From Xestospongia muta (lineage: Eukaryota > Porifera > Demospongiae > Haplosclerida > Petrosiidae): a stretch of 64,000 nt of DNA. Shown here one piece after another: positions 1 to 64,000 of the stretch. The notes below the pieces were generated by a model. It saw only the letters and a list, made by a program, of their open reading frames with translations. It had not been told where the DNA came from and made no database searches. Both the position numbers and the translations under genes were made by a program. Each line of letters opens with the position of its first letter. The first letter of the stretch is position 1. The stretch covers positions 2,594,144 through 2,658,143 of the forward strand of contig OY848924.1 in NCBI GenBank assembly GCA_963693285.1, written 5' to 3'.

Positions 1-1130
1 TACAAAATAAACGAAAATAACAACTAAAAATAAAACAAAAAATGACAACTAAAAATAAAATAAAAATAAGACAGTCTCTGTTGTGGAAGAGTCCTCAAGA
101 TGTCCAGTGAAGGTCTCCAATCCAGCAATTGTAGAAAAGAGAAGATAGAGAGTTCCCAAGAGTTCAGTCAGTCCACAAGTTGAGAACATAGAGGGAGAAA
201 GAGAAGAATAACAACTGGATTACTAAAGAATGAATGAAAGTGGATGGATGGATGGAGAGACAGCTCACCTTTCTCACCAGTGCTGCTCCTGCAGGGAAAG
301 AAAAAGAGAGTAGTTATGAACTGATAGTGACAATGAATGGATAGAGAGTGAAGAGAGACAGAGGAAGTGAAAAGGGACCACCAACCTACACACACAGCAC
401 ACACACACGCATCCTAGAAGATCAGAGCTTCCCCCCGCCACCTGGCGGCCTTGGATATTAAAAAAAAATTTTTTGAAGGCCGCCAGGTGGCAGGGGGAAG
501 ATGATTAATAGGATTTGTATGAGTGTGTGTATAATGTATAGGCTGGATAGGCCATAATAAAAAAAAATAAAAATAAAAAGAAGAGGAAAGAAGGCTTGAA
601 GGAAGAAGACAGAAGAGACCAGGCAGGAGAGCGACTCATCTTTTACATCCAGAGAACTGTCAAAACACCAAAGAACGTCAGAAGTCAAAAACATCAGAGA
701 ACATCAGAGAACAGTCTAAACATCAGAGAACATCAGACAACTTCCAAACAGAGTCCTGTAGAAACGAAGAGAAAAGTCAATTAACAAACTGATTGATAAA
801 AGCAAAAATTAAAAAGAACAGAAAATAAAAATCAAATAAAAAATAACAGAAAAGAAAATGAAAAGGATGATCATAACTGAATGAAATGATGTCCAGCGAA
901 GAGGAGAGATCCAACGACGAACGAAGAGACGAGTCGTGAAGAGAGTCGAAGTGGAGAACGATGAGACGAGTCGTAGCGACGAAGACCCACGGGGGTCTGT
1001 ACACTAATATAAGCTTGCAAAATGGAGTCCTTTTATATTTTCAAGACATCTCTGTCATACTTCATTTCGACAAACACAAGGCACCAACTCGTGACAATTT
1101 GGCGGGAAAACCTCACCATGCGTGACTTAC
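1..1130. other. GA-rich left edge, no gene recognised
   Basis: This stretch is purine-rich on the plus strand, with short imperfect direct repeats (for example around 690-745) and A-rich runs. Open frames here are short, low in complexity and match no family I know. It contains the hairpin at 428-500. It could be part of an unrecognised repeat whose left end lies outside the window. I see no splice-site-bounded coding exon. Confidence 0.4.
428..500. repeat. 25-bp inverted repeat (hairpin)
   Basis: Arms 428-452 and 476-500 are reverse complements with one mismatch, separated by a 23-nt AT-only loop. The arms are GC-rich in an AT-rich setting (core GCCACCTGGCGGCC). It could be a foldback element centre or an extruding cruciform. 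No gene is attached to it. Confidence 0.75.
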
Positions 1131-2679
1131 ATTATTGGAATTTTAATTGATCTAATTAACAATTAATTAAAAGTTTTCTAAATACATTAAAATATTACAG
1201 TACTTTATCTATTCTACCTCCAAAATTGTTAACAACAAGTATAACAGCTTCATCTTCGTAATGTAATGTCAAAAACAATATTGACTGAAACAATTAAACA
1301 ATTAGAGATAAAGCAGATTTATATAACTTCAGTGACGGTTTTTGATCAGCATTAATACCTGTCAACAGCCGACAATATTATGTAGTCTTTTCAACCTATT
1401 GTACCAACCTGGTTTGCTAGTTAGTTTGTAATTCTGTGACCAAGCCCACTGATCAATTAGAAGAAAATAATCAACAAAGAATGTGAACTGATATAATGTT
1501 TTTAATGAGTCCAAGTTACATGAAATATCTGTATACATAATGTTACTGTCATAGAGACTCTATGTCCAGTTCTGCTGCAATACCAGATATGTTGGATCCA
1601 TTTTATCTTTTGTAACTGGCTTGTCAATGCTACATTCTAATGGACAAGAAGAATGCCATTAGTTAAATATTAGTTATTTATCATGTTGTTTACAATCATG
1701 TGTCTCAACATTTATCTAATTTTTAACAATACCATATAGAGGGTTTTATTGGCAGCGAATTGAATTGGCATAATGACAGTTAGTGACAATAACGTCAAAT
1801 AAAAAACTGTCAATAATAATTATTGTGTCATGTTTCTGGACATGATCCTCTATATAGTATGAACATAAGTATGGCATTACTGAAATATTTCTTCAAAGCC
1901 TCCAAGAGTTGCCATACTTGGTGAAAAAAGTGTGCACCTTTATGATATCATCTAAATAAGTAAAACAGACTAACAAGAGAATTAAACTGTCATTCTCCTC
2001 AATTGTACATTATAACTCTTCATCAAGTATGAGTGTCCAAGTGCTATTATGGATATGGTGAACTTGTGCACAACTAGCTATCTCTTGAGAATCCATCAGT
2101 CACTATATCAGAGTTTGTTGTTATGTTATTTACGTGGCAACATCGCAGTACCGCCAACTCTTCATTAACTTGGTGTTTTTAATAAAACAGTAAATTAAAA
2201 TTATGGCAAATTTTAATTTTCCTCATTTTGATAACAAACTGACAAAATTTTGGACCATCGATAATAGCCACCATACAGTATATTAAAATTAATGAGACAT
2301 GTTTATGCAGGCTGAAACAGGTTATACGTTAATCACTATATTGGGTCTCTATACATACCTTCCTTTTGTGCTTTAGTTATTATCAGGTCAATAATGTCTC
2401 TGTGTATTTTATTGTATGCATCTTCTTCACATCAACGAGTTATTTCCTAATATGGAAATAAGATTTAGTTAATATCAACGGAAAACTTCCTCGACAAAAC
2501 ATGTATTATTATATGTGATTCTATTCTAATTCATATTGAAATGACACATACTGATGTCATCATATTGATGACATCACCTAAGGCCCTAAACCAAACCTAA
2601 CATTATTAACGCTATGACACATAGTGATGTCATCATAGGGCAAGTTGTTACATCATCAGTCAAATTACACCAAGAAGCA
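1131..2679. other. Intergenic, nothing recognised
   Basis: AT-rich sequence with stops in all frames at short spacing. No protein domain, RNA gene or clear repeat was recognised, apart from a weak pair of inverted TATAGAGG words near 1737 and 1855. Confidence 0.4.
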
Positions 2680-2961
2680 CACTATATTTTTGATAATGTG
2701 ATTTACAATACCTATATTATATATATATTTATATATATATATTATAGGTAATATTACAATACAAGGGACTAAACTAGGTAATTTGACAACAACAGTTAGT
2801 AACTTTACTTACTTTCATTTCATGTAGATATCACTCATCTTGACAATGTCACTGAGAGAAAATAAATCAATTTGGTAACTTTGTGTTTGAGAGGTGGGGC
2901 TTTTAAAGATAATTAAAAGGCGGAGCTTAAACTTTTAGTGGGAGTGGCAGTACACGTGAAA
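2680..2961 (+). repeat. Duplicated upstream block of the GGPPS/kinase pseudogene, copy 1
   Basis: This block is repeated almost unchanged before copy 2 (about 30763-31023) and, from the words 'cactcatcttgacaatgtca' onward, before copy 3 (38101-38232). It runs into the start codon of the GGPPS-like exon in each case, so it may hold the old promoter and 5' leader. The three copies show that the whole unit, not just the exons, was duplicated. Confidence 0.7.
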
Positions 2962-3559
2962 ATGGCTGTTGATCCAGTAAAGACAGCAGATGACTATGAA
3001 CGAGTATGTTTATTAGTATAATTCTTTGTTATGTGTCATTGTGTGTTGTTAATAGATATTATGAGAACCATATGATTATATATGTCAAGTTAAAGGCAAG
3101 GAAGTTAGAGTGAAATTGATTGATGTAATTCATTTGTATTAACACAGCTATAAAACATGGCTATTGGTCTGTCAGGAAGTCATACTTTACAGGAATTAGT
3201 ACCTTTTTGTCTATCATGCATTTGTTTACTTATAATGATGTGGTTTGCCTATGTGTACTATAAATCTATTTAATTGAAATATTATAAGAATTTATAGAAA
3301 AGAGAGGGTTAGTAGAAGTGTGTTTTATGTATAGACATTTAGTAGCGAATTTGAAAAGACAAGATATAGTGAAAAGAAATACTAAGAGTTTAATGTAATA
3401 AATATGTTTCTCTTCTTGGTCTCTGTTCTCTCTCTCTCTCTCTCTCTCCCTCCTCTCCCTCTTTGTCCTTTATTATGTTAGGCATTTAATAGCTGGTTAC
3501 AAATTCCAGATAAAAAGATGAAAGAAATTCAAGAAATTACTCAAATGTTATCAACACAG
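2962..3559 (+). pseudogene. GGPPS-like exons, copy 1 (broken)
   Basis: Three exons resemble the N-terminus of animal geranylgeranyl diphosphate synthase (GGPS1), the enzyme that makes C20 isoprenyl diphosphate. Exon 1 is 2962-3003 (ATG, ends DDYER), exon 2 is 3056-3124 (EPYDYICQVKGKEVRVKLID) and exon 3 is 3482-3559 (AFNSWLQIPDKKMKEI). The ERILxEPYxYxxQxxGKxVRxKL...AFNxWL pattern is the family hallmark. All three have GT-AG sites and phase-0 joints, but exon 2 has TGA at 3062-3064 where copy 2 has CGA (Arg). Exon 3 lacks the family's usual end and finishes with the same bases (atgttatcaacacag) that end a kinase exon at 39317. The synthase is therefore fused to kinase sequence. The aspartate-rich catalytic motifs are absent. 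A TC-dinucleotide run at about 3427-3450 lies in intron 2. Confidence 0.7.
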
Positions 3560-3631
3560 GTTAGCTATCATATGTACCAGTACACCCTGTGTGTGTGTTA
3601 AATTATTGTCCATGTTTTATATAACTATTAA

Positions 3632-5361
3632 CCCTTTGACACACGCAGATGCAAAATTGCATCTACCTGGGCAGTTCTAACTCGGACGTGGATGCAATTT
3701 TGCATCTGCCACTATGAACTCAAACTTACCATGACTCGATCTAACAGTACAAGCCAGCACTTACCTGCTGATCCCGAGTTTTTACTCGAGTATATGGACA
3801 GTATTCCAAGTGAAGATTCAGATGACGAGTTTGATGGATATGTTGATAATCCTACAATCCTCAATGATGGAAATGAAACCAGTTCTTTTTAGAACTTTTC
3901 CAACAGCACTAGCCCAGTACCTAATAACACTGTGTTAGAAGAACAAGCCCAACCCAATTCAGATGATGACTATCCCAGCTTCCAAATTTTTTCATCTCTG
4001 AAAGCACCTACTACTGAACCTACACCTACTGCCCAAACACACTCAGTAATTGCACCTATCACTACAATTAATCTTCAGGAACTATTTACGGGTCCTATTA
4101 ACCCTCGTCATCGACAACAAGACCAAACACCTCCTACTTCTAGACCTGGTAGGTATATGTATAATACATTATTATTGCCACAAAAATGGTAAAAAGTTTA
4201 TAATAATATTTTTTATAGTACATGCATTTACTGCTGTACCAGGCATCACTGATAGCATCATGTGCACACATTTGGACTTTTTAATCAGTTTTTTACTTCA
4301 GAAATAAAAGACCTCATTTACACTGAGATGGTCCGATTTGCTGAACAAGAGCTTGCATCATCTAAAGAATACCTGGACGAGTGTCGTCATGTACGTGATA
4401 ATGATTGGAGAAGAAACCCTATGGATAGAAATGAAGTTAATCCTCTTTTGGCAATAATTATAACAATGGGTGTTATTGGTTATCCAACTTTGAGGTAATT
4501 ATATAAAAGACTAATTACATTCATTCTCTGGTAATATTCATTGTATTTTAATAATTTTTAATTTTTGTAGAATTTATTACCAGAGAATGAATAATTATTA
4601 TTACCAAAAAATGTGATTATGAAAGCTTTTATGGCTAAAGTACAGGTTATTAGCTTTATTAGCTAAATTATTATGAATATGATTAGGTCCTTTTCTCAGT
4701 ATAAACAAACTTTAGGCATTTACAATTACAAATACACAGTGTTGTTATTGGAGTACATGTAATTAGATCTTACTGGAGTACGAAGTGGCCATTTTACAAT
4801 GAGTCGTTCACAGCCATTATGTCTGGTAGAAGATTTGAGTTATTAATGGAGTACTTCCATCTAAATGATTCGACAGAAATGCCCAAATGAGATAGCAACA
4901 AGTACGATAAGTTATATAAGATTTATCCTCTACTTGATCTTATTGTTACAGCTTTTAAATCAGCCTACACACCTGAAAAAATATAGCAGTTGATGAGAGC
5001 ATGATTGGGTTCAAGGGTAGGCTCATATGTCCAAGAAGCCTACAAAGTTGGGGATCAAAGTGTGAGTGGATGCTGACTCTGTTACTGGGTATGTGTGGAA
5101 TTTTCATTTATACACAGGTAAGATGAGCATCACATACACATGCATAATACGTCTCATATACAGGAAAAGAATGAAATGCATCTCCAGAAGACGGCCTGGC
5201 TCATAACGTTATCATGTCTCTTGTATCTGGCCTAAAGAACAAAGGATTTCATATTTATGTTGACAATTTTTACACCTCTCTTGCACTCTTCTCAGACCTT
5301 CACAGCCATGGCTTTGAAGCCTGTGGTATGGTTCGGTGTGACAGGAAAGGTCTAATAGACA
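3632..5361 (+). mobile_element. piggyBac-type transposon remnant, 3' end deleted
   Basis: The element starts with CCCTTTGACACACGCAG directly after TTAA (3628-3631), the piggyBac target. Copy 3 of the host locus (about 39392) has the same flank with an uninterrupted TTAA. Broken transposase reading frames follow. The acidic N-terminus is at about 3720-3890. The start of the DDE_Tnp_1_7 domain is at about 4203-4498 (NQFFTSEIKDLIY, then VNPLLAIIITMGVIGYPTLR). A later part is at about 4770-5100 with in-frame stops, and the last part is 5214-5350 (FHIYVDNFYTSLALF). The right end and its TTAA are missing: at about 5361 the sequence jumps into host intron matching 40147 onward. A possible intron lies at about 4149-4219. 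The element is dead. Confidence 0.8.
4519..4592. repeat. Perfect 18-bp inverted repeat inside the piggyBac remnant
   Basis: Arms 4519-4536 and 4575-4592 are exact reverse complements (attcattctctggtaata) with a 38-nt AT-rich spacer. It lies just after a transposase block ending at about 4497, probably in a spliced-out or inserted piece. Confidence 0.8.
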
Positions 5362-5522
5362 AGTTCTGGGGATTTTTCCTGAAGGTTTCTGTGTCAGGGT
5401 CACTGTATAATAGTTACTACTTGTGGTTACTGTTACTACTACTTGTTATAATGATGAATTCCTGGTAGGACTAACCCCTACTTGTACTGGTACACTGTTG
5501 TTGATATAACTAACTATTGTTT

Positions 5523-5528
<6 letters not shown>

Positions 5529-5558
<30 letters not shown>
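5529..5558. repeat. (TC)n microsatellite in pseudogene intron
   Basis: A pure TC run directly before the acceptor of the kinase exon. The same run is at about 40312-40339 in the paralogous copy, where it forms the polypyrimidine tract of the same acceptor. Confidence 0.9.
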
Positions 5559-5562
<4 letters not shown>

Positions 5563-5564
5563 AG

Positions 5565-7149
5565 GTTGTTACTCAGTGGTACAGATCTCCAGAGGTATTA
5601 CTACAATCCTCTTATAGTAAAGCAGTAGATATATGAAGTGTAGGATGTATTTTACCTGAAATGTACATTGGAAGGTAAGTTATACTAAACACTATATGAC
5701 ATAAACTAGCTGGTGTCATTGAGCATTAGTCTTGAGGCCAGCTGTTCTACAAAGGGAGGGAATGTCTGGACAAACCTACATTCAAAGCTGGTGTTCTGCA
5801 CTGATTTTGTACAGACCAATCAAATTGGTTGTGTTATGTGATTGCACACAACCACACCTGCAAATTCATTAAAATATGGTTGAAGATAAAAATTAATTCT
5901 TTTACTGTCAGATTTCTCCTCTTGATAGACTTCTCAAGCACAAACTAGACAGAGTAACATCTCAACTGTTGACATGTTTAAATAAGGTACAACTATAGGT
6001 ACATTTGTAACAAGAAGTCATGTGATCTTCAACTATAATAACATTCATAGTTGCTCAACTTTGAATTGTGAGTTTGTCCAGATGTTACCTCCCCTTGTAT
6101 AACATCTGGCTTTGAGACTCCATGTACATGTACTGTTATCTACAATGTATATTATAACCTGCTCTTTACTGTTACTTCTTTAGGAGGTTGTGTCATTGTA
6201 ACTAAAGCTAATTGTATCAGACGTTTAGAGAGAAGGATCTAGCATACTAAGTTGTAAGTATTAACTGATATATCATTTTTTATTTCTTTATATAGACCAC
6301 TTTTTGCTTTTAAAAAAGTGGCGAAATAGTACAACTTGAAGAGATATTTCGGTAAATAACAAAGTATAAATTGACAACTTGATGGATGGATAGATATTTG
6401 AAGATGTGTAGTAATCACTACACACACACAATGATGGAAGTTAACTTGATGTCATGACGTTGCTAGGTGGATTATCATAGATACCTCAACTTAGCCACTG
6501 ACATACATATACTTCCTGAACTTCAATTAAAAACTCTAAAATACTGTTATGTGTACTATTGATAAAAAAGTCCATAGCCTTAAAGGATTTTCTTGATGTT
6601 GTATGTTCCTTTGAAAGACTATATGTAGTAGGAAACACTTTGTGGATGACTGGAATGTTTAATTGTATTCATGACATAGTTAATTGTATTCACATGTACA
6701 CAAACTTCCAAATATGGTCATGAGCTGGGCAATAGTTCCTTCTTCCTTAGTTATAAATTATTGTCTATGTAAACTGTGTTCAGTTATGTCCATGTAGGAT
6801 GTTTGATAATATAACATTGTTAGTTTATATATTACATGATCTCTTATTTACTATAGATTAGTGAGTCAGAGACAACTGCTGACAAATTTGCTATCTCATG
6901 TCAGAAATATTGTGATCCTATTCCTTTCTTTTGTTTCAATCCTCAACTAATAGAGGGTGTATCTCCTGGAGAGATTGATGACTGGAAAATAGTGGAACTA
7001 ATACTACAAACAAAACAATACTTAGCTAGTCAAGTTAGTACTATTTTATATATTCTAGTTATATGTCACTATTGTAGGATGTACAAGATAAACTTGACCA
7101 ACTAGTTCAACTCTTTAAACATCTTGTTGATCAATCTACTCATCAATAA
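5565..7149 (+). pseudogene. CMGC-type protein kinase fragment, copy 1 (broken)
   Basis: Exon 5565-5674 encodes the kinase activation-loop end and subdomain IX ([17 protein letters not shown], then SVGCILPEMYIGR). The TRWYRxPE and DxWSxGC patterns are typical of CMGC kinases such as CDKs and MAPKs. The conserved Trp of DIWSVGC is a TGA stop here but TGG in the paralog at 40344. Exon 6296-6351 (PLFA...) is one base shorter than its paralogs (57 nt), which shifts the frame. Exon 6857-7033 (59 codons, SETTADKFAISCQKY, then PGEIDDWKIVELILQ) and exon 7078-7149 (DVQDKLDQLVQLFKHL, stop TAA) are open and have good splice sites, but I do not recognise them. Their phase does not join the kinase exon directly. 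An AATAAA overlaps the stop at 7145-7150. The gene runs tail-to-tail with gene A. Confidence 0.65.
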
Positions 7150-7740
7150 AGACACTACATTAGATAACTACTCACTGCTGTTAGTAAATGTGTTATAGAA
7201 AATTAATAATTATTGTGTGATGTGAAATTAATTGGTGATTATGAAATGTTCAATTTTTAATTGTTCCTATTGACTGTATGTGGTCATATTTTTTGAAAAT
7301 TTTCAAAGTTTCTTAATATATATCAAAAATAACAAGAATGCAGTGAAAAAAATACAGATACTTAAACAATGTTCTAAGTAAAGTATTAATTAGACAGCAA
7401 CAAATGTAATAAAAGAAAATTGAGGACTACATTCAAAGAACATTATTAACATTGTTAATAGTCTTGTATTATATGTGTAACAGAAAAGAGTTTGATACAT
7501 AATGGACACCAACATATTTCAAAGTGGATTATTCTTGAAGTAGATGTACCTACGAAAATAATAACAGATTAATTGACTCCTTATTCTGATGACTAATACA
7601 TCAAACTACAGTTTATAATATACAAATAATATCTACTATATATTGAGAATACAACAATCATTTACAGGAGTCATGTACATAATTACTATAGACACAAAGT
7701 ATTACTTTATACGAAGGACTAAAACAGTTATCTTTATAAC
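7150..7740. other. Convergent intergenic gap
   Basis: This short AT-rich region lies between the stop of the plus-strand kinase pseudogene and the stop of minus-strand gene A. It should hold the 3' UTRs of both. No domain or repeat was recognised. Confidence 0.5.
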
Positions 7741-10216
7741 TTACCATATTATTATAGCAAAAATTACTACAATTACTGACACTGCAAACAAACCATCACA
7801 ATGACAATTAACTATATTAAAAGGATAATATTATGTTATCAGATTATAAAACATACTATTATTTCCCTGTTGAAATGTTCCTTCAATTTTAGCATTGGAT
7901 GCATGATAGTTTCCATGTTGAGTTCCAGTACTTCCTCTATTGTTTGACTCTATAGAGATAGAAAAGAAATAAATTGATTTGCTAAAGATAATTTAAAGAA
8001 GTCATTGATTACCAAGTACTTGTACAGTGAAAATAATTACTTGTAATTTGATCAAACAGACATTGGAGGTGTTTTATTAATATAACAAATTATAATATTT
8101 TGATATTTCTATAATTCTTAATAAAGTAATTTTAGGATAGTGCTTGAATGTCCATTCTTTAAAAATAAGGTTTAGTCATAAATTTGACCAGGATATTTGA
8201 TAAATTATTCATTTACCTCATTTTAAGCAATTTGATTAGTCAATTACACACAAGAATGGCTAATTAAAATACTCATCATTGTTCCATCAGTTATTATAAT
8301 AATAAACTTACCACTAAAATTGCTTTTGTCATCTTTGATGGACTCACAAACATTTTTACCAACATCTAAAGGACATAAATCACTATTATCAACACCTATG
8401 TTGTCAAAGACATAACAAATTAGTCATATAGTAGTCATTGTATAATCATGTACAGGTTAAATGATATGGATAATGTAACTTACCATCAGTTTGTTCATTA
8501 CTCATATCGTTGTCTGTTTGTACCACACCTTCTATAAAATTATAATATAACAATGAACATAGTATATACTAGTGTATATATAGTAAATATGAAATTTCTG
8601 TTGTAAAATTTTCACATGATAAATATTTATATACTGTATTTATAATTATTAGTTTTGTGGATCATGAACATAATTCTATTAATATGCTTCTACCATACTT
8701 GTATATAATTGACCAATCACATTGTTTTAAATGATGTAAATATATTTAACATCATAGAAGGTTCAACATTAATTTACAAATAACACATTATGACAGCTGC
8801 TAATAAGCTAATAGAAAAAACTTGATTTTAATCTTTTCCGGTGAAGCATTGGCTTTCAACATGGGAATACAGTTATCCTAAAATAGCTTCTCCTTTAATA
8901 ACAAATGTAAGATAAAGTCAAGTCAGTTAAGTCAAAAGCAAATGAAAGATAAAGTCAAAAGCTGGAAAGTCAAGTCAGTTAACTACATTACTGTTCTAAG
9001 AATAGGAAGTGATATTGAACACCAATGTGGTGCTGCTCAACATTTTGAAGAATAAAGTTAATTCATCATGATATAAACTGTTATACATATCACTATGTAT
9101 ATTTTTATTAGTTATCAACATTGTACCTGCAACACTTAAATCCAGCCAGTATATACTTATAACTTGGTGTGTATGTTAAAGGTACATTAACATAAGTACA
9201 TATTAAACTTGAGCCTGTCTTAATGCTAAATACATTAAGAATGTTTGCTTTAAAGTAAATAATATGGTCTACTTTCTCTAATGTATACATTATGTATTTA
9301 GACAAACATAATAACATCAACTTACCAGTAGTAGTCTTACTATTGTCAATGATAATTTTATCATCTTCTAGGGCAACTGCATACTTACCACCACCATAAT
9401 AATAATAATTATTATTAACTATATTAAAAAAGAATAATGTTATGTTATCAGATTATAAAACATACTTATTTGATTCTGTTCAAGTTTTCCTTGATTAAGA
9501 ACATAAGACATACTTTGTTGGTTTACATGATCATGAGTTACAGTACTGTTGTTTAACTCTATAGAGATAGTAAACAAATAAATTGATTTGGTAAAGATAG
9601 AGGACATAGTTTAAAGAAGTCAATGAATTGCCAAGTAGATGTAGAGTGAAAATAGTTACTTGTATTTCAATCAAACAGATATTAAAGGTGTTGCTTTTAT
9701 CATGTGTTAATATAGCAAATTATAATATCTTTGTTATTCTTTGTTGTTTGTTTCACTTATATTATGAGGCTACAATGAGACACTGTTACTACCTATAATA
9801 AAATATATACATAGAATCATAGCTTGATTATTAAAGATCTGTTCATTCTGAATTGTTTTAGTTTGACCACAGCTAAACATTCTAATAATCTCAGTCAACA
9901 TTTTATTGTCATGTTGTAAAGCTATGAAAAAATGTTTCCTAAAGTGACCTCCAATAGTGTTGACATGTGTAAATTAGCTACCTTTTTAGTGATCATGGAA
10001 TTATATAAAATTAGTAGATATATAAACAAAAAAACTAAATAATACTAAATAATAAATAAACTAAATTATTGGAAATATGACACTTTCTTGACATGTAGAC
10101 ATACCTCCAACATTGTATGTAATAGATGATGACATCTGTTTGTCAGGTTTGGTAACAGGGTTAATAAAATCTGTATTAATAAGTAAGTCATCTTTTATTG
10201 GCGGAGAAGGTATACT
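7741..10216 (-). CDS. Gene A tail exons 11-17 with hydrophobic C-terminus
   Basis: Seven small exons follow COR: 10216-10105 ([20 protein letters not shown]), 9558-9466 ([20 protein letters not shown]), 9418-9326 (starts [15 protein letters not shown]), 8531-8484 ([16 protein letters not shown]), 8365-8312 ([18 protein letters not shown]), 7949-7857 ([20 protein letters not shown]) and 7811-7741. The last one reads [18 protein letters not shown], then AIIIW and TAA, about 16-18 hydrophobic residues at the very end, as in tail-anchored membrane proteins. Exons 12 and 16 and the starts of 13 and 17 are duplicates, with matching introns. Exons 14 and 15 match gene B linker exons 45216-45169 and 47535-47482. 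The rest of the tail is low complexity and probably disordered. Confidence 0.65.
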
Positions 10217-13200
10217 CTATGTAGAGAAGATAAAACAATTTCATAGACACACTGTTAAGAGAAAATCAATGTAAACTTACCAAAGGATTACGTCCAGCAA
10301 AAATACTAAATCTGTTGAGATGTTCTCTTACAGAGAGGTGTGAAAAATCTGATAATGGATAGAGGGTCATGATCTCATTACATACTTCTTTTATACGTTG
10401 GACATAGTGATCTGGTAGTGGTTGATCTTTGTTGGTGTCAGTAAAGAGAGCTTTGGTCACAAGAGGGGGAATACAGAGGTATGGTTCCTTTTCACCGACG
10501 ACTAAATGGACAGGAACACATTTGCCAGTAGAAGAAGTAACGGTTTTTCTCATTAGTACTCCTTTAGCAACATTTTTCAAAGCATAGAGTATACGATTTT
10601 CGTGTTTCTTTTCCATGACATCGTTAACATTACCAGGTGGAATAATAAACTGTTTTGAAGTACAATTACAATGCAATTCTTTAAGTTTAAGTACTAGTTT
10701 GATGAGTGATGTATGGAGTTGATAACTTTTTATTAAACTGCAGTGAGATACTAGAACTGTAACACATCGGTTGGCTTCAGTAACCTCAACCATAACTTCA
10801 ATGTTATTCTCCTCTTTCCAATAAATACCATTTTTCCACATAGTACAGACTCGGTGCAATTCTTGGATCACTACATTATCAGTAATATCATCAGTTCCCT
10901 CAGGAGGACAAGAACAACAAGTATAAGCTAAGTGAAGAAGAAGAATATGGAGAAAACGCATGGAGAGAAATCGATCTGATTCAGGACACCATAGGCACCA
11001 ACCAAATCCATTTGTTGTTTCAAAGATTGAAGTGGGTTTGTCTTCTGTAATAAGTGCAGGAAAAAATAAAAATCTCTCCTTTTCACTATTAGGAAAGTCA
11101 TCAGATGGTAAATTCTTAGTGATACAAGAAGCAGCTTGAGAGTCCATTTCATGACAAAATTGTAGACTTGTTAAGAAACCGATCAACATATCTGTATTGT
11201 GTTTAGGGAAAAGGTTAGCTAGAGTACAGACAGTCATTATACCAGTATTAGTAGCAACTAGTTTACGCTCACGATCAATGCTTTTATTAAATAAGACACC
11301 ATTTACCTCAGTTAAGAGAGCCTTTTTGTCAATAATCACCCATGTGTTAGCCAGAAACAAAATGAGACCCTTGCTTCCAAGAATGGTCAAAAATTCTAAC
11401 ACAATGGATCGATCGGTCAAAAGACATGGCTCATTTAGTTCTATTAATTTGGAACATAGCTCATCTAGGCTAATAGCAACCTCCTCCAGCTGTTGAAGGT
11501 AAGAATTTAGACAGTGGCAGTGGTAGCTCATCTTGTCGTTTTTGTCCACAACAGCTTCACAGCTCTCTTTTAACTTCTTCATAAACATCTTTACACCTTT
11601 TCCTCCTGGTCGATGACAATCTATTGGCAAAAATCCTTTGTAATTCTGAAACCGAACAGCCAGATTTGCTACGTCATTTACCAAAGGCTGGAGGTCTTTT
11701 TCACTGGACAGTTCATCAATGTGACTTCCAAGGACAAGTACTTGACTTGAGTTAATTAACTTCATGCTTACATTTTCAACAAAGTTAAACCAAAAAAGCA
11801 GATCTTTCTCAATCGTCTTCTTATCATCAGTAAGGTTGCTTAAAATTGCAAAGACAGGTGGTGACCTCAACAAGAGAGTTTCCAGTACTGCATCATGGCT
11901 ACTGTAATATTCTGCATGTCCGGCAAAATCAAAAATTACAACATTTCCTATTTCCTGACTACGAATACTGTGGTACTCAATTCCAGTGGTTTGTAATACA
12001 ACACCTTCAACACATTCTTCTGGATCAATACGATTAAAAGACACCATGTTAGAACGATAAGAGATAACAGCAGCCAATGAACTTTTACCAGCTTCTGTCT
12101 TTCCACAGAGAAATATTTTAGCATATGATTCTGTGAGGTAGTCTCTGTGACATTGTTTGAATGGTTGAAACAACTTCAGTAATCGAAATCTATTACTGTA
12201 AGATGGTGGAATACAATCCAATGGCATTTGTTGATGATTATTTAGAGCTACTAGATAATCTGGATCTAGCTGGACATTATGTAAAAGGTAGTGTATAGTT
12301 TCTTCACTGCCACTTTGACAGGCTAAATGTAGTAGATTATTGCCATACTAAAATTAAAAAAGTGAAAATATAAATAACAACTGTATTATTATAAGTAATA
12401 TAATATATATTTCATGTGTAATATGATGACAAATAAATAGATCAACTTGGTTATAATAATTTTGAGGAATACTTTTGATATATAGTCATAAGAAAAAAAA
12501 CTAAATCTTTCAAAAGAAAGTCTTGTACATTATACAATGACAAGGAAGACTGACATGACAAATCCTAAAACAAAATATGTACATATATTTTAAACTATAT
12601 CAAAGACTACTTCTTTAACTAGTTAATAAAGATTACCAATACAACATACACAGTTATAGATTGTCATTGTAGTTTGATCTCAGAAGAAATACTAAATATC
12701 TAACATTTATTATTGTATTTACTAAATATGAAATGAAATAAACATTGTTTCATAAAAATTATGCATAAAAAATTTCTAATAGCATTGGCATTTTTAAAAC
12801 TATATTAATTTTAACAGCTTGATGTATATGGTATGGTGAATTATCACATTCTGGTACAGTATTTATAGGAAGAAGGAGTATTGAATATTACTATCTCTAC
12901 AGATTAAAGTGTCTGTGTCTACAATGTTACTAGAAGTGAGAATTGTAATGCTGAGATTTAAGTATCGTCTATTTAATTCCTCTATCTTTGTACATTCATT
13001 CAATTTCATATCAAGACTTAGTCTTTCACTTAAACAATCACTTTAAACCAGAACACTAGAAAAATCAGACAAGGATGATATCTTGACTCAGCATTTCCTC
13101 TAACATTCTCTATACTTCATGCAGTGACATCATAGATAAGATCAATTGTTATTTCTATGAGCAATAAACACTGATTCACTTGAAGTAAGCTGTACTGTTA

Positions 13201-16200
13201 TATTCCCCAATATTATATCAAAGCAATTAATAATAATTAAATTTCAGTTAATTGCTTTGATATAATATATATATCATAGTTAAACTGTTCCTATGGTAGG
13301 GAGTTCGTCATTTAAATTGGGCTTTAGTACTCTTCTAACTGCAAATGGATTTGGAGTATTGTTCTTAGAACATTTTTGTCAAAATATTTGAATTGATGGG
13401 CAGTCTGGGCATAAGACAGGTTGGTATCAATTTTGAATACCAAACTAAAATGTCATACATCAAACGAAATAATTCATAAGTAATTGTAATATGACTTACT
13501 ACATCTGTAGTATTTATGTCAGCTTGTCCCTCTTCAATTAATACCTTTAGAACATCAACATGACCCTTCTGTGCTGCATAATGTGCTGGTGTTTGTTCAA
13601 ACTAGAAAGAAAAGAGGAAATTTCATTCAATTACAAAAATTACATTAAGTATACTTATTGTATGGCTATGTCAAGTAATTATGACTATACCGCATTACGT
13701 GCAACTTTTATCTCATTTAACAGATGTATGAGTGATAATCACTGATAGAGCATAGTCAAGTTGAACTATACAATTTATCATTTATATCTAATGATGTCAA
13801 ATCCGACCAACGACAGAGACATAAGAAACACAGAAACTTACTAAGATATTAAATGGCTGTTAGGTTAATAGAAATATCACCATCAATAATAAACTAAGTC
13901 ATTTAGGTCACAAACAATTGATAATGATTATCAATTCTATTGACATGACAAATAAATATTCAAACATGACTTTATGACTACATCTAAAAATTAAAGAGTT
14001 TTAAGTATTTTAATTATTGAGAAGATGTTCTTTTCTGAGTTTAGAATCCTATTATAGCAGAAGTGTCTGTTAATGTAGGGACTGTCTGTTAAGGGAGGTT
14101 TCTTTGTAGAATATATCATGGAAGATATGTTTGTCACTGCTACAATTAAATTAAGTGAACATTTAAAATGTAATCATAATATTAAAAATTTTAAATAATT
14201 GATTATTTAACATTTCTTTCTTTAATAACAGGACAGTGGGTGTATCTAACATACTCCATGTGAGCTTAGTAGATATGAATCTTATTCACCACATCCACTA
14301 ACATACAATATAGTGCTAGCTTTTCTGCAGACATAGAATTATTCTTCAATAATCTCAAACTGTAGGCAAACAATTACATTATATGTTCAATATGTCATCA
14401 ATGTTAAAGTTTAATGTTTAAGGAGAACGGCTTAAATTACAGTAAAAACCAAAGATAATTTAGATTTGTTAAGGAGAACTCAAGTATATCATCAAAGTTA
14501 AGGGTTAAGGTTATGCTCCATCCATCCTATCGTCAGTATTACATTAATCATAGTAATTGTAATACTTGGTCTGAAAAAAAGAAGAGTAATGCTTTCTATT
14601 TGGATCTTGACTACCAGTATTATTAACAGCCACATCATTTTAACCATATCCATAGTAACAGCCAGATAACTTTATGTTAGTGCTTCATTTACATGTCTAG
14701 TGTATGATATACCAACTCTCTCAAAATTAAATGGAAATTGCTCACTATATACTAACTGTTCACTCTATACTTTAAGTTTAGTTTTGGGTACAAGCCTAGT
14801 AACAGTATAAAAGTATATTATATTGCTAACGATACAACTCTCCCAATCATCACAACAGTTTGACACAAACAGCATACCATACTAGTGAGACCTCTGTGAA
14901 CATGAACATGCTTTCAACTATATGTAATACTATTATAATAGACCACACCTACTGATACCTGACACTGACTATCATTGTTAACCCTTTATAACAAAAATTT
15001 GAACAACAGGTCAATGTAGAAACTACAAACAGCCACACCCATAACATTCTATATCTATTAAATACTGATTGAAATCTAGTAATATGTAGTAATCTCTACA
15101 AACAATATACGCTGACCTTGTCACAAATATTAGGATCTGCTTTGGACTTTAACAGTAGCTGTATGATTTTACAGTAACCTCCTTCTGATGCTAAATGTAG
15201 AGCTGTCTGCTGATACTAGAAGAAGTACACAAATATTTATTGTTGATTATAATAGCATTAAAGTTTATAGATTATTATAATATATACCAATAATAAAATG
15301 GACCACTTATAAAAATTTAAACAGGATTAAAATTCTAAAATTGTCCTAAGATACTTTTGGTTGCAGTGGTATTGCAGTTGATTTCATTATTATTGAAAAT
15401 TGGATATTTGATGTAGTTATTATAGAAAAATAAAGAATGGTACATTACTGGTTGTCATGTAAAGCATGCTAGTGAAAAAATCAAGGGATGAGTGATGCTA
15501 TATATCTGGATCATGATTACCAGTATTATTAACCCTTTATATACATTAGCCGTAAAAAACATCATGTAATAATGTGCATGTTAATATGGTAGACATATTA
15601 TTATGTACAACAAGATTGCTCTCTGTTTTAGCAACAGTCTTATAGCTAGCTGACTCGAATTTTATGTTAAATAACTATAGAGTATAGTAATATAAAACAT
15701 GTAGCCAATAGATATTTCTTGCTAGTAGTCAACCTGAGCGTGCCATTGAAATTGATGAATATTTTTCTTTTTTACGAATGTCCAAGAGATAAAAGTTATT
15801 TTCTCATCTTGCACATTCTAGCAAGCTATAAAGACTTGTTTAACTACCATAAAAGTATTTGTAACTGCAATAATAGTTAGAAGTTGTTACAAAATAATAG
15901 ACATGAGTATAACTGTTATAATGAACATACTTACATAAGCGCTCATGAACATTGAAAACTAGAAATGGTTTTTCAAGTATTCAATCAATTGAAAATGCCT
16001 AAATGATGCTGCAGGGCAAGGTAAAGCTTAGCATAGCAACAAAAATGCTCTAACACAACAGAAACGCAACTTTCTGTGATATATCTTTAGGCAATAGTTC
16101 ATTTAGTATTAATAGACACACCCACAATAATTACTTTTACATATAAAGGGTTATAACAACATCACTATTCTAACCATCATAACTCTTAGAAACACCAAAT

Positions 16201-19200
16201 AATGTCAACTTTGTATTTGATTTACAAATAGTGGTACTTCTGTGGATAGCATTATTCATTAACTCTTTGATGGGAGGGGCAAATTAATTGTAATCACATC
16301 TGTGGGTAACTACTTTATCAGTGATGCTTTTCAACAATAGGAATGCTTTAAAAGCTTATTATAACAACTAAATGACGTTTACAGATAGCATCATAGTTCG
16401 GACCACCCTGGTGGATGGAATTTTGGATCCGTGTGTATCAAAGGGATTACCTGGTATAATGTAAGTCCACAAACTAAGTAGACTTCAAAGGTTGGGTGAA
16501 CAGAATTTGATAATAGAAATGTTCATGTTATTTGTGGGTTGACATTCACTGACCATGAATATCATTTACCAAAAACAACTTTAAATCAATAAGTACAAAT
16601 CTACTAGTTTACATATAATAGTCTTTTGATAAACTTGAATTTGGCAAAAGTTATACCAATTACCCGAGGCTAGAAGTAACTTTTTCAAAATATCAAACTA
16701 GGCATGTTACTTAAAGGTTTGGGTAAAACATTTCCTCATTCATTAACATTGTATGATAATGTCAACAAGAATAAATGACAGAGAAGTCTTATGGAAATAG
16801 GAAAAGAGATATTAATCTGCATTCTAAATGGAACAATGTCTACAAGGGTGGGTGGGGTTAGTTTTCTTAAATGTTTATAACTGATCTCCATTGTTATAGA
16901 ATATATTACTTTAAAAAGTAAACACTAACAAACAACAGTAATTTATTACTATTTTATCAGTGTACTAACCATGTCATAACCACCATGATGAACATTGACA
17001 TTAGCACCTAATTTAAGTGATCGCTTTACTGTTTTTAAATCCCCATTTTCAGCTGAAGTCAGTAAGACATCCTGTTAAAATAAATAATATATTATAACTG
17101 TGACATGTACCCACATATAATTAGGTCATGTTTATAATATATCGTAACATATAAGATCACTATGTCCATGTCATCATATACAGTAAATATATTATTACAT
17201 TTATCACTTACATTTATAACTTGATCCATATCTCTTGCTCCAAAATAACGTAAGAGCTCAACAATGTTATCATGACCATACCAGTATGCTATATGAAGTG
17301 GACTATGCCCCCACTATAAAATGAAATAAATTGTTTAATAATAATAATAGATTAAACTTGTTAAAGTGGACATATATAGAAATATACATACACACATGGT
17401 CCAAAACAACCCTAGGCCTGATCATGATCAGTTTTACTGCATTTTCCAATCATATTAACCCTTTCTGCATCATGTTCAAATTATGTAATTTTAAGTCAAT
17501 GCCACACGTTTTTTAAGAAACTGATGTTTATGACAGGGTGGCCATTATCTCTTTATTGCTGCTTTTCTAAATAAGAATAGTCATCTCTATACTTAAAGAT
17601 AAGTTCGTGTGGCATCGCTACAGTTGCAAAACAATTCTTTTTCCATTTGAGAAGTAACATGAAAGCAATATGGAATGTTAGTCATAACACATACACAATT
17701 GATTATAAAATGACTTATCTCAATCTATGGTAGCTAGAAGAGCTGTCTAGGTCATAAATATGTAATATATGCTTAGTAACTTAGTTCTACACATGAAACA
17801 CGTGTTCAACACTTATTTAGGTATTTGTTTTTTAAAACCTACATTCAAATCATGAGTTCTTACAAAACATAACATCATTAGAATCACTACCGTCACTGAC
17901 AAGAGTTTCTGTGTAATTATATTCTATCATGTATATTATTTGTTTGCACACCTTCAAATATATTACTGAACTCTAACTCTTCACAGTCACTAAAACTTCT
18001 TCCTATAACATCATCTGTAGTTAGTGCTTTGGCCACCACTACCTATAACAGGTGGAGCTAGTGAAGCTGTTAATTGTGAGTGGGCTGTAATGGATGGGCA
18101 TTGGCAGTGAATAACTTAAGTAGTATTGCAATAACATAGAATAAGTAAACTAGGAAGACTATCAAACTTGTGTCAAGAAAACCATAGGGAGGTTAGTGCA
18201 TTGACACATATATGCGTAGCTGGCACTGGTATGAAATTATTTACCAACGTATAAATGCGTTTTTGGTATGCAAAGGGTTAATAATTGGTTATAATACCAA
18301 ACAACAAATGAGAGCTACTTTGTCCCATCCAGACAAATTACATTGAAAATTAGTTACATGGCATGAAAGGTTAACTTAATTGTATTCATTACATTGGCTT
18401 TGATCTATATCCTGTCCTACTAGACAGGTAGTACTACATATATGCACATGTAGTAGAGATAATAAATGAGATATAAACTATATACAATACACACTGACCT
18501 TGTTATAAATATTAGGATCTGCTTTTAACTCTAGCAAAAATTGGACTACCTCAGTGTGACCAAAACCTGAGGCTAAATGTAAAGCTGTATTATTATCCTA
18601 AATATAAAACACAAAAGAATGTGAATGAAAATATGATTACTACAATATTTAAAATACTACAGTAAGAGAATATAAGTAAGTCTAGTAATCAGTTATAGCA
18701 TAGTGAAGATATCACAGCAATGTTAAACATCATACTATAGAGTTAGTAACAGTTTAAAATATATGTGTACATAAATGAAGTATTGACTTTGTTGATGACA
18801 GAACTAGTCTAATTCCTTGTCATTTATAGCAATACAACAACATTGTATATTGTGGTATCTATATATAGTAAGTTCATAACATACAGTAAACCTATACACT
18901 GCATTTTGGATTCTTATTGGCTTTGAGTATGACACTTGCCTTTAAACTGCTGCTATCTACACACAAACTATGTCCTAGTGTTATCATCATCATATTGATT
19001 CCTATATTACAATGTCATGACATATATAGTATAGCTCCTTAGATTTTTAATATTTTATCACAAAATATTATTTTTAAAGTACTACATCTTGTATATCTGA
19101 CTTGTCATGAACATTTTATATTGTTTATAAATGAACTTATTAATTGTCAAATTAATGAGCTACCTTTTATTACAAAAGAGTCATTTATTATAATAAGGTA

Positions 19201-22200
19201 TAACTTACATAATCTTGTTCTTTAGCATTCACATTAGCATTCTTCTTTAAAGTTTCTTCCACTATATCTACTAGTCCTCTTACAGCGGCTGCCAACATAA
19301 TTTCATCCTAAGAAATCACAACAAGTAAATACAGATAATGTACATAATAAAAAATACAACAGTATATACTAGGAATACACATGTACATAAATCCCATGTG
19401 GCCCAGATTTCATCAACCAGAAGCTCCATCACTAACTACATATAAAGTACATGACCATGTCCAGTGTCATATAACTACATCCTATCTATAAGGCACACTT
19501 TGTTATCTGAAATGATTTCAAATTTTTAACACTACTATTCACAAATACATAGTTAAAGATTTCCTTTATGACATTAAGATCGGTAGCTAGTCTAAGATAA
19601 TCATTTGGTGATTGTTTAGAAATACATTTAGTCCAGTTTAATCTTCTTCTCAAAACAGTCTTACAAACCAAACAATACAAAAACTAAATACTAAATATAA
19701 AGCCTGGTAAATATCAAATACTAAAATCACTCTTAAGCCATTTTACCAGTTCCAGTGGGCGTTAACCATTATAAAAGGTCCATAAAATTTTATTATTCAT
19801 GACTAAACATTCCTGTGGTTATGTGTTCTGAAAAGCAATTAATTGCATGCCTAGATATGACAGATATACAAACAAGTCAGAGTATGACATTGTAAGCCCT
19901 GCAGGATAAAATACCTAATGCTAAGGTGCTTAACAAAATTGATGTGGCTCAATTGAGTCTTCTATAAGTATGTATAAGATAAGGTAACAAAGTATGTTTA
20001 CTGCACACTCCAATGTAACATCAATGTTAGTAGCATTACTGCCATAATTAGTTTTTATTCTAACACTTGTCACAAAATAAATCTGGATATGACTGCTGTG
20101 TAATATAATAGTTTAGTCAATCTCTCAAAATTTCTTTGCATATGTTATATGAAGTCAATTGGTAACACTGTTGTATCTTAGTGTTATATGATATGTTTTA
20201 AACTAATGATTTAATGATAGTTACTAGCTACAGAAACTAATATTAAAAGAAAGGTGGTGTGGAGATGGACAGAACATAGGTACACAACAATTATATCAGT
20301 AGAGGTCATAATAATTATCCATTAAATGTATTGTTATGTGTATAAGGACTTGGACAATAAGGCCACATTTACACAGAAACGTTTTTGATGAAACAGTAAC
20401 TTTTCTTTGTATATGCAACTTCCGTTTACACAAAAACGGCGAAAACGTCATTGAAACATTTTTGTTTGAAAATGCCATTCAAAGTGAAAACATTAGAAAA
20501 CAGGATGAACAAAACGTGTGAAAACGCATACTTCTATCGTATAAACGCTTAAAATTTGATCTTTAGGGGGGTGGACTCTTAAATAATCATGGAGGAAAGG
20601 ATTATTGTGGTGTTGCTAGTGTTGTTATCCTGTTTATTAGTGCTACATCAGGTTAATCTGGCTATGATGAACGAATTTAGAACTTTATATCACCAAAAGC
20701 AGCTACAAGTCTCACAAATTATCCATTCAAGTAGGAGAAAATGTCCCAGGAAGGAAAGAAAGAGAGGAAGATTTTGAATGAGACCAGGTAGGACCTCTGC
20801 TTGGTGGGACAGCTTTTTAAATGGCGTTATATTGGAGGAAGAGTGGAGGGAGAATTTCAGAATGTCTTGTACGAGCTTCTTCAAGCTGTGCAACCTACTT
20901 AGACCATACATTGAACGTCAGACTACTCATATGCGTCATACAATCTTTGTGAAAACACAAGTTGGTGTAACTTTGTACTATCTGTCCAATGAAGGAAGGC
21001 TGAGGAAAGTAGCAAATGCTTTCGGGATTTCCAGGGCTAGCTGTTCCATAATTGTAAGAAAAGTATCACGGACTATTGTGACAGTTAGGACCTTGTTATA
21101 TTAAACTTCTTATGACTGAGGAAATTGTTAAGGAGAAGGTTTTAAAATTATATGAAACTTTTTTAATTCAACAGTGTTTGGGTGCCACAGATAGAACTCA
21201 CATTGAGATTAAGCAGCCATTACTTAATTCGTCGGACTATATTAATAGAAAATCACACTTCTCGTTAAACATACAGGCTATATGTGATTATCGTTGTTGT
21301 TTTATGGATGTAGCAGTTAAATGGCCAGGCAGCGTTCATGATGCCAGAAGGTTCACCAATTCCAAATTGAATCACCTTCTGAAACATGAAATAATACTTG
21401 GTGTCGACACGAGATCCTTGATGATGATGTACCAGTGTTTATCATTTGGGATCCAGCGTACTCTTTAATGCTTTACTTAATGAAAGAATATGCTGGTGGT
21501 GGGACAAATATACAAGAACAGTATTTTGGATACAGGCTATGTAGTGCTAGAAATGTTATCAAGTGTGCATTTGGAAGATTAAAGGCTAGGTTTGGAAGTC
21601 TGAAACGAGCTATGGCTATTAACTTAGATGAATTACTGTTTGTAATATATGCCTGTTATGTTTTACACAACTTCTGTGAACTCAATAATGAATCCATAAA
21701 TGAGGAAACTGTTTGAATGACCATAAATTATGATCATGACTTTCAACCACAGACTGGACCTAACCAATACACAATGAATAGCAATGAAAAAGAAGGAAAA
21801 AGGATTAGAAAAATACTAACAAATTATTTTGACCCTTAAAACATGCATGCATTCAACCATTTAACATTAATGTTCATAACGTAATAAATTGTGATGTTAA
21901 TGAGGGGAAAAAGAAAAATCATTAATTGAATTATCATTGTCTGTTTTTATACAAGTCATAATCAGGAGATGGTGGGGAGAAACTAGAAGATGGATAACAA
22001 TGCATTCTATTGTTATATGGGTGGACAGAGCCTTGTATGTATGGATTGAAGGCAGGTGATTGTGAATACACACCAGGTGGGGGCTATTGATACATCATCA
22101 ACTGTTTTAATAGTGCAAAGGCGTCAGCAATTGATTCCGTGAATTTCTCCATATTTCTGGACATTTTCTCCATGTTTTCAGCATACCTCTGATCCATCTG

Positions 22201-25200
22201 GTCCATTTGTTCCACTAACTGTCTCTTTATTTTTAGTTCTTCTTGCACACAACCTAAATGTTGGGTATCTACTGGGAGTTTCCTTTTCAGTTTTTCTTGC
22301 TTATAGTTCTTCAACTTATTGTCAAGGAATTCCCTCCTTTGCTTCATAGTTCTTTTCATGGACTCACCACTCTCTTTATTACTTTCACGCTCTAGCTCTG
22401 TATTCTCCTCATCATTGTCTAAAAACATATTTCCACCAGACTCATCACCAAGAGGTGTGTCTGAATTTTCATTTAACAATGTGTCCCCACTAATAGATGA
22501 ATAGACAACATTGGACAACTGTGACAAATTTCTAGCGTTTCCTTGTGAATTCAACACATCTGAATTAAATTCTAAACTTTCATTTCCTCCGTCTATTTGC
22601 TGTGTCGCCAGACTGCCCCCCACACTTAGCTCATAAAATATCATGACTACCCGTCCATGGCCACTCTTTCTTCCTGAATCAACTGCTTGCCTAAACTTAA
22701 GCCTCATTGCTTTTAACTTTGAAGTTACTATCTGCTTTGTTACTTCTTCCTTTTTGTGAGGAAAACTTCTCATCACGTCAGAGTCATCAGCAGGTAAAGC
22801 AGCAATAAAAAGATCACAAATGTAACCATATTTGGATTTTACTGACTCCCAGTTTATACTTTCGGCAGCCTTCAAGGCTTTACAGTCATTGGCTATATTT
22901 AAAAGTAGTTCAACTTCATCATCTCTCCAAATAAACTCTCTTTTCTTCTCTTTCTTCTTAGGTGGCATTTCTGTTCTTCTACACTCCATCTGCTACACAT
23001 GATCTAAAACCGCACGTTGCGTTTACGTGTAAATGGATATGAAAATATAATTATTCGTGTGCAATTAGTGTAGCATTCAGCCAGACCGTTTCTGTGTAAA
23101 CATGGCCTATATTGGGAACATTTTAATGTAAGTATGTACATGTACATAATATCAATGGGGGTTTCGTGGTCAGCTACCTTCTAATGGTGAACCTGGTAAC
23201 GCAGTTCTCAAGTTGGAACTACGGCTAAAGCTGACCAGCTGCCACTGCATGTTGTGTGGTGGAGTCAAGATCGTTGTGGTGGTTAACTAATTTCGAACTT
23301 GCAGGTCGAATTTAAGTAAAGATAGCACGAGATAATGACTAGGGAAGGCTTAAGTAAAACACCCTGAAGCTGCACTATGAAGGTTTTACTGATGGCAACA
23401 TGGAATGTAAGATCTTTGGTGGAGAATGCAGGAGACAAGCATATACGAAGAAGGAGACCACAGAAAGCTCTATCAAATCCCCAAGCAATTTACCACAAGT
23501 TAGACCTGTTGATGAGATAATTGAGGTGGTACAGCGTATCTGTAGGAGCAATTCAAGAAACTAAGTGGTTCGGTAGTGATATATGGCAAGCGGAAGGATA
23601 TACCTTTCTGCACTCAGGTCGGCCCATGCCTAGTGACCATAAGAATGCCATCAGAAGGGAAGGTGTCGGTATTGCTCTTGATGAAAAGGCTACAGCTGCA
23701 TGGAGGGCAGCAGGTGAGGCGTGGGAGGCAGGCGTGGGAGGCAGTAAGTTCAAGAATAGTCACAACTAGGTTAAAGCTTGCCCGCAGAGGGCAAAAAATA
23801 CCAGTTTGTTGGAGATCTTCAGAACACAGTAGAAAAAGTACTTGTGTCAGATGTGCTTGTCTTTTAGGAGATTTCAATGCATGTGTTGGCAGACGTGATC
23901 CAGGAAGTGATTTGTGGCAAGAAGCTCTGGAATTACATGGATTAAGTGAAAGAAATGAGGCTGGAGAGGAGTTCCTAGAGTTTTGCGCCACAAATAAGTT
24001 CACAATCATGAATACATGGTTTCAGAAGAAGGAGATCCACCTAGGTACCTGGATGCACCCTGCTATGAAGAAACATCACATAATCAATTTTGTAGTTTTC
24101 AGAGAAGGACAAAGAATGTTTTGTACAGATGTGAGAGTCATGAGGGGAGCCAATTGCTGGTCAGACCATCGAATGGTAAGAGTTAAGTTGCGGGTCAAAA
24201 CCATCTTCTCACCAAGGGACAAAGGGAAGCCAACTGTAACCTTTGCAACTTATCTGTTGTGAAATTCAGCTTTTAGGGATAATTACAGAGAGAACTTGAT
24301 AGAGAAACTATTGGCAGCACCACATGACTCTGAGAGTAAAGCTGAGCAAACTTGGGAGACATTAAAGAGCTGTATTTTTAAAACTGGGGAGGTGACAGTA
24401 GGAAGAGCAAAGAAATCTCAACCTGACTGGTTCTTGGAGAGCATTGACACCCACCAGCCATTGATAGATGCCAGAAGCAAGGCACACAATCAGATGATCC
24501 AATCAAGTACCATAGCTAGCCGTAAAGAGTTTCATAGACACCAAAGACTAGTGAAAGTGACCATGGATAGGGCGAAAGAGAGTGGATAAGAAGAGTGGCA
24601 CAAGGAGAGAAGGCTGTGAAGGATGGACGAACCAGATGGCAGAGCATTAGGAAGCTTCAGATGGCTCATACTGGAAGGAGACCAAGCAGAACAACAGCAA
24701 TACTGAAGGAAGATGGTGAGCTCACGAAGAGTCCTGAAGAGGTTAGATCACGATGGAAAAGACATTTTTCAAAGATTCTAAACATTCCTAGTGAGTTTGC
24801 GAGCACATAGTGAATAGCATGACATCACAACCAACAAGATTAGACCTTGATGATCCACCAATGGAAGCAGAACTAGAGACAGCACTTGGCAAGCTCAAGA
24901 AAGGAAAGGCGGGTAGAAAGACTGGAATTCCTCCTGAACTAATTGCCTATGGAGGAGCTGAGTTGTTTCACAGAATGCTTGAGCTAATGAGAGAAGTGTG
25001 GGAGGAAAGGAAGGTTGTGAATGACTGTAAGGATGCTGAGATTGTACCAATTCCAAAAAAAGGAAACTTTCAATCCTGTGATAATTGGCAAGGTATTAGT
25101 CTTCTTAATGTGGTTGGTAAGATACTTGCAAGAATAATCCTGGAAAGGCTCCAAATTATAGCTGAAACCTTTTTACCAGACTCTCAGTGCGGGTTCAGGT

Positions 25201-28200
25201 GGGGTCGTGGGTGTACAACATAGTTCCCAGGGATGCCCTGTGGAAAGTGATGGGAAAGACTGGAGTGCCCCAACTACGCTTGAAGTCATAAAGTCATTCC
25301 ATGATGGCATGCGGGCAGATGTGCGAGTGGGTAAATCATCCACAGATAGCATTGAAGTGAAGAATGGGCTAAGACAAGGGTGCACTCTGGCCCCTACCCT
25401 ATTTAACATCTACTACAATGCTGTAGTTGCCAAATGGAGGGATCGATGCCCATCAGCAGGAGTGAATGTTAACTTTAAGCATGAAAGAAAACTGGTGGGA
25501 GATAGAATGGCAAAGTCACACCTCAGTAATGTGAATGTGACTGAATCACAGTTTGCTGATGATACTGCTACATATGCATCATCTTGTGAGACCTTCGAAC
25601 AATCAGCTATGGAGCTTGTGCACACAGTGAAAGATTGGGGGATGACGGTGAGCATTGAGAAAACTAAAGGAATGGTCGTGGGAGCAAATCTAAATGACAA
25701 GGATGTTGAATCACTACAGATGGAAATGGCTTAATAGAAATGGTAAAAGTCTTCCCTTATCTTGGAAGCATGATAGCAAATGATGGTGAAATTACATCAG
25801 AAATAGCAAGTAGAATTGCCAAAGCTGCAAGAGCATTTTGAAGCTTGAGGAAACCCATTTTTCACAACCCTAACTTATCAGTGCCAACAAAAAAGTCGTC
25901 TACTGTGCTGTGGTTATGTCAGTTTTGTTATATGGAGCAGAAACATGGACAGCCAAAGCTGAGCACATAAGGCAACTGAGATCGCTCCATAACCGATGTG
26001 TAAGGACAATACTCGGAGTGATAAAGTACCAACAGTGGAGAGATCGAATCACTTCTAAACAGCTTGGATCTACTTTTGGTATGAAGGAACCAAATGAAGA
26101 CACACCAATGGCATACCGTCTTAGATGGCTTGGCCACTGTAGTAGTGCTTAATTTCATGTATTTATGTATTGTGGTTTGATTTATGATGTAATTTCTAGT
26201 TTTATTTTGTATTTAAATTCATGTTATTTGTTAGTATTTCAGTTAGTTCTGCTATAGCTTTTGTCATAGTCAGTTATCCTGATTAAAGTGAAAAAGAGTA
26301 TTGCCTTTTAAGGCAGTGATGTTGTTTATTGGTAAGTTGGAAGAGTTCGATGGGAGGAAAGAAGATTGGCTGCAATATGTGCAACAGCTTGGACATTTTT
26401 TCCGGTGAATGATATAACCAAAGATGGCAAAAAGAAGGAAATCTTCTTGGCAGTAGTAGGACCTAGAATTTCACAGTTGTTTTAGAAAGCAGGGAGAATC
26501 TGTTTCAACATTCATGGCAGAGCTGCATTCCCTTTCGGAATATTGCAATTTTGGAGACACCTTGGAGGTGATGATAAGAGATAGGTTAGTGTGTGGCATA
26601 AATGATGATGGTATCCAGAGGAGGCTACTAGCCGAACAAGATCTGACGTACAAGAAGGTGGTAGAGCTCGCACAGAGTTTAGAAACGGCCATGCAAAATA
26701 TGAAAGACCTGAAGACTAAGAAAGACAAAGTTGTAGATGTTCATAAAATGTTTAAGAAGAAAACAGAGCTAGTGACAGTGCATAATAACTGTTATCGATG
26801 TGGAAACAGGGGACACATTGTAGCTAAATGTAAGGTAAATAAAAAAGTTATTTGTCATAGTTGTGGTAAATTGGGACATTTATAAAAAGCGTGTTGGAGT
26901 GAACAAAGGAATAGCCCAGTTAAAAGGACAGTTGGCAGAAAAGCACAAGCTGTGTGTCAGGTGCATGAATGGTATACAGATGTTGTGTTTCAAGGTAATA
27001 GTAGAAGAGTACCACCAATACTAGTTGACCTTACCATAGATGGCCATAATGTCTCCATGGAAATTGATACTGGAGCCTCTGCTTCTTTGATGTCTGAGAA
27101 TCTATTCAAAAGGTTGTGGCCTGGGAGGTCTTTACAAGCCACAGAGGTGAGGCTGTGCTCATACTCAAAGCAAAACATACCTGTTGTGGGTTCCTGCTAT
27201 GTAAATGTTGTATACAAGGGGTTGGAGTTTACAAGGCTTATGCTCAAGGACACTGCTGTCATTGCTTGTGCGATGGGCAGATACAGAGATACAAAGATAC
27301 AGAGATACAGAGACAATATTAATGTAACAATCAAACACTTGAGTTATACTAAATATTGACCTCAACTACATACATGTATACACTTACATAGTCAGGAGTA
27401 GCACCAGCTTCTTCTAAGAACTGGACTATTGTCTTATGACCTTTGACATAAGCTATAGTATGAGGTGATGTTTGTGTTATAAAATAATCTTCACCACCAG
27501 AATCATCAAACTATATAATAAACAAAGACATTTTAATATATGAAATAAAATCCAATTCGATATCTGTGAATACACAATACAAGTTATTACTTTACAATGA
27601 CATGTATCATTAATTAAGACATTACTATCACACAATATAATGGATTTCATTCAATTAAATTATAAGACAATATTAAAAATACTACATGTAAAGATCATGT
27701 ATGTTATTAATTGTGGATACTAATTCAGTAACTTTAACAAATAAAATAAAAATTAATAAATTGTGTAAATCTTCAAGTTTTTAATTAATATTGAAGTGTG
27801 GCTAAAATTAAATAATACTCATTAAATCTACATAATTTGAATTAATTACTTACATTAGTAGACACAAATAATAACAGTAGGTTAGAGGGAAATTAATAGG
27901 ATCTTACCCAATTACGATATTTCAAGTTTGCTCCTTTCTGAAGCACTTGTTTGACATTCTCTAATTGTTCAGTTGCAGCATATTTCAAAAGTTCCTCATC
28001 CTATATAATAATAAAATAAGTCATTATGTTATGTCTGAGTTGAGTTGGGCCACCCAGACATGTAAATAACTTTGCCGTTTTACATGCTATCCGCATGGAA
28101 CTTGCACCAATCGATTTAGCTGCAAACGCGCATTTTATATATAAAATTTGGCTGTCTAGTGCTACGAAAAAATAACAAACTAAAAAACTCCCTACATTTT

Positions 28201-29136
28201 AATGGCATAAATTCAGCATACTTGAAATTTCACATCTTCGAGGATATAACGAAAATCTCCTTTCACCTTCAGAAGTCAGTCGTTTGTCAAGTGGCAAAAA
28301 TTACAGTTCTAATTATATGAACAAATCTTCTAATTAACAATTATTATTATTATGATAATAATCAAGTATTGTCTTTTGCAATTTTAGGCAGCTATAAAGC
28401 CACTGTGGTTCTGAAAAAAACCTTTTAACAAAAAAGAAAGACTACTTAGAATATCTAGAACTATTTGTCATCAGAACTATCAGTAGCCTCTTGATGCCAG
28501 TACATGAAACTCCTGTGGCATCAGAGGTTCGTTTAAGAGGTTCTTGAGTCTGTTGACGCCTGCTAACTTCCTCGAAATAGCTATAAACATTCGCAACAAC
28601 CTCCTTTGTTTGTGATTCAGTCTTTTTTACTCTGCATTTTCATGACCACAAGAGAAAACGTGGTTTGTTCACATGACATTCACGTGAACAAACAATGAAT
28701 AATATTAAAATGTACTCAGCGCTAATTGTACTTGATTAGGTGAGAAAATACCTCACCTTACAAATCAACTGGGATAGAGTATAATAATAATAATATGTAA
28801 TATATTGATTGTACACTAACACATGTAGTATACTGGATTAGTTACTAATATACTTACAATTCTCCGTTGCTCTTCTTCTGATAGTTCTTTATCTGATTGC
28901 TCTTCTTCTGATAGTTCTTCATCTGATTGCTCTTCTTCTGATAGTTCTTCATCTGATTGCTCTTCTTCTGATAGTTCTTCATCTGATTGCTCCTCTTCTG
29001 ATAGTTCTTCATCTGATTGCTCTTCTTCTGATAGTTCTTCATCTGATTGCTCTTCTTCTGACAGCTCTTCATCTGATTGCTCTTCTTCTGACAGCTCTTC
29101 ATCCAATAGCTCTTCCTCCGATAGTTGAACTGCCAT
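7741..29136 (-). CDS. Gene A: ankyrin-ROC-COR protein with C-terminal hydrophobic anchor (1,242 aa)
   Basis: My exon model, 5' to 3': 29136-28858, 28000-27908, 27510-27388, 19307-19209, 18597-18499, 17313-17212, 17071-16970, 15215-15117, 13601-13500, 12347-10281, 10216-10105, 9558-9466, 9418-9326, 8531-8484, 8365-8312, 7949-7857, 7811-7741. All joints are GT-AG. The first ten exons are phase 0 and the tail exons phase 1. The sum is 3,729 nt, exactly divisible by three, with no internal stop. Order: acidic N-terminus, about nine ankyrin repeats (to residue 366 and into the big exon), ROC GTPase (P-loop near 448), COR, low-complexity tail, hydrophobic end. A Roco protein is expected to be a dimeric GTP-dependent switch, with ankyrin repeats binding partners. 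No kinase, Death or CARD part is seen. Introns 3 to 8 hold many transposons, yet the exons are intact, so the gene is probably functional. An alternative acceptor at 8396-8397 would lengthen exon 15 by ten codons in frame. Confidence 0.75.
10281..12347 (-). CDS. Gene A exon 10: last ankyrin repeat, ROC GTPase and COR
   Basis: One 2,067-nt exon (689 codons) is open from acceptor 12348-12349 to donor GTAAGTTT before 10281. It starts inside an ankyrin repeat ([20 protein letters not shown]), so the true exon starts 40 codons upstream of the first in-exon Met at 12227. The ROC domain follows: P-loop [11 protein letters not shown], switch [14 protein letters not shown] and a G4-like GSHID. The COR part has conserved blocks such as [19 protein letters not shown] and [20 protein letters not shown]. 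It is roughly half identical to gene B's exon by eye and keeps all nucleotide-binding motifs, so GTP binding is likely. Confidence 0.85.
13211..13267. repeat. Perfect 20-bp inverted repeat in gene A intron 9
   Basis: Arms 13211-13230 and 13248-13267 are exact reverse complements (tattatatcaaagcaattaa) with a 17-nt spacer. The transcript could form a stable hairpin in either direction. It may be a tiny palindromic element. The equivalent intron of gene B near 52380 does not show it. Confidence 0.8.
13500..28000 (-). CDS. Gene A ankyrin exons 2-9
   Basis: Eight phase-0 exons of 93-123 nt each carry about one 33-aa ankyrin repeat: 28000-27908 ([20 protein letters not shown]), 27510-27388, 19307-19209, 18597-18499 ([20 protein letters not shown]), 17313-17212 ([20 protein letters not shown]), 17071-16970, 15215-15117 ([20 protein letters not shown]) and 13601-13500 ([20 protein letters not shown]). 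Each shows the TALHxA...GHxxVVxxLL...ADxN signature. The exon edges fall at the same point of the repeat, so a whole exon can be lost or gained without breaking the frame. Exon 3 is 36 nt longer than its counterpart in gene B (87 nt) and is the least typical. Confidence 0.85.
15533..16150. mobile_element. 618-bp TTAA-flanked element (piggyBac-type MITE)
   Basis: It starts CCCTTTATATAC after TTAA (15529-15532) and ends GTAAAAG-type sequence then ATATAAAGGG, followed by TTAT, a one-base variant of TTAA. The ends form a 10-11-bp terminal inverted repeat, CCCTTTATAT. The outer flanks resemble an undisturbed relative at about 14615-14645 (ccagtattattaacagccac). There is no coding capacity. The ends suggest mobilisation by a piggyBac-like transposase. 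Confidence 0.6.
16263..16445. mobile_element. 183-bp MITE related to the piggyBac remnant
   Basis: The left end is CTCTTTGATGGG after TTAA (16259-16262). The reverse complement of the right end is CCCTTTGATACACACGGATC, close to the first bases of the piggyBac element at 3632 (CCCTTTGACACACGCAGATG). It is probably a short non-autonomous derivative of that family. The right-hand TTAA copy is degenerate (ATTA). Confidence 0.5.
17459..18277. mobile_element. 819-bp TTAA-flanked element (piggyBac-type MITE) in gene A intron 5
   Basis: It starts CCCTTTCTGCAT after TTAA (17455-17458) and ends ATGCAAAGGG before TTAA (18278-18281). Two paralogous introns of gene B (about 55212-55232 and 58320-58340) carry the flanks joined (tcatattagtaattgttat) with no insert, so this is a real insertion with a TTAA duplication. 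No transposase frame was seen inside. Confidence 0.75.
20589..21716 (+). pseudogene. Harbinger transposase (HARBI1-like), broken
   Basis: Three frame segments together resemble HARBI1/DDE_Tnp_4: 20778-21104 ([20 protein letters not shown]), 21112-21468 ([12 protein letters not shown], then [16 protein letters not shown]) and 21435-21716 ([20 protein letters not shown]). An upstream frame from 20589 may be the N-terminus, cut off by a stop before 20778. The first two catalytic aspartates are visible. The place of the usual catalytic Glu in the (V)ENAFGRLK motif is Lys, and the frame is broken at about 21100 and 21430. It should be inactive. Normally it would cut and paste the element together with the Myb-like partner. 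Confidence 0.8.
22084..22989 (-). CDS. Harbinger Myb/SANT-like DNA-binding protein
   Basis: An uninterrupted 301-codon frame starts [20 protein letters not shown]. Residues about 18-110 form a trihelix/Myb-SANT-like region ([30 protein letters not shown], then [20 protein letters not shown]). An acidic middle follows, then a Lys/Glu-rich helical end with probable coiled coil ([20 protein letters not shown]). In Harbinger elements this second protein binds the transposase, carries it into the nucleus and recognises the ends. It is intact while the transposase is broken, so the insertion may be fairly young. The start Met is at 22989; an alternative is at 22968, next to the lysine run. Confidence 0.75.
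   Translation of the reverse strand: MECRRTEMPPKKKEKKREFIWRDDEVELLLNIANDCKALKAAESINWESVKSKYGYICDLFIAALPADDSDVMRSFPHKKEEVTKQIVTSKLKAMRLKFRQAVDSGRKSGHGRVVMIFYELSVGGSLATQQIDGGNESLEFNSDVLNSQGNARNLSQLSNVVYSSISGDTLLNENSDTPLGDESGGNMFLDNDEENTELERESNKESGESMKRTMKQRREFLDNKLKNYKQEKLKRKLPVDTQHLGCVQEELKIKRQLVEQMDQMDQRYAENMEKMSRNMEKFTESIADAFALLKQLMMYQ
23390..26152 (+). pseudogene. RTE-like LINE: endonuclease and reverse transcriptase, broken
   Basis: Broken frames give an apurinic-type endonuclease and a reverse transcriptase. Endonuclease: [11 protein letters not shown] near 23390, GAIQETKW near 23548, [12 protein letters not shown] near 23866, [10 protein letters not shown] near 24160. Reverse transcriptase: [60 protein letters not shown], catalytic [10 protein letters not shown] near 25550, then [20 protein letters not shown]. 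The last bases read LRWLGH, normally followed by more protein and a 3' UTR, both absent. At least five frame breaks make it dead. The pattern is that of the 'craniofacial development protein 2-like' endonuclease/RT genes often annotated in invertebrates. The exact clade is not certain. Confidence 0.8.
26319..27275 (+). pseudogene. LTR-retrotransposon gag-protease fragment
   Basis: Gag-like frames start at ATG 26319 ([20 protein letters not shown]), with a frame break near 26403 and a stop at about 26483. They continue as [20 protein letters not shown], then a CCHC zinc knuckle ([14 protein letters not shown]) and a second, interrupted knuckle ([10 protein letters not shown], stop). Next is an aspartic protease (active site [12 protein letters not shown] near 27058-27093) that breaks off before the flap and reverse transcriptase. 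This is a Gypsy-like order. No LTRs were recognised. The sequence 26153-26318 may be old leader. Confidence 0.75.
27276..27314 (+). repeat. AGATAC-type simple repeat tail
   Basis: The repeat of gatacagagatacaaagatac units directly precedes the right target-site copy. Short repeat tails of this kind are usual at the 3' ends of RTE-type and other LINEs, so it probably marks the priming end of the insertion. Confidence 0.6.
28010..28850. other. Gene A intron 1, unrelated to gene B's intron
   Basis: Most of this intron does not match gene B's intron 1. It includes an imperfect inverted pair (tttgttcacatgacattcacgtgaacaaa) at about 28665-28692 and a mostly non-coding block. It is probably inserted DNA of unknown type. 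Confidence 0.4.
28858..29136 (-). CDS. Gene A exon 1: acidic decapeptide repeat
   Basis: The ATG at 29136 starts MAVQL, followed by eight tandem 10-aa units (consensus [10 protein letters not shown], first unit [10 protein letters not shown], last [10 protein letters not shown]), then SEEEQRRI and donor GTAAGTA. Gene B's first exon (MATQL then SDREQQRI) matches the two ends without the array. A is longer by exactly 240 nt, which is eight 30-bp units. The stretch is extremely Glu-, Asp- and Ser-rich, with many possible casein-kinase-2 sites, and is probably disordered. The exon continues as 5' UTR to 29186, where an AG acceptor follows. Confidence 0.8.
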
Positions 29137-29186
29137 TGTCAGGAGGCCTGGCAGCTCTTGGCTGGTACTGTTAAGTTGATCTAGTT

Positions 29187-29830
29187 CTATAATAGAATAT
29201 TAGATATCAATGTACATATATCAGTTATACTATAATGTATTATATATATCACTTTATATAACAAAGATAATAAACTGTATCATCTTCATTTATTGTCATT
29301 GTACAATCATATACAACATGATCATATCAACATCATCTCAAGTACAATATCTTAAACATTGAAACAAATAAAGAGACTTTTTTCAATCATAGAGAGTTAA
29401 AAAGTTGGAACTCCAAAAACAAATGAACATAGCTTGTGTTTACACAGCCTTAACTCTTCTATCTTTGTAATTGTCTAAAATACTCTCTTGTTACCAGAAT
29501 TAGCTAAAAATACACTAAGTCATAGAAAAGAATATACTTCCTCTTCAATCAACTGTCATAAGAAGTAACATATCTCGTGTATGTAGTCAACAAGTAAACA
29601 CTGTAGTACTGCAAGTGTTAACATGACCCATGACTCATATTATCTACATACAATACTACTAATTAACTTCTACTTAATATTACTTACCGACTTGGTCACT
29701 CGTATATACAACAACTTCTCTTTCTTTGCTGGGAAAGAGCGCCATCATGTGACGTTTGATGACGTCATTAGCAATTTGGTTCGGGCTCAATCATTTCTAA
29801 CTACAGGGGCTACCCTAAGACTCCTTATGC
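29187..29830 (-). promoter_or_regulatory. Gene A 5' UTR intron and presumed promoter
   Basis: A 5' UTR intron runs from acceptor 29187-29188 up to donor 29681-29687 (GTAAGTA on the minus strand). A non-coding first exon therefore starts somewhere above 29688. The intron is nearly identical to gene B's (62266-62763), unusually high for non-coding sequence in this locus, so it may hold shared regulatory signals. Upstream of the first exon the two genes diverge. The start of transcription cannot be placed. Confidence 0.5.
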
Positions 29831-30762
29831 AGACGTAGATGTATTTAATTATAATTACTTCGACAAGTAGACTTTAACTCTGCTTTGGATCGGGTTCAAC
29901 TCTGCAATTGAAAACATTAACATTGCTTTATTTATTTTAAGAGGAATGGTTATTATGAGTCCCCCTCTCTAAATCTGATAATACTAGTCTGATATCTATA
30001 CTAGACTTGACTACTAATGATTTTAAGTCAATTTTTACATCACAGTCTTTGTTACATACACAAGATGACTAGCTGGTCTTTGATTTCTTTGTCAAACTAG
30101 TACATCTGACAGATTTTTGATTAGTGACTTAAAAAATCAAGTGACCTTTGTCCTAACTCCTCCTCTAATTGAGTCTATAAGAAGTCAGTAGAAATGTATA
30201 TCTGATTATCATATATATGTAATGTACACTGAAGATGTAATAAATAAATACATGTATAGTTCAAATTTTAAGTCAGATATATTTGTTTTTCCAGTTGTCA
30301 TGGAAACTACATACAAAAGTTCAGTCAAGAGGATGATCTGTTTATTGGTAATTAGATTTTAAGTGAATTCCATCTGTATCTTTAATTAGATCATTACTTG
30401 AATCCTTCTTGATAGCAAAGACAAAAATCTACAGAGATAGAGTTTAATATACTGTGGAATATAATGAGAACTCTAATCTCTATTATGTCAGATATAGTCT
30501 GAAATATAGCTTTACAGTAAATGTTTACCACAGTATCATGTATGGTTTAGTAACAAAAGCAATTATATAAATTATAATAGTGTAATTGTATGTTTGAATG
30601 TTAATATGTTAGTTTGTAATATGAATTATGAATGTTTGTAAATGAAAAAGTGTAAATGATGTTTATAGTAAATACAAATGATTTTACCAGTGTTAATAAC
30701 AAAATAACTATTAATATCCTAAAAGTTATGTTTGATTTGATATGTAAATAGATATACATATA
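29831..30762. other. Intergenic between gene A and pseudogene copy 2
   Basis: No gene was recognised. About 30240-30480 (starting aataaatacatgtatagttc) is repeated at 37665-37900, before pseudogene copy 3, with about 95 percent identity by eye. This is part of the duplicated upstream block. Confidence 0.5.
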
Positions 30763-31023
30763 CTTTTGATAATGTGACTTACTTTACTATAATTAATATA
30801 TTATAGGTAATATTACAATACAAGGGACTAAACTAGGTAATTTAACAACAACAGTTAGTAACTTTACTTACTTTCATTTCATGTAGATATCACTCATCTT
30901 GATAATGTCACTGAGAGAAAAAATCAATCTGATAAGTTTGTATTTGAGACGTGGGGCTCATAAAGATAATTAATAGGCGGAGCTCATTGTTTTTAGTAGG
31001 CGCGGTAGTGGTACACGTGGAAT

Positions 31024-31186
31024 ATGGTTGTTGGTCAAGTAAATAAAGCAGATGACTATGAACGAATATGTTTATTAGTATAATTCTTTGTTATGTGTCA
31101 TTGTGTGTTGTTAATAGATATTACGAGAACCATATGATTATATATGTCAAGTTAAAGGCAAGGAAGTTAGAGTGAAATTGATTAAG
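31024..31186 (+). pseudogene. GGPPS-like exons, copy 2 (truncated)
   Basis: Exon 1 (ATG 31024, ends KADDYER) and exon 2 (31118-31186, ILREPYDYICQVKGKEVRVK) match copy 1. This copy keeps the arginine codon CGA that is a stop in copies 1 and 3. It has lost the exon 1 donor, with GAACGA followed by ATATGT instead of GTATGT. The rest of the gene is cut off by the MULE insertion a few bases into intron 2. Confidence 0.7.
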
Positions 31187-31207
31187 GTAATTCATTGGTA
31201 ATGTCTG

Positions 31208-32532
31208 TGTTTGCCTACTCCATGTTTGCCTACTAATTGATGCATAGTGTGGTTCTGCCTACACTTAATAAGACCTATCCTTTCATGTCTTGACAGATCC
31301 TTTAGTGTGTTAATACTTACCCACAAAAATGTACATGATATAAGACTGTGATAACTAAATTAGATAACCTTATGTGTGTATATAAAGAACATTTTTTGCA
31401 ATTGGTAACATTCATTTTATCATGGAATTCACTACTACTATTGCTGAGGATGGAGATGGAGATGATAAGGTAATAATATTTGGAACAGACAAAAATACTG
31501 AGCTACTATGTGAGTCAGATACAATTTATGTAGACGGTACTTTTCAGACTTGTCCTAAATTGTTTTACCAAATATTCACTATGCATGCATTCAAACACGG
31601 CAAGCAGTACCTGCTAATCTATGCTTTTCTTCCAAACAAACAAAGATGCACCTATGAGAGGGCTATGAATCTAGTCAGACAGAAGGCTGATGTACTGCAG
31701 GTTACTTTAAACCCACAGACTGTTGTTAGTGATTTCGAACTAGCAATAAAGCAGGCAATACAGTTAACTTTTCCTGATGCACAATTTCAGGGGTGCTACT
31801 ATCATTTTTGCCAGGCAATAATGCCAAAAAACTCAAACACTTGGATTACAAGTACAATATCAAGATGATACCCTGGGACTTAAGTCATTCATCAGGAAAA
31901 CCGCTGCCCTAGCTTTTGTACCAATACCGTTCATTCATTTTGCATGGCAAGCCATTAAAACTAATAGGCCTGATCTAGCTAATATTGACAATTTTGTCTC
32001 TTACTTTGAAGATGTCTGGCTAGTTGGACACTTTCCAAAGGCTGAATGGAATGTCTACAACACAGATGGCCCACAGACCAACAATCATTTAGAGGGTTGG
32101 CATAACCGATTAAAAAGAGTTGTCGGAAAACCACACCCTAACATCTTTGAATGCGTGGAGATTTTTCAAAGGGAGCAAACATCCACAGAAATATCTCTCC
32201 AACAGTTATCAACAGGATCAAAACCACCCAGAAGGACCTTCAAGTCAATAACAAGAGACAAAAAGATTACTGAACTTAAGAACAGGTTTTCAAATAATGC
32301 TATCAGCTTGTCTGAATATGTAGCTGGTATGGCTGCACACACTAACATATAGGTAAATTTAGAACTTACATATCTGTAGTCATATAATACAATACTTTTA
32401 CAATACTTACTTTTTCTATATTGTACATTTCTACCATTTTGAAAATAATTATTATTAATTTAATAAATACTTAATAAGTAGGCAAAACTGTAATATGTGA
32501 GAATTAGTAGACAAACATGGAGTAGACGAACC
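31208..32532 (+). mobile_element. Mutator-like (MULE) transposon
   Basis: Terminal inverted repeats at 31208-31238 and 32502-32532 match at 27 of 31 positions (core CTACTCCATGTTTG). Inside, 31422-32352 encodes a MULE-type transposase in three frame segments: TIYVDGTFQTCPKLFYQIFT (first Asp), VVSDFELAIKQAIQLTF (second Asp), CYYHFCQA, then DGPQTNNHLEGWHNRL (the usual Glu region). Two frame breaks lie between about 31815 and 31870. A clear 9-10-bp target duplication was not found, and the right flank does not match copies 1 or 3, so one side was rearranged. Confidence 0.75.
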
Positions 32533-32549
32533 TGGGATAATCCATACAG

Positions 32550-33300
32550 GAGTGTTGTCATGGTAACTGTAAATGGGCATAGTGACATTACTCAGAATAT
32601 TAGGAAGAAAGAGTTATTGCTGGTAAGTTAAGTTTTAAAATTGTCTGTGATGGTTATTTTTATAATTATTTTATGCGTAGGAGTGTTGTCATGGCAACTG
32701 TATAAGTTGGTGTGGTGACTAAATCCAGAATATTAGAAAGAAAGAGTTATTGCTGGTAAGTTAAAGTTTGAAGTTGTTTGTGATGGTCATTTTTATAGTT
32801 ATTCTATAATTATACATATATATATATAGGAACGTCGTCATAGTAACTGTAAAAGTGGGTGTGGTGACTTTTCCCAAAATATTGGGAAGAAAAAGTTATT
32901 GCTGGTAAGTTAAAGTTTGAAGTTGTCTGTAATAGTCATTTTTATAACTATGTTATGCATAGGAGTGTTGTCGTGGCAACTGTAAATGGATGTTGAGACA
33001 TTACCCAGAATATTAGGAAGAAAGAGTTATTGCTTGTAAATTAAGGTTTGAAGTTGTCTGTAATAGTCATTTTAATAACTATTTTATGGATAGGAGTGTT
33101 GTCATGGCAACTGTAAATATGGGTGTGGTAACTTTTCCCAAATTATTAGAAAGAAAGAGTTATTGCTGGTAAGTTAAAGTTTGAAGTTGTCTCTTATAGA
33201 CATTTTTATAATTATTCTATGTATAGAGTGTAGTCATAGCAACTATAAAAGTGGCTGTGGTAACTTTTCCCAAAATATTTGGATGAAAGAGTTATTGCTG
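32550..33300 (+). repeat. Tandem array of six exon-like units, about 130 bp each
   Basis: Units start near 32550, 32680, 32829, 32961, 33093 and 33226. Each has an AG acceptor context, about 73-75 nt of exon-like sequence and a GTAAGTTA donor, followed by a conserved intron-like spacer. Units 3, 5 and 6 are open and translate to a Cys-rich peptide, for example ECCHGNCKYGCGNFSQ, then a Lys-rich end and LLL. Units 1, 2 and 4 carry stops or small deletions. It may be a decayed multi-exon Cys-rich gene or a satellite grown from one exon. No start or final exon was found. Confidence 0.6.
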
Positions 33301-33419
33301 GTAAGTTATGGTTTAAAGTTGTCTATAATAATCATATATTACCAAAATTTAGTATTTAAGACTAGTACCAGTCAATCAGTCAGTCAGTCTGCTTGCTCAT
33401 GAGTTAGAAATGGAATTTA

Positions 33420-36400
33420 TTACTACTCAGATAGTGATTACATTTGCAAAATCTTGTTCTTGTAAGTCTCAACCCCTAGTCAGCTCTCTTTCTGTTTCCT
33501 CCTCACCACTTCTTCCCTCCTCTAGTACTAACCTCACCACTCTTTCAATATTCTACCCAATACCCCAAATCTCCAGCCCTCATCTTTTGGCATACCCATT
33601 TCACTTCACCACTCTAATACTTCCTCGTCCTTTTCCTCTGCTGCTTCTGCATCTCCTCTACCTTTTCATTCTAATCATTCTCCTCCTACTACTTTACCCT
33701 CTTCCACTGCCAGCACTCCATCACTCTCTCTAAATCATTCAACTGCTCCTCTTGCTATTACCACTGCTGCTCCTACTATTATCACTGCTGTCCCTTCCAT
33801 AACCACTCCCTCTTCCTCTGCAACCTCTCTGCCTAAATCCTCACAGAATTCTTTTTTACCCAAAAGTCATCATCGTCCTTCATGAAAACCTCCACTCCTT
33901 CCTCTTCCTCCACACTTTTTATGTCATAAAACAAACTCCACCTTTCATTTCATCCACTCAATCAAGTCCTCAATCCATTGTACCACTTCCTCCCCCTCTG
34001 CCAAGTCTTCAGCCCAGCTTACCAACATCTCATCCTTCTTCAAATCTCATACCTAACTTACCTCTACCTCCTCTTGCCTCATCATTTCATTGCAATGCTC
34101 CATTACTCCCTTCTTCAAGTCACCAATCCGATCTACTCTTATATCCTCCTCATCCAAGTCTTCAACCCAACCTACCTTCTCTTCCACTTCCTCCTACTCT
34201 TCAATCCAGTCTACCACTTCTTTTGCCTCCACCTTTCCCTTTACCTCCTCCTTTTTCTCAACCCCTCCCACTACTACCTCCTCAACATTCAACTCTTTAT
34301 CCCAATGTCCCAACATCTCTCTACTCACAAGCTTGTCACCCTCCATCTCTTTCTCTTCTTTCTCACGATCATCAGCTTCTTCCTGTTCTATCAAACCTTC
34401 TATCAACTTTGCTTGTCCCATTCCTCTGTCTTCCTGCTTCCAACTCACATTGTCAAACTCAATAAAGATCTTCTATTTTAATGCTCGCAGCATTCTTCCT
34501 AAACTAGATGAACTATCTGCTCTCTGCTCTGTCCCCAATCCTGATCTGTATTGTGGAATCTTGGCTATCTGTTGACATTCCCAATCCTGATATTGCTCTG
34601 GCTAATTACATCTTATTCTGTCGTGACTGTAACCACCATGGTGATGGTATTGCTGTCTTTGTAAAATCTCACTTTATTGTTTCTGATGTTTATGTTTCTC
34701 CTAAAATTGAATTTCTTCTCCTATCTATTAAAGTTAATCACTGCTGTTTTTCAATTGACACTTACTACTGATCTCCATCCTTGTTTGATGATCTGTATCC
34801 CTTATTTGATGACCTCACATCCTATAATCCCTTTTTTTTCTAATCTTATCCGTTTAGGTGATTTTAACATTAATGTTTACTCTACTTCTTCCTCCAGGAC
34901 CAAACTGGATGTCATCATATCTGATACTTTTAACCTTAAGCAAATCGTTAATGCTCCCACTCTTCTCACACTGATACACCTTCCACTATTGATTTTGTTT
35001 TTCTTCCATCTAACATTGACACTCCTCCTTGTAGTATTCTTCCTCCTGTCTTTTATTCAGACCATTTCTCTATTCTTTTCTCCCTTCCCACTGATTCTGT
35101 TAACAGTCCCTACCCCTTCCCTCCTCGTAAGGTCTGGCTATACCATCTCGCTGACTTTGAGCATGCTAATGCCCCTCCTCAGTTCCATTGACTGGAAGGA
35201 ATTACTCCCCTTGTCAGATCCTAACTTTTCCTGGGCCATATTTAAAGAACTTTTCCTCCACATTATAACCACCACTGTTCCTAGCAAACTTGTATACCCC
35301 CTACCAACTCTTATTATCCTTGGATCAAACGATCATTCCTTAACCATGTCAAAAAAAGAAAGTGAATCTTCTCTTTTGCTAAAGATCTGGTTCTCCTTCT
35401 CTTTGGGCCAAATACAGTTCTTATTGTAACAAGACCCTAGCTTACCTCAGACACCTAAAATCCAAATTCTTTCATAATTTACTCACTTCTCCCTTACTAC
35501 GGTCTTTTTGGTCTGCTGTTAAATGCATTCGCTCTAAACCTCTCTCCATTCCCTCCCTTATCTATAATGGTTCTCCTGTAACTTCATCCTCTTCTAAAGA
35601 TGTTCTAAATCAATACTTCTCTTGTTTCAACACATCAACTGCCCCTTTACCTCCTCCAGCTCATAATCCCTTTACTTCACTACATGACAACTCTCCAGAT
35701 TTTCTCTGCAACCCAGATGAAATCTGTAGTCTCATTTTTTGTATTCCTGTTGACATTGCTTCTGGTCCTGACAGTATCTCCTCTATTATACTCCACAAGA
35801 CAGCTCTTAATATTTCACCTCCTCTTTCCCTTATTTTCAATTCCTCTCTCTCAACAGGTATATTTCCTTCAGACTGGAAAAACTCCAATATTGTACCTAT
35901 CCCCAAATAAAAAACTCTTCTTCATCCCCTTCAGACTATCGCCCAATCTCTCTACTTTCACTCCCAAGTAAGATCTTAGAACGTCATGTCTTTAACTATC
36001 TATACAAATTTTGTTCTGCTCACAATATCCTTTCAAATTGTCAGTTTGGTTTCTGACCAGGATTCTCAACTGAAACTGCTATATTATCTATTGTCAAATC
36101 TTGGTTTTCTTCACTGGATCACAAAAATGTAGTCTGCAGTTTTTTTCAATCTCACTAAAGCATTTAACTCAGTCCCTCACAAGCCCCTACTTGACTCCTT
36201 ATCTTCGCTCGACCTTCCTTATCTTTTATCTTGGCTCCATAGCTATCTGCAAGGGCATACCCAACAAGTAATCATAAATGGTTCTCTATCTTCTAAATCT
36301 CAAGTCACACTGGTGTGCTCCAAGGTTCCATTCTCGGGCCTCTCTCATTCATCATCTATATAAATGACATTGTTAAACTGTCCCTCCTCTCTTCAGCCAC

Positions 36401-37430
36401 CCTCACTCTTTATGCTGATGACATCCTTCTTTTGCAAGAAATTTCTTTTACAACCTCAATGTCCACTGTTCAATCCAACATCAATCTTATTTCATTGTGG
36501 ATTACCTCTCATCATCTTACCATCAACTCAAAATAAAACTAAATACATGATTGTCTCTCGTAAGCCTCCCTCCTATCTAACCTCCCTCTCTCCTCTTTTC
36601 TTAGACAGTTCTCAACTTGAACGAGTCAATTCCTTTAAATACATTGGTATTATTATCATTTCTAATTTATCATGGTCTCTTCACATCCAATATGTCCGCA
36701 CTAAAGCTCATCAAACTATCGGAATCATCTACCATAACTTCTATAAGCATGCTTCTCCTCATACTCTTCTCTCACTTTGTATTGCTTTCTTGTCATTAAC
36801 TATTTCTCCTACTGCACCTCTGTTTGGGACCCACCCATATCTTCCACTAATGCTGAAATTCTTGAGAAAACCCAACACTGCTCTAAAATGTGCTCTCATA
36901 ACGGGACAATGATTACTCATCTCTTCTCTCAACTTTTAACATTCTGACCCTCTCAACTTGTCACTCTATTTTCAAATTATGTCTTCTCTATAAAATCACT
37001 AACAATCTCATCTAATTTCCCTCCCCTATTTTCATTTGCAAGCGTCCGCCAAGTTATGCTTCTTGTCACTTTGATCCTCTCACTTTTACTATCCCTTTTT
37101 CTCACTCATCTGCCTCACAAAAGTCATTTGTCCCTTCTGTTCTCTCTCTCTGAAACTTACTTCCTTATCATGTAAAATGTAGCTCATCTTTAATCACTTT
37201 TAAATCTTAAATAAATATGCTTCTTTACAAACCATCAACTCACCATCAGTTATCACACTAAAACCTATCATATACCATCAGTCACTTATTTTATCTCTGT
37301 ATTATTAATGATACTATATCCTGTACTTTAATACCTTAATTCTGTATTAATTATTGTTCTATTCACTTTGTGCCCTTTAAACTAGCAGTTGCTATTGGGC
37401 ACTTGTTTTGTCAATAAAGAAAAAAATGTG
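33420..37430 (+). mobile_element. L2/CR1-like LINE, broken
   Basis: A pyrimidine-rich 5' part (about 33420-34450) gives Ser/Pro-rich frames. The endonuclease follows (IFYFNARSILPKLDELSALC near 34470, HGDGIAVFVKSHFIVSDVYV near 34650, LGDFNINVY near 34855), then a reverse transcriptase (GVLQGSILGPLSFIIYINDI near 36315, catalytic LYADDILLL near 36410). Many stops and frame changes lie between. The 3' end (ttgggcacttgttttgtcaa, then taaagaaaaaaa) fits the short-tail ends of CR1/L2 elements. The 5' boundary is approximate. Confidence 0.75.
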
Positions 37431-37664
37431 TTTGGAATTAAGAAATATAATTGTGTGAGTTTCCAATTCATTTGAGTGATATATTAAAAATGGCAATACA
37501 TTTCATGAGTCAGTTTCAGCTATAATCCCTACTATTTAAAGTATAGACTTTAACATTACAAGTATTACTTTAAGGTAATAGTGAGTGACATTATTTTTTA
37601 ATACCATTATTCACATATATAATATGAATCGTATGTTTGAATGTTAATGGACACATGTAATAAA

Positions 37665-38232
37665 TAAATACATGTATAGTTCAAATTTTAAGTCAGATAT
37701 ATTTGTTTTTCCAGTTGTCATGGAAACTCCATACAAAAGTTCAGTCAAGAGGATGATCTGTTTATTGGGAATTAAATTTTAAGTGAATTCCATCTGTATC
37801 TTTAATTAGATCATTACTTGAATCCTTCTTGATAGCAAAGACAAATAAGAATTTTCTTTAAGAAAAATCTACAGAGATAGAGTTCAATTCATGAGGTCAT
37901 ATTATCACTATCACTAATTCTAGAGATTGTCATTAGACCTCCATAGGATGGTACTGAGTGTAAGAGGTAGTGTCTATATTCACTTATACATTGTATTTCT
38001 TAATGTGTGACACAAGTGACAGGACAGTTACCAGTTACATATGTCCATCCACACCAGATCACTCATTTGGTTTTTACTACATATACAATAAGGAGTCCAC
38101 CACTCATCTTGACAATGTCACTGAGAGAAAAAATCAATCTGATAAGTTTGCATTTGAGAGGTGGGGCTCATAAAGATAATTAATAGGCCGAGCTCATTAT
38201 TTTAGTAGGCGTGGTAGTGGTCCACGTGGAAA
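37665..38232 (+). repeat. Duplicated upstream block, copy 3
   Basis: It matches 30245-30480 and then, after about 200 bp of unshared sequence, the 180 bp before the GGPPS-like start codon in copies 1 and 2. It marks the left part of duplicated unit 2. Confidence 0.65.
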
Positions 38233-38395
38233 ATGGTTGTTGGTCAAGTAAAGAAAGCAGATGACTATGAACGAATATGTTTATTAGTATAATTCTTTGT
38301 TATGTATCATTGTGTCTTGTTAATAGATATTATGAGAACCATATGATTATATATGTCAAGTTAAAGGCAAGGAAGTTAGAGTGAAATTGATTGAG
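38233..38395 (+). pseudogene. GGPPS-like exons, copy 3 (broken)
   Basis: Exon 1 (38233-38274, ends KADDYER) has lost its GT donor exactly as in copy 2. Exon 2 (38327-38395) has the TGA at 38333-38335 seen in copy 1. Exon 3 (AFNSWLQ...) is absent; kinase exons follow from 39154. The sharing of the lesions among copies suggests either repeated gene conversion or that the copies were dead before the last duplication. Confidence 0.7.
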
Positions 38396-39153
38396 GTAAT
38401 TGAACTATGTTAACACAGCTATATAACTTAGGTGATGTCATATTTTACTGTCTATAGTTAATATTAAGAGTGTATGTGGTGTGGATCAGTTTAATACACA
38501 ATGAATAGGACTGGTAGTTTTTGGGTTTAAATCAAATATAACTGAATCTTACCTACCAAATCTATTTTTGTTCTAATGTTTAAAGATTAGCGTCTAAGGT
38601 ATGTAGTATTAATTTCCCATTAAAGTACATTATCTGTTACTGACACTCTAGACATGACCTTTAATGATACAATAAACTTGATATGGTAGCAGCTTATCTT
38701 GTGTACATGTCTTGTTCTCCCTCACTATGATTGCTCTAGTTTTAAGTTTAATAATGTAGGATTATGTTTAGTTGTCTTCCATGTGGTTTCTGTTTAACCA
38801 CACCCCTATTTTAATTAGTACTAATTGCATTCCTCAATCAACTGATTAGAATCAGTGCAAATTGAAATTACTTTTTCACTTCTTATATTATAGATACACT
38901 GTGTCTGCTGCTCATAGTACATTTAGTATTTGAATATATGGATCAAAACTTAGATAGTTGTATTAGACATTCATTACCTAGAGGACTAGATGAATAAACA
39001 ATTAAAGTAAGTAATGACAGGGGCAAAAGGAAAGAGGTTGAAAGAAATGTGTCTGTAATCACTTAAACTATTATTACAACTGTTGTCATCTAAGTGTCCT
39101 TTATACTAACCTGTAACCATTTTATATTTATCATTATTTTATTCTCTCTTTAG
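38396..39153. other. Intron-like spacer between GGPPS and kinase exons, copy 3
   Basis: No exon or repeat was recognised. The end (39136-39153) is a pyrimidine-rich acceptor for the kinase exon. Confidence 0.4.
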
Positions 39154-40305
39154 AACTATTTACATCAGATACTTGTTGGAGTTAAATGGATACATTCTAA
39201 TGACATTATCCATCATGACTTGAGCCACATAATATTCTTGTCAGTAGTGGTGTTGTCAAAATTGCTGGCTTTAGTCTCTCTAGAGCAATTGATGACAATA
39301 TCATGTTATCAACACAGGTTAGCTATCATATGTACACCCTGTGTGTGTGTGTGTGTGTGTTAAATTATTGTCCATGTTGTATATAACTATTAATAACTTA
39401 TGTCTAACTAGTATTGACAAAACCTTCCAGTATTATTACACAGACACACATGTACATATCTCATGGATAGCAATATTAAGATAGTTCACTTTATTATGAA
39501 GTACTGTAACACTGCAGTCTTTACAACTGATATATATGAAGAAAATGTCCTTTGTGTAAAATGAGATTTAGATGCTTCAAACCTTTGTAAATTGTCCTAG
39601 TATAGAGGTGTCCTTAATATATAATGATGTGGTAATAATATACTTAGATATTGAACAAGTGTTCTATTGTTAGTCCTTATAAACCCAATATCTATAGATC
39701 TAGATTTTGTAGTAAGTTATTTTTAGTTGTTGTGATGAGCTTCTATCAATCTATCTTTTCCTTAACTGTTGTCAGTGTACTAGTTGACCTGTTAAAACTG
39801 TCAGCCACAGATCTATCTCAAACAGGACTAATGAGTTTTGTGGCTAGGTAGCAACTGTCAGTTTGAATAAGTACTAATAGTTAGAGGAAGAAGACCTTAG
39901 AAAGGGAAGTAGTAATTATTAGTCTGGTTACCTAGCTAGCCACATAAAGGAGATATAGGTTGGACTGTCATGATGTTATCATAACTAATATTAGACTCAA
40001 TATGGCTATGAGAGTGACATACATTGTATATAGTTGATATTGCTTGACAGGTTGCCCTGTTAAACTACAACAGTTGTGAAACGTACATGTATTAGATGTA
40101 AATTGTATTTAGTCTTGTGGTTGTTGATTGTTAACAGTGTTTGGAGTTCTGGGGATTTTTCTTGAAGGTTTCTATGTCAGGGTCACTGTATAATAGTTAC
40201 TACTTGTGGTTACTGTTACTACTACTTGTTATAATGATGAATTCCTGGTAGGACTAACCCCTACTTGTACTGGTACACTGTTGTTGATATAATTAACTAT
40301 TGTTT

Positions 40306-40341
<36 letters not shown>

Positions 40342-40343
40342 AG

Positions 40344-40454
<111 letters not shown>

Positions 40455-41040
40455 TAAGTTATACTAAACACTTTATAACATAAACTAGCTAGTGTCATTG
40501 AGCATTAGTCTTGAGGCCAGATGTTCTGCAAGGGGAGGGAATGTCTGGACAAATCTGCATTCAAAGCTAGTCTTCTGCACTGACTTTATGCAGACCAATC
40601 AAATTGGTTGTGTCATGTGATTGCACAGGACCACGCCTGCAAGTTAATTAAAATATGGTTGAAGATGCAATTTAATTCTTTTACTGTCAGATTTCACCTC
40701 TCGATAGACTTCTCAAGTGCACACTCACAAACTATAAAGTAACATTTAATTGTTGAGGTGTTAAATAAAGTACCACTAGGTACATGTGTAACAGGAAGTC
40801 ATGTGATCTTCAATTATAATAACATTCATAATTGTTCAATTTTGAAATGTGAGTTTGTCCAGATGTTACCTTCCCTTGTATAACATCTGGCTTTGAGACT
40901 CCATGTACATGTACTGTTATCTACAATGTATATAACCTGTTCTTTACTATTAATTCTTTGGTGAATTGTGTCATTGTAACTAAAGCATCCATTCTTTTAA
41001 AGAACACTTAGTAACAAGTATGATATAGATTATAAATAAT

Positions 41041-42481
41041 AAAGCTAATTGGATCAGACTTTTAGAGAGAAGGATCTAGCATACTAAGTTGTAAGTATTA
41101 ACTGATATATCATTTTGTATTTCTTTATATAGACCACTTTTTGCTTCAAAAAGAAGTGGACAAATAGCACAACTTGAAGAGATATTTCAGTAAGTAACAA
41201 AATTAATTGACAAGTTGATAGATAGATATTTGAAGATATGTAGTAATCACTTACACACACACATTGATCAATGTTAACTTGATGTACTGATGTTACTAGG
41301 TGGATTACCACAGACACCTCACCTTAGTCACTGACATATAATATATTTCCTGAAATTCAATAGAACTCTAAAATACTGCTATGTGTACTATTGATATAAG
41401 AAGTCCATAGCCTCAAAGTATTTCATGATGATGTACTACCATAAGGGTACAAATTTTTGTGGGACATTTAATTTCGCTGTATTCATGGGTTGTTGTTTTA
41501 AGATGAAATTTAACTTTTATTCCACCCACGCATAATCACGTGATAACGGCTACTGTAAAGGGATCATGTTGGTTACTTCTTTCTTTTTTACACTGAAGTA
41601 CTTCTCCATCAACTGGCTCCCAGATTTTTTTATATATATGGTCCCTCTCACCATGGATTCATAGGAATAGCTAGCTATACTTCGCGAAAATCACGCTTGT
41701 TTTCACAACATGTGTCTGATACCACACCAATTAATTAATACCTTACACCCCCTAAACACGAAATTTAAATAATAAAGCTTATTGTATCAGACTTTAGCAT
41801 ACTAAGTTGTAGGTATTAACTGATATATCATTTTTATTTCTTTATATAGACCACTTTTTGCTTCAAAAAGAAGTGGAGACATAGCACAACTTGAAGAGAT
41901 ATTTCAGTAAGTAACAAAGTAAATTGACAACTTGATGGATAAATGGATATTTGAAGATGTGTAGTAATCACTTACACACACACATTGATCAATGTTAACT
42001 TAATGTACTGATGTTGCTAGGTAGATTACCACAGACACCTCACCTTAGTCACTGACATATAATATATTTCCTGAACTTCAATAGAACTCTAAAATACTGT
42101 TATATGTACTATTGATATAAGAAATATTTCTTGATGATGTACTATCATAAGGGTACAAATTTTTGTAGGGGATGTAATTTCTCTGTATTTGTGGGTTGTT
42201 GTTTTAAGATGAAATATAAGTTTTGTTCCACCCACGCATCATCATGTGATAACGGCTACTGCAAAGGGATCATGTTGGTTACTTCTTTCTCTTTTACACT
42301 GAAGTACTTCTCCGTCAACTGGCTTCCAGATTTTCTTGTATATATGGTCCCTCTCACCATGGATTCATAGTAATAGCTAGCTATACTTTGCAAAAATCAC
42401 GCTTATGTTCACAACATGTGTCTGATACCACACCCATTAATTAATACCTTACACCCACTAAACACGAAATTTAAATACTAA
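41041..42481 (+). repeat. Tandem duplication of about 735 bp including a kinase exon
   Basis: 41041-41774 and 41775-42481 share the same order: a splice acceptor, the 57-nt PLFASKRSG exon, an intron, and part of the MITE with TACCATAAGGGTAC ends. Pseudogene copy 1 has this segment once (6220-6600) and without the MITE, so the MITE came first and the duplication second. Confidence 0.75.
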
Positions 42482-42535
42482 AGCAACATTTAAAAAATAC
42501 GAACAAATAACCCTTGAAAATTAGTACCCTTATGG
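42145..42535. mobile_element. 391-bp MITE with CCATAAGGGTAC ends, TA target
   Basis: The ends are (T/C)CATAAGGGTACaAATTTT and its reverse complement at 42518-42535, flanked by TA on both sides. Copy 1 (about 6585-6612) has the joined flank with a single TA. A truncated second copy lies at 41439 to about 41769, without its right end, as part of the tandem duplication. There is no coding capacity. TA duplication fits Tc1/mariner-type mobilisation, but the family was not identified. Confidence 0.65.
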
Positions 42536-43264
42536 TATGTTCCATCATCCTTTGAAAGACTATATGTAGTAGGAGACACTTTGTGGATGACTGGAATGTT
42601 TAATTGTATTCATGACATAGTTAATTGTATTCACATGTACACAAACTTCCAAATATGGTCATGAGCTAGGCAATAGTTCCTTCTTCCTTAGTTATAAATT
42701 ATTGTCTATGTAAACTGTGTTCAGTTATGTCCATGTAGGATGTTTGATAATATAACATTGTTAGTTTATATATTACATGATCTCTTATTTACTATAGATT
42801 AGTGAGTCAGAGACAACTGCTGACAAATTTGCTATCTCATGTCAGAAATATCATGATCCTATTCCTTTCTTTCGTTATAATCCTCAACTAATAGAGGGTG
42901 TGTCTCCTGGAGAGATTGATGACTGGAAAATAGTGGAACTAATACTACATTTCACATTTTATGTTATTCATATAATAATGATTATTTTGTCATGAATTTT
43001 AACAAATTAACAACTTTAACAATAAAAATTAACAAAAAAACAGCAGCAAACATAACAAAAGAAATTAAGTGCCTAGACTATAAGTTTTAAATTTTGTTTG
43101 GAAGAGGCAAATATCAAAGTAAAAAATGTAGAGGACTGGAGACTAAGTAGGTGGAGTTAAGTCTGCAGTACATAGAAAGTAAAGACATTTGTCATATACA
43201 GTAGATTACTCAATTATAACATCATTAAAGACTCAGTTATACAAATATTAATTATCTAATATAA

Positions 43265-43596
43265 TTATAGTGTTGTATGATAAAATGTCTCACTTTCTAG
43301 CTGACTTTTCATTCTTGTACCAATGTCCTTTAACTCCTGGTTCTGCTTTAGAAGGAAACCACAAAGAGCTTTTAAAAACTGAATTCCTTTTTCTTGAACC
43401 TGTCGTTGTAGTTCAGTAACTACTTTGTCTGCTTTGTCATAATCATCACCACTCATACTTTTCACATCTTCTTTAAAATTGCATGATATCAATCTAGCAG
43501 TAATGAGCCGATTAACAATGAACATGGGTTTAACTTGAATGGCTTCACAAATATCAGCAAAGTAATCCAGAAATATTTCTGATGGATCAATAGTGT
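43265..43596 (-). CDS. Gene B last exon: CARD-like domain
   Basis: This exon of 110 codons plus stop reads DTIDPSEIFLDYFADICEAI, then MFIVNRLITARLISCNFKED, YDKADKVVTELQRQVQEKGI and FLKALCGFLLKQNQELKDIG. The order of helices, the L..LI..gLIs spacing, the 'dkA..vl..L...G...F..L...L' pattern and the length of about 90 residues resemble a CARD. It could instead be another Death-fold member. CARDs join proteins into filaments that activate caspases or NF-kB adaptors. This exon has no match in gene A. Confidence 0.5.
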
Positions 43597-46500
43597 CTAT
43601 AAAATGTAACAATAAAAGGAAATATAACTGAATTAAAGAACAGTTAGTAAACAATGTAGAAGAGAAGTAGTTAATTAATATATCTTAATATCTCATGATC
43701 TCAGTAATCAAATACAACTCTAAGTAGTCTATTTATCAACATATATAAACTACTTATGTCAACTATAACAATCTAGACTATAAAAAAACTCTATACAAAA
43801 ACAATCATCACATATATTATATGTAGTGTTTATTATTTAGGTGTCTTATATTACCTTGTTGTGTAGTATCACTAGGGAGAGTATCTGCTTTGTGTTCACT
43901 TGATAGTTCATTAGTAGAATGTTGCTATTGGATACAGGATATAAATGATGATATATGAGGTGTAAAGTATTGTAGTATTACAATACACAAGATTGATGAT
44001 GTAACTATTGTTTATATTATTGATAAGACTGGAGGTGAGGAATTACAATGTAATTGTTAGTAGTAATTATTGTCACATAGTGAAACTATCAATCTATCTA
44101 TGTCAAACTTAGGAATGCTTCTAACAATGATCTATTGATGCTCTATGATGTTCTATTTATAAAGAATGCTTCATGAGTGTGGCTATTCAATTGCATGGCG
44201 AGATGCCAGAAACTACTTTTTGTATTATCAGGAACACATTACTTCAACAATTGAGATTTTCATTTTGCCTGTTAATAGATCAGACACCCTTTTTGAAATT
44301 AAACTAGTCAGTGTCTGGAATGAGACTACACAGTTTACAGAAAGCAAATGATCTGATTAGCAAGAATACCTCCTAATAATGAGTTATTATTGAATTGTTC
44401 CTAATGACCCTGGCTTATTATAAAGAAAGACTTTGATTTGTTTTTAAATTTTACTGTGCTAAGGATCAGCTGGAAAACTTACTATTATAGCTATAAATTA
44501 TCCATCAGTAATTTTACTTATTATAGTGACTTGATAATAGTGTCAGGTATCTTGAATTATATGTATATCCTAACACTTTTAACAAATCAAATTTATTAAT
44601 GACTACAATCAATACAATCTACTATATAAGTGTATAAATCATACCTGATATTCCATTGATACGTTGTCAGTAATATAGACTTCAGTTGAATCAACAGTGC
44701 TTGATTCCTTTCCATGTTCTATAGAATATTGAGTAGAATAAAGTGACAATTATGTGATAGGCTAAATGTTGTAGCAAATGTTTGTGTCATATACCAATAT
44801 GTATTGAAGTTGTCAATTGTAACGTCAGATCAGTTAATCACATTACTGTTCTAAGAAGAGGAACTGATTACTGACCAATAAGCAAATTTTTAATACTAAA
44901 GCAATTTACTATAGTAGAAGTTAGTTATACACCTAGCATGGTCTACACTTGTTTATCAAACCTTGTTCCTGTGGCACTCAGTTCAATAAATCCTTTATAT
45001 TGGTATATAATCTATACTTGTTAAATTACATGATGTAATGGGAGCCCTACATTTGTATCAAATGAAGTAAATATGTTTGTTTTAAAAGAAATATAATGAG
45101 TATTTCTCTAATCTATATATTATCCACGAACCATTGTGTAATACAAAGGTTTAGTAATATGGACTTACCATCAGTTTGTTCATCAATTTTGTTTTGGTGT
45201 GTTTGTGTTATATGTTCTATAATAACAATATATAACAATTAATGAAAGTGTTTTAATATAACAGTAGCAGCTATTAAAGCAACATTATTATTATATTATA
45301 AACTATTACTTGTAAGCTATTACTTAACTCAATGAACAGCTAAATCATTGAAATTATAATTAAAGATACAGGTATCTTTATATTGGTAGTTCCCTTTAAG
45401 ATTATTAACTAATTAAGTATCATCATCAGTTAACTCAAATCTACACACACATATATTTATAATAATATACCTCTGACATTATTCTCTTGTTGTTCTTGGG
45501 TAGACTTCTTAGTTTTAGGCAAATCATCTAATGTTGTATAAAATAAAAGAATTATATAAAAATAAGTTAAATATTAGATACATAGAAATCAAACACAACA
45601 TGTATTCACTAATACTTTGTTATGAACATAATTAAACTAAATTAGTTTCATTTACTTTCCAAAGTAGACAGACAATTGATAAAATATTTGTTCATATTTA
45701 AGATAATTATATAGCAATGTATGTGTTATCAATTGAAAATAAATTCCTCATGTTATAATGTTAGAAACATAACATGTATGTAGAAAATAATTAATTTTAG
45801 CTAAAAGATCAACTGCTTAGTTGCCATTACCTGAATTAAAGTTACTACTGTGCTTACGTTTACAAGAGTCTGGATTGGTTTCTATAGAAACAGACAACAT
45901 AACATATCATAACTCCAAATACGAGTGTAAAAGTGAGTTAAAATGGTGTAAAAAGTTATCTGTAAATGTAGATATTATAATTTAACAAGTGTGTGTGTGA
46001 CACTTAAAATATATCTACCTAATTGATCATCATCTTTGTTATCAGATTGTTTGAGCTTCTTTGATGTTGAAGGGGAAATAGATCTCTTACGCTTAGCAGG
46101 AGCTGAGTATAGATAAAGTCATGTTTATGTAACACTATGATGTCATAATAAAAACAAAGCATATTCACTACCTATTTAGCAAAATTAGCTATATTTCATA
46201 AGATGTCGTTATTGTTGATAGGGCATGAATTAAAAATGGCATGATTAAAATATATCCCTTACTATAATATATGGGTACTATTTCTAGACCACACCCCAAA
46301 ATATTCTAAAAACATTCTACATGTGTACATTCTACTAAACCTCCACTTGATTTTGTCACTAATCAATTAACTTTCATATACCAGAGTCAGGTGGAAGTTA
46401 CATGTTCCTTCCTCTATTGTGTAGCTATGGGCAGCTCATGTTAATATGTAGAAATATATATACTGTCATGTTCTATGACAGTTAAAGATGATATGATATT

Positions 46501-49500
46501 AGTGATTTTGTAACATGTGTAACAATTAATATCTTAATTTCTCATGATCTCAGTAATCAAATACAACTCTAAGTAGTCTATTTATCAACATATATAAACT
46601 ACTTATGTCAACTATAACAATCTAGACTATAAAATAACTCTATACAAACACAATCATCACATACATTATATGTAGTGTTTATTATTTAGATGTCTTATAT
46701 TACCTTGTTGTGTAGAATCACTAGGGAGAGTATCTGCTTTGTGTTCACTTGATAGTTCATTAGTAGAATGTTGCTATTGGATACAGGATATAAGTGATAA
46801 TATATGAGGTGTAAAGTATTGTAGTATTACAATACACAAGATTGATGATGTAACTATTATTTATATTATTGATAAGACTGGAGGTGAGGAATTACAATGT
46901 AATTGTTAATAATAATTATTGTCACATAGTGAAACTATCAATCTATCTATGTCAAACTTAGGAATGTTTCTAAGAACCCACAACCACAAAGAATGTTTCA
47001 TGCATGGGTGTGGCTACATATAGTTATTAGTCATAGGCATAGATACCCACTTGTCTAATATGAAAAACTACTTTTTGTATTGCATGGAAGAGGAATATCC
47101 TCTAATATCTTTAACAAAGTGAATTTGTTAATGATTACAATTAATACAATCTACTATATAAGAGGATAAATCATACCTGATGTTCTATCAATAAGTCCTC
47201 AGAAATAGAGCCTTCAGTTGAGTCAGGAGCACTTGATTCCTTATTACATTCTATGGAACAGTGAGTAGAACAAAGTTACAATTATATATGTTAATAGTTA
47301 CATTACTTTCCAATATAATAGTTATATAACATGTACATTAATGTATATATAATATGTGAGCAGTTAGAGAAATATAATACATTCAATATCGATTTTATTT
47401 GGAAATATCTGTTCTTTAAACTGTATGTGTACAATGATGTAATGAACCACTTTTTACCAATTATAGTAAAAATAAACTTACCATTAACTCTTTGGCTGTC
47501 CTCAGTAATGCACTTACTAACACTTTCATCCACATCTATATTGTGAAGGATATATAGTAATTTAATTAGTCTTTGATAATCATGTTAATAATATCTTACC
47601 AGTAGTGGTCAATAGCTCCAAGATATCATCATCACAAATGTCACTAGTTCCCTTTGTCATAGCTACATAAATAAAAACATAAAATAATTATGATGATTAC
47701 TAACCTATAAAGACAATGATAAGTAAAGTATCATTTTTTGAAATCTCTTATTAGCTAACACACAAAGTTGTGCTTTCTATTGCACTTTTAAGTGAAGGCA
47801 CAAATACATTAATTAACAAAAGTACAATCTTGGATTACTGGGAATATTATATGAGTACTCACATTTTAAAAACTTCTCTATCCCCATCAAAACAAGTTTA
47901 TTTTGGATAGATGGACTTCCTATTACTTTTAAAATGGTATTCCAAGTAACAGGTTTAGTCATTCTCTCCATCCAAAGTTGTAGTACTTTGGAAAGTTTGA
48001 CATTATTATGATGGTTGGAACTCTTCAAAGACTCAAGGTCTCCATTTTCAATACCAAGACAAACACCAATAATGTACCACTTATCACAAATCTTAGACAA
48101 TAGATTTAGGAGGTCACAATTCTTAGGAGCTTCTTCTAATGAATTAAAGATAGAAAAATATCAAAAAGAAAACATTAGAACATATTACGGTCTATATAAT
48201 GTTGTTAGGTATATACATGAACATGAAAATCATACCTTTTAGAGTTAAAATATTTCTAGATTGAAGGCAATCTTTTGAGATTTTTATAATCTCATCTTGT
48301 GTTAAACATGGACTTGAGAGAACCTTAAATTCAATAAAATATATCTCTTGAAATAATGAGTACAAGGACAATGTATTAATTTACTTATTGATTATTTTCA
48401 CATATAAAGATGTATAGGCTCATATATCATATAATAATGCAGACATCTATTAGGTTTAATATAGCACTGTAACTTACCAAAGGATTTTGTCCAGTGAAAA
48501 AGCTGTACTCATTGAGATGACTGGCAACATCAGAGTAAGTGGTACCTTTGGATGTATTATAAGATGACATTATACTAGGAGCAAATTCTTGTATGTGTTG
48601 AAGAAATCTCTCTGGAATAACTTGATTGGCTTTACTAGTGGAGAATAAGGCATGGATGACTGCTGGTGCAAGGGAAATGTATGGCTCATGTGGACAAATG
48701 TGTTTAACATTGATTGGACTGTCTTGAACTTCATTATGGTCAAATATTTCCTCATTAACTAACATTCCTCGAGCTACATCATTTACTCTGTAGAGTATTT
48801 GTTCAGAAATGGCCTTACCACGGATGTCAGCTAAAGATCCACAAGGGATGATGTACTCATTAATTTTACATGGACAAAACTGCTTTTGAAGAGAAAGAAC
48901 CAGTTTTATAACAGAGCAACATATTTTTTGACTTTCAACTCCTTTGATATTGGAAACAAATACAGTGACACATCTGTTATGATCTGTCACTTCCACTACT
49001 ACATCAATGCTATGTTTCCAATAAATACCATTCTTCCAGATTGTACAACGACGATTCAACTGCTGCATAGGAGACTCTGTTTCTAATTCATCAGCTTTAA
49101 GGGGACGAGGAAGGCAAAATAGATATGCTAATCGAAGCAAAATAACGTGAAGGAAACGAACAGAGAGGAATTGAAATGGATTAGGGCAATATAAACACCA
49201 ACCAAATCCAAATTGGAAATGCTCATTTAAATCTGAAGGAGGCTCTGTGATGAGAGCTGGAAAGAAAAGAACATCAACATTTGAAATGTGATCTGATGAA
49301 GACAGGTTGGTAGTAATAGCATTCAATGTGTCTGAATCGATAACATGACAAAATTCCATACTTATTAAAAAATCAATAAGCATACTTGTATCATATGTTG
49401 GAAAATGCTCTTGTAAAACAGAAACATGGACAATACCAGTGTTGCTAGAGGTTGGTGTAGGAAGACGCTTAATGTTCTGATTAAAAAGGATACCATTTAC

Positions 49501-52500
49501 GTCAGCAAGGAGTTTTGATTTGTTGACTACAATCCAACTATTACACACTATTTTATTACTCAGAAACAGAACAAGACCTTTGTCACTGAGAATTGACAAG
49601 TAGTCAACCAAAACTGTTTCATCTGAAGGGAGGGATGGATCATCAAGAGCTTTTAGGCTTTCAATAAGCTCATTAAAGCTAATAGCTACTTTTTGTAGCT
49701 TTTGGAGGTAGGCATAATGCACATGGCAATAATAACTAATGCTATCAGACTTATCAAGAATAGCCTTACAACTTTCACGAAAGTGAACAATGAATTCAGG
49801 AAAACCTTTTCCACCTGGGCGATGACACTCCATGGCAACAAAACCTCTATACACTTGTTTTCGGATGGCATCTATAACATGATGATTGACATGCAACTTC
49901 AATTCATCATAATTGCCGGTAAATTGATCAGCATAGCTTCCAACGACAATTACTTGAGAAGGTTTTGTTAAATTAGCACAAACATTTTCAATAAAGTTAA
50001 ACCAGTAATATAACTGTTTCTTGAAGTACTTAAAATCTTTAGTTGAATCTATCACTATTGTAAAAACTGCAGGAGTTCTCAACATAAGATTCTCCAGCAC
50101 AGCTGCATGACTACTATAATATTCTTGATGACCAGCAAAATCATAAAGAATAATATTGCCAACTTCATGACTACGAACATTATGATAGTTAATACCAGCA
50201 GTTTCCAATTGCACACCTTCAACACATTGAGAAGGGTTGTAGTGATAATCAGCAGGTTTATCAGCACGATATATAATGCATTGAGCTAATGAACTCTTTC
50301 CAGCTGTCATGTTTCCACAAAAAAATACTTTTCTATATGAATCAACTGGATAGTCTTGACGACTTTTCTCAAATGGTTCAAACATCTTCAATATTTTAAA
50401 TCTGTTTGGATCATACAGTTGAATTTCTTCTAGTGGTGTATTCTGATGATTGTTACGAGCAAGTGGATTGACTTTTCCAGTGTGAAGTAGATATGAAATC
50501 ATGTCTACTTTACTGTTTGCACAAGCAAGATGTAATGGAGAGTCTCCACTCTGTAAAGAATGAAGAAATACAATTATATTTATCATTAATACAATCTAGA
50601 TCATGCATTTATGATAGATAAATAATGTTATATAATCTCCTAATAGAGTAACAATGAAGATTTTGCAAACAATTTTGTTATTGAATGTTAATTTCCCTTA
50701 AAATATTGATATTATAAAATCAATATCACATTGTTAAAGTTAAGAAACATATATACATTGATAGAAATATCAGTGTAGTCATGATCACAAACATAGAAAG
50801 AAGGACAAAATCCTAGAATTTGAAACCAGTATATTAGATATTAGTCTGTGCTTGCTTCTTATATGCCTATTGTTTGATTTAAGTGTTAATGTTTAAAAGA
50901 CCATAAGAAAAATAATGTTTTTAACTTGCTATACCTAGACAACATGACGAAATGGCAGTGATGTAGTTTGTTATTTAGTGACGTTTCACAAGTGGCAGTT
51001 TATGGAGACTCTGTTCTTTTGCTAAGCTATATATTTTGTACACTCAGAGTTTATAACACTTGTTAAATCTTCACTAAACCAAAGTATGCAAGTAGATAGA
51101 AGAGGAAACTTGAGGAAACTCATCAACCAAGTCACTTAAATGTGCAAGTAATCGTTCACATGATAACAATTATTACTTTTCAAATAGGCATGGACACAAA
51201 GATCTTAGCAGACCAAGATAAGTGAAAATGGCCATAACTTGAGAATGAAACATTCTTAGGAAAATGTCCACATTAAAAATGTAGATAAATATTATTGTAC
51301 ACACAGTAATTTTTGAGAGTGATACTCTACCAAATAATTACTGGTACTTTTATAACAGACAGACACAATGACAGACAGACTGACAAAGTAATGCAATTTT
51401 GCCCACACAGTGAGTTGTGAGGGTTAATAAGAAGAACATCACATTGTGGATATTGTTTGTAAAAAGCACTAATAATACTAATAATTGTCTCTCTTTATAC
51501 ATACAAATATAAAACATATTTCATCAGTTTATAATTAATATACTTTAAATTATCACTAGTATGTTATCATAGTAATAGTTGCTATGACAACAACTATTAC
51601 AATGTTAATGCTGTTCAGTAATGTCTATCAATTGATAACTTAATAACTATAATTAGTAAGGAATATGTTTATAACAGGCCACACCTACTGATAGCTCCCA
51701 ATAACTATCCTAGTTAATCCTTTACTTGTGTAAAAATTTAAAGGACGAATCAACATAGTTCTAATAACCACACCCACTACTCTTTAAATCTTATTTATAG
51801 TGATAGGTAATATCATTGTTAAGTATTAGCATCATAGCCAGATATGAACAAATTCACTATTTATCCAGTATATCATGCTAACTATGATTTTACATAGAAA
51901 TGAACAAAATGGCTTGTCATATGTCAATGTACTTTCACCTCAAATTGATGATCTATTTAGAATATATGAAGTTCCTAAGAATGCTATTACCCAATTATAA
52001 GAAAATCAAGGTAAAGTGTATTATAATAGAGGATCAAAAACTATTGAAGCCACAAACAGACAGGTAAATCATAAGAGTATAGACAAGTTTATATGTACAC
52101 GTGTAAAGGGAAAGATTAATAACCTTTACACAGAACAGTCAAATTTTGCTATTAATTATTCATAACTATTAACAAATTGATCCATTAATAAATATTGTCA
52201 TTGATTGATATAATGACAACAGGTTATGTTTGACACATTGCAGGCAAAAATCAAAATTTGAATTTGATTATTATTCTTGGAATATCTTTTGTCAAAAACA
52301 TGTTATCAAAATATTGGACAGTCTGGATATGAGTGAGGTAGATATCAATATTGAAGACAATATTAAATGTCATACTTCAAAGGAATAACTTATAAATAAC
52401 TATAATGTGACTTACTTTATCTGTAGCATTTACGTCAGTGTGTCCCACTTCAATTAATACCTTTAGAACATCAACACGTCCCTCCTGTGCTGCATAATGT

Positions 52501-55500
52501 GCTGGTGTTCTACCAACCTAGAAAACATAAGAGGAAAAGTTATTCAATTACAAAAAGCACAGGAACTATCATACAATAAACTATATAGTCAATATAACAG
52601 TCATCAATAGAGATAAACATAGCTATCGTATTATCATGTCAAACCTGACCAATGACAGGGACATAAAAAAACACAGAAACTATCTAAGATATTAAATGAG
52701 TGTCAGTTTATCATAAATATTATCATCAATAATAAACAAGATCTTTTAGGTCATAGAATTATCATAACTACCACACTTATAATGATTATCAATTCTATTA
52801 ACATAATATAAATATTTAAACTTGACTTTATGATCAAATTAAAAATGTATATAGTTTCTAAGTATTATAACCATTGAGATGATATTCTATGGAGGGTTCA
52901 ATGTAATATATATTATTATGAAAGTTTTTAACTCACTACACCTAGACAACATGCCCAAATGGCAGTAATGTAGTGGGTTACTATGTAATGTTTTGCAAGT
53001 AGCAGTTCATTGAGTCCCTTTCTTTTGCTAAGCTGTAATTTACATGAGTCAAGGAGAGACCCAGATAAGACACAATGCTACATGACATTACTCTTTGTCC
53101 ATCAGAATTAAGGGATAACTGTGTATTCTCAATGTAACCACAAGTTTATTAGAATAGCAATGTCTGTTACATGTTAATATATTCAGAATATAAGGGAGGT
53201 TTAATATCTAGTGAGTAACATATATCCATGGATGACATAAGCTTATTTAACATCCATAATGTATGCTCTATCCTTCCTATTGTCACTATGAAGTACATGT
53301 AATGAAAATAACAAACTACAACTACCACAGATATATTAATTAATTTATAAAAGTTTAATCATAAGAAACAACTGGGACTACAATATATATTAATGCAAGT
53401 ATTAATAGTATAACAATTATGCCTGGTCTGAAAGAAGGGATAATCAACACTTTATCTTTGGACTATTATTACTACCACTTTTATAAATAGCTACATCACT
53501 TTTAACCAAACCTCTCAATAACAACCATATAACTTGTTGTACCTGATTTACATGTTCTGTGTATGGTACATCTACTATCTCAAAATTAAAATGGAATGGC
53601 TGACTACTGGCTGTTTTCTTATAAGAGTTTAGGGTTTAGGCTATGGCTGCAAGTTTAGCAACAGTATAAAAGTATAGTATAATGATACAATGCCTACAAT
53701 TATCAGAACAGAGTTTGACACAAATGGCATATCATAATAATTATTAGTGGGACCTATTTGAATACCAACACGTTTCAAACTATATGTACTACTATTATAA
53801 CAGGCCACACCTACTAATACCTGACACTGACTATCTTTGTCAATCCTTTACTAACAAAAATTTGAACAGCAAGTCGATGTAGAAATTACTAATAGCCACA
53901 CCCATAACATTCTATATCTATTAAATACTGATTTAAATCTAGTAGCATGTAGTAATCTCTACAAACAATATACACTGACCATGTCACAAATACTAGGATC
54001 TGCTTTGGAATTTAAGAGTAGCTGTACAATATCAAAGTAACCTCCTTCTGATGCTAAATGTAGAGCTGTTTTCTGATACTAGAGGAAGTACACAAATATT
54101 TATTGTTGATTATAATACCATTAAATTTTATAGACTATTATAATATATACCAATAATAAAATGGACTGGATATTAAAATTTGAACAGGATTAAAATTACA
54201 AAAAACATCTTAAAATGCTTTTGTTTGTATTGGTATTACAGTTGTTTTCTCTATTATTGAAAACTGCATATCCATAGAATTTAATAATAGAACTGTATAT
54301 GTCATATGTTGGCTGACATTCACTGACCATGAATATCATTTACCAAAAACAAGATTATATCAATAAATACAAATCTACTAGTTTACAAATAAAATCTTTT
54401 GATAAATTTGAATTTGAAAAAAGCTGTAATAATAGTGCAAGGCTAGTAGGATGTTTGTCAAAACGTCAAAATAGGCATATTAATTAAAGGTCTGGGTTAA
54501 AAATTCCTTCTTTATTTACATTGTATGACAATGTAAATAGAGTAAATGATAGAGAAATCTTATAGAAATAGGAAAACAGAGATTAAACAATGTCTATAGG
54601 AGCGTGTTGGGCTAAATCACCTAAGTGCATGTAATTGATCCCTTTGTTATAGAATATATTACTTTAAAAAGTAAATACTAACAAACAACAGTAATTTATT
54701 ACTATTTAATCAGTGTACTAACCTTCCATAAACCACCATGATGAACATTGACATTAGTACCTGATGTAAGTGCTAGAGTTACATTTTCTATATCACCATT
54801 TTCAGCTGAAGTCAAAAGTAAGTCATCCTGTTAAAATAAATAATATATTATACTGTGACATGTACCCACATATAATTAGGTCATGTTTATAATATATCAT
54901 AACATATAAGATCACTATGTCCATGTCATCTATACAATAAATATATTATTACATTTATCACTTACATTTATAACTTGATCCATATCTCTTTCTCCAAAAG
55001 AACATAAGAGCTTGACAATGATATCATGACCATACCAGTATGCTTTATGAAGTGGACTATGTCCCCACTATAAAATGAAATAAATTGTTTAATAATAACA
55101 ATAGATTAAACTTGTTAAAGTGGACATATATGGAAATATACATACACACATGGTCCAAGACAATCTTAGGACTGATCAGGTTTATTATTAATGCTTTATA
55201 TTGTTTTACATATTAGGTTCCAGTCTTATTAGTAATTGTTATATATCAAACAACAAATGAGAGCTACTTTCTCCCACCCACACAAATTTCATTGAAAACT
55301 AATTGTATTGCAGGAAAAGGTTAACTTAATTGTATTCATTACATTGGCTTTGATCTATACCCTGTCGTACTAGACATGTAGTACTACATATATGTCATGT
55401 AGTAGAGATAATAAATGAAATATAAACTATACACAATTTATTATAACAGGCCATATCTACTCATACCTGACACTGACTATCTTTGTCAATCCTTTACTAA

Positions 55501-58500
55501 CAAAAATTTGAACAAGAGGTCAATGTAGAAATTACTAACAACCACACCCATAACATTCTACATCTATTAAATACTGATTTAAATCTAGTAACATGTAGTA
55601 ATCTCTACAAACAATATACACTAACCTCATCAAAAATATTGGGATCTGCATTGGAGTTTAACAATAGTTGCACTATATCACAGTAACCTCCTTCTGAGGC
55701 TAAATGTAGAGATGTTTTCTGGTACTAGAGGAAGTACAGAAGTATTTATTGTTGATCATAATAGTATTAAATTTTATAGAATATTAACATATACCAATAG
55801 TAAAAACTAACACTTACTAAAATTTAAATAGGATTAAAATTACAAAAATTATCCGAAGATGCTTTTGGATGTATTGGCATTGCAGTTGTTTTCTTTATTA
55901 TTGAAAATTGGAAATTTGAAAAAGTTATCATAGAATAATAGAGAAGAATGGCTCATTACTAGATGTTTCTCCTATAGGGTTTAGGCTTTGGCTACAAGTC
56001 TAGTAACAGTATAAAAGTATAGTATAATGCTAATGATACAATGTCTATAATCATCAAAGCAGTTTGACACAAATGGCACAATATACTAGTGAGACCTCTG
56101 TGAATACCAAGATGTTTCCAACTATATGTACTGCTATTATAACAGGCCACACCTACTGATACCTGACACTAGCTATTTTTGTTAATCCTTTTACTAACAA
56201 TAATTTGAACAATGAGTCGATGTAGAAATTACTTACAGCCACACCCATAACATTCTATATCAATTAAATATTGATTTAAAACTAGTAACATGTAGTAATC
56301 TCTACAAACAATATACACTGACCCAGTCAGAAATGTTAGGATCTGCATTAGAGTTTAACAATAGTTGTACGATATCATAGTAACCTCTTTTTGATGCTAA
56401 ATGTAGAGCTGTTTGCTGAGACTAGAGGAAGTACACAAGTATTTATTATTGATTATAATAGCATGAAATTACATAGAATATTATAATATATGCCAATAAT
56501 AAATGGAACACTTATTAAAATTTAAATAGGATTAAAATTACAAAAATTGTTCTAAGATGCTTTTGGATGTATTGGTATTGCAGTTGTTTTCTCTATTATT
56601 GAAAACTAGAGATTTGAAGTAGTCATCATAGAATAATGGAGAAGTATGTCTTACTACTGGCTGTTTTTCCTGTGCTCAAGGGTTTGGGTTTAGGTTTTAG
56701 GTGCAAGTCTAGTAACAGTATAAAAGTATAGTATAATGTTAATGATACAATGCCTACAATCATCAGACGAGTTTGACACAAATGGCACAACATTTTAGTA
56801 GGACCTCTGTGAATACCAAGATGTTTCCAATTATATGTACTATTATTATAAAAGGCCACACCTACTGATACCTGACACAGGCTATCTTTGTTAATCCTTT
56901 TCTAACAAAAATTTGAAGAACAGATCAATGTAGAATATGCTAACAGCCACACTCATAACATTCTATATCTATTAATACTGAATCTAGTAGCATGTAGTAA
57001 TCTCTACAAACAATATACACTGACCAAATTGTCATAAATATTGGGATCTGCATTGGAGCTTAACAATAGTTGTACGATATCATAGTAACCTTCTTTTGAT
57101 GCTAAATGTAGAGCTGTTTGCTGACCCTAGAGGAAGTACACAAGTATTTATTTTGATTATAGTAGCATTAAATTTTATAGAATATTATAATATATATCAA
57201 TAATGAGGTGGACCACATATTAAAATATAAACAGAATTAAAATTACAAAAATCATCTTAAAATGCTTTTGTATGTATTGGTATTGCAGTTGTTTCCTTTA
57301 TTATTGGAAACTGGAGATCCATAGAATTTAATAATAGAAATGTTCATGTCATTAGTGGGCTGACATTCACTGACCATGAATATCATTTACCAAAGACAAT
57401 ATATTATATCAATAAATACAAATCTACTAGTTTACAAATAAAATAACAGTCTGTTGTTAAACTTGAATTTGGCAAAAAGTTGTACTAATAGTGCAAGGTT
57501 AGAAGCTTGTCAAAATGTCAAAAAAAGGTATATAAATTAAAGGTCTATGCTAATAAATTCCTTGTTCATTAACAATGAATGACAATGTAAATAGAGTAAA
57601 TGATAAAGAAGTCTTATGGAATAAGAAAAGGGAGATTAAACAATCTTCTAGATGAAACATGGTCTACTACAGAGAGGGTGGGGCTAAATCTCTTAAGTGC
57701 CTGCCTGTAATTAATCTCCTTTGTTATAGAATGTATTACTATAAAAGTAAACACTAACAAACAACAGTAATTTATTACTATTTAATCAGTGTACTAACCT
57801 TCTTAGCATGACAAACATTGACATTAGCACCTAATGTAAGTGCTAGAGTTACATTTTCTATATCACCATTTTCAGCTGAAGTCAAAAGTAAGTCATCCTG
57901 TTAAAATAAATAATATATTATAACTGTGACATGTACCCACATATAATTAGGTCATGTTTATAATATATCATAACATATAAGATCACTATGTCCATGTCAT
58001 CATATACAGTAAATATATTATTACATTTTTTCACTTACATTTCTAACTTGGTCCATATTTCCTACAAATAAACATAAGAGCTCAACAATGTTATCATGAC
58101 CATACCAGTATGCTAGATAAAGTGGACTATGTCCCCACTAAAATGAAATAAATTGTTTAATAGTAACAATAGATTAAACTCGCTAAAGTGGACATATATA
58201 AAAATATACTTACACACATGGTCCAAAACAATCTTAGGACTGATCAAATATATTTTATGTAAGAACATATTAATGTTTTATATATTGTTTTACATATTAT
58301 GTTTATTATATTTTCCACTCATATTAGTAATTGTTATATACGAAAAACAAATGAGAACTACTTTGTACTATCCACAAAAATTACATAGAAAATTAATTGC
58401 ATGGCATGAAAAGGTTAACTTAATTGTATTCATTATATTGGCTTTGATCTATATCCTGTCCTACTAGACAGGTAGTACTACATATATGTACATGTAGTAG

Positions 58501-61500
58501 AGATAATAAATGAAACATAAACTATAAATAATACACACAGACCTTGTTATAAATATTGGGATCTGCATTTGACTGTAGGAGAAATTGGACTATCTCAGTG
58601 TGACCATTAACTGAAGCAAAATGCAAAGCTGTATTATCATCCTAATAATAAAACAGCAAAGAATGCAAATGAAAATATGACTACTACAATTTTTAAAATA
58701 CTACAATAAGAAAATATAACTAAATCTGGTAATCAGTTATAGTATATAGTGAAGATATCACAGCAATGTTGGACATCATACTATAGAGTTAGTAACAGTT
58801 TAAAAATATATGTGTACACAAATGAAGCAGTGACTTTGTTGATGACAGAATTAGTCTAATCCCTTGTCTATTACAGCAATACAACAACATTGTTTATTGT
58901 GGTATCTAGATATAGTAAGTTCATAACATAGAAGTCAAAATATATATTGAACTGTGGATTCTTATTACCGTATTTCTCTGAATTAGTGCCTATGGGTGCT
59001 TACAATTCATTTGAAATTTAAATGGGGTGGGCACTTACACACGATTTTTCAAAAACTGCTTCTAATAAATGCCCACTTATGAAGGAACACAACAATCTCA
59101 TGATAGATTTGCTTTTGCTATGATGAAGGGCAAATTGACAGTTGGTCATATCCCAAAAGAAATTTCAAAGATATGTTGCTTCTTTCTTTACAAGGGGGAA
59201 CAATACACTGTATAGTATTGAGCAAAGCAGTTTAGAAGTGCCTTGTTAGCTGACCTTTTCAATTCCAAATGGAACAAAAGACAACAAAACTTAATATCTA
59301 AACTTAGAAAATTACTAGCCTAACTTATTTCTATTTCTCTTTGCTCAACAGATGATAATAATCACAATAACCCCAAATCTAAAGGGGTGACATTTTCTGT
59401 TAAAGACAAAATATGAGATGGGCACTTACATAGAGGGTGGGCACTTGCTTGGAGTATACAGATTTAACGTGTATTAAGTCATTTTAACCACACCTAAATA
59501 TTTATTATGAACTTATTATGTACTGTGGCTTTGAGTATCATACTTTGTTGATAATCATATTGATTCCTATATTACAATGTCATAACACATACAGAATAGC
59601 TCCTTAGAGTTTGAGTATTTCATGACAAAAATATTATTCAAGCATTAAATCTTGTATATCTGACATCTCATGAAAATATTATATATTTTAAAATAAAATT
59701 ATAATTGTGAAATTAATGAGTTATCCTCTACTAGAAAAGAGTCATTTATTATAATAAGATATAACTTACTCTAATTTGGTCTTTAGCATTCACATTAATA
59801 TTGTTCTTTAAAGATTCTTTCACTATATCTACTAGTCCTTTTGCAGCAGCTGCTAACAATATTTCATCCTAAGAAATCACAATAAGTAAATACAGATAAT
59901 GTACATCATAATAAATACAACAGTATATACTAGGAATACACATGTGCATAAATGTCACATGACCCAGATTTCATCTACCAGAAGCTCCATTATTAACTAT
60001 GTATAAAGTACATGACCATGAACAGTGTTATATAACTATATCCAACATATTAAAGTACACTTGATTTATCTGAAATGATTTCAAAACATTAATACTAACA
60101 TTCACTAATAGATAGATAAAGATCTCCTTTATGACAGAAGATTTACAGTGCTACCATAGGGTTAAGATGGGTAGCTAGTCAAAGATAATTTAGTCATTGT
60201 TTAGAAATACATTCAATCCAGTTTAATCTTCTTCTCAAAAAAGTCTTATAAACCAATTGACACAAAAACTAAAGACTAAATAGAAGCCTGGTAAATATGA
60301 TATACTAAAATCAACTTAGTAAACCATTTTACAACTTGAATTTTATTAGTTATGAATAAACATTCCTGTGGTTACATGTTCTGAAACCAATTAATTACAT
60401 ACCTAAACATGACAGATATACAAACATTTAACTAGTACTAAGACACTCAGTAATATATCTTGACTTTAATTAATGTAATTGTAAATGTTATATGAAGTCA
60501 ATTGCTAACACTGTTGTATCTTAGTGTTATATGATATGTTTTAAACTAATGATTTAATTATAGTTACTAGCTATAGAAACTAATATTAAAAGAAAGGTAG
60601 TGTGGAGATAAACAGAACATAGGTACATAACAATTATATCAGTAAAGGTCATAATAATTATCCATTAAATGTATTATTATGTGTATAAGGACTTGGGCAA
60701 TAAATAGGAGACATTATAATGTAATTATGTACATGTACATAATATCAATGTAATAATTAAACACTTGAGCTATACTAAATATTGACGTCAACTACATACA
60801 TGTATACACTCACATAATCAGGAGTAGCACCTGCATTTTCTAAGAACTGGACTATTGTATTATGACCTTTGATATATGCTATAGTATGAGCTCTTTTACC
60901 CTATATAATAAACAAATATATTTTAATACATGAAATACAATCAAATTCCATATCTGTGTATACACAATACAAGCCATTACTTTACATTGACATGTATCAT
61001 TAATTAAGACATTACTATCACACAATATAATGGATTTCATTCAATTAAATTATAAAACAATATTAAAAATACTACATGTAAAGATCGTGTATGTTATTAA
61101 TTGTGGATACTAATTCAGTAACTTTAACAAATAGAATAATAATTAATAAATTGTATAAATGTTGAAGTTTTTGATTAATATTTAGATGTGGCTAAAATGA
61201 CTTAATACTCACTAAATCTACATAATTTGAATTAATTACTTAAGTTAGTAGACACAAATTATAACAGTAGGTTAAAGGGAAATTAATAGGATCTTACCTT
61301 AAAAAGACATTTCAAGTTTGCTCCTTTCTGAAGGGCTTCTTTGACTTTCTCTAAATGTCCGTCATTAGCAGAGTCCCAAAGTTGATAGTCCTATGTAATA
61401 ATAAAACAAGTCATTACATTTAAAACTAGTAAATCATACACAACTACATGTATTATATGACACTAATGAAACTATAGGACAGGTCAAATACAGTTACCAC

Positions 61501-62231
61501 ACTAACTAATAATAAACAGTTTAATGATCTTCTTTCCATTCCTTTGTTGCTAATATTTATTTGATATGTGATATGATCAAGTAATAGTAATAACTGGACA
61601 TTACTCAAGCATTAAAGTGAGTACTATGAACTCATAGAGACAGGTCCATAGAATGAAAGTAGATACAACCATTGTTTACATAACTAATAGTATTTATCAT
61701 GTGGTAATGAACATGATCAGTTGTAAATTAATAAATATTAATAGTGTGAATAATTATCACAGATAATCAGATATAATGTCACTCAACTAAAGTCTATAGG
61801 TTGTAATGAACTATCACTTAATGAACAATTTGAGTTATGAAGAAGCTGTGTAGTCTATTTCCAAGTAATCTTTTCTATTTATGTAAAAAGAAGTACAAGA
61901 ATTAAGAGAAACAATTTGACTGTTTAGGTAGTTCCCAGTTCTCCACTTTATTAGTAATACTTTATAACATTATCAAAGAACTTATTACCTGTAAAATATT
62001 CAATAATGGCAAGTGATGCTGAAATAAATTTATGAGGAAACATTAACAATATACTGTAATAGATTGAGTGTGACAGCCATTTTGCCATGCCTCTCTCTAC
62101 ATATAAACCATACCATACTTAATAATAATATGTAATGTATTGATTGTACACTAACACATGTAGTATACTGAATCAGTTACTAATATACTTACAATTCTCT
62201 GTTGCTCTCTATCTGATAGTTGAGTTGCCAT
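43265..62231 (-). CDS. Gene B: ankyrin-ROC-COR-Death-CARD-like protein (1,577 aa)
   Basis: My exon model, 5' to 3': 62231-62193, 61390-61298, 60900-60814, 59868-59770, 58641-58543, 58137-58039, 57897-57799, 57126-57025, 56421-56323, 55724-55626, 55067-54966, 54827-54723, 54078-53980, 52517-52416, 50550-48478, 48323-48236, 48135-47863, 47662-47600, 47535-47482, 47250-47177, 46773-46704, 46102-46019, 45881-45831, 45527-45471, 45216-45169, 44718-44645, 43924-43855, 43596-43265. The 28 exons sum to 4,734 nt, stay open and end in TAA (43267-43265). The ankyrin part ends within the big exon (residues 442-1132), which holds ROC (P-loop near 520) and COR. The Death-like part is about 1162-1252 and the CARD-like part the last 110 residues. 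Ankyrin-ROC-COR-Death matches DAPK1 without its kinase. The domain mix suggests a GTP-gated scaffold for apoptosis or innate immune signalling; that role is inference. Confidence 0.75.
43855..47662 (-). CDS. Gene B linker exons 18-27, Ser/Lys/Glu-rich
   Basis: Ten small exons (48-84 nt) form a low-complexity linker of about 214 residues. Exon 46102-46019 has a bipartite nuclear-localisation-like cluster (PAKRKRSISPSTSKKLKQ). Exon 45881-45831 adds CKRKHSSN and exon 45527-45471 PKTKKST. The pair 44718-44645 and 43924-43855 duplicates the pair 47250-47177 and 46773-46704 (QHSTNELSSEHKADTLPSD in both) with near-identical introns. Most introns are phase 1; each duplicated pair is 1-0-1, so it can be added without a frame change. 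Confidence 0.7.
47863..48323 (-). CDS. Gene B exons 16-17: Death-domain-like region
   Basis: Exon 48323-48236 encodes VLSSPCLTQDEIIKISKDCL and ends in phase 1. Exon 48135-47863 encodes about 90 residues with the Death-fold pattern: CDLLNLLSKICDKWYIIGVC, LGIENGDLESLKSSN, VLQLWMERMTKPVTWNTILK, then a last helix ending near GIEKFLK. Spacing and the W...TW...L..L pattern match Death domains of DAPK1, ankyrins and similar proteins, which form six-helix homotypic contacts. Gene A has a counterpart to the first exon (10216-10105) but none to the second. Confidence 0.65.
48478..50550 (-). CDS. Gene B exon 15: last ankyrin repeat, ROC GTPase and COR
   Basis: The 2,073-nt exon (691 codons) starts in an ankyrin repeat (SGDSPLHLACANSKVDMISY). 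ROC motifs are the P-loop CGNMTAGKSSL, switch II DFAGHQEYYSSH and a G4-like GSYADQ. COR-type blocks follow (SWIVVNKSKLLADVNGILFN, FGFGWCLYCPNPFQFLSVRF). It ends GQNPL before donor GTAAGTT, as gene A's ends RNPL. The start is set by the acceptor at 50551-50552; an upstream in-frame Met at 50586 is intronic. Confidence 0.85.
52416..62231 (-). CDS. Gene B exons 1-14: short N-terminus and ankyrin exons
   Basis: Exon 1 (62231-62193) encodes only MATQLSDREQQRI. Thirteen phase-0 exons of 87-105 nt follow, each with about one ankyrin repeat, such as DDNTALHFASVNGHTEIVQF (58641-58543). Compared with gene A, B has extra exons: copies of A's exon 8 type at 57126, 56421, 55724 and 54078 (all near QQTALHLAS or QKTALHLAS), and a second pair of the A exon 6 and 7 types at 55067-54966 and 54827-54723. 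The order is 6-7-8-8-8-6-7-8-9. In the intron at about 55438 the sequence switches from exon-5/6-type intron to exon-8-type intron, marking one duplication joint. The long intron 50551-52415 holds nothing recognised. Confidence 0.85.
53100..53970. other. Gene B intron 13, no exon seen
   Basis: This region matches gene A 14200-15115 in outline (gccacacctactaatacctg and nearby words). No splice-site-bounded coding exon or recognised element was found. Confidence 0.4.
58968..59461. mobile_element. Probable MITE in gene B intron 4
   Basis: The region starts CCGTATTTCTCTGAATTAGTGCC, and the reverse complement of its end reads CTGTATACTCCAAGCAAGTGCC, a gapped but recognisable terminal inverted repeat. 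Repeated gggcacttac words lie near both ends. Gene A's matching intron (about 18905-18925) has the flanks joined (ggattcttattggctttgag). The insertion in B runs to about 59523, so some extra sequence lies outside the inverted ends. Family not identified. Confidence 0.5.
61989..62018 (-). CDS. Possible 30-nt microexon in gene B intron 1
   Basis: On the minus strand a good acceptor (TTATTTCAG) is followed by 30 nt encoding HHLPLLNILQ and a donor GTAATAAG. It is phase 0 on both sides, so it could be included between exons 1 and 2 without breaking the frame. I left it out of the main model because gene A has no counterpart. Confidence 0.3.
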
Positions 62232-62900
62232 TATTGGAAGAGGGTTGGTACTAGTAACTTGATCTCTAATAGAACATTAGATATCAATGTACATATATCA
62301 GTTATACTATAATGTATTATATATATCACTTTATATAACAAGATAATAAACTGTATGATCTTCATTGATTGTCATTGTACAATCATATACAACATGATCA
62401 TGTCAACATCATCACAAGTACAATATCTTAAACATTGAAACAAATAAAGAGACTTTTTTCAATCATAGAGAGTTAAAAAGTTGGAACTCCAAAAACAAAT
62501 GAACATAGTTTGTGTTTACACAGCCTTAACTCTTCTATCTTTGTAATTGTCTGAAATACTCTCTTGTTACCAGAACTAGCTAGAAATACACAAAATCATA
62601 AAAAGGAACGTACTTCCTCTTCAATCAAATGTCATAAGAAGTAACATATCTCGTGTATGTAGTCAATAAGTAAACACTGTAGTACTGCAAGTGTTAACAT
62701 GACCCATGATTCATATTATCTACATACAATACTACTAATTAACTACTAGTTTATATTACTTACCAACTTAGTCACTGGTGTACCGCTTCTCTAACTCTGT
62801 TGAAGTTAGCAGCACATTCCTCAGGTACTAGATAACCACGCCTTATTAAATATTTGTGGTTTCAAGTATTTTTGATAGGGTGGAGCTGCAGTTGCTGTTT
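62232..62900 (-). promoter_or_regulatory. Gene B 5' UTR intron and presumed promoter
   Basis: The 5' UTR runs to 62265, where an acceptor lies. A 5' UTR intron follows to donor 62757-62763, with a non-coding exon from 62764 upward. The intron is almost identical to gene A's 29187-29687. The upstream flank is not conserved between the two genes, so their promoters may differ. Confidence 0.5.
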
Positions 62901-63360
62901 GCTATATACTGAAAACTTACAACAACATTGTGTGTAGAACAGAACGTTCCATCCATTTAGTTAATATATTATAAATGATAGCCAATTAATTCCTTTCAAA
63001 ATACTTTGTTTAATAAATTGTAATAATTTACTCCTTATATTTTAAGAACAAAATTTTCAGCACGAAATTGTTAGCATAAATAATCAATAAAACTAGCACC
63101 ACAGTCACTGGCATACAGCAAAACTTGTCCTTAATTCCTTATACTAGATTGTTTTGCATACAAGCCTAAAAAAGTTAGGTTATTATAAATATTTACATGA
63201 ATTTTATTACTGAATTGAAACAGGTAGTTTAAGTTTACCTCACAGTGATAACTTTAACATTCTTATATACAAATATAAAATCATAATGGTTTGTCATATA
63301 CAAAGATGACACCATCATTCAATGTGATTTCTTAATATACATCATTACAATAGTTTACAT
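62901..63360. other. Intergenic, nothing recognised
   Basis: AT-rich sequence upstream of gene B. No gene, repeat or domain was seen. Confidence 0.4.
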
Positions 63361-63850
63361 TTGAAGTCATAATAACCAGCATTAAAAGGAAATATACAAA
63401 AAATGAACAAATGGTCTTATTGCTGGGCAAGGACGACACACCCACATCAAAACAGCTGACACTAGTATTTGTACTAACTTGACACACTTGAATATCATAT
63501 TGTCATTTACAATCAAAGTCTCTATAGCCAGTAATAAGAGGAAATGTACTAAAAAATTAAGAAATGGTCTTATTGCTGGGTGAGAAAGACAGGCCCACAT
63601 CAAAAAACTGACAATAGTATTTGCACTAACTTGACACACTTGAATATCATATTGTCGTTAACATTCAAAGTCTCCATAGCCAGCAATAATAGGAAATGTA
63701 CTAAAAAATAAAGAAATGGTCTTATTGCTGGGTGAGGAAGACAGGCCCACATCAAAAAACTGACAATAGTATTTGTACTAACTTGACACACTTGAATATC
63801 ATATTGTCGTTTACATTCAAATTCTCCATAGCCAGCAATAAGAGGAAATT
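63361..63850. repeat. 153-bp tandem repeat, about 3 copies
   Basis: The word ggtcttattgctggg recurs at 63413, 63566 and 63719, exactly 153 bp apart. Because 153 is divisible by three, the minus strand stays open across units and reads a hydrophobic peptide (FLMWACLPHPAIRPFL in each). No start context, splice site or known family supports a gene, so I treat it as a minisatellite. Confidence 0.75.
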
Positions 63851-64000
63851 ATTTATTATTTATTATTAAATATTATTTCACAAATAATCACAAATAATCA
63901 AACATCACTTCATATCTTCTACTACATATATTGTTTTTAATAACTCCTCCTATTTGATTGGTTGGTGGGTCTATCCAATTATATAACATTAAAATATTGT

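Follow-up and report, generated by a model that had tools for sequence, protein, structure and literature searches.

Two genes on the minus strand of a 64,000-nt stretch of the genome of the sponge Xestospongia muta (contig OY848924.1, positions 2,594,144 to 2,658,143; here, the window) pose the question of why proteins built on one ankyrin (Ank)-ROC-COR chassis end in different C-terminal modules. A preliminary description of these genes, A and B, proposed that they share their Ank, ROC and COR parts exon for exon and wire the same GTP-gated sensor to two outputs. Two different modules on such a chassis are indeed present: gene B ends in Death and CARD exons, whereas gene A lacks both and ends in a hydrophobic segment. 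Our best reading, which we consider probable, is that the genes belong to a tandemly arranged family of NLR-like receptors whose exons have been shuffled and in which ROC-COR takes the place of NACHT.

For both genes, exons were located by hand, and the models were rebuilt and then translated. The gene B model has 28 exons and a single open frame of 1,577 aa from an ATG at 62231 to a stop at 43265, with GT/AG at every internal junction. Exon 1 (62193..62231, start codon at 62231) resembles exon 1 of gene A. Exons 2-14 (52416..61390) encode Ank repeats, each being 87-105 nt long with phase 0-0, and a Pfam scan of the whole protein matched Ank_2 at 2.7e-70. Exon 15 (48478..50550) encodes the last Ank repeat and ROC-COR and is followed by a COR-to-Death connector (exon 16, 48236..48323) that is present in the fetched B-type relatives, the Death domain (exon 17, 47863..48135, phase 1-1), a low-complexity linker (exons 18-27, 43855..47662), and the CARD domain with the stop codon (exon 28, 43265..43596). 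The linker contains an internal duplication (exons 20-21 and 26-27), both copies of which match one stretch in a relative, and its exon 22 (46102-46019) encodes a basic stretch, KRKRS...KKLK. Behind gene B, positions 42537-42949 are 97.1% identical to the 3' flank of gene A (6596..7008).

The last exons of gene B might instead have formed a separate gene. We do not favor this possibility, as ROC-COR is again followed by exon 16, Death, linker, and CARD at all six loci fetched at other CARD exons; genomic order thus assigns these exons to gene B, as first described. Five of these six loci have Ank exons and a full ROC-COR match, and the sixth (L035) has no Ank exons and matches ROC-COR only from residue 187.

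Both proteins carry GTPase motifs, GNMTAGKS and DFAGH in B and GKTEAGKS and DFAGH in A, which we take to be G1 and G3. Pfam Roc matched B at 35.2 bits (cut-off, 27) and A at 18.3 bits, under the cut-off. A Roc GTPase domain with these motifs argues for placing both proteins among the Roco proteins. No Pfam COR match was found in either protein model. Searching for homologs with B residues 500-1577 returned nine proteins, whose best alignments span no more than 59% of that region. Roc was matched in all six that were scanned (P0001-P0006), once slightly under the cut-off, and COR in three, each time under the cut-off (P0003, COR-B, 23.8 bits, and P0001, COR-B, 18.4 bits, both against 27; P0005, COR-A, 17.8 bits against 35.3); the sequences of P0001-P0003 end just past COR. 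Pfam searches of A and B gave no match to a kinase or NACHT domain at E ≤ 1 and none to LRR.

The C-terminal exons of gene B were compared with Death and CARD models as the preliminary description had suggested. The Death exon scored 20.4 bits against a Pfam Death cut-off of 22.6 (E = 5.5e-4); 30 of 39 aligned family members matched at E ≤ 0.1 (best, 1.8e-4), and a related exon on C6 reached 25.8 bits. A profile search with this exon against PDB sequences gave no match of note, the best rows being lysine-specific demethylase 1 (E = 0.31). In a fold search, it returned a six-helix death fold with Death domains nearest. The CARD exon likewise returned a six-helix death fold, with CARDs nearest, and had no firm match in the PDB profile search. 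It had no Pfam CARD match (11 of 53 aligned members matched at E ≤ 0.1; best, 0.01), and we therefore name it a CARD on the basis of its fold. Because the fold search returned CARDs, we disregarded Pfam EnY2, which 12 of the 53 members matched (best, 0.0048). Together, the fold searches establish a predicted CARD fold and, less firmly, a predicted Death fold.

The gene A model has 18 exons running from 29136 to 7519, with GT/AG borders throughout, and encodes 1,261 aa. Exon 1 (28858..29136) carries an expanded acidic 10-residue repeat, and exons 2 and 3 (27388..28000; exon 2, 28000-27908; exon 3, 27510-27388) are N-terminal and Ank-like. The location of these three exons at 29.1-27.4 kb rules out a start near 20 kb. 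They are separated from the rest of the gene by a transposon-filled intron containing transposon-like frames. Exons 4-9 (13500..19307) encode Ank repeats (whole-protein Pfam scan, Ank_2, 1.3e-41), and exon 10 (10281..12347) encodes an Ank repeat and ROC-COR. Exon 11 (10105..10216) is shared with those A-type relatives in which the next exon is Death; in gene A, linker exons follow (exons 12-16, 7857..9558, all starting in phase 1). Although the gene was first described as ending at 7741, the hydrophobic exon 17 (7745..7811) splices to exon 18 (7519..7549), which supplies the final ten residues and the stop codon. The Kyte-Doolittle mean is 2.81 over 19 aa at residues 1236-1254 of 1,261; hydropathy exceeds 1.9 elsewhere only near residue 681, inside ROC-COR (2.01). 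The segment thus lies within the roughly 30 residues of the C-terminus that are expected of a tail anchor, and the gene A tail would insert in a membrane.

The missing Death exon of gene A has a counterpart in its relatives. Comparison with L039, L040, and L046 places a deletion point at 10003..10004, where these loci hold a Death-exon stretch of 516, 536, and 529 bp, respectively, and gene A holds 0-19 bp. Gene A therefore lost its Death exon when about 0.5 kb was deleted. We reject the idea that the 3' end of gene A conceals a Death or CARD exon: in tblastn searches of window positions 1-10281 with the B CARD, B Death, and A-type Death sequences, the best match reached only E = 0.047, and none of the genome matches listed for Death or CARD falls in this interval.

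How alike, then, are the shared parts? Both genes have Ank exons and a single long exon for ROC-COR, so that sharing exon for exon holds in kind; it fails in number, with 13 short exons between exon 1 and ROC-COR in B and 8 in A. The ROC-COR exons (A, 12347-10281; B, 50550-48478) encode sequences 44.6% identical in amino acids over 700 columns, with a nearly saturated dS of 2.24 that marks an ancient divergence, while six matched Ank exons have a dS of 0.169 and a dN of 0.163. These values indicate that parts of A and B have separate histories; they rule out one simple, recent tandem duplication and speak against the idea of one sensor wired two ways. Free exchange of the front as far as the last Ank exon is borne out only in part. 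In a comparison of that region which leaves out the A-type locus L043, identity among six of the seven B-type copies is 84-95%, and their identity to window gene A is 73-79%; the seventh (L038) is 72-76% identical to all.

Different segments of each gene also have different closest relatives. In gene B, positions 51000-48218 share 90.8% identity with L044, which has an anchor but no CARD, and positions 46405-43168 share 93.5% identity with the A-type gene L040. Across 705 columns, the linker-CARD DNA also matches, at 93.5% identity, a gene of a quite different kind on C6 that carries a Death domain. The best match of the 3' half of gene A (9380-6988) is again L044, a B-type anchor gene, at 90.7% identity. 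The ends of A and B probably differ because the family trades parts between copies. Nearly all tail introns in both models are phase 1, so that either a CARD or an anchor end would keep the frame.

A and B probably belong to a very large ROCO family of receptor-like, intracellular proteins whose genes lie mainly in tandem. The ROC-COR exon of A has at least 66 genome matches, mostly on C8, a lower bound based on scoring 65 of 387 first-look candidates. The CARD exon has at least 150 (150 of 230 candidates scored); the best 72 are at least 62% identical, and 67 of these are on C8. The commonest ending is Death then CARD, found within 12 kb of 48 of the 66 A-type ROC-COR matches; three have Death, CARD, and anchor within that distance. 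Gene A is hence the exception of its class rather than a plain counterpart to B. Of the 31 B-like Death exons among the matches listed, mostly on one chromosome, 18 have a CARD next, 10 an anchor, and 3 neither, and B-type ROC-COR was present at all eight fetched loci having a B-like Death exon. This distribution supports CARD and membrane anchor as alternative endings across the family.

The exceptional position of gene A raises the possibility that it is a decaying copy that lost Death and CARD and whose anchor ending has no role. It alone among the 66 A-type matches has the anchor directly next, its Death exon was lost through deletion, the dN/dS of its ROC-COR is raised, and transposon-like frames fill one of its introns. 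All 18 exons are nevertheless open with GT/AG borders, the anchor DNA occurs at 16 further genome sites, and the hydrophobic exon and its donor site are also found in L044 and L046, whose tails were read by eye. The tail itself therefore looks like a kept module, and we regard decay without function as rather unlikely. A second possibility, also short of probable, is that single genes can end in either a CARD or an anchor as alternative last exon, A and B being the extremes left after the loss of either. Consistent with this, a CARD and then an anchor precede the next A-type ROC-COR in 6 of the 66 A-type matches, the Death, CARD, and anchor exons stand one after another at the fetched locus L046 (C8:369101-377100), and phase-1 tail introns would permit either end. 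Most CARD genes, however, have no anchor listed, and at unfetched loci an anchor behind a CARD might be part of a different gene, such as one with a B-type ROC-COR.

In the DAPK1 group, Ank repeats precede ROC-COR. These animal Roco proteins have ROC-COR and a C-terminal Death domain without LRR (PMC6337361). Gene B, though not A, shares the C-terminal Death domain; both differ from this group in having no Pfam kinase match, in the CARD or anchor that comes next, and in their dozens of linked copies versus one gene. The suggestion that a Roco protein with Death and CARD is undescribed was too strong: a review (PMC4104024) ascribes to the placozoan Trichoplax ROCO proteins that carry CARD and death domains, as PMC11378527 also states, and counts at least 17 genes. 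These likewise join ROC-COR to death-fold domains, although the part of the text available does not make evident that both occur in one protein. The partners it names are LRR, TPR, AAA, and Ras-like, and that portion describes neither the Ank-ROC-COR-Death-CARD order nor an anchor alternative or shuffling (PMC4104024). Brown-algal LRR-ROCO genes, proposed immune receptors numbering 9 to 47 per species and mostly dispersed, resemble the sponge family in coding one repeat unit per exon and in exon shuffling (PMC11378527), and Ectocarpus has clustered loci and C-terminal parts resembling ROCO or transmembrane proteins (PMC4104024). Unlike the sponge family, they use LRR rather than Ank, and the accessible passages do not mention death-fold domains. 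The sea anemone protein NG3 (kinase, Death, Roc/COR, SH3, and TIR) joins Roc/COR and Death in one animal protein like gene B, but it has kinase and TIR domains, and Ank and CARD go unmentioned in the available excerpt (PMC5094078). Sponge NLRs, with Death-NACHT and CARD-NACHT forms and large expansions, similarly tie Death or CARD to a nucleotide switch and repeats (PMC12909245); A and B have no NACHT or LRR matches, and their death-fold modules are C-terminal. In the literature searched, which includes the accessible parts of PMC8195603 and PMC9334734 and covers subscription journals thinly, no animal ROCO was seen to combine Ank, Death, and CARD in a single protein.

Potential death-fold partners are encoded in the same genome. 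NACHT has 98 genome matches; with 73 of these used, 17 of the 59 Death relatives that were typed have a NACHT exon less than 4 kb downstream, and Death exons so placed are 40-56% identical to A-type Death. In a cluster on C6, six of eight Death matches lie upstream of a caspase exon.

In the receptor reading that we favor, a ligand would be sensed by the variable Ank array, one repeat per phase-matched exon, and a GTP-dependent change of the ROC-COR dimer would act as the switch. A Death and CARD C-terminus would then seed homotypic assembly with caspases, NLRs, or adaptors that themselves carry Death or CARD domains, and the alternative anchor would keep the sensor membrane-bound. Recombination and deletion in phase-matched introns would swap three kinds of part between copies, namely fronts, cores of ROC-COR and Death, and tails. 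The family could also be non-immune, acting in cell-cell recognition or developmental cell death: its sensing role is predicted from sequence, and DAPK1, the nearest known ROC-COR-Death protein, regulates cell death (PMC6337361). The scale, the tandem layout, the variation of the Ank exons, and Death exons akin to NACHT-adjacent ones argue against this and fit receptors for changing ligands, without thereby proving that the ligands are microbial, and we consider a non-immune role improbable.

The ROC-COR switch is chiefly known from LRRK2. We tentatively extend the receptor reading, as an idea that is possible rather than probable, to an early animal lineage with combinatorial receptors made of three separately recombining cassettes (Ank array, ROC-COR-Death core, and CARD or anchor tail) in about a hundred mostly linked genes with phase-matched introns; some genes may carry both tails in line, with splicing choosing between soluble death-fold assembly and a membrane-held sensor. 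If true, animals without adaptive immunity would have a large receptor family built around the ROC-COR switch and equipped with NLR-type death-fold outputs, and the many sensor, core, and tail combinations that occur naturally would allow direct tests of how ROC-COR affects Death/CARD assembly and of what the anchor does.

The differing tails of genes A and B, two paralogous Ank-ROC-COR genes of which A ends in a hydrophobic anchor and B in Death and CARD, had been noted in the preliminary description; they are real, and genome-wide matches to the family make the phenomenon larger than first noticed. Both genes reside on the minus strand of the window (C8:2594144-2658143; G+C content of 28 to 39% in 4-kb steps). 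Exons were placed from an A-B comparison together with their GT/AG borders; joining and translating them gave models with predicted splicing of 1577 amino acids from 28 exons for B and 1261 amino acids from 18 exons for A. Exon 1 of A (29136-28858, minus strand) starts like exon 1 of B and continues into an expanded 10-residue acidic repeat, a 30-bp tandem repeat (28867-29126; 8.7 copies, 94% matches) that B does not have. The Death exon of B has phase 1-1. The B linker, the exons between Death and CARD, is duplicated internally (47250-46524 and 44759-43673, exons 20-21 and 26-27) immediately ahead of the CARD exon.

Transposon-like frames, labeled by eye, occur within and between the two genes at 20400-37000, including intron 3 of A (27.4-19.3 kb). 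They comprise a nuclease-like ORF accompanied on the opposite strand by a MYB/SANT-like ORF (21082-22992), reverse-transcriptase-like pieces (24795-25734 and 34665-36912), zinc-knuckle/gag-like ORFs (26460-27359), and a MULE-like transposase (31386-32352). The 3' flanks of A and B rejoin at 97.1% identity (7008-6596 versus 42949-42537), and this common flank holds copies of a plus-strand kinase-like exon, CDK-like by eye (5362-6208 and 40145-40986; 90.9% identical).

With 150 of 230 candidates scored, the CARD exon has at least 150 matches in the genome (158 Mb, 28 contigs). The best 72 are at least 62% identical; of these, C8, the contig of the window, holds 67, mainly at 0.2 to 4.7 Mb and mostly on a single strand. 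The A ROC-COR exon has at least 66 matches (65 of 387 candidates scored), two of which are probably pieces of one gene. Among the matches listed, and A itself apart, 24 whole and 2 partial copies on C8 are 82 to 88% identical, 11 on contig C3 are 74 to 77% identical, 23 on C8 are 61 to 66% identical, and 5 belong to none of these groups. The B Death exon has 19 matches of at least 63%, B included, all on C8, and many weaker ones. The last 530 bases of A have 25 DNA matches; 17 of them (A included) span at least 370 bases with an identity of at least 73% and are located on C8, C9, C7, and C1.

To type architectures, we joined modules on the same strand within 12 kb of ROC-COR and 8 kb of Death; the tally rests on the matches listed and on A-type positions (those whose ROC-COR exon resembles that of A), with absences and gene borders firm only in fetched loci. 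Among the matches listed, Death then CARD follows 48 of the 66 A-type ROC-COR exons, and Death, CARD, and anchor follow 3. The remaining 15 form twelve small classes, one of them window gene A, the only listed match to go directly to an anchor alone. Among the 31 B-like Death exons listed, CARD comes next in 18 (once with two CARDs), anchor in 10, and neither in 3; A-type ROC-COR precedes one. We fetched six loci around other CARD exons, and all of them show the order ROC-COR, exon 16, Death, linker, CARD (87 to 88%, 55 to 73%, and 83 to 92% identical to B in ROC-COR, Death, and CARD, respectively), and five carry Ank and a whole ROC-COR, the exception being L035, which lacks both. Five A-type loci were fetched. 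Death and CARD both occur in L039, L040, and L041; in L042, CARD is present with no Death found in the fetched locus; and the stretch fetched for L043 stops within an apparent Death exon. In the fetched B-type loci L044 and L045, we found Death and anchor and no CARD. A-type locus L046 has Death, CARD, and anchor exons in one line; its CARD exon contains a stop codon, with anchor exons downstream (516-2354). These CARD and anchor exons are possibly alternative last exons.

Gene A matches L039, L040, and L046 at 92 to 93% DNA identity over ROC-COR and the following exon 11, to about window position 10003. There, the relatives continue for 516, 536, and 529 bp, respectively, each stretch containing the Death exon, where A has 0 to 19 bp; similarity then restarts at 10004 to 9781, at 75 to 80%. 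The Death-bearing stretch of these relatives is missing from A, so a single deletion of about 0.5 kb took the Death exon from A. Despite this loss, exons 11 and 12 of A join in frame.

Between A and B, ROC-COR has a dS of 2.24 and a dN of 0.47, and the six matched Ank exons have a dS of 0.169 and a dN of 0.163 (dN exceeds dS singly in two of the six; all six are short, and the closest partner was used where B is duplicated). These values point to separate histories of the two parts. Within type, the ROC-COR ratio of means is 0.43 both in 8 B-type and in 6 A-type copies, indicative of purifying selection. The corresponding ratios are 0.47 for CARD (19 copies; dN > dS in 8 of 169 pairs), 0.57 for B-like Death (16 copies; 21 of 119 pairs), and 0.64 for A-type Death (4 copies). 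Against the explanation that A is a healthy gene counts its raised ROC-COR ratio, 0.57 to 0.67 versus four near relatives that give 0.37 to 0.49 among themselves.

Tail sequences match across gene classes. A is 90.7% identical to the B-type anchor gene L044 (9380-6988) and 87.4% identical to A-type L046, in which CARD is also present (8652-6999). B shows the mirror image: upstream of its tail it is 90.8% identical to L044 (51000-48218), while its linker and CARD match A-type L040 at 93.5% (46405-43168), and its CARD end matches B-type L033 at 97.6% (44127-43168). A different gene on contig C6 (L047, C6:969493-977492, 101-3947) carries the same linker-CARD, its DNA 93.5% identical across 705 columns. 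It has a Death match above cutoff (25.8 bits), a COR-A match slightly under (31 bits; cutoff, 35.3), and no Roc match. A caspase exon lies upstream of this gene. Since the A, B, and C6 tails match genes of other classes, several gene classes bear them.

DAPK1, which has Ank repeats, likewise places Death after ROC-COR but contains a kinase, which A and B do not. Published work describes CARD and death domains among Trichoplax ROCO proteins (PMC4104024), a sea anemone gene joining Death with Roc/COR (PMC5094078), brown-algal repeat-ROCO genes that are shuffled and are candidate immune receptors (PMC11378527), and NLR expansions in sponges (PMC12909245). Given the Trichoplax proteins, the earlier suggestion that the arrangement was not known is too strong. 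Within the literature searched, we found no family of dozens of linked genes with the order Ank-ROC-COR-Death-CARD whose tail is interchangeable with an anchor.

Caspase and NACHT domains have 106 and 98 matches in the genome, respectively. With 73 NACHT exons typed, 17 of 59 typed Death relatives precede a NACHT exon on the same strand by under 4 kb, on C12 and C4; these Death exons are 40 to 56% identical to A-type ROCO Death and stand in clusters of NACHT exons at 2.8 to 4.9 Mb of C12 and at 8.3 Mb of C4. In a C6 cluster (0.80 to 0.91 Mb), 6 of 8 Death matches lie 2.2 to 3.4 kb upstream of a caspase exon. Because relatives of the ROCO Death module adjoin what look like Death-NLR and Death-caspase genes, homotypic signaling with such partners is plausible.

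Beyond gene anatomy, we infer every step of the mechanism. In the most likely course, the Ank array would meet a ligand, and the ROC-COR dimer would change upon GTP binding or hydrolysis; ROC-COR is described as a dimerizing G protein (PMC6337361). Death and CARD would then become exposed and recruit death-fold effectors. Anchor forms would be placed at a membrane, with Death (B-type) or without it (gene A), and the latter is perhaps a decoy, a regulator, or a decaying copy.
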